A stretch of 64,000 nt of DNA from Agarophyton chilense (lineage: Eukaryota > Rhodophyta > Florideophyceae > Gracilariales > Gracilariaceae), in NCBI GenBank assembly GCA_030374765.1, contig JARGXX010000109.1:904838-968837 (forward strand), given 5' to 3'. Both the position numbers and the translations under genes were made by a program. The notes under the pieces are model-generated. The model was not told where the DNA came from and searched no databases. It saw only the letters and a program-made list of their open reading frames with translations. Shown here piece by piece: positions 1 through 64,000 of the stretch; positions within the stretch are counted from its first letter, which is position 1, and every line of letters starts with the position of its first letter.

Positions 1-1487
1 TGATCTGCGCCCGCACGAAGGAAAGGAAGCACATAGGTTTGAAGGAGCTGAAACCGACCAATTCACTCTTTAAGATTCTCTTATCATACCGGTACTACCG
101 TTTGGAGGACTCCTCTTTGGATAGTACACCCCGTGGTATGGGGAGAGTGAAGGACTGCAGTAAGCGAATGTAGCTCTCAATTCGAAACCAGTTGTTTTCT
201 GGAGAAGACCCAATATTGGTGTTGCATTTCTTGGCACGCTTTGTCGCGGAAGCTGACATCCTTGGAATGAACGAGGGACAGGCCTACATTGCCTTACCGT
301 ACTTGTTACGTGGGCTTGCAGAAGACCAGTATCACTCTGTGAGAGGTACATCACGCGCGTCCGAAGGAGGGGTAACCTGCTGGCCCGAAGCAGTTCAGTA
401 CCTCCTAAGTTCAAATGCTACTAACCCCGCCATTCAGCAGGCTATACGCGGCCTGCGGGACACTCGCCAACGGCCAGACGAGTCGGGAACTGATTATTCT
501 ACGCTCCTGAACAAGGCATTCCACCGCTTTGGCAATGTTTACCCCGCTGAAGAGCGTTGTACCATGTTTATCGATGGTTTGGACCCGGCGATCCGGATTA
601 TTGCTGCTCGACGTCGAGAAGATAGACCTAAAGCCACGTATTTGGAACTAGAGGAGTTCGTCGGCGCAGAAGGTGAAGCCTTGCGCGCACGCACTCCTGG
701 ATCCAGGGTTAGGTCCTCAAAAGCGTTGATGTTACAACCGGGTACCCCGTCAGCTTTGATAATCGAGGAACAGGCCTCTCGAAGGGATTATGATAACGTG
801 CAGCTAGCCCATATCGACCTCCATTCCATCCCGACAACGAAGTTACCCTCAACCTTGGACGAATCACAATATGTGATTGAGGATGACACGCTACTCTATG
901 CGGATAATGGTCGCGTTCGTGCGCCGCGCGTCCCACACGAGAGTGGTAATGTCCGCTTTTCGCGTGCTGGTTGGAGAGATACCCGCCCCGTGGTGATGTT
1001 CGCCGAGCCTCGCCACCCAACTCCGGCTTCTGGTCTGATTTGTCACCTTTGCTACAAAACAGGCCATACTTCTCCACAATGTGTGTTGTCTCTCCGAGAA
1101 TGGGCACAAGTCGTAATCAATTACGAGGCCCTATCCCAGGAGAACAAAGCAGTTGTTCCGAATGCATCGTATATCCGTTCTCAAAAGGATGTTCCACATC
1201 ACGTGTTGCATCCCCGAGCTCTGGTCGTACCTGCACCGGAATCCCGTGTCACCGACGTTGTCAGTCACCCCACCGCTTCTGCGGAACCTTCTGGACCTGA
1301 TGCCCTGGCGTTGCCTGCTCAACGTCCTGAGCAGCCGCCTCCGGCGGAGCAGGCCCAGAAAAACTTAATGTGGGAGTCTCCTCTCAAGGAAGGGCGCCCT
1401 CAGAGTCGAGGTCGATGGCGCCCGAGGCGTCCAAGCCTCACTCTCCGGTCAAAACCCTTTCAAGGAAAGAGGCCGTCAATGACGTGA
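1..1487 (+). pseudogene. gag: gag of chromovirus A
   Basis: This frame encodes the capsid/nucleocapsid polyprotein. It is open from the window edge except for one stop at 171-173, so the true start is upstream. The segment after the stop (FSGEDPILVLHFL and following) aligns with the capsid-like part of element C gag (FTGTDPIAIIEFL). A retroviral-type zinc knuckle CHLCYKTGHTSPQC (C-x2-C-x4-H-x4-C, all four ligands intact) is encoded near 1039-1080. A basic, proline-rich tail follows. The frame overlaps the next one (1370 onward, shifted by -1) by 118 bases, an arrangement typical of gag-pol frameshifting in gypsy elements. Confidence 0.85.
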
Positions 1488-2536
1488 ACTCGGAACACTT
1501 CAGCGTTCTTCGTCGTCCGTGGAAACGTGTTTCTCATAACCGGTTCCCGGATAGAGTTCTGGTGATGGCCAAGAGAAACTACAAGGTCTATGCTGACCTT
1601 GGCCTTTCACCCCAGTTTATGGTGCGACACCTAACCGTCTTAGAAAACGGTGCCGGTCTGTAATTTGTCGTGGAGGAAGTGTTACCGCCTGCTTTGCAGT
1701 CTAGGATCTGCCGCGACCACGTCCCGGAGGTCACGGACGCGAACAACAAACCGTTGGATACGGTGGGGTTCATAGAACTGGTAGTCCGCGTTGGCGCTCG
1801 GGTGGTGAAACTCGACTTCATCGTATGTCAAAAATCATCCGCCCCAGTCATCTTGGGTTGCGACTTTTGCGACCGCTTCGTCGAAGCGATCTTCCCCCGC
1901 CAACGGCGTGTCGAGATGGAGGATGGATCGTACACCCCGATCGTTTGTCGTCCGCTTAGGCGTGCCACGAAGAAGCATGTCCCGCTAACGGCAGCACAGG
2001 AACCTGGACCAAATAACCGTGAATCTAATAAGCTCCACGTGGCAGCGTCGTTGTGCGTTTCGCCTGAGTCCCAAATGATGGTGAACGTAACCTCCCGTAA
2101 ACACGGACTCCGGGTCTTGCAACCATTGTCGTCACTGTATGACAGGCACAGCCTCGCAATTGCGAATGGATTCGTCCATGTGGAGCCAAACCAACCGTTT
2201 CACGTGCTGATCGCCAATCTAGTGAATGTACCCCAGTATCTGGTGAAGAACCAAGTGATAAGGTACGTCATGCCGCACCCCATCGCAATTGTGCCGACAA
2301 AGCTGACCGCAGCTGACGTTCTCGGACTAGTTCACACTAAGGAGGGGGACAGCCCGGAACCCGTTTCATCACCGGTATCTGGCGTTCAACCTGTATCATC
2401 AGGGATGCAGCCCGTTTCAACGAGTGGTGACCGCCCCGATCCAGTCCAAGAGCTCGAGGAACTGGATCTCAGCCACGTCCCGGAGTCATACCGCCATCGA
2501 TTGCGAGAACTATTGAGGGACTTCACCACTATGTGA
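1370..2536 (+). pseudogene. pol: protease and pol N-terminal region of chromovirus A
   Basis: This is the retropepsin part of pol, which cleaves the polyprotein. The active-site strand reads VLENGAGL and is followed at once by a TAA stop (1661-1663), so the usual Asp-Thr/Ser-Gly is Glu-Asn-Gly. The downstream VILGCDFCDRF strand is the family's second hallmark. The following domain, ending near 2300, precedes the reverse transcriptase and aligns with the same region of elements B and C. A TGA stop at 2534-2536 separates it from the reverse transcriptase, which continues in the same frame. Confidence 0.8.
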
Positions 2537-3982
2537 GACGGCTCCCTTGGTGAGATTGCCACTACGGAACACCGGATTGATTTGCTACCGGACACCCGAT
2601 CCATCTCTCAACACCCATACCGTGCCGGACCCGCCGCACGCGCGAAGGAAAAGGCACAAGTGGATAAAATGCTTCGAGCAGCAGTCATTGAACCAACTCA
2701 GTCGCCGTGGGCTTCTCCAGTAGCACTGGCCCCAAAGCAGGATGGTTCCTGGAGGTTTTGCGTCGACTACCGTCCGTTGAATGCCGTTACCGTCAAGGAC
2801 GTGTATCCAATCTCAAGAATGGACGAGTACATTGACTCGCTGGGCACCGCCACCGTCTTTACAACCCCGGAAGCCGATTGGGAATACTAGCAAGTTCCGG
2901 TAAGGAAGCAAGACCAGGATAAAACCGCTTTCGCGTGTCACTTCGGTCTCTACCGTTTCAAACGGATGCCTTTTGGTCCTACCAACGCCCCCGCTACTTT
3001 CCAGAGATCCATGGACATCCTATTGGCCCGCTTCAAATGGCGTACCTGCCTGGTCTACCTGGACGACATAATCATCTTCTCAGATAATCTGGACAAGCAT
3101 CTCACTCATGTGAGGGATATCAAGACCACGCTTCGAGATGCGGGTGTCACTCTTAAGTTGAAGAAATGTGACTTCTTCACGGACACCGTGAAGTATCTCG
3201 GCCGTGTTATCCGTCCAGGACGTGCTAAAATCGAGGAGACTCGTGTTAAGTCACTCAAAGAGGCTGAAGAACCGCGGACGCAAACCGAGCTTCGTTCCTT
3301 TCTGGGACTCGCAAACGTCTACCGACGATTCATCCTGCACTTTGCGGACAAGGCTGAACCGTTAAACGCGCTTTTGCGGAAAGGCCAACCACCAAAACTG
3401 GACCCCTTGACCCCCTTTCAAACGGAATCTTTCAACTCTCTTAAGGATTCTGTCTTCTCCGCCCCGATCCTCTCGTTGCAAAAGCCTGGCAGGCTCTTCA
3501 CCGTAGATACAGACGCCAGCGACTACCAAGTAGGTTATGCACTGTTTCAAACTGCCCCCAATGGGGAAAGGCGCCCCGTAGGGTACTGGTCCCGATCGCT
3601 AAACGTCCACAAGAAAAATAACTCCGTCTCGGAGAAGGAATGCCTTGCAGTAGTGTGGGCATTACAAACGTTGCGCTCCTATCTCATGGGTAATCATTTC
3701 ACCGTTTTTACGGACCACGCATCACTTCGATGGCTACTCTCCATCTCGAAGACTTCAGGCCGCTTGATGCGTTGGCGTCTCCGTCTAGCGGAATTTGACT
3801 TTGACGTGCAGTACCGAAAAGGATCGTGCAACACCCAAGCCGATGCTATCTCCTGCCTGGTCACTACTGGCGAAGCCCTACCCGTCAAAGAACATGAAAT
3901 ACCCTGCTTTTCAGTGAATGGCGACGACGCTATCATCGAGGACGAGGAACAAGACACGGACTCTTCCTATTCCGGTTCCTAG
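2537..3982 (+). pseudogene. pol: Reverse transcriptase and RNase H of chromovirus A
   Basis: The reverse transcriptase begins with a HPYRAG segment and contains WRFCVDYRPLNAVTVKD, the MPFG block and the catalytic YLDD box at 3056-3067. In the block that normally reads FTTLDA, the catalytic aspartate region reads FTTPEADWEY and is followed by a TAG stop (2888-2890), so an additional active-site Asp is lost. RNase H follows with TDAS, SEKECLAVVW and FTDHASLRWL, which hold the D-E-D triad. The closing motif reads ADAISCL instead of ADALSRL. A TAG stop at 3980-3982 separates this part from the integrase in the same frame. Confidence 0.9.
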
Positions 3983-5599
3983 TTGGACGACTTTCTTCTC
4001 TCGGAAGATTCCGAGAAACCCTTACCAGGGAACTTCGTGCCAATTACTCCAGAGGATATGATACGGGAGCAATTCGCTGACCCGTTCGGCGCGAAGGTCC
4101 ACGCTCAACTCAATGGAGGAGGTACTCTCGCCTTTCAGGTGAATGACGCTGGATACCTTGTACGGACCGTCGGATCGCACCCACAAATCGTGGTGCCACA
4201 TAACCTCCATTCGAGAGTATTGCGGTTGTCGCACTACTCCAAACTGAGTGGCCACGTCGGGGGACGGAAACTTCACCTCACCCTACGCCGTAACTTCTAC
4301 TGGCCTGCCATGGCAGTGGACTGCTACGCAACGGTGCGGTTTTTTACCGGTTGCGCTCGGAACCGTGTCAAACTCTGCCGTCATGCGACGATGTTGAAGC
4401 TGTTTCCAGCTCGCGCTCCATTGGAGTTTGTGGCCATCGAAATACTCGGTCCCTTCCTTACCACTAAGCGGAATAACAAGTTCTTACTCGTAATTACGGA
4501 TCGCTTCTCCAAGCTGGTCCGGACCGTACCGTTACGGAAGATCTCCGCTATGAGCGTGGCTCAAGCCTTCGTCCTACAGTGGGTCTTCTTCTACGGTCCA
4601 CCGGTCAACCTCCTCTCCGATAACGGGAGACAGTTCGCCTCTTGTTTCTTCGAGAATATGTGTCGCATCTTGGACATTAGGAACCTGTTCACGTCCACTT
4701 ACCACCCCCAAACTAATGGGCAGGCCGAACAGTTCAACCGGACATTACTTGCGACACTCCGTTCATACGATGCAGACCACCCCAAAGATTGGGACTTGTT
4801 CACTGATGCGCTCACCTTTGCATACAATACGCAGGTCCACAAGACAACTGGATTGACTCCCTTCGAGCTGGTACTGTCCCGTACCCCACCGCCCGTAGCG
4901 CTGGAACCACAGCCCACGCTGGATACCTTTCCGTCACCGACTGCTTACCGCGAAGCGTGGAAAACTTGGCTCACGAAGCTCGTTCCCGCCACACGGCGTT
5001 CAATGGGCCGAGCCCAGGCCGGTTACAAGCGTGACTTTGATACCAAAGCCCCTCACTCGCCCGCCCCCGACGGTTCTGTATTCATCGGCAAAGAGTATTG
5101 GAACCCAGAGAAGGAGAAACGCCACAAGCTGTCACCCGTTGCCGACGGCCCCTTTCGGGTTATTTCGGTGGCTCTCGACACTGTGGTTGTTGACCTCGCT
5201 GGTAATCACGAACGCATCTCCCGCGATCGCGTGATATCGGCTCCTCCGCCCTTAACATTCCAACCTACTGGTGTGACTGCTCCCGTTGAAACGGATTCAT
5301 CGACCCCCTTACCCCAGGTCCACCCGCGTCCCTACGCGTTACCACACCCATCTCGGGGTTTGTCAGACCTTCCGCTACCCGCGGCGTCCAACCTGCAAGG
5401 AATCGTGTCGCGCATTCTTCGCTCCTCCCCACTCCACCCGACGGACAACAACTCCGGCGCATCGACTAAGGAGGGGGAGGCGCCCGACAGCCGTCGTAAT
5501 CCGGTCGATACCGTCGCTGGAAACGCCGCACCGTCGCTTGTCATTCTTCGCCCATCAGGGGTGCCTGATACCGACGTCTTGCACGACTCGACGCAGTAG
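3983..5599 (+). pseudogene. pol: Integrase of chromovirus A
   Basis: This is the DDE integrase that would insert element cDNA into the host genome. The zinc-binding HHCC domain lies at about 4230-4380; its first Cys survives in TGCARN, while the second reads as Asn. In the catalytic core the first acidic residue is Glu rather than Asp (VAIEILG). The second is in LLSDNGRQFAS and the third in NGQAEQFNRTL. The C-terminal GPY/F-like part (SPVADGPFRVISV) leads into a proline-rich linker. The frame ends with TAG at 5597-5599, and the same frame then stays open into the chromodomain tail. Confidence 0.9.
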
Positions 5600-6368
5600 C
5601 TATCGAAGCCTCAGAACGCAGCTGCGGATAACGCCACCAACACTCGCCGAGGTGTCACCAAACGTGAAATACGGAATGTAAATGAGCTCGACGCACTGCA
5701 GCCTGATACAGTACGAGTGGACGACGCACCGCCAATTACCCCGCACAGGGAGGCGGATACATCCACGTCACCGACGCCGGACAGCCAGCCATTGGAACGC
5801 TCTCGTGACTACACGGAACCTCGCCGTGGGACAGAGAGGTGCGACAATGCGCCACCGCCCCAGCGAATCTCACCGCCGAAGCGAGCTTCACCACGCCGAT
5901 TAGCGGAACGACCACGCGAGTTACCCGCTGGTGTGGGCCCTCCAACCGGAGTGGGAAGCGCCGAAACAAGCCCGGCACTTGGGGAAAATGAAACGCCGAA
6001 GTCGGGTCGACATTCTACTTTGCCGAGGACTGCCTTGCGTGCTACACGGTCCGACCGGAGCGAAGCCGCCCAACGCGTGATCACTTCGGTACCCCCTGGC
6101 TCAGGACGGGTACCACCCGTAAATAGCGACTCCGCCATACTGGATGGCCCGGAAGTGTACCGACAAGAGTTCCTTGGTCGGACGCATTTTGGAGCACACC
6201 TACCACCCAAAGGGGTATATCCAATACTTGGTCCGTTGGTACGGGTACGGCCCCGAATGGGATTCAGACGAACCGATAGAGCACCTACCTCGGTCAAAGG
6301 TGGTACAGTATCATCGTCGTACTGTCACGGCTTTGCCGGATACCAAAGACCGAGCCCAATTGGGATAA
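5600..6368 (+). pseudogene. pol: Proline-rich linker and chromodomain of chromovirus A
   Basis: After the TAG the same frame continues as a long Pro/Thr/Arg-rich linker. Near 6170 it shifts to the frame that encodes a chromodomain at the C-terminus of pol. The recognisable core is VGRILEHTYHPKGYIQYLVR followed by WYGYGPEWDSDEPIEHL, with the aromatic and hydrophobic pattern typical of chromoviral chromodomains. These domains are known to steer integration towards marked chromatin. The frame ends with TAA at 6366-6368. The equivalent domain of element C lies at 43090-43275. Confidence 0.85.
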
Positions 6369-6579
6369 GAAGACACCCTATGGGGATAAAAAAACAGAAG
6401 ATCTGTGTAAGGACCCTTTGAAGAAGGAGCAGATGCACAGAAGACCTGGAGAAGGACACTCAGAAGAAGTGGAAGAGACGAAAGAAAACAAATACGTCAT
6501 AGACGGAAGCAGTTTACTATTTTCGAAGTTGCAGCACACACTACCGCAAGCGGGACATACTAACCAAGATCACAAGAGA

Positions 6580-8243
6580 TTAGTTGGAAGAACCCTGGTT
6601 GCCGTGCGCGCCAACTGAATCGCTAGTGGAGTTACTCCCGCCGGTCAGGCGTGCCACGAGGGCGTCTCTCATCGCACCGATGTCGGCGCTCGCCGCTTGC
6701 GCGTTCAGTCCATCATCCCGAAGAAACTGGGAGATCACGACCGCCTCTAGGCGTATGGGAACCTCGATAACTTCCGGTTCGTCCGGCAACGCCGCTGCCA
6801 CTGGATTGACCACCGCACCTGCGTGAGTCGCTCCCTGCGCCGGCTGCGCCGTAGTATCGGCACCATCGGGGTCTCCCACGTCTTCCATGACCTCGTCGCC
6901 ACGGTATTCGCCCGCCTCCTCCGGGAGATCATCACCGCCATAGGCGTAGTAGAAGTCATCCGAGTTGACAAACCCCACGGGGTGCCCGTATGGTATGCCT
7001 CGCGGAGCCATCCGGAGTGCCGACGCCTCCGCCTCGGAGATCTCTTGCTGCTCCCATGGGTTAAAGAAGATGAAATCTCCCGCCAACGGCGTGCGACGCC
7101 CCGGAGACCGATCATCCCCACCGGCTCTTGACCACGGCCGCTCTGCCAGACAGGCACGACAGCCCAGTCGACACGCCCAATGATGTCGACGAGCTCCTGA
7201 GCTTCATCAGCATTATTGACACCTGCAAGAGGGTGTTGAAGGTCCAGCTGCCGGATGAAACCACGCAAACGCGGAGGAAGATACCACAGTCGATACTGGT
7301 CGTAGGCTTCCCGCAAGATGTACGCCGCGGCGCGGACTGCCTATTGGGTTAGGACCACAAACCATAAGCCGGAGTGCGGATCCTCGATGAGGTACGAGCC
7401 CAGATAGGAGACGAATGGAGGCAACTCCACGTAACATCCCCGGCACACCTCGACGGAGGACCACCACCCAGGCAAGGGAACGTATCGCCCGAACTGATAG
7501 AAGGGAATAATCCGGTTTATCTCCATGTTCTGATGAGGAACAAAAAACCCTAAGTGGGATCTGCCCCGACGCTCCTTTCGGATGAAGTTCTGTAACCATC
7601 GATATCGGGACTCACGACGAAGGTGACGGAACTCGGCACGAATGATCGGACGGACCTAGCAGATCGCTTCTTGACGCGCTCGCGGTTGACCACGCCATGC
7701 GTAAGTTTCCAACGCCGCATGGCGGTCACAATAGCCGATCTCACCCTGAGTCCGGTACATCCGTAGGTCTAAGCCGAATTCGTCGGGGATGGGGTATTGA
7801 AAGTTCGCTCGGTTGATCCGTGAATAGCCGATGCGGACAAATATGCAATGCGCCTCCTCCGCCGACTCGCGCCTTCGCCGCAAAATCGCGTGAACGGGAA
7901 CCGCCACACGGCGTCGCCAATCCCCCGAGGTGGTGATCAAAGCCAGCAGCTCGCCCGGGAGACGCGCATTGCCATCAGCATACGACGCCACCAGTTCTTC
8001 GTCGAGGACCGCTGTCGGATGGAACCACGGAGTTCTCCGGAGAATCGCCGCATGTTGACGTGGGTTTAACCCGACGAGTTCGTCGTAAGTGGGACAGGTG
8101 TCCTCCGCAGGAGTGATGTGGCTTGAAGCTTCAACGGGACCCCGGGATCGGCCCGGCGCGGTTGACGAGGCACTCCCCCGGGGAAGGGGAGCCGAATGGA
8201 AACCGGAGAAGTAACCCCGGCGAGGATTGTTACCACCGTTCAT
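6580..8243 (-). pseudogene. Antisense gene of chromovirus A (broken)
   Basis: A long minus-strand reading frame lies between the chromodomain and the polypurine tract. From an ATG at 8243 (MNGGNNPRRG) one frame runs to about 7090, broken only by TAG at 7656-7658 and at 7341-7343. A frameshift near 7085 leads into the final frame, which ends at 6580 (FFNPWEQQEI, then an acidic/Ala-rich tail). It resembles the antisense gene of element C in order and motifs: a G/R-rich start, a P-I-P-x-E-F block against P-I-Y-P-S-D, WWSSVEVC against WWECHEVS, LPPFVSYLG against PTPLVLAYLG, and NPWEQ against PPTWE. I recognise no known domain. It could encode a regulatory or accessory protein of the element. Confidence 0.62.
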
Positions 8244-8469
8244 CGGGAGTACTGGTCACCGAGGTATCGGGATGTGGTCGCTGGAAGTTGGCGTACGATG
8301 CAGAAGAGCGCTCGAAGTTTGAGGAGTGGTTACCGCGTTGGTGCGATTGTTGTTCGGTTGTGCTGCTCTGCCTTCGACAGTCGAGTGGTCGCTGGACGCG
8401 TTACGCGGCTCGCTCTTATGCCGGTTGGACCGTTGCCTCCCAGCCATGTCGACGGCGTGTTCGTCACCC

Positions 8470-8482
8470 AAGGAGGGGGATA
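8470..8482 (+). other. Polypurine tract of chromovirus A
   Basis: AAGGAGGGGGATA lies immediately before the TGAAGG start of the 3' LTR, the position of the plus-strand primer in LTR retroelements. Confidence 0.75.
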
Positions 8483-9370
8483 TGAAGGACAATGCCCTTC
8501 AAGGGGGTTTCTTCCCCGGACTTAGAGATTTCGGTCGCTGGAGGACTATCTTGGTCTATGACAAGCTATACCGCTATTGCGTGCTGACGGCCGGTTAGGA
8601 CCGGAAGTGCACACTGGTGGAACACGTGGATTGCACGGATGCCGACGCTCGAGTGCGAGGCGTGCCACACGTGGCCCGGATTCTACCTAATGGTTAGTAT
8701 TATATAGTAATTTTTAGTATTTATTTAGCCACGCTATCGCTATTTAGTGTCTATTTTTCGGGCGCGCGCCCACTGTCAGGGCCCGCGCGCCACACTACTT
8801 AGGAAGTTGAGCACTGCACCCCAGTAAACACCCTCTTGGGCGATACCAAGGAGGGAGTCTTGGCTCTGAACTCTTCGCCTTCGGCGCGTCTTCACCGCAT
8901 ACTGCGTGAGCGCGCGTCGCACGTTAGTTCATCCACCCCTCTGTCGACCGGAGTGCTACCACCACCGTGGGTTCATATTTAATCGCCGACACCTGTCGTC
9001 GTCTCGCCACTGTATAGGGTTTCGCCCCCGTTTCCGCTTGTTCTTCTTTTTGGCACTCGTGAGTGGCCGCACCACTCACCCCGCTTGTCCACATCATACG
9101 AGTGTTTCCTCGCTCCTTTTCCGACAATCGCCGTGATACCGCTCCGCCTAGGATTGATCACACCCCGGACTGTGCCGTGCTCACCTAAACACTCTGGGGA
9201 TATCCCGCCGGATTGGCCTCGGTCTTACACCCGACTCCGTCGTGACTTTCCAGAGTGGCTCTGTTTCTGTGGTCCGCTGGGACGCGTCCCCTCCGCCTGA
9301 GGCGTGTCTCTCAAGAGAGGAAGATCCCGAACATCTTCGTGGTGTCTCCGCTCCAAGCGTTGTCCTACCA
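8483..9370 (+). repeat. 3' LTR of chromovirus A (family LTR-A)
   Basis: It starts TGAAGGACAATG and ends GTTGTCCTACCA, so the ends form a short inverted repeat (AGGACAA/TTGTCCT). Most of its length is repeated in reverse orientation at 34918-35803. A diverged copy with the same ends sits at 12491-13353, and that copy's flanking target duplication confirms the boundaries. Confidence 0.88.
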
Positions 9371-9871
9371 AAAACCCGTAGGGGCAAATGGGGGGGCGAC
9401 TAGCCTATACCGGGTAGGTGAACGATGGTAGGCGTCGACGCGCGGGAAAGCCTGTGTGGTAGTTGAGAAACAATGAATTAAAAGGTATACTCGTGACCCA
9501 AGTGATGCCTGTCGTTATCAGATTAGGATTGGGGAGGTGCAGTTCCCTATATGCAGTGGACTGCCCTCTCCACATCACCCGGGAGGTGCCAGCAAGGCAC
9601 GGTCTCTGACCTAGTTTCAGAGACCTGGCCACCACTGGCTACAGTGCCAGGTGGCCACTCAACTACTGTACTAAAATACACATAATTACAATTACTATCA
9701 CTAGCAATTACTCAACCATAAGGTACATGTCAACAATACACGTGGCTGAGAACACCTAGATGGTAGCTGGCCCGGAGCTGCATGACCGATGATTCCTCGC
9801 ATCCATCAACTACAAGGTCAGTGTAGGATATTGACAACCTCAAAGGTCAATTCTTCTGCCACTATAAGACA
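9371..9871 (-). repeat. Truncated LTR of family C, inverted
   Basis: The reverse complement matches the LTRs of element C from their TGTC start (here the complement of ...AAGACA at 9871) to a GGGTTTT segment at 9371. About 110 bases of the LTR 3' end are missing, and the break coincides with the end of the A LTR. The simplest reading is that element A inserted into this LTR, so the missing part would lie left of the window. Confidence 0.82.
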
Positions 9872-12101
9872 TTATGACATCCGTTATATCCTTCCACGGA
9901 TATTATGACTTTAACTCTGACTGATGATCAAACCACTCTTGACTGAGAAGGTATTCGCCGCAAAACGAGCTTTGCATCAAATTCTCATTGGAGATGCTTT
10001 ATAATTCACGCCCAGAATGCGAACCCTTACCTTTAACAGCTCAGGCTTGAACAATATCCGAAATGAGTGGAGACGGTACATATAAACTTTCTTTATGGGA
10101 ATGAAAATGTGATTAGGAAGCTCTCTTACGACATCCTTCCCCCCATGTGGCTCTTACACCTTTATAGTAGCTGTCATACCTCCTTAAACCGTCCTTTTCG
10201 GCCTCTTTCTTGTCTTAAGCTCGCTCAAGGAACTTGATATGCAAAGTTTGTTTTTTATTTCCTGACTTTTTTGTAAATAACTGTTGATCCTCACTTTTTA
10301 CATCCTGTTTGATGGTCGGTAAATCTCCGCAGATCTCTTCGTCACAGTAACTCACAGAGTAGTTTCTCCTGTGTAGTCGTATCTCGAGATTCCTATGTGA
10401 TTGGAAAAAATGTGGAAGTTGCTGCTGTTTTTCAGATGTGTTCACCGATAATAAATTGGTTTCTGCGGTATCTTTAGAGAGGAAATGATTCCGTTGTGAA
10501 TAGAATCGATATCGGCTGGCGTACTTTTATCACAAAGCTTCTCCTGGAGACTATTTATAAGGAACTCATCCGTAACGAGAAGCCTACGATGGGCAACTCT
10601 CACAATGATAACTGCCATCCTCTCTCCATCCTAAGTCCAGCGATACTGCTCTGAAACTGATGCCGAGTAATCCTTTTTAAATATTTCAATGGTAGTAATC
10701 TCTTATGTACACAGAAATGAGAAATTGTAGATAGAGCAACAGGGCCAAAGCTGAATGAATCACGTTTATTTCTATAACACAGAACATGGAGCATGTAGTT
10801 TTGTTTTGGGTAGCTCTAACATCTCCTTCCCCTCAGTGCATGATTCGAGAGCGAGGCCACCAATATCCTTTTCCCCACAGGACATATCAAGTCAAGACTG
10901 TCTTCATGAAACAAAATCCAAGTCATAAATACACGTTGTTTTGCAATAATGAGACCCCAGGGATAATAGTTGATATTAAAAGGGATCAAAAATGTATAAA
11001 TAGGACCAAAAAGAGGTATAAAATTTGTATTCGTCTCTTTTTTAACCGGGTAAAGATATTGAAATCGCCTTTTTGTTTCCCAACGTTCTTTTGATTTTTG
11101 TCAAAGTCTATTATATGTCCAATATTGCACTCTGATTCACAAAAACACAAACGAAACACCATTCCTTAGTTTATTTCAACAATGCCGGCGGAAAGCAGTG
11201 TTTTACAAAACCAAGCTCCCGGTTCGCAAAAAATTAAAAATACGTGTCTTTAAAATCCATAATGTTTTGCTTCATTTATAAATACACTTTTTTAATTGCA
11301 AGTAAACGTTTATAAATTCAAGGAAGATTGTATTTATTCTATTTAAATTAATTGGCGTGTTTCCTCGAATTTGTTCTAAAAATGTTTCCACTCTTTCACA
11401 AGATTTATGGCTGGTTTGAAATGATGGTGTCTCTATTAGAGCTTCTGAACTCTTTAAAGCTCTTTATTGTTGTCTCAAGAGTCAAAGTCATCTCGAATAT
11501 GCTTGTTGTCAGATTCAAGGTAGCACTGAAAGAAAAAATCTAGAAAATTTTCAGGAGGTGTTTACAGAGTTACATCAATGGGTTTGTGCAGCATTACTAT
11601 TTAGTATGAGACAATAAAGATAAAAAGGACGCATTTTGCGTTCAACGCTAGATGAACCTGTGCATAACCGACAAAACTGGAAATTAAAAGGTGGGTATAT
11701 CCGGTACCGATGTGTGACCCCTTTGTATCATTTTTTGAATGGATCTTTCCAAAAGAAGATAATGAAAAACTGGCAATATGGGATCGTCACGTTAAAAGCG
11801 CGCCAATCTCGAATTTGAGCTCAGCGAATTGTGCTAGGAACCGTGATTTTCTACGGCCAATGAAAGCAACGCGCATATGCGCTCCGGCCATTAGTGTGAG
11901 CTGGACGTAAGGATTCGCTTGCTTGGCACAAAGATATTGGTTACTGAGGAGCGTGCAGTAGATCAATGATTTCAGTAGAGAACACCCCAATTTTTTGGTA
12001 GGATCCGGGCACTTTTCGGCACACGCCACACAGCATGTAGAATCTCCATTAGCCTCATTCATACCTACTGTGTACCTTGTACATATCCCTAATATTTTCA
12101 G
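9872..12101. other. AT-rich stretch without recognisable gene
   Basis: Only short reading frames occur, the longest about 100 codons and none with recognisable motifs. A Lys/Gln-rich 76-codon minus frame (10215-10445) and a 102-codon plus frame (10786-11094) were considered, but neither has a clear start context, signal peptide or motif. Base composition is clearly more AT-rich than the neighbouring retroelement. Confidence 0.5.
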
Positions 12102-12330
12102 TAATGTACGGTGTATCGTACATTAATGTTTACGTGGTTGTAGTTGCGTTCGTGGTTTTTGGGGAAACTTTCAAGGTGACAGGGATGGTATGGAGTATGT
12201 CAGAAGAAGATGTGAAAAGTTTGAAACTAAATGGTGTTCGGGATCGCTGTCATTTTGCATGGGGAAAAATGGGTTTCACGTCACCTCAAACAGAGGCAAA
12301 ATTGCTTTATGTACGATGCACCGTACATTA
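12102..12330. repeat. 229-bp MITE-like element with 24-bp terminal inverted repeats
   Basis: The left end (12102-12125) is TAATGTACGGTGTATCGTAC plus ATTA, itself a near-palindrome. The right end (12307-12330) is its reverse complement with two differences. Two more copies of the same 24-mer stand at 16719-16742 and 16772-16794. The interior has no convincing gene. Confidence 0.55.
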
Positions 12331-12377
12331 GAACAACAACAAAACAACGTTTAAAGTAGGACTATCCTTATTTCTAG

Positions 12378-13497
12378 GTACTACGAAGACGAGATCGTAG
12401 AGATCGTGGCTCGGACTCGGTGCTACGACGTCGTTTACGCCTCGGACCGTCAGAAGAGGACGCACTTATACCTTCATTTCCTTCACCACTTGAAGAGCAA
12501 CGTCCTCCAGGGAGGTTTTTGGGGACTTAAGTTTTTTCCGGAGCCTCCGGCGTGCAACCTCGTTATGAGTAGGAGTAATCCGTTTTCACGGCGTTGCCGG
12601 AACGCCGGTGATGCACCCGCGGGACCGGGTGCCATACACGTGGCCGCAGCGCCCGCGCGACACGTGGCCGCCAGATTGGCCCCTTTGTTAGACGGACATT
12701 TGGCTATTCAGGATAGACTTTATTTATTCTATTTTACGGTGACTACAGTACTTAGGCTGCCGGCCTCGCGGCCGCCGGTCCAGTAAAGTCTCCCCAACAA
12801 GGGTGATCTTGGTCTTCCAGATCTTGGCTCTGGGTCGAACCGCCTACGCGGATATACAACTCCTTACGGAGGGATTTCCCGTGGTGCACGGCTTCCTAAC
12901 CCCCTTGGACGTTCAAGCAGCCTTCGTGTGTTGGGTATCTATTCCAACTTTCGTGGTTCCGCCCGTGTATACGGTTTGCTACACCCGGCAGTGCCGGCTA
13001 TTCCCGAGTCCCCTCTTGCGACTCGTGGTCAACCTCGCCCTCTTGCCTCCGTTCCCATTTTCCTTCCCTTTTCCTCCCCTTCATTGGGCAATTCCTGCTC
13101 TTGCGGCTCGCACTGACACCTGTCGTGCTCGCCACTCTCGTGGGTTTTGCCTCCTCAGAGGATACGCAAGCACCGCTTCGGCGGATATTCTCGGCTTCTT
13201 TCAGCCTCCCTGCGCCCGTCGCGACGGTTCGGCTCCGGCTTACACCCGGCATTGCGCGCCGATCCCTGGGAGGGCTCTACCGCGCCGGTTACCTCGTGAG
13301 AGGAAGATCCGGACGTCTTCGTAGGTTTTCCCCCTTGGGGGCATTGTCCTACACCACTAGGCTCTGGCGTTATCCGTGGCGAGTGTGACAGCCGCCTAGC
13401 TTCTAAGCGCCTGTTTGAGTGCCAAATATCCCAGCACGAGCGCCAGGAACCCGGAAATGTTCTCACACAAAGATGTACATCACAGATACAGCATTGA
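12378..13497 (+). pseudogene. Short open frame interrupted by solo LTR
   Basis: If the solo LTR at 12491-13353 and one copy of its target duplication are set aside, the flanks form one open frame of 83 codons from 12378 to the TGA at 13495-13497. The left part is Arg/Asp/Ser-rich (LRRRDRRDRGSDS) and the right part is a mixed sequence. No ATG begins it; it follows a TAG that also looks like a 3' splice site (pyrimidine-rich tract plus AG). It may be chance or an exon-like remnant. Confidence 0.25.
12491..13353 (+). repeat. Solo LTR, diverged LTR-A family, with CCACT target duplication
   Basis: The 863-bp element starts TGAAGAGCAACG and ends CATTGTCCTACA. It is flanked on both sides by CCACT (12486-12490 and 13354-13358), a perfect 5-bp target duplication. 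Its start and end match the chromovirus A LTR, while the middle is much diverged. No internal sequence remains, so it formed by LTR-LTR recombination. Confidence 0.9.
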
Positions 13498-13565
13498 AAG
13501 CATGACCGATGATTTCTAAACCCTTGGGTGCCTTTTCTATTCATGCCGCAAAGAGCACACCATTT

Positions 13566-16500
13566 CTAGACACGCAGCTGCTTCTGATCATGCCCAGGAA
13601 CATTTAAGCGAAGTTTCGTGCCGTCACTAGAATTAAAGAATTGAAGTCTGTATCTCTGCTTTTTTCTTGCCATTTGTCGTAACATAGAGGCCTCCTCCCC
13701 GATAATACTTTTGGGAATGCTCTGTGAGGCATCATACTGCATTCCAGTCTGTAGTTCCATAACATCGGCGTATCTTAATAGTTCTGTACATGCATCTGCG
13801 GAAAAATCTGCTAGTGAACCAAGAGTATTTAGCTCATGTCGAAACGCACTCAAGTTGTGAAAGGTTTCAAAATCATCCACCAAGGCATTCTTTTCCATGA
13901 TCTTCCAGGCCAAAAAGGAATTCACGAAGAGTGTTTTAAGCGTTTGGCCAACAACTTTCTGCTCCCATTTTAGCTTTGTTGTGGCACTTCTTAAAATGGC
14001 CCGTGCCTGTGCGCTGCCGTCCACACCACCTTTCGTTTTCGAATACATGCCTTGAATTCCGTGTTTGAACAGTTTTAAAGGTACAAATGCATCGTGGTTG
14101 GTGACGTGAGTATTGATAAGTTTCCAAAACACAATCCGTTCTTTCAGTAAACGCTTCGTGGTGACGTCGACGAAGGAAGGGACAACAGGAGTGTCTGTGT
14201 GCGCCCATGTAACGAGTGGTCCAGCTTGAGATACTAGGCAATCCTTGTATGCCCGAAGCTTATCGTTAGAGGCATACAGTAGAGTACAAGAAAGTAGAGC
14301 CGTCTCTGAGCTGACTGCATAAATGCTGTAGTTTGTATTGATGACCAACATCTGCTGCAGTACCTGTCCGATGTGTTCTTGGGGAATGCGTTGTAGCACG
14401 GAAGCATCCCCAACCTTCACGCATGCTAAATCCAGACTAGCATTATTTAACGCTCTGTTTAAGGACGACGAGGATACACTCGTCTTGATCTCCACGGTAG
14501 CAAGTGCCACATTGTCCTCTCCGCCAATGGCGCTCGCAAAAGAAGTTTGTGCCAAGTCGATTCGGGCAATCCCATCTGCAGAACAGGCCAGCCAGCTGTG
14601 CTGTTTATCGGCGCACATTCCACACTCATGTATGCTAAGAACGAAGGGTTTTTTGGAAAGAGCATTAAGGACCGCCTGCTCATTACACGTTCCTCTCATC
14701 ATACTTTCATTAGATCTAGCTGAACTAAACCAAGAAGCACCTAGCCTCTTCATTTTCTTAGACATTGTGTCCTCATGCGGAGACCCGGGCGGCGGCAAGT
14801 TAAGATCTGATCTGAAGTTTGCATCTGCCAATAACGTTGCCCCTGCCGTAGTTCCGGTAATTCTAAACTGCCTTAGAATGAACCAGTCGGCACACCGTTG
14901 TCTCACTGTTAAAATGCGGCAATGAGCATGGCAGTGAAGCTCCACAGTATCTCTGTCGTCTGTTGCATCACTCTGTGGTATGACTAGCTTCCCGTCGTTG
15001 GTGCGTTTGCTGAATAGACATTTGCGATTTCTTTGAGAGCAGGAAACAGCAATCCAGCACTTAACAAGATCTACCAAACCATTCGGGATTAAATAAGCAA
15101 ACCGTAGTACTTTTGCAAACTTCTTCGAGCCGCGTTCTCTTATCATGACGGATGTGACAGTCTGTCGCTGCCCGGACTGCTCATCTTTAAACACCTTTTC
15201 TGCATACCTGCTGAGCGGTCCTTTCTCAGGGCTATCGTCAATCAGGAATCCCGCATCTCTGTCATAGATGTCGGGATCAACCCTAACTTCTGGTACATTA
15301 ATAAGATCTCCCTGTACAGACCCTGATTACTCTTTCTCTAGATCCTCTCTCGCAGGAATGAAATGTGAAATGCCGACAAAAGGGTGGGCTTTCAGGAGAT
15401 GCTCAGGCATGATGAAAAAAAAAGCCGATTCCTTTCTTAGCAAGACTTGGAACCATACTGAACTTACCATAACCGCGGTCTGCTGTGACGACTAGACCCG
15501 TTAGCGACTGTACACCTCTCATTTCCAGTAAAGTTTCCATAAGCTTCTCCACATTTAGGGACTGCAATTCCCCTCTTCGCCGAAACCGAACGAATAAAAT
15601 GATTCGAAAGAGAGCGTCGGCCACTGCATCGACGCAATGTCCCTCTTTGTCAGCTTTTCGGGAACTTAGAAGCTTGACTTGGTTGTCCACTGCCCGGGTT
15701 CCATAAAGATCATCATCTAACGTCGCAAACATATGCGCAGGAGAAAGAAAAACTCTGCTAGACATTCGGTATGCTGTTCGTTCGAACTCATTTAAACGCA
15801 CAGTCTGATCCCGCTGGGAGTTCCAAACGGCTTCGCCATTTTCTCCGCGTCCGGTAGGTGAGTAAGACAAGATATTTGTGGAAATGTAGCGGACGAGGTC
15901 GAAAGAAGGTACAGGGCAGTCCATCTTCTGCAGCAGGTTAATACATTTTGATAAGCTAAACCCCGAACACTGTGAAAACATAAAGACAGCCATGAAGAAA
16001 AATAAGTCAGGAACCGTGAATGGGTCTATTCCAGTGTCAGCCATTACACCCTTCTCATTGAGCCAAACGAAACAGCGTTGAAGAACCTCCTGCATAAACA
16101 GCACGACATAGCTTGAGCGCGCATGGCAGAGACGACGAACGCTTAATTCGGTATCAAGGCGATTGATAGCTGCGAGACAGAATGATCTTGCACGCTGTGA
16201 CAGAGCTTCAGATACAAAATCATTGTCCATCCGGACTTTTTCTCCTGCCACTTGCTTAAGTTTCCATCTGTCGGATGGTTTGGTCCCAGACGAGGACTGA
16301 GTGCGGGAGGCTCTCCGAGCCCGAAGGCGTTCTCTTCCACTACCACGGGGACGACCTCTTACCCGAAGTCCTCTACGAGGCGTTTGTGAACGCGTGGCGT
16401 CCGTTGCTGCGACGAGGGTGCTCTGCAGGTCATTAGCATCATTATGCTCTAGTTCTGGTGCGATATCGACAGTAGCCATGATTTCTAGGTATTTGTGATG

Positions 16501-16584
16501 AGTACAGGAATGTTCTGAGGGCTTGGTGGTCTTTCGGAGGTGCCGCAGGAGTCCTGAGGAGGGATAGAAGGCTGGAATGCACAA
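13566..16584 (-). pseudogene. DDE transposase with inserted YqaJ-like nuclease domain
   Basis: Two minus-strand frames form one broken protein of about 1000 residues: 16584 to 15403 and, after a frameshift at an A9 run (15415-15423) and a TAA stop (15327-15329), down to 13566. The N-terminal part is basic (RGRPRGSGR). Transposase landmarks follow: LDDDLYGTR (about 15706-15730), VTADRGYGK (about 15464-15490) and, much later, KTKGGVDGS (about 14019-14036), which resembles the piggyBac GGVD motif. About 350 residues between the second and third landmarks hold a PD-(D/E)XK nuclease pattern of the YqaJ type: CNEQ (14678-14692), SADG (14571-14582) and VEIKT (14481-14495). The transposase and nuclease assignments rest on motifs only. 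The arrangement suggests a DNA transposon whose nuclease was inserted into the catalytic core. Confidence 0.65.
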
Positions 16585-16718
16585 TTTGTAGATTTAAGCT
16601 TAGTTTAACACGTGGACAGTAAAGAAGAGCCTCCTCTTCAAGATGGTGTGAACATAATCGCTCTCTAATTCACCCTTTAAGAGCTGCGATGATTCAAAGA
16701 AGTTCCCAAAACAGGACC

Positions 16719-16794
16719 TAATGTACGATACACCGTACATTAGCTGTTTTTCTACATTTCTGATTTTTTGCTAATGTACGTGTATCGTACACTG
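16719..16794. repeat. Pair of inverted 24-bp near-palindromes
   Basis: Copies at 16719-16742 (TAATGTACGATACACCGTAC plus ATTA) and 16772-16794 (one base shorter) face each other 29 bp apart. They are the same motif as at 12102-12125 and 12307-12330, so the motif occurs on both sides of the transposase pseudogene. Confidence 0.6.
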
Positions 16795-16976
16795 CAAGTA
16801 TTAGGTATATTTGCGTTTCCTGCCAGAATTCCAAAAGAAGCACCCATACAAATACTACGGGACTTCCATGCTTTGGAGCGCTGCCTCTTTAGGGTTGTTC
16901 CGAAAGGGGGTTAATTTACCCATTCGTTGAACAGAACGCTTTTCGGTCTACTTGGATTTTTAATCCATCGAAAAAC

Positions 16977-16983
16977 TATATAA
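16977..16983 (+). promoter_or_regulatory. TATA box of the 17104 gene
   Basis: TATATAA lies 120 bp before the ATG. The same motif at a similar distance precedes other genes of this island (27566 for the gene at 27687). Confidence 0.6.
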
Positions 16984-17103
16984 GGGCATGAGTGGAAGGC
17001 AGGTGTCGGGAAATACATACCACTAATCGCAAGCTTTCATCCTAGACAATACTTCACGAAAACGGTCATCATCATCGCCCACATTTCCCTTCTCGGCTTT
17101 TCT

Positions 17104-17748
17104 ATGAAGCTTTTCGTTATGAACCTTGTAATTTTTTGCACTTTGTTGGGATTTGTATCTGCAGTTCATGTTGACGGTGACCTGTTTGATTCTTCAGAAC
17201 ATATCTCGAATTCTTTCTCAGTCTTTGAGAGAACTACAGAAGGCCGTTCCGCCCGTGGATGGCAAACCTTTTCTCTGGAACGCTCGAAGAATCAGTTACA
17301 AATTCTGGAAACAGAAATGGATCGGGTCCGAGAAGCATATCAATGCCAGAAGAAAAAAGATAGCATTCTACGCATTCTCTATTGGAGAGAAAAGCACTCA
17401 ATGTGTCGAATTTCCGAGTGGCGTGCCGCGCGAGATTGCAACAAGAAGTGGGGTATCAAAAAGAACCTCAGGAATGGCAAGAATATGTGCAACTGGGATA
17501 AGAAATGCATGGCCAAGCACGTTTGGCCCCTTCAGAGGATGCTTCAGAAAGCTGAAGCAGCTTGCAAGTGCATCGGAGGATCAATTTTTGCTGACGAGAT
17601 AAGAAAGGCAAATGGAATCAAATGCCCGAAGACAAGAAACGGCTGGGATGTGAAGTCTGAAATTAGAAAACTTCAAATGAAGATTGATTACTTAGAGAAT
17701 GTACTTGCCAAACGGAGTGCTGCTCCTAGGCTCAGATGGAAGAACTGA
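17104..17748 (+). CDS. Secreted 8-cysteine protein, copy 1
   Basis: This is a 214-residue intronless gene of unknown function. Residues 1-20 form a signal peptide (MKLFVMNLVIFCTLLGFVSA). The mature part is highly basic and helical-looking, with heptad-like stretches at about 58-80 and 183-203 that could form coiled coils. Cysteines stand at 81, 101, 112, 129, 135, 154, 156 and 174. The gene at 21311 encodes a paralogue of exactly the same length with all eight cysteines at identical residue numbers, and shares YxCQK, the VWPLQ block and a C-terminal AP-R segment. Start choice: the ATG gives the signal peptide and follows a TATA box. A secreted disulfide-stabilised protein is likely; I recognise no family. 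Confidence 0.85.
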   Translation: MKLFVMNLVIFCTLLGFVSAVHVDGDLFDSSEHISNSFSVFERTTEGRSARGWQTFSLERSKNQLQILETEMDRVREAYQCQKKKDSILRILYWREKHSMCRISEWRAARDCNKKWGIKKNLRNGKNMCNWDKKCMAKHVWPLQRMLQKAEAACKCIGGSIFADEIRKANGIKCPKTRNGWDVKSEIRKLQMKIDYLENVLAKRSAAPRLRWKN

Positions 17749-18803
17749 CAATATGGCTGTAAATGCCATTGAATAGAGAGTACAAAGAATGTGTTTTTTA
17801 TGGATGGTTTTCTTTTGTGTACATTTGTATGCATTCGTAAGGAAATTATCCACACTTGTGTGAAAGCTTCAACAAGTGAGAAAGAATCAATCTTTGTTAG
17901 TGCTTATGTTTGAGGTTGATGGTTCGTTTGACTTAAGTAGTTTACGGTTTCTTTTATTGGAATATAGACCTTTTAAATATTGTTTTCTTAGCGCTCCCCT
18001 TATGAGATGTAGTTGATCAGGTTCAAAGTTCATTTTGTAGTCTCATATTAAAACTCCACGGGTTCTTGGTTTGAGAAATGATGGAGCATACGTGAAATAG
18101 ATTTATAAAACTCAAGCAACCCGAGATGTCTCCGTATAATTTGATTGTGGGTTAGATATCAAAAGGTGGGGCATATATTCTCTCTGTTGGCCAGATCCTT
18201 CATAACGTACTAAATGCCCAGTTTGTGCTTTTACAGGGGTATGGATAACATACGCTACCCCGGAGAATCAATTCAGATGCGAAAGGCGTAATGCGTGATG
18301 CCCTTCCATTAAGCCTGCGCCGTAGATGATTACTTGATATGTATGGAATTGTTGTGTTTAGCCACACATTGTTTGACCTGCGTTTGTGAATTCTCGACCA
18401 TTGTTAGACTGTCAGCACAGAATATGACGCGAGTTAATGGACACAGAACATCTAGAACAATTTAGTCCAAGCGGGATTGAAGGAATCTGCTGTACACGGG
18501 CGCGATGGCAGAGACCGCGATTGCGCCTGGCGTTGTTGCAGAACCTGATCCCCTCTGCAGCTTTTGCAGGCACAAGCTCCACCTGTTGAGCATTGCTGTA
18601 TCCATATAGCGAGGACAGTTACTATCATATTTCGAACACATTATGACAATTACACCGACTTCATATGTGAGAAACTGGCTAATCGTAGGAAACGATTCTT
18701 ACGTGTTTTAATCAAGGTTCCCATCTCATCCTATTGGTGAAACCCCCCAACTCCATTCACGAGTCGATGACCCAACATAATAGGTGGTCCTTTCGAGGAA
18801 GAG
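17749..18803. other. Intergenic, no gene seen
   Basis: About 1 kb of mixed sequence between two plus-strand genes has only very short frames and no recognisable repeat or RNA. It includes the 3' end region of the 17104 gene and the upstream region of the 18873 gene. Confidence 0.5.
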
Positions 18804-18810
18804 TATATAA
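18804..18810 (+). promoter_or_regulatory. TATA box of the 18873 gene
   Basis: TATATAA lies 63 bp upstream of the chosen ATG. Confidence 0.55.
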
Positions 18811-18872
18811 CCGACCCTCCCGGATCTGTCATTTCGCCATAGGCATCATGGCATATATCATAGAACACAACT

Positions 18873-19610
18873 ATGGCGCCATTACTTCTCATATTTTCCT
18901 TTGTCTGCTTTTTTCTTCAAAAGTATTGTCGGGCTTCAATCTTGCCAAAAACGTCTCGGCATGAACATTTGACTCTTTTGAACGAATCCGAAAGAGTGAC
19001 AATCAATCCCCAAAACCATCCATATCCCGTATCAACCACACAAGTGTCCTTCGAGCAGCTCGTTAGCACGGGCCTAGTTGTGTCGAAAGGTAGCAGTGGA
19101 GTTCTGAATTTCAACATCACTCTAAAGGCTGTCCAAGCGTCAACTCTAGCAAACACCGATCAAGCGTTCGTGCAATGTCTTACAAATGCAGAAAGATCTC
19201 GGTATCAAGAGATGAAAGAATCTTACAATGGAAATTTAATGGTTCCAATGATGCAATGGCTAGGGGTAAATTTGAATGGAGAAACAACCTTGAGAGACAT
19301 GAGAAGAGCTCGTCATCGTCAAGAACTCTATGGTGAGAAGTCGAAGGTTGTGAATCAGGTTTTGTTGGAACAAGTTACTTCCATGGTTCAGATCAGTGGC
19401 ACTCTCATGGCAGAGGGTGTCAGTATTATGCCCACCACTGTGTTTGCCTTTATCAGGATTGCCAGAGTTGTACTCGAAGACGGCACTTCAATGACGGTTC
19501 TTTCATCGAATCCGAACGACCTGAGAGCAGCTAATTCATGTGGGCAAATGGTGCAATCTAGTACCGTAGGTCTCGACATCATTGATCTTCCGCCATCACT
19601 GGGGATTTGA
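18873..19610 (+). CDS. Secreted protein of unknown family, 245 aa
   Basis: An intronless gene with a hydrophobic N-terminus (residues 1-21, MAPLLLIFSFVCFFLQKYCR) reads as a signal peptide. The mature protein is of mixed composition with two N-glycosylation sequons (N-E-S near residue 37 and N-I-T near 80) and few cysteines. A Val/Ile-rich segment (MPTTVFAFIRIARVVLEDG) looks like beta structure. I see no known domain. The ATG at 18873 is chosen because it gives the signal peptide and follows a TATA box; an ATG at 18849 lies in another frame. Neighbours on both sides are secreted-protein genes on the same strand. Confidence 0.7.
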   Translation: MAPLLLIFSFVCFFLQKYCRASILPKTSRHEHLTLLNESERVTINPQNHPYPVSTTQVSFEQLVSTGLVVSKGSSGVLNFNITLKAVQASTLANTDQAFVQCLTNAERSRYQEMKESYNGNLMVPMMQWLGVNLNGETTLRDMRRARHRQELYGEKSKVVNQVLLEQVTSMVQISGTLMAEGVSIMPTTVFAFIRIARVVLEDGTSMTVLSSNPNDLRAANSCGQMVQSSTVGLDIIDLPPSLGI

Positions 19611-20469
19611 TAGAGAAGATCAACCTTTTACCTTCCGTCAGGTTTGACTTCTGAAAATTGTTGGGCCAAAACTTAGCTTTTTGTTGCAACCTTTTGTATG
19701 CCTCTTCTTGGTAAGGTAGGAAAAAATAAAAATTGCGCTTGTCGTTTCCGTCCTAGGGGGTCAGGAACAAACAATGCATGCGATACATTTGAAGTGAGTG
19801 CGTTATTGTTCAGTTTTGGAGAGTTGGCTTTCGTTGCGATATGTTTGCATTTCATTCCCGTTTTGACACTCACCACAATCGGTAAGAAACCATCTGTTGC
19901 TCCTGGAATGCTAGCGTCGCCCTTGGCTAACATGACGAGGAGTTAACGGCATTTTGGTGCGCTCCATGGAAGTGTATTTATTTGAGCGATTTGAGTAGCC
20001 AGCCCAAGATACTACAGTCGACTTTTTCGCGACTGCAACTCGGCTACCGTGAGAAGTCGGTAATATCATCTTGGGCAAACGATTCCCTTCTTTCTCGTGT
20101 TTTGTTTCTGGCTTCTTTTATTCCCCTCACCACCCACCCTAGGAGCAGTACGCTCTGCGGCGTGCACTACAACAGCCGAGTTCCGGTCTGTTACCTAACC
20201 TATCAAACATGAAATGTTTTCGAATCTACTTGGGCACATCGCAGACAATAATTCTCACGAAATGAGTGATATACATAGTTGTCCCAGAAAGATGCACGGC
20301 TTCCGTGTGCAGTTCCGGTACTGCTTTTGAATCGTAGTTTGGCATTTTCTTTTCAAAGCTAACTCCATGTTTTCTGCCATGAGTTTTTGGATTTGTGAAC
20401 GAAAATTTACCTGCTCTGCTCATGAAACACAACGCAACATTTGTTGAAAATCAAATCCGTTGCCGTTAA

Positions 20470-20728
20470 ATGAAACCACTGCTAGACAAAGTGGCGGGAT
20501 CTGTTGCAATATCAGTTTTGGTTTTAATATCGCGGAATTATTGCTACCCTTCTAGCACTTCGGAATCGTCAGATTTCAAATGTAACGGGCTGTTAGAACG
20601 ACCCAATTATTCTCGTAGGCCAGAACAGGGTAGGTCACAACACCTTGCGAGCGGCACCCACCAAAGAATTCACGAATACAGGCATCAATGTCTTTCCCGT
20701 TACGACAGGAGATTACATTGAAAACTGA
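20470..20728 (+). pseudogene. Short secreted-protein-like gene, probably frameshifted
   Basis: An ATG at 20470 opens a frame whose first 30 residues look like a signal peptide (MKPLLDKVAGSVAISVLVLI). From about 20595 that frame turns into low-quality Arg/His-rich sequence. A neighbouring frame then reads smoothly (ILVGQNRVGHNTLRAAP, then FTNTGINVFPVTTGDYIEN) to a TGA at 20726-20728. A single indel near 20595 would join the two. I cannot name the family. It may also be chance. Confidence 0.3.
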
Positions 20729-21202
20729 GCGTACCACGGTTTGTGATGTATTGAGAGGTGTTGAGGCAAGCATGCCATTGGGTTTCTCAATCTAAAATGG
20801 TGGACAGATCTAGTCACTAGCTAGATTCTAGTGACTCCGTACATTTCGCGAAATTCCAACATACATACAGCACAATTATTTTTTCAGAAATCTTAAGAGG
20901 TTCCCGCCTCACTGTGCACAGTACACGAAAAGAGGCTGACAAGCACAGACAGGGACGTGTAACGAACGGATTGATGTAGACGAAAGTACTTGACCGTGGA
21001 ATAGGTCTCGTAAAAGATTCCATGAGAGAAGTATGTTCCATTCTGATCCGAAGAATAATCGCCTTAAGTAGTTCTCTCTTCATCTACGGAGGACGCACTC
21101 TTTTTTCCTCATCGTCCGTCAGCCCTCGATCCGAAGTACACGTGCGCTCATTTGGGAGTCTTCGTCAAGCATTTCTTCTAAAAAACTTTGCTTTATTGTG
21201 GA

Positions 21203-21209
21203 CATAAAA
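21203..21209 (+). promoter_or_regulatory. TATA-like box of the 21311 gene
   Basis: CATAAAA lies about 105 bp before the ATG, similar to the TATA-ATG distance of the paralogous gene at 17104. Confidence 0.35.
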
Positions 21210-21310
21210 GTTCAGGTTGGCATTGGTTCACCGCTGTTATTTGGGTCCCCGCCTTATTGCCATCAGTTGAAGTCAAGCAAATCAATTCTTTTTGCTCATT
21301 GAAGTTCTGG

Positions 21311-21955
21311 ATGAAGTTCACAACCGCTGTTACGGTTCTAATGACCTACGCATCCATCGCGACGGTTTTGACTTTGCAATCGGAAGCTCTCGGGCAGAAG
21401 ATTGTTAAAAGAACTACAATATCATCAAATTTCGATTTGGCTTTGAGATCTGTTTCTGCAGGTGGATGGACACGAAGCACCTTAACAGCCGCGAAAAATG
21501 AACTCAGGTCTCTCGAGAAGGAATTGCAAAGAATTAGAATTATTTATCACTGTCAGAAAACCAAATCAAGAATTCTTTACTCGTTGTACAAAAAATTGAA
21601 GTCTCACAGGTGTGTGAGCTATGAGAAACGGAATGCCAATGGCTGCCATCAGAAGTACGACTTGCGAATGCACATAAAAGATGGCCAAAAGAAATGCAAG
21701 CGGAAGAAGAGCTGTTTGAAACAGTATGTATGGCCTCTTCAATGGAAGCTGAAGGTTTTGAAGAAATCGTGTCATTGTAGAGAGGGATCCCGGGTTGTGA
21801 AGATGATTTGGAAGACCAAGAAGGTTTGGTGCGGGAAATCAAGAAAAGCATGGACGGTAAGAAAGGACATGGAGAACGTCAAGCGCATAGTTTTGTATTT
21901 GAACATAGTACTTCACGGGAAACCGAGTGTTGCTCCTAGACCGAAGCGAGAATGA
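21311..21955 (+). CDS. Secreted 8-cysteine protein, copy 2
   Basis: This is the paralogue of the gene at 17104, of unknown function. The frame is open from 21188, but the ATG at 21311 is chosen because it gives a signal peptide (MKFTTAVTVLMTYASIATVL) and makes the protein 214 residues, exactly the length of copy 1. Cysteines are at 81, 101, 112, 129, 135, 154, 156 and 174, the same numbers as in copy 1 with no gap needed. YHCQK, QYVWPLQ, CHC and a C-terminal SVAPR segment are shared. The protein is very Lys/Arg-rich. Overall identity outside these blocks is low, so the duplication is old. The second copy lies 3.6 kb downstream on the same strand. Confidence 0.85.
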   Translation: MKFTTAVTVLMTYASIATVLTLQSEALGQKIVKRTTISSNFDLALRSVSAGGWTRSTLTAAKNELRSLEKELQRIRIIYHCQKTKSRILYSLYKKLKSHRCVSYEKRNANGCHQKYDLRMHIKDGQKKCKRKKSCLKQYVWPLQWKLKVLKKSCHCREGSRVVKMIWKTKKVWCGKSRKAWTVRKDMENVKRIVLYLNIVLHGKPSVAPRPKRE

Positions 21956-22052
21956 GCTTCTCGTTATTCGCACACTACTGTTTGAAGTCTATCTTTTGCG
22001 ACCGACCTTTTTTTCTTTTCTTGTACTCGAATGATGTTTGGGGGCTACAATA

Positions 22053-22080
22053 CCCCCCCCCCCTTCCCCCTCCTCCTCCC
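22053..22080. repeat. Poly-C / CCT simple repeat
   Basis: A run of 11 C is followed by TT, five C and CCT repeats. It lies in the 3' flank of the 21311 gene and has no coding role. Confidence 0.8.
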
Positions 22081-22744
22081 GGCTCTGTGAGGGTGTTCAT
22101 TATTAGGCTTTTTTCTTGAATGGGGTTACATTCAACACTTTTCTGTTCAAATGCTTCGGAGAACTTGGTTTTCTGTATAGTACGTGATGTTCTTGGTTAT
22201 CGAGGGAAGGAAGGATCTCACAGTACGAAAGGAATGAAATATATATGATCAGTAGCGTCTCTAGTCTTGCACTGGCTCGAGATCGGCTAAGAACCATCAA
22301 ATTTGATGGAAGTCAACAAAGATTTAGTTTTTTATACATTTGTAAGAGGCTAAGCAATACGCAATGCTCATATAAGAGGCAGTTTGAACTGAGAAAAAGC
22401 AAGCATTCGGTCGGTGCAATTATCAACCTTGCAAAGACCGCAACGCCCGGCGAGAGTTCAACAGCATGCAACACAGCAAAGTGCACCCAGAAAGCAACAA
22501 AGGGGCAGCAGAAATGGATGTAAGGGAGTGCAACGGTCCAAGCAACAGTAAAATGATCGCAGAGGGGGAGCAATACCAAATCGCAGGCACAGTTTGTCCT
22601 AATACACTTTGCCTGAGCCTGTGTTACGATCGACCACTGATATGTTGTCCCTTGTATCATGAGCGGCTCTTGTACACATCTGAGAACAGTGAAGAAGCAG
22701 AAAGACATGAATACAACCTCGGGAATGAAAAATATTCATCTCGA

Positions 22745-23278
22745 TCAATACCCAAACATAGAAGCGAGAAGCCCCATCATCCGTCGACGAAAACGTCGCT
22801 TCTGTCGACGATGCATCCTCGAGTTTTGATAACATCTTCGAGCCGAGTTCCAAGCCGTTCGGTGTCGCCTTCTTTTCCGACGACGTCTTAGAACACGGTT
22901 TCTCGTCAGCATCACAAGACCATAAACCACATCGTAAGCGTAGACTACTTTATAGTCTTCCCTTTCCGGACAGCCTCGACTGGCTTTTTTCGTTTCTTCG
23001 AGAGTTGCGAATGCTTTCAATTCGTTGTGAAAACGATTTTTGCTGGTGACAATGTCGACTTTTCGGGATGGAACTTCCTCGAAACCAGTGCAAATCTCAT
23101 TGTGAAGCGGCAGAACCGTGTCGACTCGAAATGATGGGCACGCAACTGGATTTTTGTGTTTTCGGTGCGTGATTAACTCACGTATACCGTCTCGAGTAAT
23201 AGAAAAGGCACAGCAACACAGAGCAAGGAATAACAGTCGCAAACCACTTACCAAACGACGATGCATCGAGGAGCGCAT
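22745..23278 (-). CDS. Small secreted protein with arginine-rich tail
   Basis: The 177-residue minus-strand frame begins with a signal-peptide-like N-terminus (MRSSMHRRLVSGLRLLFLAL followed by CCCAFS). The middle (30-125) is mixed with three cysteines at 47, 63 and 103. From residue 127 the protein is extremely basic (LRRRRKRRRHR, later RRQKRRFRRRMM), with a further Cys at 149. The family is unknown. Such a tail suggests binding to an acidic polymer, such as sulfated polysaccharide or nucleic acid, but this is inference. It is the only minus-strand gene in the island. Confidence 0.5.
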   Translation of the reverse strand: MRSSMHRRLVSGLRLLFLALCCCAFSITRDGIRELITHRKHKNPVACPSFRVDTVLPLHNEICTGFEEVPSRKVDIVTSKNRFHNELKAFATLEETKKASRGCPEREDYKVVYAYDVVYGLVMLTRNRVLRRRRKRRRHRTAWNSARRCYQNSRMHRRQKRRFRRRMMGLLASMFGY

Positions 23279-24401
23279 CTTCGCACTTGGGCTCTGAGAG
23301 AGATCTATGATGTTCCGAACTTGGGTGACAACTTTTGATATTCAAATGAAGAAAAGAATGTCTTGAAACGAGTAGCTCGGAGATGATTCATTTTTGTAAA
23401 CGATTTTGGGCGGTTGCCAACTAGGTGGAGTGGATTCGATTGAGATTTTAATGTTGCTCAAGAATGATTGGAGGTGACGACGTGGCAGGGTGTGTCTGTA
23501 CAAAGAAAGTGACCGCCCGATTTTTCGGCAAAGATAATTAATGCACGAAAGACGGATTGGCGGTGCTGAAACAAGACTTGTCTCAATTGCAGCTGTACGG
23601 CTTACCAAGCTTCTGGGAGTTGTTCAGGTTTGTAGAGGTTTGGTGGAAGGAGATCTAAAGTAAGTTTTGTGAATGATGCCATCGCAGCCGCAAGAGCCAA
23701 TCCTCCATGTGCGCCTCTACTAGCACGATAGATTTGCGCAGGGGGGTAAGGAGTAAAGGTCAGAATGCTACATTACTACATAGTAAGGTAGGTGTCTACT
23801 ACTGGCAATCCTCAACCTTACTATTAGCTACTCAGAACTGTTCCATTCGTGAAAAAGCACTCCAGTTGGCAATACACGTTTCACGAACAGCTTAAAATAA
23901 ATTGAAAAAGTGGTTGTCTTCGCCGATTCAGGAGGTGTAGTTGGGCTGTAAGATCGGCAGGGCTTTCAGCCGGTGTACTGTAGGGCGCGTGATATGGACT
24001 CCATATTATGGAGCTGCTCCCAGCGTTGACACAGAAACAGCCAAGACGACTACAGCCATTGGTCTGTGGAGAAGCGCTCCTCTCTAGTCCTTTATGCCGT
24101 AGGCGATTCTGGCTCTCTGCGCACGCGTTTTGCACACTTCGCCAGGAGTATGGCGCGGCCTCGTTGGCGGAGCTCCACGAAAGCGCTTCCATATGAACGT
24201 ACGCATACGAAGGGATTGCTAGAGGGCTAGCCCTCGTTAACCCTTGTACATCCGGATGCATCAGCATGGCATTTAGGAAGGCTCATGACACTCGTTCACG
24301 TGTTTTTGTTGGCACGCACAGTCTGAACGGTACCCTTCGTAGCATCCAACAAGATGGGTCAAAAGCAGATCCCATTTAGCAATTGCTAACCCTTGCGTGT
24401 C
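23279..24401. other. Intergenic, no gene seen
   Basis: This stretch separates the minus-strand 22745 gene from the plus-strand oxidase, so it must hold both promoters (divergent arrangement). Only short frames occur and I saw no clear TATA box or RNA gene. Confidence 0.45.
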
Positions 24402-25877
24402 ATGGCGCCGAGCGTAGCCATCATCGGGGCTGGACTGTCTGGTTTGTCCGCCGCCGCCCACCTCCGCCGTCGTCATGCCATCACCGCCACCATCTTTGAG
24501 TCGCTACCGCGAGCTGGAGGCCGCGTCCATTCCATCAAGGTCGAGCTGCCGGCAAGCCGACAGTCGCTCGTGATCGACCTGGGTGCCACCTGGTGCCATG
24601 GCACACGCGGAAATTCCGCTTACGATCTCGCCGTAGAAAGCGGCGTCGTGTCGGATCCACGCCACGCCGAGGACAGCCCAGACCATAGGGATGAAGATGA
24701 TGGTGTGTGGCTCTTCTCCGCTCCAGCTGTGGTCGTGAGCCATGGCGTGGCTCGAACCGTGGGTTCTGAGAGTCTTCTGCCGGTAGTTCGGGCGTATGGC
24801 GCCTCCCTGCGGAAGAATGAAAGCGACAGTGTGCGACGATGCGAGGAGGAACGTGACGACGAGGGCGTCCAGTGGTTCTTGAGGAGATCAACGGGCTTCG
24901 ACGATATGAGCCCGCTGGATCGCGCTGTGTTTCGGGCACGGGATGCGTTTGAGGCTTGCGTCAATGGCTGTGATTCTTCTACGGCAGATTTGTCGTTGAA
25001 GCGCTTATCAGATTATGTGACCTTGAAAGGTGATAACGTGATGCTTGATGGGGGAATGGGAGAGGTTGTCGACACATTTGTTCAGCAATTGCAAGTGTCC
25101 CAGCTTATGCTCGGCCGAAGGGTTGTACGCGTAGCTTACGGCGATGAAAACGGCGGAGGCGTGCGAATCACATTCGAAGATGGCTCCGTCTGGTCAGGAG
25201 ACTGCATCATATGGACCCCTTCGATCAATGTGACAAAAAGAGCGGTGGTGGAAGGCGTCTTCGAACCACGCCTACCAGACGAGAAGGTTGCCGCGATGAA
25301 CGAGAGAGTCCAGGGCTTCGTTGAGAAGGTCTTCGTTTTCTTAAATGAAGCACTCAAGAACGTGACGTCCGACTGCAGCATGCCTATCATTTGGGAGGAC
25401 TCAAAAGCCATTCCACAATCTCAACAATGGTTCACGAATGTGTTTTCCGTGCTTTACAGTTCGAAGCATAATGTAGTTTCATTTTGGCTCACTGGCGAGG
25501 CTGCGAAGCATGTGTGTTCCCTCGCGAATGATCTTCAATCGGAACAAGTTGCTTTGTTGTTGACGATCTTGTATTCCCAACCAATTACGGTTGGTATGGT
25601 GATCTGCTCCGAATGGAGCTTGAACCAGTCTACGCTAGGAAGTTATTCGTATGCGAAGGTACGATGCACAAAGGACGCCGTGCAAACACTTGCCAAACCC
25701 CTTCCGTCAGCCGATAAACCTCTCGTTTGCTTTGCCGGGGAGGCCACGCACCAGAGCTTTTATTCCACTATGCACGGTGCGATTGAGTCCGGGTATCGAG
25801 AGGCCGATCGGGTTGCTGCGTTCTTGAGTCAGCAGCCCCTTCGCATTTCGAAGTCAGAAAATCGAATTGTCAGCTAG
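24402..25877 (+). CDS. FAD-dependent polyamine oxidase-like amine oxidase
   Basis: This 491-residue intronless flavin amine oxidase would oxidise polyamines such as spermine or spermidine with release of hydrogen peroxide. A Rossmann FAD site opens the protein (IIGAGLSGLSAAAHL, glycines 9, 11 and 14), followed by the second FAD contact ESLPRAGGRVHS (33-44). GATWCHG (61-67) is the loop typical of polyamine/spermine oxidases. A conserved Lys of the catalytic water site fits K309 in FVEKVFVFL. The C-terminal FAD motif is FAGEATHQSFYSTMHGAIES (from about 444). The length is normal for the family. The ATG at 24402 is used; the frame extends nine bases upstream without another ATG. There is no signal peptide and no peroxisomal SKL end (it ends RIVS), so a cytosolic location is likely. 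Substrate choice among polyamines cannot be read from sequence. Confidence 0.88.
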   Translation: MAPSVAIIGAGLSGLSAAAHLRRRHAITATIFESLPRAGGRVHSIKVELPASRQSLVIDLGATWCHGTRGNSAYDLAVESGVVSDPRHAEDSPDHRDEDDGVWLFSAPAVVVSHGVARTVGSESLLPVVRAYGASLRKNESDSVRRCEEERDDEGVQWFLRRSTGFDDMSPLDRAVFRARDAFEACVNGCDSSTADLSLKRLSDYVTLKGDNVMLDGGMGEVVDTFVQQLQVSQLMLGRRVVRVAYGDENGGGVRITFEDGSVWSGDCIIWTPSINVTKRAVVEGVFEPRLPDEKVAAMNERVQGFVEKVFVFLNEALKNVTSDCSMPIIWEDSKAIPQSQQWFTNVFSVLYSSKHNVVSFWLTGEAAKHVCSLANDLQSEQVALLLTILYSQPITVGMVICSEWSLNQSTLGSYSYAKVRCTKDAVQTLAKPLPSADKPLVCFAGEATHQSFYSTMHGAIESGYREADRVAAFLSQQPLRISKSENRIVS

Positions 25878-27140
25878 GCACGCAGAAAAAGACATCTTTG
25901 AATGGTGATAGCGCGCAAAAAGAAGAGAAACAGCTGTGGACCCCATCGTCAGTCTCCTTGCGTTGGTCGGATCACATCGCTGTTGGTCTCGCCTTGTCAG
26001 CGAAACGCTCCCTCCGGTTTTTCTCAAGTTTTCTGCCTTCTGTTTTCTTGCGTGTTTTGCGTTATCTTGCTATCCTTGTTTCCCACCCACCACTCCCTCG
26101 CATTCCTCGCACATTGGAAGTTAAAGCGCACAAAGCTGCGCTGTTGTCTTGCCCAACAAGAGTAAGGTTTTTGACAGCTGTGTCTTTTCGGCGTGGCGAT
26201 TACGCGTAGTTTCTCGGAAGCTACACTTACTAAGATGACCCTCCGGGGTTAATTTGATAGTGCTTTCTGATGGCAGAAAAGTAAATATTGTTGTTATTTT
26301 TCGGCGTATTGGTCTATAACCTAGCAAATAATACCAAGTGTTGTAAATGTAACCTTACACAGTGCACAACTCTTAGGCGGGTGGGTAATATAAAGAACTA
26401 CACAGCATGCACAAAACGAACATAAACTCAATAATTATCTGTTGCTGAATATTTTTGTGTAGAAAATACCAATATTGAAAACCATTTTTCGTTAAGAGCA
26501 AATTCTATTGTACTCACAGATCACCTGGAAAACTATCCAAAAACCATTCTATTTGAGCTTGAGAACAATCAAGTTGTTGACCAAACTTTTTTTTTAATCT
26601 ATACTTCTGGTTTTGAATTCGTGTCTACAACGAGATCAGTAGGATACTTAAGTTTTTTCTTCTGTATTCAAGTCAGACGGTTTGTGCCATTCTGCAGTAT
26701 CATCTGCTTTCCAGTATATTGGCATTTTGTCGCACCAATACCTAGTACTTCGTTGCTGTATAGCAATACAGTAGCAATGATTTTTTTCGACTTCATCCCA
26801 TATTATTGGCACCCGAAACTTCTGACATGGTGAAACATGGCAAATTTAGCTCCCGACCACAAGAAAGAGAGGATGTTTTCAAGAGAGTACGCAAGGAATG
26901 GGTCCATGCCACGGCATCACGAGAAACTCCATGTGATAACGTTCGAGTGCAATTAAATCTGCTTTTCGCGCAGTAATTATTTTATATCAATCGGGTCGAA
27001 TGCGTTCTCAATATCGGGTCATTTGGCAGCTGTTGCACATCCAGCTAGTCTAGTAGCTACTGAAACGGAGCGAGAATTCACTATCTTGAAAAAATCGCGC
27101 AAGAACGGGGTTGCCAAACTCATGTCCAAGAATCATAGCT
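25878..27140. other. Intergenic, AT-rich, no gene seen
   Basis: Several short overlapping frames at 25898-26209 lack motifs and are probably the 3' end of the oxidase transcript. The rest is AT-rich with no recognisable repeat. Confidence 0.5.
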
Positions 27141-27565
27141 TCAGATATGGTCTTCAGTGGCACCAAAGAGTCCTCATGCTTGTAGGTGTTGGAGCAGCCT
27201 GCCGTATTGTTTATGAGTTTCTACCCTATGTTCATTGTTGATCCAGCAACAATGTGAGCGTTCGTTCATTTTCGGCTGCCAACACACTGAACTAGAGCCA
27301 AGTGCCTGCTCTCGTTCAGTTTGGTATGGGGAGGCGTGAATCTGTAGCATAGAAAAGGGTTTGCTGGTGTCATGAATGCAGACGAATCCTTCTTTGCTAA
27401 CCAACAACATGGAATTGGTTGAGACTCATTTTTTACAGATGACATAATGAGAAGGGGTCATTATCTTTATCTTGAGTGTTACAATGAAGCAAGAAACGGG
27501 TTGGCGCATTAAAGGATGACACGCTTTATTGGTCCCCAAAATCTCGCTGTTGCTGGTCGACTCAC

Positions 27566-27573
27566 TATATAAA
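27566..27573 (+). promoter_or_regulatory. TATA box of the vWA gene
   Basis: TATATAAA lies 114 bp before the ATG. It is conserved in the duplicate at 62959-62966. Confidence 0.65.
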
Positions 27574-27686
27574 CCATTGAAGATAGGCCATCAACTTCTG
27601 CACTAACCATACAGCAACTTAAACTTGGGAAGGTCTACCTACAATTCAGCACCACCTACATAACTGGTCTCTTACAACAAACTAAG

Positions 27687-28418
27687 ATGTTTCGCATTCT
27701 CATTTCCTTTTTTGCGTTTATCGCAGCTGCCCAGGCCGCTGTAACTGCTTCGCAGGCACAGACTCGAATTAATGCCATTGATTCTCCTTTACTTGAGGAC
27801 CCTACCAATCTAGCGTCCGTCGATGAAGCCATTCAAATCGCTGTTAACTCTAACTGCGATCCAAATATCTGTTTTGCAATCGATGGCAGCGGTTCTATTT
27901 CTGAGGATGAGTTCCAGCTCCAACTAGACTTCGTGAAGATCATTGCAGGTGTTGTTTCTCTCGACCCAGGCTCGCAATATGCTGCTATTCAATATGCCTT
28001 GAGACCACAGTTTATGTCCAGGCTAACTGAGAACGTCGAACAGTTCCTTCTGGATGTACAGAGCACTCTCCAAATCCGATCACCCAGAACTTTCATTGCT
28101 CCTGGACTTGCAGGCTGCATGAGACAATTGAACAAGGTTAAGGGCGAGGCCAATAAGATCATTCTGATGGGAGATGGTCGCAGTACCTTTGACAGTCGGG
28201 ACCCCCCGCTTGATCCGCCTTCAATCGCCCAGGTTTTCCTTGCTGAACCGAACAATGCCATTTCCGCGGTGGCTGTGAGTTTCCCGAATACAGAAATGCT
28301 GGAAGCTATCACTGGTACCCCCGATCGTGTATTTATGGTTGCCGACTGGTTCAGCGTTCTGGACGTTATCGAGGAACTTGTGGAACAAGTTTGTGGGAGT
28401 GATCAAGTCGAGTTTTAA
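27687..28418 (+). CDS. Secreted von Willebrand factor A domain protein
   Basis: This 243-residue intronless gene has an N-terminal signal peptide (residues 1-18, MFRILISFFAFIAAAQAA) and a single vWA domain from about 57 to 236. The metal-ion-dependent adhesion site is complete: DGSGS at 66-70 (D66, S68, S70), T135 in RSPRTF and D163 in LMGDGRS. Such domains bind ligands through a divalent cation, usually in adhesion or matrix assembly. Four cysteines (57, 62, 144, 236) could pair at the domain ends, as in many secreted vWA domains. There is no membrane anchor. The partner is unknown; a role in cell wall or surface adhesion is inference. A damaged copy lies at 63083-63865. Confidence 0.88.
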   Translation: MFRILISFFAFIAAAQAAVTASQAQTRINAIDSPLLEDPTNLASVDEAIQIAVNSNCDPNICFAIDGSGSISEDEFQLQLDFVKIIAGVVSLDPGSQYAAIQYALRPQFMSRLTENVEQFLLDVQSTLQIRSPRTFIAPGLAGCMRQLNKVKGEANKIILMGDGRSTFDSRDPPLDPPSIAQVFLAEPNNAISAVAVSFPNTEMLEAITGTPDRVFMVADWFSVLDVIEELVEQVCGSDQVEF

Positions 28419-31009
28419 TTTTCTTTCTGAAGTGTTCTGATTGCTTTGCTAATCTTGTTAAGTAATTCCTTATGTAAAGATCACTCGTTTCAATACATTT
28501 TGAAAACTACTGCGCTGTTCTCTCTATTGTAATTCTCTTATGAAGATGGCATGTTGCGGTTCGTGTGGTTTTCATCGCTTTGGGCTACATACTGTATCTA
28601 TTCTCTAAAATGATTCAAGGTTTCCATAATGTAGGAAGTGGACGTCGATTTAGGGCGACAAAATAATTTCGAGGCACCTCAAACTGTGAGCTTGTACTAT
28701 TTAGTCTTGAGATTTTACAAAGATCGAAGCGTTCTGTCTTGGTTGGCAGATGGAGAGCATGATGGCTGTTTCATGACGCGGAATGTTGCTAAAGCACAAC
28801 GTTTATTTTCGTCGAATTTGCGCAACGATGGTATTGCGAAACAGAACGATCACAGCAATGTGGGATTTCTGCATGTGTTTCTGGCGCCCGTGGAACGTCA
28901 CTTTTGGTTTCAAGTTTGCGTGTTGGGGCCGTAGTAATCCGCTGTGGCACGCAACACGACCCCTCAACGAGCGAAGAAGAATCTGTGCAATGAGAGCTGG
29001 GTGATGTACTGTAATACCTCTCCATACAAGGGTGCAAGAACTCAGAGGAGCAAAAGTGGTATTTGCTTGTTTGCTTTGAATTTCATGACGTGTTTTTAAT
29101 ATGAGATGCGAACAGCAAGTTTTCAGCTATTGGCGGCGTTGTACTGTATCTACGCATCCACCTTCGAGGATACTCCGCATTGTTGATTCCTCCTTGACAA
29201 CGAAGGTTTCCTGAACTATAAAACCTTACCGTCTAAATAATACGTCATGCGACAATTCCTAGTTACGACTGGTTTACCTGGAGCGCTGGTGCGCGGCGTC
29301 GTCGACACTATCTTCCCCTGGCACTGTAACTGACGACAGCAGCAGGGCGACAAACAAAACATGCTGCGAGAAACACTGAGCCACAGCTGCAGTTGAAAGC
29401 CGTGCTGTCGCCAAACAGCGCATCTAAAGGCTACTATTCAAAGGCATTCTCGAAAGCCAGTTGGAGGATGCCGCCAGAATTTCATGTAGGCAGCAAACTT
29501 TCTCTGAAATTCTGTACCGTTGTGAATTGTACGACAAGTGAGCAAGCATTTAAAAAGAATGCAGCATTAGTTACCCAAGGGTAGTGGCTTTTCAAGGGAC
29601 GACGAAGATGTTTTCTCTTGCTGTGCTCCTGGTGACATTTGGACATGGCACTACAGCTGACAGCTAGATCTAAATGACACAATGACATTGACTTAGCACA
29701 TGCACTGACATTCAGGTCCGGCACACGTACACATATCCACATGAAGACAGCGTTGAAACCTGGACAGAACAGTGTCGGTTTGACTAGATCTATCTGCATG
29801 ATCTACAGATAACTGTTTTCCATGACACTGATTTCAACACCAGAACCCTGTCCAAACCTATTTGTTCATCTACTTCAACTCTATGCTGTACTGGAACTTT
29901 TCATTCCCTTGCGTGCTGCGTTCTCAGTGACATACTGTTAAGAACAGGAGAAGAAACATTTCCCATCTTGAAAACTCTTTAGACCCCCTCTTCCCACCTG
30001 CAGTGTGGCTGGTAGCCACAGGAACGCTTGCCTGGAGCGCCCAACGAGCTTGATCATTTGTATTTATTCATCCACTATCGTTCTTAAGTTCTTTAACGAT
30101 AAAACGCGTTGGACAACAATCTTTACCAAAATTTGTAAGAAACCCTTGGTTTATTGCGCTCTTCGCACTTCTCTCTAGCACAATATCCAGCCAAGTTGCG
30201 ACATGCGGATTGGAGTATTTCTTGACAACGAGTGGAGAGGCACTGTGATTATCATTAATTCTACAATAGATTGGCTGCTTTTTCTGGAGAGAACTGTCAC
30301 CCTAGGGTAGAACAATACGAATGTGGACGTTAGTAGTGGTAGTTTTATTAATTAAAGTTATATTGATGGGGCACCTCTCCCGCCTTTTCAAAGAAGTGAC
30401 TGACACCCAACAGGCGGCACAAACGCTGCTGGAGTCGTGCCGGAAGCAAAATTCTCCTCTTCAAAAGGGTTGTATTACCCAACCTTCTTTTCATAGGAAG
30501 AGGGCATTGAACTGCCAGGCTTTAGTAGAGTAAATTTGTTTCACTAATATCATCGCAATTAGTATCTCAGTATCTCTGCTTCCAGCGCAACACCCCCTGT
30601 ATCCATCAGTTTGAAAGCGAATAGGCCTGAAAAGTTGATTAGTGAACGAGATTTTCTTGTGGTTGACACTTGGTTGTACAAAGTCGAACAGCTCTTCAAA
30701 CTTGTTTAACTTGAAAATGAACAGTTTTTGCTCACTAACGAGAGCTGAATATCGCTCGGGTCTATTTTCTGACAAAAACGGCGGCAAGGTGGTGGTATAC
30801 TCTGTTACAACACAATACAGCTACGGTAACATGAAAGGCTCTTGTTGCAGCTTTAAGAAAAGAGTTTTTTTTCAGGATCACAAACTTCAGGCCCGGGACA
30901 ATCTCAGGTCTTATTAGCAGGTATTTAATGAGCCGTATTATCTTTTGAACTTCAAAACATCGTCCCAATAATTTCAGACGTTAGTGAGAGTGAGAAATGA
31001 GATAAAGTT
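28419..31009. other. Long stretch without recognisable gene
   Basis: The first 130 bp are the 3' flank of the vWA gene shared with its duplicate. Beyond that only frames below 110 codons occur, none with motifs or signal peptides that convince me. Confidence 0.45.
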
Positions 31010-31877
31010 GTGAACGGTCAGAAGCCCAAGATCCAATTTGAATTGAAAAAGAGTATCTGCTTTGACTCTGAGGAAACGACGAAAATTGGCATTCAAGTTG
31101 AAGCAGCTTTTGCGGGAACCAGCATAGAACAACAGATTCATTCTGTTTCAACGTCATTAGATTTGATGGAAATTGAAATCGCTGAAGGAGAACAGAGGGC
31201 CAAGTCTAAGCAGCTTCATGATGATATTAAGAACAATTCCTGTTTCTTTTGCTATAAGAAGGTTTGTCGGATTTCGAGGCATCTCCGCAATTTCAATGTA
31301 ACTTACGGTAACCCAGAAAGCTTGGAAAACGTTGAGAACAATGTTAATGAGAAAGTAGACTCTAAAATACGGAAAACAAAAAAAAGTTCTTTGAATAATA
31401 GAAGAGCACGTCAAAGAATCTGACATTTTTCAAAAACGTGTCGTTACAGAATCAACGTGGTTCTGAGTGTGAAGAGGTTCCATGCGCCCCTTTACTGGTT
31501 TTGAAAGAAAAGTTTGAAGGAATAGCAGCTAGGATGCTTGAAGATGACTATTGCAGTACAAATCTTCTCTCAAGGAACGTCCAGGGTTCTACAAGCACAA
31601 ACTGGACTTCCGTGACACTTAAATGTAAATCTCACCGTTAAAGAAGGATTCTATGAAGGTAATTACAGATGTGAGGCATGGAATGGTTCAAATAGGAGGT
31701 GACATTTATAAACCCAACTGGATCGTTGCAGATTGCCGGTATGATACTTTGCTTGGAATACTGTGGCACCTAGAATACAGTCCGCAAGAAGAGTATCAGA
31801 AGAGGACAGTGACAGTGACCGGCCTTTGTCTGCCAGCTGAAACTATTTTCCGTGAAGACAAGATAGAGGTAATCTAA
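31010..31877 (+). pseudogene. gag end and protease of gypsy remnant D
   Basis: Three successive frames read as one decayed polyprotein. The first (31010-31423) contains CFFCYKKVCRISRH, a zinc-knuckle remnant in which the spacing survives but the last two ligands are Cys then His. The second (31438-31641) has LEDDYCSTNLLSRNV, the shape of a retropepsin active site (Asp-Asp-Gly-x-Ser type) with Tyr for Gly. The third (31653-31877) has WIVADCRYDTLLGILWHLEY, the second protease strand (LLG-PW). The remnant belongs to a different gypsy lineage from A and C. Confidence 0.65.
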
Positions 31878-31979
31878 CTGGGTGTCAAAGAGTTCAAACG
31901 GATGCTGCGCAAAACACACGCATCAACGGCACTTTTATCATGTTGCACAAATTCAGACAATGGAAGAATGAAAGTCAAC

Positions 31980-32830
31980 AAAACAGAAGGCTAAAATACT
32001 GGATGCAGACGATTAAGTTCTACGCGACCTTCTTCATGAATTTGAAGACGTATTCCGATAAGAATAACCGGATGGATTACCACCCAAGAGAGAAGCCCAT
32101 CATGCAATTAAGGTAGAAGTTCGTAGTGGACCTTCTCATCGTTCATTGTATTAACTGTCGCCCGTTCAACTCTTGCAAGGCAAACAAATGGTGAGAAACT
32201 ACTGAGAAGCGGAAAACTTCGACCGAGCTAAACCCCGTATAGATCTCCATTGGTTTTCGTGAAAAAATATGGGAAACCTATTCGTGCAGTTGTCGACTAC
32301 TGTGGGTAGAACCGGATAACCAAACGAAACAATGTACCCTTACCTCGTTGTGATGACTTTGTTGGCAGACTAGGCCAAGCGGGGTTTTTTTCTAAGGTCA
32401 ATTTGAAACTGGGTTTCATCAAATAAAAATGCGATCCCTTCAACACCAAATATGGCCACTTCGAATATTTGCTGATGCCGATGGGCCTTTGTAGTGATCC
32501 GACAACGGTCCAAACTCAAATGTACAGTGTAGTGTCTGTTTTTATAGCCATCTTCTTGTCTTTATACGTTGATGATCTCCCTATCTATAGCAAACCTGTA
32601 GTATCGTGACAACCGAGCGGATCTGAAAGTGAATGCACAGAACGATACAGGTAGTGGAAAATGCTGTGGACAAGGCCTCCGCCCAAGAGTCATTTCGCAC
32701 CGCAATGGAAGTTCCACCTCATTCCGCGTTCGGTACCAAACGTCACTGACGCGTCACGGACCCATACGAATGTTATTGGTATCCTACTCTTTCAAGTCTG
32801 AGCCCGTGATATCTGTGCCCAAGTGCTGTT
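31980..32830 (+). pseudogene. Reverse transcriptase and RNase H remnant of element D
   Basis: Reading across several indels and stops, the reverse transcriptase blocks appear in order: LLHEFEDVFR, HHAIKVEVRSGPSHRSLY, the GKPIRAVVDYCG and NRITKRNNVPLPRCDDF block, VNLKLGFHQIKM, EYLLMPMGLCSDPTTVQTQM, and the catalytic YVDD at 32565-32576. An RNase H start follows at about 32738 (VTDASRTHTNVIGILLFQ). This YVDD-type polymerase is clearly distinct from the YLDD/YIDD chromoviruses here. Integrase was not found. Confidence 0.8.
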
Positions 32831-32839
32831 CCTTGTAGC

Positions 32840-34237
32840 AACCAACCTGGCCACCAGCTCCATACTTAGCATCTACTTTATAAACCGCTACATTCTGGGA
32901 ACCCTACCCCCGATACAGACGGTCTTCTTGCGTCACTTACGACGTATTGTCCTTCCGGCACCCCATTAAAGCCTATCCGTACCGATTATTCAACATAAGG
33001 CACAACATATTACCGCTCGGGACACTCCTTCTAGTAAGGTGGGAGTCGCACTCCAAACAGTAATTCCCTCGATGTCGGACGTCCTCGTTCTGGTCACCAC
33101 CAAGGCTTTCGGTTTTTCTTTTATCCATTCCCATCATCGTACGAGCCGGCAAGAGCTCACACGGTTTTCCAACGGTGTCATGGAACTCCGATCGGATGCC
33201 CCCTTTCACGTTCAAGTCGCTAATCTATCTGACTGGGCAGTACATCTCTACAAGCGCTCCGTTATCGGTTCAGCACCTCCTTCCCCGGTCGCGCTCATTA
33301 CAACCGAACGGTGGCCCTCGCAGAGCAGTGCACCCATGCTGATAAAGAGGGCTCAAATCCCCCGAAATCTTATTCGGAGAATACTGTCAAGCCAAAGAAC
33401 GGAGGAGAACCCGATACGGAAGACTGCATCGCTAAAGTCCAAGTATCCCCGGAATATAGAGCCGAACAGGACAAGGTTATCTAACTGCTCCGTCCATTTC
33501 AAAACATGTAGAGTGGACACCTTGGTCCAGTAACGACGGCTAAAAATGGCATCGGCCTTGACTCGGACACTGCGCTCATTTATCAGATGCCATACCGCGC
33601 GGGATACTCGCGCCGCGAGAACGAACGAATCAAATGCGCGAAGAAGCTCAGGACAGGCGTCATAGACCCGTTCGCGACAGAGTGGGCCAAAACCAGTGGT
33701 ATTCGCTCAGAAAAAAGACGGAGGTTTACGCTTCTGCGTAGACTACCGCCGCCTAAACGACGTTACCGTTTGGGATATTTACCCACTGCAGCGCATGGAT
33801 GAGTGCGTTGACTCACTTTATAATGCACAGATCTTCACTCCCTGGGTTCCAATAGCAGCTACTGAAAATTCAAGATCGACGAAGCCGACCATGATTAGAC
33901 CACTTTTTTGTTTCACATGGGCTTATCCCGGTACATAATAATCCCCTTCTGCTGAAAGAATGCCCCAGCGACATTCAAACAAACGCTGGTCATTATGCCT
34001 TCACTGATTGATTTGCTGTTTGCCCTGATGTATCTGGATGACATCATCATATACTCTCATACGGTTGAAGAGCCTTACCAGCATATGAAAACTGTTCTGG
34101 CTTTCTTAAAGCCTTCCGGGGTTACCCTTCGCATGGATATGTGTCAGTTTTTCCATAACACCGTCAACGACTTGGGTCATGTCATCCATCCTAGACCCCC
34201 GGAAGTATACAGTAAGGCATGCTACACAGTCCACTAA
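32840..34237 (+). pseudogene. Gypsy element B, left part (protease region and reverse transcriptase)
   Basis: A second decayed gypsy element begins here. The end of a protease region can be followed (FINRYILGTLPP and later FSNGVMELRSDAPFHVQVAN), aligning with the pol N-terminal region of elements A and C. Reverse transcriptase blocks follow: MPYRAG, FAQKKDGGLRFCVDYRRLND, IYPLQRMDECVDSL, then a damaged palm, MYLDDIIIYSHTVEE with the YLDD catalytic box, and DLGHVIHPRPPEV. Several frameshifts are present. The sequence breaks off at about 34237 and resumes near 48739 after a nested transposon. Confidence 0.8.
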
Positions 34238-34605
34238 TTCCTAAACGCCCTCCGGATTGGCCTCATGAGAGGCCAGTTCTATTTTCCAAAAAATTAGTAA
34301 AAATCGCTGGTTTCCACACTGCAGCGGCGTATTCTATTTTCTAAGTAAAACACTAATTTCCTAACCATGTTCGTCCTGCTTCAAAGATCATTCCTTAGAC
34401 AGTTGTTTTCTGTAACAGCAGCTCAGTGGTTTCACGACCGCTCGGAGCTTGATAAACATTGGGTTCAAATCTCTCTGACTTCAGTGATGATATCTGCTGA
34501 ATGGATTGTTTTGTCAGAGATCATAATATATCTAGCAAGTTCAAAAACCAGGATTGAATAAGTAGAGAACTTAGAATATTTTTAAGTGGTCCTGCAGACT
34601 TTGAA

Positions 34606-34917
34606 TCATCCTTGATATGTTTGAGACGTCTTAAAACCATACAATTTATTTCTTTTTTGATTGGTCTCCATCAAATTAATGCCGGTACCAGCCATAAATA
34701 TGTTTTCTATTTCATCACCCTTCTTAGATTTTATTTTCATAGTTTGATTAGCATCCCATGTTTTATCTATTAATTCATCTGCAATTTTACAATGAAAAGT
34801 ATGCGGTGTAAAATTCAATGTGTTTCCGTGTGCCCTTTTAATAATATTCCAAGCATCAACTACTCACATCGCCAGCAAATAATTAGTTACTCTAAAGGAC
34901 CATTCTTTCACACCAAC
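34606..34917 (-). pseudogene. piggyBac-like transposase, C-terminal piece
   Basis: Reading leftwards from the solo LTR, the frame gives VGVKEWSFRVTNYLLAM, a TGA stop (34864-34866), then VVDAWNIIKRAHGN and a tail ending at 34606. The W-x-x-R-x-x-x-x-L-L...D-A-W-x-x-x-K pattern is the conserved segment after the third catalytic Asp of piggyBac transposases. The frame is the direct continuation of the piece at 35804-36006 once the solo LTR and one target copy are set aside. Confidence 0.7.
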
Positions 34918-35803
34918 TGTAGGACAACGCTTGGAGCGGAGACACCACGAAGATGTTCGGGATATTCCTCTCTTGAGCGACACGCCTCAGGCGGAGGAGA
35001 CGCGTCCCAGCGGTGCACAGAAACAGAGCCACTCTGGAAAGGAACGAAGAAGTCGGGTGTAAGACCGAGGTTAATCCAGCGGGATATACATAGAGTGTTT
35101 AGGTGGACACGGCACAGTCCGGGATGTGACCAATCCTAGGCGGAGCGGTACCACGGCGATTGTCGGAAAAGAAGCGCGGAAACACGCATATGAGGTGGAC
35201 GAGCAGGGTTAGTGAGGCGGTTACTCTAGAGAGCCAAAAAGAAGTACAAGAGGAAAACGGGGGCGAAACCCTATACAAGAGCGGGACTACGACGCGTTTC
35301 GGCGATTAAATATGAACCCACGGTGGTGGTAGCACTCTGGTTGACAGAAGGATGGATGAACTAACGTGCCACGGGCGCTGACGCAGTATGCGGTGAAGAC
35401 GCGCCGAAGGCGAAAAGTTCAGAGCCAAGACTCCCTCCTTGGTCTCCCAAGAGGTTGTTTACTGGGGAGCAGTGCTCAACCTCCTAAGTAGCGTGGCGCG
35501 CGGCCCCTGACAGTGGGCGCGCGCCCAAAAAATAGACACTACATAGCAATAGCGGAGCTAAATAAATACTAAAAACTACTAAATAATACTAACCATTAGG
35601 TAGAATCCGTGCCACGTGTGGCACGCCTCGCACTCGAGCGTCGGCATCCGTGCAGTCCACGTGTTCCACCAGTGTGCACTTCCGGTTTTAACCGGCCGTC
35701 AGCACGCAATAGCGGTATAGTTTGTCATAGCCCAAGCTAGTCATCAAGCGAGCGAACTCTCTAAGTCCTGCGAAGAAACCCCCTTGAAGGGCATTGTCCT
35801 TTA
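34918..35803 (-). repeat. Solo LTR of family A in the piggyBac-like gene
   Basis: The reverse complement starts TAAAGGACAATG and ends TTGTCCTACA, closely matching the 3' LTR of chromovirus A along its length. It is flanked by CCAAC (34913-34917) and TCAAC (35804-35808), a 5-bp target duplication with one later change. No internal sequence remains. Confidence 0.9.
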
Positions 35804-36006
35804 TCAACCTTCTTTTCCATATTCAAATCATCTTGACGTGACCTATTATGCCTATAGATTCTTGAACAACAAGAATAGAACTCCTCAAAAACCTCTGTAA
35901 TATCGATAGTAAGTGGAATTTTCTTTTTTACTTCATCATTTGCTCTTAATCTTTCACGAGAAATGGGAGTTTCTGGGTCGGTACTGCTACAGTTGCCGAT
36001 GAAATA
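35804..36006 (-). pseudogene. piggyBac-like transposase, middle piece
   Basis: About 67 codons are open without a stop from the chromovirus C boundary to the solo LTR: YFIGNCSSTDPETPISRERL and onward to YRHNRSRQDDLNMEKKV. This corresponds to the region around the third catalytic Asp in piggyBac-like transposases, with RQDD in place of GGVD. It was not visible as a separate gene because both ends are cut by insertions. Confidence 0.65.
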
Positions 36007-36622
36007 TGTCGTATGGTGGCAGAAGGGCTGACCTTTGGGGTTGTCAATATACTACACTGACCTTGTAGGTGATGGATGCGAGCGATCATCGGCCATGCAG
36101 CTCCGGGCGAGCTACCATCTAGGTGTTGTCAGCCACGTGTAGTGTTGACATGTACCTTCTGGTTGAGTAATTGATAGTAATTGTAATTGTAATTATTTTT
36201 ATTTTAGTACAGTAGTGGAGTGGCCACCTGGCACTGTAGCCAGTGCTGGCCAGGTCTCTGACACTAGGTCAGAGACCGTGGACCGTGCCTTGCTGGCACC
36301 TCCCGGGTGATCTGGAAAGTGCAGTCCACTGCATATAGGGAACTGCACCTCCCCCATCCTAATCTGATAAAGACAGGCACCACTTGGGTCACGACTATAC
36401 CTTTTGGTTGATTGTTTCTCAACTACCACACAGGCTTTCCCGCGCGTCGACGCCTACCATCTTTCACCTACAAGGTATAGGCTAGTTACCCCGCCGTTTG
36501 CCCCTGCGGGTTTTCACGGTGCCCTGTTACCATCGAGGTTTATTACGTCTATATTCTAAGGTTGAGCGTCACCACGCTCCCGAGTCAAGACAGTAGCATA
36601 CCCCAGAGGTGATTGTACGACA
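36007..36622 (+). repeat. 5' LTR of chromovirus C
   Basis: The 616-bp LTR starts TGTCGTA and ends TACGACA (7-bp inverted termini). It matches the 3' LTR at 46681-47315 and the truncated copy at 9371-9871. Confidence 0.93.
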
Positions 36623-36625
36623 TTT

Positions 36626-36638
36626 TGGTCTCCCGACC
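36626..36638 (+). other. Candidate primer-binding site of chromovirus C
   Basis: TGGTCTCCCGACC begins three bases after the LTR, as expected for pairing with the CCA end of a tRNA. The tRNA cannot be named from the sequence alone. Confidence 0.5.
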
Positions 36639-36685
36639 TAGAAAGTATTTTTAGGTTTCGTCGTACCTTCACGGTTCACACGAGA

Positions 36686-38980
36686 TTGCGAGAAGGATTG
36701 GACGCTCGTACACCTATTTGGTTTCAGGAAATCCCGCAAAGCCATACAGGATACCATAATTGGTCACAAATGGAACGACCTGAAAGGAATACCCGTTGTG
36801 CGAGCGCCCCGCCAAGCCATAAAGGTCTTAAAGGAGCCCCATCGTCTCACCCGATTCTGGAAACCCCCGAGGAGATGCTCCGGCACCCTCGGGACAAAAC
36901 CGTAAAGGTATATGGTCCGCCGCCTATGGCAAGGGAACCTCAACGGGAATTACCAATTGAGGTTGCAGCGGAGGAGCTATGGCCTCAGCTCGAAGAGCGA
37001 GCGAAAGCGCTCGTCACCCTCGCTGTCGAGGATGCATTAACCATAAAGGAGAAATCGGATACCCGGATGGTTCCGCCTTCAATGGACGTCGATGCATTTA
37101 CCGGTATTGTGGTTGACCGAGCAGCTCAAGAGCTATCGGACAGGATACCTGAAATGGTGAAACAGTATATCTTCACAGATGCTAGGGAGCATGTTTACCG
37201 CGCTGTGCAGGACCTTTGGGTTACCGAAGGATTCGCAGAATCCCGACCTACACAGGTGAACATCACAAAGCGCATACCACAAGGGTTCCAAATGGGTCAT
37301 TCCGCCCATTCCAAACACTTACCTACTGATAGTGAGTACCTAAAAGGTCCGAAGCAGAGTCAAGAGGTCCCGGGGAATGTAGATCCTCAAGACATTTACC
37401 TGCCACCAATTACAGGTCTCGTTCAAAAGGATACCCATGGAGGTGGTCCCAAGGACGATTCGTCTGACTCGTTGGATGAGTGACGAAGAAACCGAAAAGG
37501 GAAGAAGCGGAGGACGAAGAGGGGAAAGAATCGAGAGGATGATTCAGACCCCGACTCGTCAGGCTCCAGTTCCGATACGAGTTCATCGTCGGATGATGAC
37601 CTTAAAGGTAAGAAAAAGAAGACACCGAACAGGTCGACGGAGAAGTCGTCGAAGAAAACCCGAAATGGTAAGAAGCAATACAATGAGTCGCCCGACTCTG
37701 AGTCGGACACCGAAATAGACCTGGAGGTGCACCAACCGTTGAACGATATGTTCGCCAAAGCGGTTGACTACAGGACTTATCGGTTGATCAACAAGTCTTC
37801 TGAATACACCCAAGGGGTGGCTCAGAAGATTACTAAGCACCACAAGAAGCTCAGCTTTCAAATGTTTGACAGAATCTTCACAGGTACGGATCCTATTGCG
37901 ATAATTGAGTTTCTACAGAAGTTCAAGCTTGCATGTGACCAAAATGGTTTTTCCGAGGGCGCTGCTATTTGTCTATTTCAGTTTTACCTGAAAGGACGAG
38001 CATACTAATTGCTGCAGGATAGGCTCTTCGGCAATACCTCAGCGATGGATGAGGATGCCACAGAGATGTTGGAGTCATACCCAGAAGTGGTCAGTTTCCT
38101 TTTAAAAACATACGCCACCGATGAGGTTATCCAAGAGGCTTTTTCGGAAGTCTTCGGCTACCATCAAAGTTTTGGGAAAACCGAATCGGAGTTTTCGCTC
38201 GCGCTTTCGATTCTGGAAACCCGCTGTGGTAATGTGTTCACTAGCTCTCGGTTAAAACCGCCATTTGCCGACAATGTCGACAAAGCGATCCGTTCCTAGG
38301 TACGCAACTACCTGGCCACTAACCGAAAGGTAGACTACAATCGGATGGCTCGATACTACCAGGGCCTTGGAGATACCCTTCGGCTGGGAAAGAGACCAGC
38401 CGTGCCTCCAACCTCGAAGGATAAACCGAAAAGGTCGGTCTTGAAAATTGAAGATACCACAACCTCAGAGGGTAGCTCGCACCTCGAAGTACCTACAGGG
38501 ACCGCTGTCCACTTGGTAGCGACCCAGGGGCGGTTCTCGAAACCTTCGACGGTAGATAATTGGTCGTCAACGCGTACACGACACTCGGTACAATCGCCGC
38601 CAAGTGCGATGAGCTCGAAAAGGATGCCGGAAGCGAGCTCCCATAACTCGCCACCCACATCCTACGCCACTGCTCCTACCAACCAGATTTCAAAGCCCCC
38701 CTCAATGGTAACGCGAGACCCCCAAACTGGAGGCCTCGTTTTCTGGTTCTGTCTCGCGACAGACCATTTGGCAAACAATTGGGCTAACTTACCTCCGGGG
38801 ATGAAAGACCAGTTGATTCAGACTCGCATGCAGAATCACCAACGCCTCTATTGGTCTTCAACGCAAGCACCAGATAGGTTCCAACCCCGTACACCGGTAC
38901 AGGTCAATACCATCGAGGAAACACCAATTCTGGACTCAACCCCTCCCGTACAGGAGGAGAACACCGAACGGTTGGCGTAA
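36686..38980 (+). pseudogene. gag: gag of chromovirus C
   Basis: One frame runs through gag, broken by stops ending at 37483, 38008 and 38299. The N-terminal half is charged, and after the first stop a run of Lys/Arg/Ser/Asp (about 37490-37720) resembles a basic/acidic linker. The capsid-like part (FTGTDPIAIIEFLQKFKLAC) aligns with element A gag. The zinc knuckle near 38735-38780 reads FWFCLATDHLANNW: spacing is kept, but the first and last Cys are Phe and Trp, so two of four zinc ligands are lost. The frame ends TAA at 38978-38980, overlapping the next frame by one base. Confidence 0.85.
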
Positions 38981-39909
38981 TGGCCGAACCCAACCTGCAA
39001 GTGGAAGGCCAATCGATACCCAGAACCTTGAAGGTGGAAGAGAACGCTTCACAACCAGTTCCTGTTTCTCATATGAAGTACAACAACTATAAAGTACGTG
39101 CCTCAATGTGTTTCTCCGATCGCCTTGCGGTTCCATTCACCTGCGTGTTGGAAACGGGGGCCGGCCCAAACGTCCTGAACTCCCTCGTTATAGCTGCGCC
39201 GGTACTTTGGAACTTGAGCCGACCTCCCGACAACAACCCGCTTGTGGATGCAAATGAGCGCCCATTAAACCTTCGAGGTATGCTCACCACTGTGGTGCAA
39301 CTCGGAATCCTCAAGGTAAGACTGCTATTCTTTGTTGTCGACCGTTTACCGACAGACTGCCTACTAGGTACGAACTTCATTGACAGACATGTCAAAGCAA
39401 TCCTTCCTGGTTCCCATACAGTCGCCCTACGTCAGGGGGGACGAACTGCCATTTTAGGTAATACGGAAACCAAAAGGGGATGGTTCGTCAAACCGAAGAA
39501 GACGATATCCACCGAAACGGTCTCCAACAAAGTGCGCATTACCAAACAGGTTGTTATCCAGCCAATGCACCAAATATTGGTACCGGTGTCGTGTGCGACC
39601 CCTGGGCTGGTCATGTTACAAAACCATCCGAGGTTAGCACATCGACACCTCACCATGGTGGCCAACGGGATTGTCGACAACATCCCAAATCAACTCTTTC
39701 AGGTGTGTCTCAGCAACTTCAGCAGTCATGACGTGAAGTTTCCGAAAAATACCAATGTTGGCATCGCACTACCGGCACCGCAAGGGGTCTTCACGGTAGC
39801 TCACACTGATCTCGGCGAGGTCGCCCTTGATAAGGAAGGGGGTGCACAAATGCGTCCACAACCACAAAGCTTTGATAAATACCAACTTGGAAGCGAAAGT
39901 AACCGATAA
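38980..39909 (+). pseudogene. pol: Protease and pol N-terminal region of chromovirus C
   Basis: The retropepsin active-site strand reads TCVLETGAGPNVL, so Glu replaces the catalytic Asp exactly as in element A (VLENGAG). The second strand is DCLLGTNFIDRHVKAILPG. The rest (for example HRHLTMVANGIVDNIPNQLF) is the conserved domain between protease and reverse transcriptase, also seen in elements A and B. No stop interrupts this frame, which ends at 39909 after overlapping the reverse transcriptase frame from 39827. Confidence 0.82.
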
Positions 39910-41282
39910 GGCATCGGTAGACAAAGAAGAGAAACCGGGCCCTGAGAGGCAATGGAAAGATACAGTTCAGATCGGTGAAGAAAACGGCCAACTGCGGGGC
40001 CGTATTACCGACCTTCTGGAGAAGTTCGACACCATGTGGGCAGGCCATCTGGGCCAAATTAAGGCCACACAGCATGGCATCGAGCTCCTCCCTGACTCGA
40101 AGCCTATTTACCGACACCCATACCGTGCAGGTTCGAAGGCGAGAGAAGTAGAACTCAAAGAAGTGGAGCGAATGCTCCAAGAAGGTGTAATTCAACCAGC
40201 CAACTCAGATTGGGCTAGTCCCGTGGTTCTGGTTCAGAAGAAAGGGGATAACCGTATGAGGTTCTGTGTGCACTACAGGAGGCTCAATAGCGTGACCGTC
40301 AGGGACTCGTACCCGATACCCAGAATGGATGGGTGCATCGACTCCTTGGGAGATGCGCAGATATTTACCACGTTGGATGCCAATTGTGGTTATTGGGAGG
40401 TACCTGTAGGTGAGGAAGACCAAGACAAAACGACCTTCACGTGCCGTGTAAGTTTTTTTCGCTTCACGCGGATGCCATTCGGGTTGCGCAATGCTCCAGC
40501 CACCTTTCAAAGGGCGCTGTACATCATCGTTTCGAAGGTTAAATGGACAACCGCCTTTGTATACATTGATGATGTAATCATCTACTCCAGATCGGTAGAA
40601 GAGCATTTTGCACACGTACGCACCGTACTAACCCTCCTAGCTGAGGCAGGGGTGACACTGAAGCTACGCAAATGCGTCTTCTTTACCATAACGGTTGAAT
40701 ACCTGGGCCACATCATAAGCCCTGGTACCCCAGAGGTTGCGCCGAGCAACATTAGAGCCGTACAGGAGGTCAAGTTACCACGATCCCAGACAGACGTACG
40801 GTCCGTTATAGGTTTATGTAACGTCTATCGTCGCTTCGTGAAGGGATTCGCAAATAGCGGCCTCCCTCAACAAGAAGCTCCAGAAAGGTGAACCTGAACG
40901 GTTTGAGAATCTATCGAACGACGAAATTGATACCTTTGAGGAATTGAAAGGAGCGCTTTTGTCGCCGCTAATCTTAGCGTTACCGAAAACAGGTCTACCG
41001 TACACGCTGGATACAGATGCATATCATGCCCAAATTGGTTGTTCTCTCATGCAGGAGCAGCACAACGGAGACAAATTATCTATAGGGTATTGGAGCCGCG
41101 CTATGAATGAGGTGGAGCAGAACTACACCATAACCGAGAAGAAATGTCTAGCAGTAGTGTGGAGCATGTTGATGCACCCTCCAAACCTTTATGGTGAGCG
41201 CTTTACGTTGCCCACGGACCACGACGCTTTAAGGTGGATCCTCGGACTCGCACATGCGTCTGATAGAATTGCCCGTTAGAGG
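39910..41282 (+). pseudogene. pol: Reverse transcriptase and RNase H of chromovirus C
   Basis: The reverse transcriptase frame (39827-40891) shows HPYRAGSKAREVE, MRFCVHYRRLNSVTVRD, FTTLDANCGYWEVPV, RMPFGLRNAPATFQRA and the catalytic YIDD at 40562-40573. It shifts frame near 40860-40890 into RNase H: YTLDTDAYHAQIGCSL, TEKKCLAVVWSM and PTDHDALRWIL give the D-E-D triad. A TAG at 41277-41279 follows IAR, after which the frame goes on into the integrase. Apart from the shift, this is the best preserved part of the element. Confidence 0.9.
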
Positions 41283-42716
41283 TTGAGACTGTCGCACTTT
41301 GGATACGACATACGGTACCGTCCAGGTATCACGCACAACATAGCTGATGCTATGTCACGCTTAAACACCTCAGGGCTAGAGACAGAACCTGTGGACGATG
41401 ACATCCCTTGCTTTTTGGTGTCATCAAACCAAAATGGTACCGGTGAAAACCTAGAAGAATGTTGGGACTTACCCGAAGAAGGTGCCTTGCGGAACACCGA
41501 CATGGCAACGCAGATACTGACCCAAGAGGAAACGATCTTCATGCCCGTATCCCGAGAGGATTTTCTACAAGAACAGGCCCAGGATGCGTACCGCAGAACC
41601 CTGGCTGACCAAATTGGTTTCAAAGAATCACCATTCGATGTGGACCACAATGGGTACATCGTGAGAAAGTCAACCTTGGATGGTAGCCTTCAAAAGATGG
41701 TTCCGAAGGCGCTGCGCCCGAGAGTCTTGTACGTCGCGCACTACCCGCGACTCTCGGGACATCCAGGTGCCACCAGAATGTATTACACCTTGAGGCAACA
41801 GTTCTCTTGGCCTCATATGGCTCATGATGTCTATACCTTTGTAGGTCAATGCGAATCCTGTGTTCGTACCCGCGGTGGTATTCGAAAGCATCGAAAGTAT
41901 CTCAAGCTGTTTCCAGCAGCGGTTCCGCTTGAGTTTGTTGCGATAGACCTTCTACGACCACTTCGCAAGACCAAGAATGTGTATCAGCACATTCTACTGA
42001 TCACCGACAGGTTCTCGAAGCTCACGAGAGCGATGCCTTTAAAGGATGCGAAGTCAATAACGCTGGCGATCGCGTTCCTCAACAATTGAGTCTACCCGTA
42101 TGGTGCACCACTGTACCTACTTACCGATAATGTTTCAAACTTGGCATCGAAGCTCTTCGAAGCAGTCTGTAACCTTTTGGGTATCAAGCACTATTTCACT
42201 ACTACCTACCACCCGCAGACGAACGGACAGGTCGAGCGCGTTAACCACACCTTGGTATCAAGGCTACGGCACTATACGGAAGAGCACCAAACTGGGTGGG
42301 ATGAGCTGGTGCAACCGTTCACCTACTCCTATAACCTTCAGGTACACCGGTCAACGCAGACCACTCCCTTTGATTTGGTTCTTTTGCGACACCCCCCAGG
42401 TATTGTAGGGCAGGGAGCTCATACCACCAGCACTGCAGCTGGCGCACTGACCCCTGCCCAGGTCAAGAAAAATACCATTGTGAGGTTAGGGAGGGATCTC
42501 AAACATGTAGAGCGCCGCCTCACTGCAGGCCAGACGCAGTACAAGACCGACTTGGACCGTAGGGTAACCAAAGTGGTCTCTATATCTTCGGGACAATATG
42601 TCTACATAGACCACCCACCTTCAGGTAAAAGAGAACGACCGGGTGATGAAGCAAACGATGAAGCTATGGATAGAGATATCAATTCGAAGCTTCTACCCAA
42701 ATCAGTGAAACCTTAA
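41283..42716 (+). pseudogene. pol: Integrase of chromovirus C
   Basis: The RNase H end (YRPGITHNIADAMSRL) is followed by an intact HHCC zinc domain (HYPRLSGHPGATRMYY and later QCESC). The DDE core has VAIDLLRPL (first Asp), then a TGA stop at 42087-42089 after AFLNN, LLTDNVSNLASKLF (second Asp) and HPQTNGQVERVNHTL (Glu). All three acidic residues are kept, unlike in element A. The frame ends at 42716. Confidence 0.9.
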
Positions 42717-42722
42717 AAAGTA

Positions 42723-43275
42723 TTGAACGCATCAGACCACACCATTACGATTGAACAAGATGGAATACCGAATACAATATCAATTGACCGTATTACGGTA
42801 GCACCTGAAACGGTTCAACATCGCATTGAGGCATGGAGGCTCCTCAGCCCGAGAGCCCAGAGCGGTAGCTCTGCGCACTCGACCCTCAGAGGACCCCACC
42901 CCAATTGAGGTGAATGATGAACCACAACGGGATGATCCGGATTACAACCCTCTAACAGGGACGGCAATTGAACCTCAAACGGTAACAGCGGGAGCTCTCG
43001 ACCCGGCTCCCACAAACGAAGCTCCCAACTCGGAACACATGAACCCTCGAGGTAGCGCTCCCCCGAAAGATCAGGACCAAACCTCAGAAGAATTTCTTGT
43101 TGACCGTCTGGTGGGCCACACGCGAACCTACAATGTTCTGAAGTACACCGTCAGGTGGTACGGCTGGGGCCCAGAAGGGGACACCCTCGAACCCCCACCC
43201 GCGATATCCCCACACTTCCGTATCAGGTATTGGCGCCGTCGCACGAAGAAGATGCCTGCAGAGGGCGAACTTTAG
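42723..43275 (+). pseudogene. pol: Linker and chromodomain of chromovirus C
   Basis: After the integrase a frameshift leads to a proline-rich linker and a chromodomain core (EEFLVDRLVGHTRTYNVLKY then TVRWYGWGPEGDTLEPPPAI). The aromatic WYGWGPE segment matches WYGYGPE of element A. The domain ends at a TAG (43273-43275). A purine-rich AAGGAAGGGGGAGAAA at about 43297 follows directly; it resembles a polypurine tract but lies far from the 3' LTR. Confidence 0.82.
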
Positions 43276-43429
43276 ACCTTTGTGGCACTCAGGCCTAAGG
43301 AAGGGGGAGAAATGACGCCGTTCTCCGCAGAAGGTGGACGCATATGCGTGTCAGATGACCTACAAGGGAGGACACGAAAGAACAACCGAATGTAACATTA
43401 GAGGAGACAAGAAGAGACAACAATTTACT

Positions 43430-45523
43430 TTAAGAAGGAAACAATAAGGAAGTTAAGTGGCAGGCGGCCGCTACAAGAACCTCAAAGGTGAAGCGACAGA
43501 AAGTCTGGCCCCCAAATCCGGGAGTAGAAGGACCTGTCGGTTTAGGAGCAGTGGGATCAGGAGGACCAGTGTTATTGACTACCCACGGAGGAAAACTTGC
43601 AGAAATGGTAGGAGCCATCGACCTAGGAGGTAGCCAAGGAGCAGTAGCCCCGCCACTGGGGAGAAGAGTCGAAACCAAAAGAGGATGAACGAAAGGAACT
43701 GCCGGAGTGGGTTGCAAAACCGCGGGGTTCAAGTTAGCACCTAGAAGGGGATCCGTCAAAATATCAGATGGCGCAGCAGCAGAGACGCTTGCAAGATTAG
43801 CAACCTGACGGGTGGCCAGTTGGTACATGTCCAACTGTAACCGATTCCGGAACTCACCAAGTTGGTTCAGCGCCTTCCCGTATCGCGCATGGCACGGCAG
43901 CAAACCATCAAGGAGCGTTAATGCAGCAACCACAGAGTTAGGCTCAGCCCTCTGAAAGTTAATGACGCAAGACTGGCGAATTCGAGCCAGAAAACCGACC
44001 AGGGCCGGAGCATCCATCATAGGTTGAGGCGGAGGACCAGCAATACCCGTCAACAGAGGTTGAACCGGACCAGCAACCCGTGAGGGGCTCGGTTGAGGAG
44101 GAGACACATCCGCAGGGATAGGTGACTTACGATCTTGAGGTAACGGCTCGGACGGTGAAGGACCAGAATAACGACCAACCGGTGTCCCCACAGTACCGTG
44201 ATATGGTTCGGAGCTCGCGGGAGCTCCATAAACAGGAGGCTTTCCGGGATAATATTGGGCGTGGCGAGGCACAATCTCCCAAGTTGGGGGATCGAAAGCC
44301 TCCCAACCTTGATGGGAATCCCAATTGTAATTCTTGCTCTGCTCGAGATACGAGTCCAAATCCTTCACGTTATAATCGGTCCCCTCAGCGATTCTCTCGT
44401 AACCAAATCGGAAAATATCCTGGACAACCCTCGGAGGTATGAAGAAGATGCGACCTACAGGTTGAACACCATCTCGGTATATGTCAGAGTCGAGATTGCA
44501 ACAATCCAAATCGATACCGTAACGGGCGGCCTCCAGAGCCAGGATGGCAACCAACACGGTCCACTCCGAGAGGGCAACCGACCAAATGAGGTAATACCTC
44601 TCTAGGTTCTGGGAAGTCCGACTCCCTAAGTACGCCAAAACCAGCGGAGTGGGCACGCTCAGCGATAACGAAACCTCATGGCACTCCCACCACTCTTGTC
44701 GAAGCACGTACCAATCGCGTCTGTCCTTCGTAGGTTGTGAGAAGTACTCGACATTATGAAACATATGCATAACGCGAGTGTAAGAGTTGCGAGTGTGAAC
44801 GCGACTCTCCGTCGCTGCATCCTCGCCCCACCTACGACGGTCAGCTCAATTGATAGTGGTAAAATGCCAATTCAGGGACACCAAGTCAGGTGAAACCGGA
44901 AGGTAAGTTTCCGGAATAGACGAATACTGGCACACTTGAACCACCAATCGACGATAATAATCCAGCTCCTGTTTGATGCTCACATACGGCAAGTCGCTCG
45001 GATATATCGGCGGGATGAAATACCTCAAAGGTGTATGACGCTGCCGACTCTGGTAACATTCCATTCGAACCTGACGAGTTTGAGACTCTTGGTACCTTTT
45101 CTCCAAGAGCAATGCAACGAAGCGAAGGCGCTTGCAGTCCCAACGGGACAAACCCAAGTGGGTTTCCAATTGTGGTCTGGTAAGAGCTGTCGGCAATGAC
45201 GAATTCCCCACCGCCACAGGCCAATCGAGCTTCAACAGGTCATTGTGCGTCACCTGGTCGAAGGTAATACCAAAAGGTCTATACTGACTCGTCGTCCGGT
45301 TCGCCGCACCAAACGCGAGATTGGGAGCCCAATTGGTTTGTGTTGTCGGAGGAAATCCACCACTGCGTTGGTGTGGGTCAGCCGAGGTCCCAGGGGAGAA
45401 CTGTGTCGCGGGGACAGGCACGCTGCGAAAAACAATGTTTGTAGGCGTTCGAGAAGTCGAGCGGGTCACCCTCTTGGTAATACCCCCGCGTCCACGGCCA
45501 CGAGATGGGCCGATACCTGACAT
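43430..45523 (-). pseudogene. Antisense gene of chromovirus C
   Basis: One minus-strand frame runs from ATG 45523 (MSGIGPSRGRGRGG) to 43430, about 698 codons, with a single TGA at 44846-44848. Without that stop it would be one protein: a Gly/Arg-rich start, a middle with KRYQESQTRQVR and YFIPPIYPSDLPYVSIKQEL, then RRDWYVLRQEWWECHEVSLS, a hydrophobic stretch (YYLIWSVALSEWTVLVAILA), a proline-rich linker and a C-terminal helical part (QLDMYQLATRQVANL). The antisense frame of element A (6580-8243) has the same place, direction and motif order, with a stop at the same junction. I recognise no known domain. The gene probably has its own promoter in the 46000-46500 region. Confidence 0.7.
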
Positions 45524-45541
45524 GGTTGGGAGGGCCGTAGC

Positions 45542-45988
45542 TCAACCCGACGAACGAGGTGATGACTCGACCTCCACCGCCGCGGTGAACACCAGCGGGT
45601 ATTCATCGTTCTGAAGTGGAGCCTCCTTGGTCTGTTCTGAGGAGACGGCCAACGTATCCAACCTTTCCGGTAGTACCGACATCGACCTTTCAGGTGCAAC
45701 AGTTGCCACCGTACGGTCACGAGCGGTTCCAGACCTTTGAGGTATCGTGGAGCAGGACCAATCAGACCTTAAAGGCATAACTGCAGGGGTATCAATCCCC
45801 TCGGAATCGCCGACTTCTTCGACCTCAATGGTAACCGGCACCTCACGTCTCTCGAGCGCTGGTGCTGCTTGTGAGGACGACTCACCCCTTCCAGGTATCG
45901 GTGACGAATCCACGATGCGGCGCAAAGAGCATCGACGTGGAATCGAACGGGTTCGAACACGTGCTTGGAGGCGGCGCGATCCTGTCAT
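45542..45988 (-). CDS. Upstream antisense frame of chromovirus C, uncertain
   Basis: 148 codons lie in the same frame as the antisense gene and are separated from it by one TGA and five codons. The sequence is Ser/Arg/Glu-rich without motifs. In element A a 78-codon frame (8256-8492) stands in the same relation but overlaps the polypurine tract, and the two do not align convincingly. It may be a leader frame, a former N-terminal extension or chance. Confidence 0.3.
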   Translation of the reverse strand: MTGSRRLQARVRTRSIPRRCSLRRIVDSSPIPGRGESSSQAAPALERREVPVTIEVEEVGDSEGIDTPAVMPLRSDWSCSTIPQRSGTARDRTVATVAPERSMSVLPERLDTLAVSSEQTKEAPLQNDEYPLVFTAAVEVESSPRSSG

Positions 45989-46668
45989 CGCCTTGATGGT
46001 AACCTGGAATGCAAAACCGGAGAAAGGTCGCGCAGTTACCGACGGGGACGATCAACACAAATAAGGTCTCACAACCGAAAGCTTCCACCACGGACCCAGG
46101 CCAACACCTCAATGGTTGTATCGACGTAGGCTCAGGCCCCATTGGCGCCACGAGTCAATCCTTACAAGGTAGACGAAACCTAAAAGGTCAAGAAGCCAGG
46201 AAACCTTCAGGAAAAGCCGGACAGTATGATTACGGTCGCAAAGCCCCCGCTTAAGGGCAGCAATATCTGAAGGGTTGTCGAGCTGTGGGAACGACCGAGC
46301 GGGACGACGCGCCCAGGGACCTAGAAGAGAAAGGAATTTTGAGTAACCGGGAAAGGTGCGATAACAACTTGGTTAGACAGTGGGCGATGCGGAAGCAGAA
46401 TCGCAAGCAAGCAGGGTTACTAGCGAAAAGGTGTCCGCTAGCGCGCTAGTTACACTGCATCGCCCTCATGGCAGTCCTTACCTGAATGGTTGTCGCTCAA
46501 TTCGTGCGCCGACGTCGTCCTGCGCCCTCCCCAACTGACACTGGCGCCGAGTTCTGAACGTCAAAGGATCGCGCGTCGCGCACAGACACCACTCCGATGC
46601 CCGCGCCATTGTCGCTCGCTACATCTCTATGGTTTGATGGGAGGAGACATGGGGCGTGCCTTACGGGT
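45989..46668. other. 3' untranslated region of chromovirus C
   Basis: This stretch lies between the antisense frames and the polypurine tract. No plus-strand gene is recognisable. It is the likely place for a promoter driving the antisense gene, but I see no definite TATA box. Confidence 0.5.
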
Positions 46669-46680
46669 AGAAAGGGGGCC
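46669..46680 (+). other. Polypurine tract of chromovirus C
   Basis: AGAAAGGGGGCC lies directly before the TGTCGTA start of the 3' LTR. Confidence 0.75.
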
Positions 46681-47315
46681 TGTCGTATAGTGGTAGAAGG
46701 GCTGACCTTTGAGGTTGTCAATATACTGCACCGACCCTGTAGGTGATGGGTGCGAGAGATCATCGGCCATGCAGCTCCGGGCGAGCTACCATCTAGGTGT
46801 TGTCAGCCACGTGTAGTGTTGACATGTACCTTCTGGTTGAGTAATTGTTAGTGATAGTAATTGTTATTATGCGTATTTTTGTACAGTGGTTGAGTGGCCA
46901 CCTGGCACTGTAGCCAGTGCTAGCCAGGTCTCTGACACTAGGTCAGAGACCGTACCTTTGCTGGAACCTCCCGGGTGATATGGAGAGTGCAGTCCACTGC
47001 ATATAGGGAACTGCACCTCCCCCATCCTAATCTGATAAAGACAGGCACCACTTGGGTCACGACTATACCTTTTGGTTGATTGTTTCTCAACTACCACACA
47101 GACTTTCCCGCGCGTCGACGCCTATCATCTTTCACCTACAAGGTATAGGCTAGTTACCCCGCCGTTTGCCCCTGCGGGTTTTCACGGTGCCCTGTTACCA
47201 TCGAGGTTTATTACGTCTATATTCTAAGGTTGAGCACCAACACGCTCCCTACAGTTGAGCGTCACTACGCTCCCGAGACAAGACATTAGCATACCCCAGA
47301 GGTGATTGTACGAGA
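46681..47315 (+). repeat. 3' LTR of chromovirus C
   Basis: It begins TGTCGTATAG and ends near TACGAGA. Compared with the 5' LTR it carries an extra copy of a roughly 25-bp unit (GTTGAGC...CGCTCCC, 47229-47253 and 47254-47274), present once in the 5' LTR. The exact 3' end is uncertain by a few bases because the canonical ACA end is altered. Confidence 0.9.
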
Positions 47316-48634
47316 ATTTTCAACAAGTCTCATCAAAACAGCTGTTCCATGCACATGTTTTAATTCAAAATGCTGTACATCTGGTTGCGTAGCTCCCATC
47401 GTGATTTCTATTTTCAGAATTGTTCCACTCCTTCGACAACACACTGTATTCAATTCAAAACCGTTATCAGGTTTCCTATCAAGAGCAGTGTAGAGTGGGA
47501 GTCCAGTTACAATCCATTTCTCTCCAAGTCCATGCCAACGTGACAAACTTTCGTTCACGCCCAAAGTGTATGAAAGAGTTACGAAAGCTTTCCAATGGTC
47601 ATTTATAGCTTTCACGAACTTAAAATCGCATGCTCACCTTCATTCTTCTGATATTTGATCGTTTTCAGGGCCACTGCAAACCAGAAATTGCCGTATATGT
47701 TCAAACCGATTGCGTGATATGATCTTTCTGAGCTGCAGAGATTAAATATATTTAGAAAAGTGTCTTTAGACCAAAGTGATCTTCCACTTGAAAACTCAAA
47801 GGGTGTCAATAACACCATCAAACCGAAAACCATCATAATTTCACCTCCTGTAGCCTGCTTCAAGGCTCTTCCTTCCAGCCGAGAGTTGGTAGGTCGAACC
47901 ATTTTTTCAAATGTGCTACAGGAAACATCCACATGAAGAACTCATATGGATAGATTCCTGAGGGTGCATGAATGACGGCGATTAAATCTCCAACAGGTCC
48001 CGTGACTTTCCATTGATGCATTTGCACTGGACCATTCAGAGTCAATGATACATTTTCCGTTGTCCATTTCGTCGAATGAACTTCCACAAAGCTGTCTAGC
48101 GTGTCACTATTTGTTACAGTAGGAGGTCTCAACGGATTAATTGTGTGATTTTCATCCCCATCCGTGACATTATGCTGCTCTTCATTGTTCAAAACTTCAG
48201 AAGTAAAGCAGCACTATTTATCTTCACGCTGGAAATGATGGCTTCTTGAGCAGTTTTCTGAACCTTGACATGATACCCGGCTTTATTATTGCAATTTTGA
48301 GAGTGTATACTTTCTCGCGACCAGGTGGCTCGAAGTTCATACTGCAAAAAGTGTGTCTTTGATTATTGTTGACAACAACGTCCACTTTTGTAACACTTCC
48401 GCTGACCAGTTTCGTCTTCCATTGCGTTCCAAAGAAGCATTTGAAATCGCTCTCTGATGTGATGAGACGCTCGCGGGTGTTTACTCTGTTTTCCACTACA
48501 CGACGGAGATCCATACATGATGACATATTTGAAAAATTATGAAAGAAAGAAGTAAAGATGATGTTGTTTACAGGTGGTGTATGATCGTCCGTGATCTTTG
48601 AGGTTGACGCCAGAGAAGAAGAGCGTGTTAACAA
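47316..48634 (-). pseudogene. piggyBac-like transposase, N-terminal piece
   Basis: Four minus-strand frames line up with the start of a piggyBac-like transposase. 48634-48224 is a 136-residue N-terminal part with a possible small beta-barrel (KTKLVSGSVTKVDVVVNNN). 48192-47860 has MHQWKVTGPVGDLIAVIHAP and YPYEFFMWMFP. After a one-base shift near 47930, 47932-47612 has EKMVRPTNSRLEGRAL and GGEIMMVFGLMVLLTPFEF. After another shift, 47615-47316 has LGVNESLSRWHGL (the first catalytic acidic region, here Asn-Glu-Ser in place of Asp-Glu) and a run up to VLMRLVEN at the chromovirus boundary. These blocks are the standard order of the DDE_Tnp_1_7 family. Confidence 0.7.
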
Positions 48635-48738
48635 CTTCTAGGCACAAAAATTTAAGGAAATTGAAAAAGTTTACAAAAATTATCGATGTTGTAGTTTTGG
48701 CCTCATATGAGGCCAGTGGCCGTATAGACACTAGGGGA

Positions 48739-49990
48739 AGCTTCCTACAAACAAAACACATACCAGTTCAATTCTGGTCCTTTGAAACGTGTTCCGACGG
48801 TTTGTTTTTAATTTCGCACGCTTCTTGGCTCCCTTTATCCGCAAGTTGGAAAGAAAAGAACATATCGAATTCGGAATACTAATAGAGTCGGAATACAAAG
48901 GTTTTGATGAGCTCCGGTAGCGGTCAGTACGGCCACCGATACTGGCTGTCCCTTGGCAGAACTTCTTATGCGTCTTGAACACTGATGTCGGCAATCTCCA
49001 GGTCTGTCGCATTCTCCTTCAGATGCACCCAGATTGCGACTTCCTACCGATCATATACTGAAGCTGTACGCTCAATAAGTCCGAACTGAAGTACACGACC
49101 ACCGAACGGGAATGCCTTGCCGTCTTCTTAGCAATTGTTCACTTACGGAGATATCTGTAGTCACAACGCTTCAAAATTCGCACGGATCATCTCTCCTTGC
49201 GGTTGACATTACTCCTAGCGGACGCATTCGCACGGCTAGCTCTATGGAGACTTCGCCTGATGGAATACGACTTCGACTTTTTCCACCGCCTGGGCATTAA
49301 TGGTCATTAAACACCAAGGGCAAATTCCATGTCGCATAGCTGCACGGAGAGGCACTACATGACCTCGCTGGACGACGAAGATATCTGCTTCATAGTAACG
49401 CAGTAGAAGATCCGAGATACTGAAACAATGGCAACAGTCACTATAGAAGGACAGAGCCACCCCACACCGACATGGAATTGGACTGGTTGCGACTCAGTCC
49501 AAATGACTCTCCTGTCACAAACGATATCACCGTCCCCACGGAGGAAAGCAATATCACACCGATCATTGTTGTAGAGCTCGTGCAAACCCAAGCTCACGAT
49601 TCTGCTAAGCCGTGTTAAAAACCATTGGGCACACCTCTTCTGCATTCGACATCAACTAGAACGCTATTTTTGTACCTTGTTACGCTTTGGACGGCTCTCT
49701 CTGAAATGTTGTCCTGAGCGCCCTCCGGTCACGAGTACTATGTCTGGCACACCATTGACGACTGATGGGTCACCCCGGCGCCATTCAGACATACGAGACC
49801 TTGCGCCAAGAGTTCTGTGAGCCGTTCATGCCCAATAACTTCTTCAAATCCGTCCGTGATTGACGCTCGTGTGCCAATGGATGGGAAACCCAATACCAGT
49901 GGCAGAAATCCCTGAAGCTGTTCACCATCGTAAGACCGCTGTAGTTCGAAGCAATGGATATTGCCGGTCCCATTTCCAAATCTCTGAAAT
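48739..49990 (+). pseudogene. Gypsy element B, right part 1 (RNase H and integrase start)
   Basis: Element B resumes with an AR-linker remnant (SFLQTKHIPV in the place of SFLGLxNVYRR) and RNase H: VLNTDVGNLQV near 48974 for the first Asp, and YTTTERECLAVFLAIVHLRRYL near 49093 for the Glu. The integrase zinc domain follows at 49770-49880 (HPGAIQTYETLRQEF, then RD-stop-RSCAN, where the first Cys of the CxxC pair has become TGA). The catalytic core starts with FEAMDIAGPISKSLK at the solo LTR boundary. Frameshifts are frequent. Confidence 0.75.
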
Positions 49991-50706
49991 TGTAGTATCC
50001 GCTCTAACGGAGAGAGCAGACACCTGCGACAGCGTTCGAGCTGCCGATGGGTTGCTTGCGGCGAAGGAAAAGGGGTGGTAGAGCTACCACACCAGCGAGA
50101 TAGAAGTGGGGTGTAAGGCCACTACTCGCCAGCGAGGGTGAACAGTGCAACTGTAAAACGTTGATAGAACATAGGTACGAGACGGCTTGTGAAGTGGTTG
50201 GGGGCTGACTATCTATTATAGCTCGTCCGGATCTCCGGTTAAGGAATCCTAAGCGAGGAACAGAATAGTCATGATGCCCATGTTGTCTTTTTTACTTGGA
50301 GTCCGCGCTCACCTATGGTACACTACATACTGTGTACCAGGGTGAGTGCCCAAATAAATATATAAATAATACCCAGTGGTCAGCCACTTAGCCAAACCAC
50401 TGTAAGGGTATGGTCCCTAATGGACGTCTAGCTACAAAGGGTAGTAAAGCCCTGCACGTGGATCGCCACTACATGTGCCGTTGCCAATATGGCATTCCCC
50501 TAGGAAGGGTCGCAACTATGCACGCGCCGTGGTAAGCCACTCTACCCATAACGCCACGTGTTCCACTAAGACATTCTGCCTCTAGGCATCCTATGCGGGA
50601 TGCCGCTTCATATCACAATTTCGATGATAACACTCACTTATGAGTTCCAACCGCGACTTCGACAAAAAACAACCTATCGGATTCCCCGACATAGTAGAAT
50701 AATACT
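49991..50706 (+). repeat. Solo LTR (family E) in the integrase of element B
   Basis: The 716-bp element begins TGTAGTATCC and ends AATACT (inverted AGTAT/ATACT). It is flanked by GAAAT on both sides (49986-49990 and 50707-50711). With it set aside, the host integrase frame reads on without shift (GPISKSLKCL, TAG, DVLLITDRSTKLYR). No other copy of this LTR was recognised in the window; the orientation shown is arbitrary. Confidence 0.82.
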
Positions 50707-51603
50707 GAAATGCTTATAGGACGTACTGTTGATCACTGACCGATCCACCAAACTATACCGATCCGTCTCATTTCGGTTGACAAACACACACGACGTCTCC
50801 AAAGCCTTTTTGAAACGCTGGGTTTATGTGTATTGTATCCCCGATTACATGTCAACACATACCGTCACGCAGTTCGTCTCGAAGTTTTTCGAGTCCAGGT
50901 GCACCGGACTTGGAGCGTAACACGTCCTAACGACACCTATCCCCCGCAAAGAAATGGGCTGGTAGAACGGCTTAACAAAACCGCGGTACAATGCCTGGAG
51001 CATTAAGTCGACGACCACCAACAGAACTGGAACGCGAACGTACTACCACTGGCGTACGGTTACAATTAAAAGGTGCATTGCTTGTTTGGGACACCACTGT
51101 TCGACCTGGAGCTTACAAACACTCTTTCCAGCGTGGTTTTAAACGAAAAAAGCTCCACATTGGATCCGGCAACTCCGACACAACCTACAACGGTTCAGAA
51201 GCAGTCTGTGTTGAATCACTTCCAGGCTACGCTCCAGATCGCTCAGCACAAACTCAGTACCTCGCAACAACGATATAAGGCAGATTTAGATCACTCCAAA
51301 CGGCTCACATTACCCTCTGAAGAAAGGAAAGAAGTCTTTGTCGACGGTCCTCATTACCGCGCAGGCAGCGCGGATCTTACCTACCAGAAGCACGTGTACC
51401 ATAAGTTACTTTCCAAGACGGTTGTGCCTTTCAAAGTCGATTATGCTACGGATGATACGGTAACGATCGATGAAGACAATATCTACAATACCATTAACAC
51501 CGAACATGTCACCGAAACCCATATATCCCAGGTCCGCTCCGCCCTCGTCTTACAAAGACGCTCGGCTCCATTGAAAGAGGTCGGTCAGTTCTGTAATATA
51601 TAG
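50707..51603 (+). pseudogene. Gypsy element B, right part 2 (integrase core and C-terminus)
   Basis: The integrase core continues (DVLLITDRSTKLYRSVSF, FLKRWVYVYCIPDYMSTHTV with a degraded second Asp region, then RKEMGW-stop-NGL for the usual PQTNGLVE). A last long frame (51073-51603) holds the post-catalytic region: LFGTPLFDLELTN, QRYKADLD, EVFVDGPHYR and VDYATDDTVTIDEDNIYNTI. No chromodomain or 3' LTR could be identified after it. Confidence 0.75.
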
Positions 51604-53070
51604 AAGGCCGAAACCAACTACATACGTCGATTACAACTTGCCGTGACCCTTGAAAGTTCTGAAATATGACACCTCCTTCAGCTGCATTGATTATTGTGTC
51701 CACAGCAGAGCCGTCATTTTGGACCTGCTGGATTTCCGTTGCTGCTGTGGAGAACTAAGTTTTGGTATCTTTTCCAAACAAGTTCTGGACTCCTTCTGAG
51801 CACATAATACAGTTTTGTAACTAAATAGCAGATATTTGGATTCGATATAAGATTCGTCGTGTATATTAAGCTGTAAAAACATCTAGAATAATGCTCGGAG
51901 GCCCGTCAGCCCACAGATATTTGTATCGTACGTCACCGCAATGAACAGAAAAATGGGCATGTTTCTAAAACCATCGAAAATAACCCAAAAATGGCCAAGA
52001 CGAGGACACAATGTGTTTATTTCAGTCGGAAAATGATGACAACTTCTAACTACTGAACATGAGAATGTTTGGTTTTTTAGGAAGACTCCACAATATGGCC
52101 AAAATGGGGCCAACCATGTTCTGACAGATTTTTGACGTAGCTGCCCACATCTCCTGCTTAATTCGGCTAAAATTAGATATTATTCGAGTTCTGTTGTGAT
52201 TCTCTATACGAGTCCCCTTAAAGACTAAGATGGAATACCTCCTTGTACATATTATATGTCCATACATGTCAAAACAATGACAAAAACCTGATTAAGTGTC
52301 TTGCTAGTCCCAGAGACAAACGTAAATTATAATTCCATCAATAGTAGAGCTTTGATGGACCTCCTTGAAAGTGACTCCTAATAACCTGGTAGATTTATGT
52401 CTGCAACAGGTTCCATCAGTCTTCGAGCCTAGAAAAACAGAAGGACAATGATTGCATATCCTAATCCAATGACTTCCCCCAAATTTTTGTAATAGAAAGC
52501 TGAAGAAAAAACTATGTCCATTATTATTGCAGGTGACACAACATGCTAGAAAAGTTCGCGAAACGGCTTGGTAGTCCAAATTTAAATAGCATTGTTGGCT
52601 TTTTGATCTGATGATTTTGTTTCTTGGATTTGAGGCATAACGAGATTCAAAATGTACGCTGCCTCGATGTTTTGTGGTCTAACGCAAAATCATACCGTCA
52701 CGATTGTCATCTCTTCCAGATGAAGTCTTGCAAGCCAAATTCGGTTCTTTGGGATTTTGAGGGTTTTCGACATTTGCGCATGTTCGACAGCATTTGATGT
52801 ATCCAACTCTTGTAGTACGTTTCTTACATCACTCTTTATATCAAAAAGTTGTCGTAAAACTAAAGTTTGACCAGTACCTGTTAGAGAAAAGCCTCTGAGA
52901 GAGTGTGGTTTCTAAGAAGAACAATCTCAGCAAGGTACTTGACTGGCATTGCTTGACTCAGTACAGGCACTCATCATGTCTGCCGAGAACCCGAACGGAA
53001 AACCCAAACACCCCATCGGTGCCTTAAGTATAGCAAATAGTAGCATAGGTGACAGACGTAGTGCAACAGT
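51604..53070. other. Intergenic, no gene seen
   Basis: AT-rich sequence lies between the end of element B and the copia insertion. Several frames of 60-90 codons lack motifs. Any 3' LTR of element B should be here, but I could not find its partner. Confidence 0.45.
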
Positions 53071-53075
53071 AGTCT
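53071..53075. other. Left target-site duplication of the copia element
   Basis: AGTCT is repeated exactly at 58159-58163 on the other side of the element. Confidence 0.85.
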
Positions 53076-53361
53076 TAACAATGGTTAGTGTGACACACAG
53101 GAGAGACTTCAAAGAACTGAGGCTGAACACAGAAAGTCAATGTAACTCAGGCGCAAGTCCTCTTTTCAATTTACAAGCAGCTACCTACAGAGTAGACTTA
53201 TATAGTTCTCAAAGCTGAGGTTAGACAAAAGTACATACATTACAAACAACATATAAAATACAAACTGCATGGCAACCATTCACGTGATATGAATCTGGCA
53301 AAGTCACAACCATTCAAATCTTATGACTCAGAATATCCGTGTTGGTCAAACATCATCAATA
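53076..53361 (-). repeat. 3' LTR of the copia element
   Basis: In element orientation it starts TATTGATGATG and ends CATTGTTA. It is identical to 57873-58158 except for three substitutions. A TATATAAGTC-like sequence inside may be the promoter TATA box. Confidence 0.93.
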
Positions 53362-53380
53362 CTCCTTTCTCTCTTTCAGC
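53362..53380 (-). other. Polypurine tract of the copia element
   Basis: On the minus strand a GAAAGAGAGAAAGGAG run lies immediately before the 3' LTR. Confidence 0.7.
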
Positions 53381-54023
53381 CGTAGTTCCTTTTTGTAGAC
53401 TTGGTTTCGGCCATGTCTTCAAACGCAATGTTGAGTCGACCATTGTAAAGAGTAAGCTGTAAGGCATCAATTAAGGGGCTATCCTTTTTCGTTAGCGCAT
53501 CGGACAGGTTGATTTCGCCAGGGATCCAAGTGATCTTATCAACGTTTCCGACTTGAAACTCAAATCTGATAGACGCGACATCTCCACGAATTGAACGATC
53601 TACAGAGTTCCGTTGCGTAGATAGGGACGTAAACAAATCTTTTGAGTCCACACACAGGTGAACATGTACATCTACGTTGAGCACCTCAGAATAGGCATGC
53701 GCTATACATTTGGCCTCATCAATAGCCTCAGCTGAGGCAAGTATCTCTGCTGCAGGCACACTCTTCACTGGTCTCTTTGATTTGTGAGAGATCCAAGATA
53801 TTGGGTGGTATATAGAGTTGTTTGCCAACTCGCCAACAAGGAGACCGGTAAGCACACCTAGTTGACCATTCTCATCTCTCTTGGACGCATCAGCAAAGAC
53901 CAGTACTGAGAGCTCATACTGCGCATTATCCATTGGGCGGGGGTAGTTGATCCTAGTACCAAGCTTCTTGAGCTTGCGAGCAATATTTTGTTGCTCTATC
54001 AGATGAGAAACTCTGCTTTCCGG
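53376..54023 (-). pseudogene. pol: RNase H of the copia element
   Basis: The frame continues directly from the reverse transcriptase after a TAA at 54024-54026. LSVLVFADASKRDENGQLGV supplies the first Asp, ILASAEAIDEAKCIAH the Glu and HLCVDSKDLFTSL the next Asp. VDKITWIPGEINLSDALTKK is the usual closing motif of copia RNase H (ADxLTK). All catalytic residues are present. The frame ends at 53376 next to the polypurine tract. Confidence 0.88.
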
Positions 54024-55571
54024 TTATTTCTGCTGCAGATATGACGCATAGAAAGAACAGAACGGGGAAGCAGCCGTGCCTATCCAGCCCAGTGAGCTAT
54101 TGGTAGAAGCAAAGTAAGACTTCTCAATTTCATTGAGTGGTTGGTCAAACTCCTTACGACGAGTACGAGATAAGGGGTATTCAGTTAAGGCGTTTAGCTT
54201 GTCATCAGCATTGGTTGAAACGGTAAGATCGTCCTCCTGGACTGTGTTGATGCCGAAGAATCTCAGTCGACGGGGTCCATTTGAAACAGTGCCAAGCTTG
54301 AACGATTCATTAAATCTCTCAACAAAGAGCTTAGCACATTCCCCAATACCAGCAGCTTTGATATCATCAACAATCTTAGCTACAATGAGCACCAACTTCC
54401 CGTCTTCAATCTTGTAGAACAGTTGCGGAACTTGTTGACATTGTGTCAATCCGAGATCAAAGAAGCACTTATCAGACTGCACTTGCCATTTTGCGTTAGC
54501 ATTGACTAAGCCATACGCAGCAGTTAGTAATAGCCAAAGGTGCGTAGACCTCATTCGACTTTCCTTGGGTGGCTTCACATACACATCACGACTAGCAGTG
54601 CCAGTCTGCAAAAAAGCCGCTTTAACGTCTGCTTTGTAAAGCTTCCAGCCAAACAAAGATGCGATAGACTCAACAATGCGGAGACCAGTTGGTGGACATG
54701 TCGTACAATCAGATGTAAGTACTTTCTTCAAGTCATCTTCATTTCCATGTGGTGCAATCCGTGCCTTCAGTTTGAGAGTAGAGTAATCGTTCTGTTTGAC
54801 CTTGTATAAAACGTGACTGTTGATAACATTTGCGCCGTGCGGCACTTCACTGCTAGGAACGGGACGGACAGTCTTCAGAAAAGTCTCCTCTTCGATCCTA
54901 TACGATTTCACAAGCGGAAACTGTTCAAATCCTTGTGCTTGGTGTCGCATAAAGGTTTTGTTCCCAAAGTGATCCAGCATTCGTTGCAGCTCAGTGGGTT
55001 CTTGGTCTATGTTCGTGACGGAGGATGAATTTGCAGTAACATGTGTACCTTCATACTGCCATTTTTCGTCGTCTAGGTTGAAGCGTTCTTTGTCACCATC
55101 ATCGTAAAGGACAGTAACACAGCCGTCACGATGCATCTTCTTCACAGTTCCACTGTAGTGCACATTATCATCTGGCCAGTACACCATCACGCGATCACCA
55201 CGATTAAGTGAACATGCATCTGGGTTCTCATGAGGATTGGCATTGGTATGCTCATCAGAAAAGTCTGCATCTTCATGAGTCGCACTCGACCGTCCTGAGG
55301 AAGCATTGCCATTGTCTACTTTTTTCCCATCATCCTTCTTTGTGGAAGTAGACATATCATCAATGGCATCATCGACAGCATCAATTGCCGATTGCACAGT
55401 GCTTGCAAAAGACTCTTCAGGTAGTGCTATGCAGATGTCTTCGAATGCAACAGTAGCACGTTTTCCTCCTTTCGCGGGTATGAGAACAGTACGAGCACTT
55501 GAATCAACAGCCAACACAATCTTGGGTGTAGACCATTTTCCTTTCTTTCCCATCCCAGTACTAGAGTAGAC
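54024..55571 (-). pseudogene. pol: Reverse transcriptase of the copia element
   Basis: The frame is 509 codons from its first ATG and lies in the same frame as gag upstream and RNase H downstream. A charged linker with a possible small beta-barrel domain (GDRVMVYWPDDNVHYSGTVK, then VLYDDGDKERF, Tudor-like) precedes the polymerase. The polymerase shows LKARIAPHGNEDD, GWKLYKADVKAAFLQTGTAS (first catalytic Asp), DVYVKPP, LLTAAYGLVNANAKWQ and VAKIVDDIKAAG, where the catalytic box is IVDD (54363-54374) rather than YVDD. The C-terminal NSSLGWIGTAASPFCSFYAS is typical of copia. It is bounded by TAG (55572-55574) and TAA (54024-54026). Confidence 0.88.
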
Positions 55572-57680
55572 CTAAATCATATCGCCAGTTGCGACTTGAG
55601 GTTCGATTGTAGACTTAGACTTCAGTATGAGCGCCAATTTGCGCTTCGCTTGAAGTCTATTGTGTGCATCTACGACTTCATTGGGCATTGAACAGATAGG
55701 TCCATCGGTCAGGGGCTTCGTAAAACCTTTGGCAAGCTCAAATGACGACATCACATCGTTTCCGTATAGATCATTAGAAATAGAAACAGCACGCACAGCT
55801 TGAAGTTCCGGAGATTTTTGAGGTTCAGCTGTGCAGAGCTTAAGAAAAATGCTGCGTATTACGCCATGCTTGCTCTCGAGAGGGTTCTTACTGTGTCGAC
55901 GTGGAGGTACGGGACGAAATGAGATGTTGTGTTCATCGAGGAACTTACGAAATTCGCCCTTCCCGAAGGCATCATCGCCCTGTACGGAGGCAGGTAGCCA
56001 GAAATGTGAAGTCCAACAGGCTTCAAAGCCAATTACTGCCTGATTCAGAGAGGTAGAACTGACTATAAATGCAGCAGAAAACCTTGTTGCGACGTCCATA
56101 CAATGAAATAAACAGACAGACTCGAGGTAGAAATGGTCAACGCAGACGATGTCATTAAACTCACGCGACATGGATGATATGGACACCTTCCGCTTAGGTT
56201 GTGGCGGGGCAGTCGCGCGACATGAGACACAGTTCTGTATCATCTGTGAAACATAGTCTGACACAGCATCGCTCCATAGTCCGTTACGTTCCAAGAGTAT
56301 TTTCATATCAGTCAGGTTAGCATGACCGCAGACATGCTTATGCACTTTGTCCACAATGGCCTTGACTTGACTCCATGGTCGGTCTTTCGACAGGTTGCCA
56401 TTGAGGCAAGAGAGAGCGGATGTGTTACATGTCTCATTACAGAAGCTTGACATAGGGAGGTAACTCAAGAAGCCTTGGTTGATCATTGTAAATTGGTCAG
56501 TCATGCCATCAGCATGAAACTGCAAAGCATTGCAGGTGATATGGAGAATGTTTGATTTCTTCGTTACATTCTTCCCGATGACCCATTGAATAGAGCCATC
56601 CAGTACGAGATGGCGAATGAGCACTTTTCGTCCGCTGTCAGATACAGCGGGAATCACAACAGATCCAAGAATAGAACGAAGAGCACTAGAATGGTCACCG
56701 ATGCCGTACTGCCAGTGCGTGTGCCCGTTAAGTGACACCGGAATAGGTTCCATCTCAGATCCGACATCATGTCCAATGTGAACTGACAACAGACGAAGCT
56801 CAACATTGCCAATGGCAGAGTACGGGGCACCGTCATCTACGAGTGGCCCAATAGCCTCGTCGTCAAGAGAGTCACATGATCCATTAGTCTCATTTGTCGA
56901 ACAGTTGTTGCTTGACAACACGGCCATATTAAAAGAAACAGTCTTTCCTTTGCCGTTTGCATTGTTATTACCGGAGCTTGATGAGCCATCACCAGATCCA
57001 ATTGACGAGCTAAACTCAGCAGCAGTATCATAACACTTCACTCCAGGTTTCAACGAACCATCAGGGTTGTGGCTGTCCTTCCAGTGTCCAAATTTATTAC
57101 AGGTGTGACAAGGATGACGTTTCAGTGCAGCATTTGAAGGACGACGAAAACCACTACTACGGCCACGTCTGAAGTGAGTCGTAGTACTTGCAGCACTGGC
57201 AGATAGTGCCGCACTAGAAGTGGTAGTCGAGGCCTTCTCACACTGTTTCACGACAGAAGCAAGTTGCTTGTACGTCACCGCTATTAGGTAATCATCATTG
57301 GAAGATTGGTCCGAGAACACAGTTCCATGAGGAGCAGCAGCTGCCAATGCAGAGACTCGTTGAGAGTGTTCGATGCTTGCGTTGCTCAAAAGCATTAAGG
57401 CAGTTATGCATTGGGGAAGTCTGGTAGTACTTGAAAAAGAGTTGAATTTCGTAACTGCGGCAGAAAAACGGGTTTCGAAGGTCTTCAACGACTCATTCTG
57501 TGAGCGACGGGTATTCAATAGAGAGTTAAATCCATCAAATGCTTCACTAATAACTGATAAAAAGTCACGTTGATAAACTGCATCAACAATCAATTTGACA
57601 CCATCTTCGCTCTCCAGCTGCTCGTTCGTCAGTTCAGCAATAAGGTCTGCAGCTTGACCATAAAGCTGTGACTTGAGCAC
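55572..57680 (-). CDS. gag-pol: gag, protease and integrase of the copia element
   Basis: This is an open frame of about 700 codons. Gag has a UBN2-like capsid region (ETRFSAAVTKFNSF) and a zinc knuckle CHTCNKFGHWKDSH whose last ligand is His instead of Cys. The protease site is LVDDGAPYSAIG (Asp-Asp-Gly). The integrase has an HHCC domain (VHKHVCGHANLTDMKILLE, then CVSC) and the DDE core: FNDIVCVDHFYLESV, VQGDDAFGKGEFRKFL and NPLESKHGVIRS. All three acidic residues are present. The start is unclear: the frame opens after a TAA with no ATG before the gag core, while an ATG at about 57735 lies in another frame upstream of a C5 run, so one indel may have cut off the start. It ends in TAG (55572-55574). 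Confidence 0.88.
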   Translation of the reverse strand: MLKSQLYGQAADLIAELTNEQLESEDGVKLIVDAVYQRDFLSVISEAFDGFNSLLNTRRSQNESLKTFETRFSAAVTKFNSFSSTTRLPQCITALMLLSNASIEHSQRVSALAAAAPHGTVFSDQSSNDDYLIAVTYKQLASVVKQCEKASTTTSSAALSASAASTTTHFRRGRSSGFRRPSNAALKRHPCHTCNKFGHWKDSHNPDGSLKPGVKCYDTAAEFSSSIGSGDGSSSSGNNNANGKGKTVSFNMAVLSSNNCSTNETNGSCDSLDDEAIGPLVDDGAPYSAIGNVELRLLSVHIGHDVGSEMEPIPVSLNGHTHWQYGIGDHSSALRSILGSVVIPAVSDSGRKVLIRHLVLDGSIQWVIGKNVTKKSNILHITCNALQFHADGMTDQFTMINQGFLSYLPMSSFCNETCNTSALSCLNGNLSKDRPWSQVKAIVDKVHKHVCGHANLTDMKILLERNGLWSDAVSDYVSQMIQNCVSCRATAPPQPKRKVSISSMSREFNDIVCVDHFYLESVCLFHCMDVATRFSAAFIVSSTSLNQAVIGFEACWTSHFWLPASVQGDDAFGKGEFRKFLDEHNISFRPVPPRRHSKNPLESKHGVIRSIFLKLCTAEPQKSPELQAVRAVSISNDLYGNDVMSSFELAKGFTKPLTDGPICSMPNEVVDAHNRLQAKRKLALILKSKSTIEPQVATGDMI

Positions 57681-57857
57681 AATAGCTTGAATTTGAGGGG
57701 GAAGCTTGTTTGAGCTGGTGTCTGGGAGAGAATCATGGTATTATTTCCAATCATACACGGCGGTCTTAAACCTTTCTTGGTTTCCTTTGCCGTCTGTCCA
57801 CGGTGGACTTTTCGAGTCCCAAGCAAACCGTGGGCGGGTTGGTAGCGAATTAGTAGG

Positions 57858-57872
57858 GACTGGGCCCATAAC
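57858..57872 (-). other. Half-tRNA-iMet primer-binding site of the copia element
   Basis: On the element strand GTTATGGGCCCAGTC starts directly after the 5' LTR. It complements the anticodon arm (CTGGGCCCATAAC) of eukaryotic initiator tRNA-Met, the internal-fragment primer known from Drosophila copia. Confidence 0.85.
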
Positions 57873-58158
57873 TAACAATGGTTAGTCTGACACACAGGAG
57901 AGACTTCAAAGAACTGAGGCTGAACACAGAAAGTCAATGTAACTCAGGCGCAAGTCCTCTCTTCAATTTACAAGCAGCTACCTACAGAGTAGACTTATAT
58001 AGTCCTCAAAGCTGAGGTTAGACAAAAGTACATACATTACAAACAACATATAAAATACAAACTGCATGGCAACCATTCACGTGATATGAATCTGGCAAAG
58101 TCACAACCATTCAAATCTTATGACTCAGAATATCCGTGTTGGTCAAACATCATCAATA
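57873..58158 (-). repeat. 5' LTR of the copia element
   Basis: Same 286 bp and the same ends as the 3' LTR. It is followed on the right by the AGTCT target copy (58159-58163). Confidence 0.93.
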
Positions 58159-58163
58159 AGTCT

Positions 58164-59021
58164 CACTCTACGTTTTCAGTAAAACTACATGATGCATTGT
58201 ACGTGGCCAAAAAAATATTTTTCTACGAATCGTTATGTGTGTGTAAAAATTTTACACACGCCACTGACCTTGTGTGTTAACAAATCGTACAACAGCTTTT
58301 GATTCTTGTTCCATTGAAAAAAGGGAAACTCTTTTCTTCCGATCTTAGAACATATTTATAGTTGTTTGATTCTCTTAGAAGTGAGAGAAAAGTATTATGC
58401 TTGCAGAAGATCTACTGTTTAGCATGTTTCTTTAATATTTTGATATTCAAGTCTGAATTTACGGTTGATGCTTTGGCTGTTGTTTCTGTTCTAAAAGCTT
58501 TTCCTGAGGCCTAAACAACAATCTCTGATTACTCAAACTCCGAAAATTTTTATCTTTCAAAATATCATTTGCGCCGAAGTCAAGAAGCTATTATACTATA
58601 CTTGTGCACCTTCTTAAAAAATAGTTTGTTATGCAGTCTGTTTAGAAATTTCAGGAAATGTGCAACGATAAAATCAACTAACGTTTTATGGAAGAAAAAC
58701 TTTATTCATTTAAGAGAAATGTGCAAAGTGCATTCAGTTCATTTCAGAAACGTGAACTAAGGGCCGTTCCTGAGTCTCTTTTTCACGAAACGAAACAATT
58801 GAAAGTGTTAGCGAGGCAGTCAGGATCCTACCCGTTGCCTTCTGATGTTTAAGGTTTCGTTCCATTTAAGGCGGCTCGCTCGTTGCTGCCTTCTTTGAAA
58901 TTGAAGTTCAAAAGGTACGCTTGCCCTTTACAAATACAATCGGTATGGGCGCTTCCGATCAGTATTTGCCGCTCGAGCGGTTCCTCAGGAACTGCTTTCG
59001 GCCCTAAATAAAGCAGTCATC
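58164..59021. other. Intergenic, no gene seen
   Basis: AT-rich sequence with short frames only (for example 58569-58760) and no motif or repeat recognised. Confidence 0.45.
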
Positions 59022-60038
59022 ATGACCGAACCAGAGCAAACACAAAACACCCCGCAAGACTGTAATATATATGAAATCCCTTCGGAACTACCAACAGCAC
59101 TACACCAACTGCATGCCCATGATATACATCAGATCCCTTCAGAACTATAAATAGCGGAAAAATAGCTACAGGCCCATAAATTGGGCAGCTCGGAGTGCAA
59201 AAAAGCCCTTGGAGTCCTAAACTTAAGTGAAGCAATCAATCCAAAAGTAGCAACGAAGCGCGAACTCATCGCGATGAAAATGGTACAAAGAGGCGCGAGC
59301 TTATATCAACTTCTTCATCTCATTGACGGCAGAACGGTCCAGAACGGTTAATCATTTCTTTCTCTTCAGTGTCTCCAGCGTAATACGGATCGAAATACAA
59401 AACCAAGAATTGGAAGCAAAGATATCAAGTTTGTAAGGGGTGCTTTTCCAACCGTATCAGACCAAAGTGTGTATGTCTCTGTATCCTTGCAGAGTTTATG
59501 TCCGGGTGAGAGCAGCAGACCTGCGTTCGAAGCCGTGGAACTCTGCAGACTTTTGCATGTTCTCGCAGATGCGCGCGTTGAGGCCACGAGAACCAAATTA
59601 ATGGAATGAACGAACAAGGAGGAGCTTGACCAGCAGATCGGAGATCCATGGTGTTAGAGAATAGCGCCATCGTTTAATGATTTCACGTTAAAACCAGAGC
59701 CTTACAAAATAATTTGCGGTGGAGTTGCGCGGATTGACATACTCATGATAAAACCTGCACTGCGCCCGCATGTGCGCGAAGGCGGAATGCTGAAGAGGAT
59801 GTTGGCGGAATTTGAAAGTACGTATGGAAAGTGCGTTTCCAGATACTAAGCCTACGGACAAGGAGATCCAGAGACTTTTACTACTTTTGCTGACGGGCGG
59901 GCTCATATCATCTACGGTTATCCCTTCTCAAAGTTGCACCCTCATTCTAAAACAGTTTGTAGCGTGTTCGATAGGAAGGGATGCGGAAAGGGAAGAAGGT
60001 GTTGCCTCCGGAGTCCGGCAGTACGAGTTTGGGTGAAA
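59022..60038 (+). pseudogene. Eroded reading frame of unknown identity
   Basis: From ATG 59022 (MTEPEQTQNTPQDCNIYEIP) a single frame gives protein-like sequence for about 1 kb in spite of at least seven in-frame stops. Examples are KALGVLNLSEAINPKVATKR, FVRGAFPTVSDQSVYVSVSL, FEAVELCRLLHVLADARVEA, MLKRMLAEFESTYGKC and AHIIYGYPFSKLHPHSKTVC. A Cys-rich end (CSVFDRKGCGKGRRC) resembles a zinc-binding segment. There is little frameshifting, so decay seems to be by point mutation. It could be a gag-like gene of another retroelement; I recognise no family. Confidence 0.45.
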
Positions 60039-60741
60039 TGATAATGTTCGCGCGCAATCGAAGCGATCAAGGCGGGAAGTTCATGTAGTTAATGTTTTTG
60101 GTATGTACGATCTTGTTTCTGCGTTAAAGTCCCAGAAGGTGACTGCTTCTGCAGACTTAGAAAAGGTGGATGTGAATGAGCAACGATTACGATTGAGCTC
60201 TGTAAGCCGCCGGAGCCTGATGCGTCTTACAGACGCCACGTGGACTGGCGGACCTCAGCTAGACTCATTTAGATTATTATTATTTTTTAATTAGTGAACT
60301 TGATTAGCTTTACTGTGCCAGGAAGATCCCAGCGCCTCGCCATTGCTATTTACTTGGCTCGAGTGATGATTCTCCCTTAGATTAAGGTAGCCACCGTTAA
60401 AATACTAAATTATCCCTTTTGGAGTATTATTTCCACGAATTGGTCTTTAAGACATCGTTTCCGTAGCTCCGACATGTACGACTACGCAGTAAACGCCATC
60501 CCATTGCTTCAAGTATTCTGGGGGGACCGCCGTCAAGGATACGAACCTTAGGACCCGCTCTACCACAATACCCCAGGTTTAGACCAGTACGCTAACACAC
60601 CAGTCCTTGCGTTACAGTGGAGCGCAAAAGACTTGAATATAAATTGCTCGATGGGCAGTCTCGATCGACGTTTTCTACCTTGGAATGACGTTTAATCCTG
60701 TGAAACAATTTGAAAGGAAGACCGCCCTGTAAAATATCGTT
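60039..60741. other. Intergenic, no gene seen
   Basis: Short frames only; no repeat or RNA gene recognised. Confidence 0.4.
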
Positions 60742-61566
60742 CTAACTTTTCCACGAGCATCTTCCATCTGTAGCCTTTCGAGAATGCGTTTGACCACACC
60801 GTTGTTTTCTTTCTACAATCTCAGTTTTGTTGTGTCGCCTTACTGGTCGCATTTTGAATCGAATGTCTCTTTCGGATAGAAACTTACAAATTTCTCTTGA
60901 GTCCATTTCATTATCTCCAGATAGGGCATTGGGAGCTGCGTGCCTATTCAGCCATTCTTTTTTAATTACGATGGTTGCTGTTCGCGATTCCCTATTACTT
61001 GTAATCACTGCCTCAGAGTAACCTGTGCCTGAATCAACTACGCGCAACACTGTGTATTTTTTACTTCTAATGTTACAGAACATATAATCAACCTGTACTT
61101 CGATATTGAAGGCTTGATTGACGCGGTTGATTGAGATCTTCTTTGTTGGCACAGGAAGATCGGAATTTGGGCAAATGGGACAATTGATCTCTAGATCCAA
61201 CTCTTTGTCTTTATATCCAGCTCGCTCGCAGAAGTTGATTATTTCGGTGGCATGACCGTGAGATAGACGCTGTAACCAAGTGGCCAGCGTTTTTGGTCGG
61301 GTTCTTTCTATTCCTGAACTCAATAATCCGCAAACAGTCGGGATGATCGCTACATGAGCTCTCAAGTCATACTCCGATGAAGACTTTAAGTAAATTCTGA
61401 GTACCCTTGGTCCGTTATTCAGAGATCTCTTGACAGTATTTGTTGGTGGTTGTGCGAAAAAGTTCGTTTGGCTGTATTGCTTCATATCACGTGAGATCGT
61501 TAGCGGTGAGTTGTCGTCGAACAGATCTAATGTAATCTCAATGTTCTTGTTGTTTGATTCCTGCAA
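60742..61566 (-). pseudogene. Retroelement integrase fragment
   Basis: This 274-codon minus-strand frame begins with MQESNNKNIEITLDLFDDNS. It has a zinc domain (RLSHGHATEIINFCERAG, then NCPIC) and a DDE core: FNIEVQVDYMFCNIRSKKY, AAPNALSGDNEMDSREICKF and KTEIVERKQRCG with the catalytic Glu. FEDN-type copia integrases have this layout, but the sequence differs strongly from the copia element at 53076-58158. No gag, reverse transcriptase or LTR is attached. The ATG at 61566 need not be a true start. Confidence 0.7.
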
Positions 61567-62173
61567 AGATATTGTTCAAGAACATGCCACATTCCTTGGA
61601 TTGGGACATTGATCTCCCCATCTGCGGCGATATTGCATCCTTGCCTTCGAGGGTCTGAATGTTATATGCAGTACTTGACTCCAAGCGTGTGGCAGAAATA
61701 ATACCTCTTGAGAAGATGGGACTCCAATGTAACGCAATGACGGGTTAAGTCAGCGTACGGGTCTCGGCCGGTGGTAGCGTGATATAGTGGGTCCTATGGT
61801 TCGAATCTTTGATGGCGGCACTCCCAGAGTACTTGGTGCAATGTGCGGCGTTTACTGGGTAATTCTACATGTTGGAGCTACGTAATCGATGGCTTGAAGA
61901 CCAAAGGGTGGAATTTATATACCTAAGGGGTTTATTTAGTATTCTAACGGTGCCTACCGTACTCTAAGAGAGAAGCGTCACTCGAGCCAAGTATATAGTA
62001 CTGGCGAGGCGCTTAGATCTCCCCCGCACTGTAATGCTAATCTATTACACTAACAAAAATAAATTAATAATCTACATGAGTCCACCGGAGGTCGACCCTT
62101 AAACGTGTCACCTGCAAGATCCTTCATGGCCCGGCGGCTTACCGGGCTCAACCGGTATCATCGCTTCTTCACA
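61567..62173 (-). repeat. LTR-like remnant left of a polypurine tract
   Basis: In minus orientation the sequence after the polypurine tract begins TGTGAAGAAGCG, as an LTR would. The region contains AT-rich promoter-like stretches (near 61915 and 62050). I could not define the far end or a second copy, so the extent is a guess. Confidence 0.3.
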
Positions 62174-62189
62174 TATCCCCCTCCTTAGG
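62174..62189 (-). other. Polypurine-tract-like sequence
   Basis: On the minus strand CCTAAGGAGGGGGATA is nearly the same as the AAGGAGGGGGATA tract of chromovirus A at 8470-8482. It is followed by TGTGAAG, comparable to the TGAAGG start of LTR-A. It suggests the end of an A-related element on the minus strand. Confidence 0.45.
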
Positions 62190-62958
62190 ATTCGACCGTC
62201 ACGGCGAAGTCTAGATGGTTTCATAACTGCTCCACGGTACGCGTGCACTTCATTTCTATCGGTACCATTGGGTACGGTGGTACGTCGCGTCGTCACCGCC
62301 TGCGGGATGCGTGAGCCGACCATTGGCACCGAAGGGAAATTAATCTGCCTAAGGATTGAAAAATGCCACGCGCCGTGAGCGCTGGCCATAGGCGATCGCC
62401 GGCGTATTCCTAGCGTCGCGTTGCCGAGGACGGTCCATTGGGTTCTTCCTTCATCTCCGTTCTTCCCTTGGCGACCCTCCGCGCTTCTTCCTCCGAGGTT
62501 CACGCCTGTCAGTCCGTTCGGGTCAACTCGCCTCAGATATGTGTCTTCAGTGGCACCAAAGAGTCCTCATGCTTGTAGGTGTTGGAGCAGCCTGCCGTAT
62601 TGTTTATGAGTTTCTACCCTATGTTCATTGTTGATCCAGCAACAATGTGAGCGTTCGTTCATTTTCGACTACCAACTATCTGAACTAGAGCCAAGTGCCT
62701 GCTCTCGTTCACTTTGGTATGGGGAGGCGTGAATCTGTAGCATAGAAAAGGGTTTTCTGGTGTCATGAATGCAGACGAATCCTTCTTTGCTAACCAACAA
62801 CATGGAATTGGTTGATACTCACTTTTAACAGATGACATAATGAGAAGGGGTCATCATCTTGATCCTGAGTGTTACAATGAAGCAAGAAACGGGTTGGCGC
62901 ATTAAAGGATGACACGCTTTATTGGTCCCCAAAATCTCGCTGTTGCTGGTCGACTCAC

Positions 62959-62966
62959 TATATAAA
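62959..62966 (+). promoter_or_regulatory. TATA box of the vWA copy
   Basis: TATATAAA is conserved from the intact gene, 117 bp before the ATG. Confidence 0.6.
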
Positions 62967-63082
62967 CCATTGAAGATAGGCCAATCAACTTCTGCACTAA
63001 CCATACAGCAACTTAAACTTGGAGTAAGGTCTACCTATAATTCAGCACCACCTACATAACTGGTCTCTTACAACAAACTAAG

Positions 63083-63865
63083 ATGTTCGCATTCTCATTT
63101 CCTTTTTTGCGTTTATCGCAGCTGCCCAGGCCGCTGTAACTGCTTTCGCAGGCACAGACTCGAATTAATGCCATTGATTCTCCTTTAATTCAGGACCCTA
63201 CCAATCTAGCGTCCGTCAATGAGGCCCCATTCAAATATCTGTTTTAACGATGGAACTGGGCGAGATGGGCCCAGCTCCAAAAGAAAATTTAAATTTCTTT
63301 TTGTTTTTTGGGGGCAATTTCGATGGGGGGGGGAAGCGGTTCTATGTCTGAGGATGAGTTCCAGCTCCAACTAGACTTCGTGAAGATCATTAAAGCTGTT
63401 CTTTCTCTCAACCCAGACTCGCAATGTGCTGTTATTCAATATGGCTCGAGACCACAGATTATATCCACACTAACTAAGTGCGTCGAAATGATCCTTCTGG
63501 ATGTACAGAGCACTCTCCAAATCCGATCACCCAGAACTTTCATTGCTCCTGGACTTGCAGGCTGCATGAGACAATTGAACAAGGTTAAGGGCGAGGCCAA
63601 TAAGATCATTCTGATGGGAGATGGTCGCAGTACCTTTGACAGTCGGGACCCCCCGCTTGATCCGCCTTCAATCGCCCAGGTTTTCCTTGCTGAACCGAAC
63701 AATGCCATTTCCGCGGTGGCTGTGAGTTTCCCGAATACAGAAATGCTGGAAGCTATCACTGGTACCCCCGACCGTGTATTTATGGTTGCCGACTGGTTCA
63801 GCGTTCTGGACGTTATCGAGGAACTTGTGGAACAAGTTTGTGGGAGTGATCAAGTCGAGTTTTAA
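63083..63865 (+). pseudogene. Damaged copy of the secreted vWA gene
   Basis: The ATG at 63083 is kept, but one base is missing straight after it, so the frame runs into a TAA after 18 codons. Insertions further on (GCTTTCGCAGG against GCTTCGCAGG) and a foreign-looking segment at about 63225-63335 with long A/T and G runs replace the coding region before the MIDAS. From SEDEFQLQLDFVKII the frame (open from 63308) is intact to the stop at 63863-63865, with changes such as KAVLSLNPDSQCAV for AGVVSLDPGSQYAA, and an identical C-terminal 120 residues. The MIDAS start reads GGSGS instead of DGSGS. Either a true pseudogene or an artefact of poor sequence near a contig end. Confidence 0.75.
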
Positions 63866-64000
63866 TTTTCTTTCTGAAGTGTTCTGATTGCTTTGCTAAT
63901 CTGTTAAAGTAATTCCTTATGTAAAGATCACTCGTTTCAATACATTTTGAAAAACTTACTGCGCTGTTTCTCTCTATTGTAATTCTCTTATGAAGATGGC

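Follow-up and report, generated by a model that had tools for sequence, protein, structure and literature searches.

A family of antisense genes in chromoviruses of the red alga Agarophyton chilense

At least six chromovirus families in the genome of Agarophyton chilense (A, C, D, E, F and G) carry a gene of roughly 620-850 codons that lies between the chromodomain and the 3' LTR, on the opposite strand. Judged from sequence comparison, the two antisense frames found in the window (the whole stretch of DNA analysed here, 64,000 nucleotides long) are decayed copies of this one gene family and represent its two deep branches, the A type and the C type. Substitution patterns indicate that the frame is under purifying selection at the protein level between families, and it probably gives the elements an additional helper protein. 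The finding of the earlier note, which had seen similar-looking minus-strand frames in elements A and C, stands and extends beyond what that note saw.

Elements A and C and their antisense frames

The following features of the two elements were located in the window.

174..1484, plus strand: element A, frame of 437 codons in the gag position (role assigned by location; Pfam gave no match)
2891..3979, plus strand: element A, reverse transcriptase and RNase H piece
3983..5599, plus strand: element A, integrase
6123..6365, plus strand: element A, chromodomain (27.1 bits with Pfam Chromo, which exceeds the cut-off)
6580..8447, minus strand: decayed antisense gene of element A (family-profile matches at 8259-8447, 7656-8243, 7344-7655 and 6583-7203)
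8485..9368, plus strand: element A, 3' LTR (bounded through an inverted copy at 34919-35804; start good to about 3 bases either way)
36007..36581, plus strand: element C, 5' LTR
39827..40891, plus strand: element C, reverse transcriptase
41283..42716, plus strand: element C, integrase (frame 41283-42089 from Pfam; frame 42141-42716 by eye from the translation)
42826..43275, plus strand: element C, stretch resembling a chromodomain (a weak match at 16.1 bits, E 0.011, below the Pfam cut-off)
43430..45988, minus strand: decayed antisense gene of element C (three pieces: 45542-45988, 44846-45523 and 43430-44770)
46681..47249, plus strand: element C, 3' LTR (94% identity with the 5' LTR)

A second direct copy of the element A LTR was looked for in the window and not found, and the 5' end of this element appears to lie to the left of the window. 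The LTRs of A and C do not resemble each other, as had been noted (best same-strand match 33 bases, 76%, E 0.06), but the integrases share 42% identity across 182 residues, so that A and C are relatives and should not be called unrelated. Both had also been credited with a chromodomain, which passes the Pfam cut-off in element A and fails it in element C.

The minus-strand frames are present in both elements where the earlier note placed them. The frame starts that it quoted do occur in the sequence, but they lie too far downstream and are not those of the families, since the A-family start is an ATG upstream, at window position 8447, and the C-family frame opens upstream at 45988. Less than 40 bases separate the start codon of element A from the LTR. 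Similarly, the stops at 7656-7658 and 44846-44848 are both there, but they are not a shared feature of a junction within the gene. Among 30 aligned copies of each family, two in A have the A-copy stop and six in C the C-copy stop, and four of these six (the window copy included) are identical across the searched piece; a conserved stop or readthrough junction was rejected because the stops are confined to this minority. The two stops are the result of decay, and the window copies are dead. Stop-free relatives occur in the same genome, with 622 codons for the A type (locus L054) and 818 codons for the C type (locus L034).

Homology of the A-type and C-type frames

BLASTP searches with the window pieces gave no match. 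Comparison of the A profile with the C profile, in contrast, scored 70.9, a value reached by none of 200 column shuffles (maximum 26.4), by the reversed profile (13.6) or by 200 shuffles within 10 columns (maximum 38.2). When all families were included, the profile-profile probability was 97.7% (E 2.3e-12, score 103.4, against 32.8 for the best of 100 local shuffles), and a HMMER search with the A profile detected the C frame of the window (E 1.1e-6). The proposed homology, which a lack of significant profile alignment would have spoken against, is thus upheld. Among the motif pairs listed earlier, the WW and YLG pairs are in register, whereas only MAFFT aligns NPWEQ with PPTWE.

Spread among the element families of this genome

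The four further families with the gene are D (L070), E (L071), F (L076) and G (L077). The expectation that related elements would carry the same frame holds in part: of nine chromodomain loci inspected, four have a strong profile match and one a fragment, but four have none. One of these four resembles a host gene and two belong to one family. The element-like chromodomain loci L069, L073 and L074 contained no copy on profile search, hence the gene does not occur in every chromovirus of this genome.

Genome searches with separate families returned at least 95, at least 150, at least 138 and at least 77 matches. For family E, 54 of the 77 matches listed (about 478 codons each) are stop-free, with 27 stops altogether, and 40 of these 54 lie in frames whose length is exactly 640 or 650 codons. 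The reverse transcriptase (RT) domain has 130 stop-free matches among the 150 listed, with 21 stops in stretches of about 161 codons, so that the antisense gene of family E and RT carry similar numbers of stops per codon among the matches listed, which were chosen by score and, for RT, mix families. The family E gene runs opposite to RT in 43 of the 44 matches with a listed RT within 8 kb, and in the lone exception, too, an RT lies on the opposite strand at a distance of 4.4 kb. Likewise, all 20 matches of family F and all 19 of family G that have a listed chromodomain within 4 kb run opposite to one, some of the G matches being pieces of one copy.

Selection on the protein

In all 12 between-family comparisons, which are not independent of one another, differences are more frequent at third codon positions (0.62-0.73) than at positions 1 and 2 (0.29-0.57). 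Between-family pN/pS is 0.46-0.79, and dN/dS is 0.22-0.52 in the nine comparisons with finite dS. The neutral pattern that the earlier note had considered is consequently refuted between families, but within a family most copy differences look neutral. In family C, with three identical rows left out, 88 of 176 variants present in at least four copies fall at position 3, an excess that the singletons do not show (477 of 1451; Fisher p 1e-5). Family A follows the same trend (38 of 85 shared variants at position 3, Fisher p 0.06), but the selection signal inside this family is weak. A within-family test of codon positions on all copies gives a slight excess only.

Protein features and relatives in other species

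The proteins have a variable N-terminal part and a conserved core, to which the A type adds an acidic tail and, at the C terminus, a short conserved motif. Across five full-length proteins no Pfam family was found up to E 10, and the CAP_N-CM match of a window piece (E 0.045, below the Pfam cut-off) was discarded as absent from them. A PDB sequence search gave no matches, PHROGs a single match at E 0.088 for four proteins, and two AlphaFold models had no usable fold (mean pLDDT 35.9 and 34.3). No nuclear localisation pattern common to the members was found. The idea that a TATA-like motif in the A LTR drives antisense transcription was also rejected, since only four of 30 A copies, the window copy included, have such a motif in the 600 bases before the start.

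Relatives were found in Gracilariopsis chorda (proteins of 617, 565 and 247 amino acids) and Gracilaria domingensis (419 amino acids). In the tree, the proteins P0002, P0007 and P0005 cluster with family D, not with A (100/97), from which it follows that the A/D split predates the genus split, unless horizontal transfer occurred.

Proposed function and alternative explanations

The likeliest role of the product is that of an accessory regulatory protein. The short distance between start codon and LTR in element A leads us to place a putative promoter in or beside the 3' LTR, from which the mRNA would run convergent with gag-pol. The protein would be a trans-acting accessory factor inside the cell, probably in the nucleus, and may tune how the element is transcribed, enters the nucleus or integrates, a role modelled on the proposal for Grande gene23 and on antisense retroviral proteins. 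Taken as a whole, this proposal of a selected antisense gene with an LTR-side promoter and a trans-acting nuclear factor is the one towards which we lean, with modest confidence.

It could be asked whether the open frame matters as a protein at all, rather than only as antisense RNA or by chance. Control of retroelements by antisense RNA is known (PMC7264820), and the largely neutral differences within family A would fit such a role, which we nevertheless regard as very improbable and largely refuted: long frames recur in six families, the protein is conserved across genera, and the third-position excess between families is accompanied by stops, in one or both sequences, for all 36 pair-frames read in the element sense. 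Element-sense frames across the gene reach up to 268 codons in A and 286 codons in C, yet all 30 C copies and 28 of the 30 A copies, which were retrieved by match to the protein, have their longer frame on the gene strand; the remaining two A copies have it in the element sense. An effect on host silencing, with the antisense protein binding or blocking a small-RNA response, is a less remote but still unlikely reading. The antisense mRNA and the genomic RNA must be complementary, and with both present about 2 kb of double-stranded RNA (dsRNA) would form; in A and C of the window the gene lies inside the stretch that the genomic RNA must span, and selection acts on the protein. Against this, Pfam revealed no RNA-binding domain in the five proteins, and AlphaFold offers no fold in its favour.

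Two further explanations seem improbable to us, that of a passenger gene which the elements took up a single time from the host or from a nested element, and that of a reversed envelope-like, movement-like or particle protein. Gene capture is known in other retroelements (PMC7264820), but no relatives beyond Gracilariaceae were found among 5.8 billion proteins, within the word and length limits of the search, and the gene has stayed under selection across divergent families. A reversed envelope or movement protein would find some encouragement in the C-type protein of L034, where a hydrophobic stretch from residue 464 reaches a Kyte-Doolittle value of 2.47 over 19 residues. The four other proteins tested, however, peak at 1.19-1.53 over their whole length, so that a membrane segment (peak above 1.6 in one of five) is not generally shared, and profile comparison gave no sign of kinship with the gag-position, protease or integrase frames tested (probability at most 1.0). 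Returning to the accessory regulatory protein, a bolder version may be entertained, although we think it unlikely: the gene would be ancestral to an entire clade of red-algal chromoviruses and older than the Gracilaria-Gracilariopsis split, and its protein would overcome the difficulty raised by the gene's own orientation, in that it would block dsRNA silencing or let the element alternate between a quiet antisense phase and a mobile sense phase.

Comparison with known antisense genes

The gene is of a known kind, with red-algal chromoviruses as its carriers and a protein matching no family searched. Antisense additional ORFs between pol and the 3' LTR (aORF-3R, an architectural class) have been described in maize Grande (gene23), rice RIRE2 and Silene Retand (PMC7264820), and the accounts consulted depict genes like the red-algal one in place, orientation, many copies, relatives in several species and the lack of a clear function (PMC7264820, PMC11963269). 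The placement is seen together with LTRs in A and C of the window and is indicated by orientation in E, F and G; multiple copies and occurrence in other species are equally found here. Retand elements are described as non-chromoviruses of eudicots and Liliopsida, with a TRP28 (PF04195) antisense ORF in 97% of clusters (PMC7264820, PMC11963269). The red-algal carriers differ in being chromodomain elements, the chromodomain adjoining the gene in A (by Pfam), weakly in C, and in matches of F and G. Membership in TRP28 (Transposase_28) was rejected, as PF04195 matches none of the five proteins and its genome search gave nothing above the cut-off (one match at E 0.05).

The brtn gene of Boty in Botrytis cinerea, an antisense additional gene of a fungal retrotransposon, has been placed with the aORF-3R class (PMC7264820), and by that description would resemble the red-algal gene. 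Envelope-like additional ORFs are in sense orientation and have a transmembrane segment, whereas the present gene is antisense. The HBZ and APH-2 genes of HTLV are antisense with a promoter in the 3' LTR, and their products are nuclear regulators (PMC7264820, PMC11963269). These genes and ASP of HIV-1 share the antisense orientation of the red-algal gene, but the hosts differ. A bZIP domain is the defining feature of HBZ-type proteins, and none was found by Pfam in the five proteins.

Titles and abstract openings of the open-access literature yielded no antisense retroelement gene of red algae, which is no proof of absence, and nothing on Agarophyton retrotransposons. Some proteins annotated as "hypothetical" or "unnamed" in red algae are members of this antisense family. 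With hundreds of matches listed, many of them stop-free over the matched part, this genome is a place to ask what the gene does. A selected antisense gene in red-algal chromoviruses suggests that such genes arose repeatedly, or that they are older than thought; if the bolder version were true, an HBZ-like switch would have originated independently outside animals and land plants.

Antisense genes of elements A and C

The two minus-strand frames that the earlier note had claimed between the chromodomain and the polypurine tract of the chromoviruses A and C are present as described, and both are multicopy in their own genome (79.8 Mb, 135 contigs searched), where a piece of the C frame retrieved at least 95 matches and a piece of the A frame at least 150. 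The window copies are decayed; among 30 loci per family, the longest stop-free frame from the first ATG reaches 622 codons in A (copy L054) and 818 codons in C (copy L034). The start codons proposed from the window copies proved to be internal, the families starting at:

8447, minus strand, position corresponding to the ATG of the A-family antisense gene, less than 40 bases from the LTR edge near 8485
45988, minus strand, ATG of the C-family antisense gene

The stops at 7656-7658 and 44846-44848, previously read as a junction common to both frames, are carried by only 2 of 30 aligned A copies and 6 of 30 aligned C copies (four of these six being identical over the searched piece), and because of this minority distribution we reject a shared junction and attribute them to decay.

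The LTRs of A and C are indeed unlike, with nothing past 33 bases on the same strand (E 0.06). This AT-rich best match (76%, at 8688 and 46842) lies at similar depth in both LTRs and is possibly a core promoter. The elements themselves are two families within one clade, since their integrases are 42% identical; the antisense proteins share 22% identity in the core and have diverged further than the integrase. Other repeats in the window are:

8485-9368, A LTR, adjoining an inverted C-type LTR piece at 9371-9872
34919-35804, inverted A LTR, near the C 5' LTR at 36007-36581
62530-64000 and 27138-28550, direct repeats (96%)
57873-58158 and 53076-53361, direct repeats (99%)

The mirrored LTR junctions (8485-9872 and 34919-36581), about 91% identical, suggest a rearrangement or nested solo LTRs. 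The protein of piece 43430-44770 recurs with 100% identity at three other places (C13:6963, C110:15037 and C110:50429), yet the two LTRs of element C are 6% apart; these copies look like the product of segmental or assembly duplication, not of a recent insertion.

Homology and distribution

BLASTP between window pieces of the A and C frames gave no matches. Profiles built from stop-free segments gave an alignment of 236 columns with a score of 70.9 and 95% probability, as against maxima of 26.4 in 200 column shuffles, 38.2 in 200 shuffles inside ten-column blocks and 13.6 for the reversed profile, which bears out the proposed homology. When the two cross-species A rows were left out of this first comparison the score was 50.8 (probability 80%), still exceeding the shuffles. 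With all families included it rose to 103.4 (probability 97.7%, E 2.3e-12; maximum of 100 local shuffles 32.8). HMMER cross-matches between A and C were concordant both ways.

The expected presence in related elements held in part. Among nine loci of 3.3-3.6 kb, hand-picked across scores and frame lengths after a chromodomain search of the genome, four match the antisense gene strongly, always antisense to the chromodomain: L070, L071 and L076 (A type; families D, E and F) and L077 (C type; family G). L075 holds a C-type fragment, and the profile search found no antisense gene at L069, L072, L073 or L074, the last two being alike. L072 (G000:C116:699288-702646), where the chromodomain lies beside or within an open frame of 1119 codons that runs in the same direction, probably represents a host gene instead of an element. 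Genome matches listed number at least 67 with the L077 query, at least 138 with L076 and at least 77 with a Gracilariopsis relative, which retrieves family E; 54 of these 77 are stop-free across about 478 codons. The gene is antisense to a listed reverse transcriptase (RT) or chromodomain match in 43/44 E, 20/20 F and 19/19 G cases, orientation being testable only near such a partner (44/77 E matches, 20/138 F matches and 19 of the 35 G matches entered). The remaining 32 of the 67 matches to L077, for the most part less similar, did not enter the G count, in which single copies are sometimes represented by several pieces. The single E exception lies between two RT matches, the opposite-strand one 4.4 kb off.

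Three protein searches, each scoring only the best 7992-7994 word-sharing candidates, yielded ten distinct proteins (P0001-P0010), and the seven with named organisms are all from Gracilariaceae: three from Agarophyton chilense, one from Gracilaria domingensis and three from Gracilariopsis chorda:

Gracilariopsis chorda relatives: BWQ96_03215, BWQ96_10156, BWQ96_05177

The A. chilense matches are not independent of the window genome: pieces of a single locus there show 97-99% identity to the A. chilense protein P0003, which puts the window in that species or one very near it. Those from G. chorda and G. domingensis are independent. No relative from other red algae was found in the protein collection searched, from which masking may have removed element proteins. 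The tree groups four proteins with family D, not A (100/97), namely P0001, P0005 of G. domingensis and P0002 and P0007 of G. chorda, and C and G form a separate long branch (99/99); E, F, P0004 and P0008 have no firm place in it.

Selection on the antisense frame

The neutral substitution pattern named in the earlier note as evidence against a gene is absent between families, where differences are more frequent at third positions (0.62-0.73) than at the others (0.29-0.57) in 12/12 comparisons, which share sequences and hence are not independent. Between-family dN/dS is 0.22-0.52 in nine comparisons, values that are rough because synonymous sites are near saturation, and dS is infinite in three. 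Read on the element-sense strand, the same aligned codons run into a stop in one or both members of the pair in 36/36 pair-frames and in 69/72 single readings, the three clean ones all from L076. Sense-strand frames across the gene reach 268 codons in A and 286 in C, and the longer frame is on the gene strand in 28/30 A and 30/30 C copies. Within families, where position-3 differences are only slightly in excess when every copy is counted, the variation looks for the most part like recent decay. Among variants common to at least four copies the excess is clear in C, where 88/176 fall at position 3 (p 6e-6 vs one third), and weak in A, where 38/85 do (p 0.03; Fisher vs singletons 0.06).

Probable function

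The antisense protein has a variable N-terminal part and a conserved core; the C-terminal quarter of each of three A-type proteins examined is acidic, and four of five proteins have no membrane-like stretch. Full-length proteins had no match in Pfam, searches against PDB sequences gave no match and PHROGs none worth following, and two AlphaFold models were unusable. A sub-threshold match (E 0.05) to Transposase_28, a domain typical of plant Retand antisense genes, occurs at G000:C115:1611170-1611286. In place and orientation the gene resembles the accessory ORFs that Grande, RIRE2, Retand and Boty carry in antisense, which are the subject of PMC7264820 and PMC11963269; maize gene23 is described in the former as nuclear, with its own promoter. 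The protein would most likely be a regulatory accessory protein, a counter-silencing role being the main rival. The antisense gene family of red-algal chromoviruses is real and under selection; the kind of gene is already known, and, as far as our searches reach, the protein and the host group are new.
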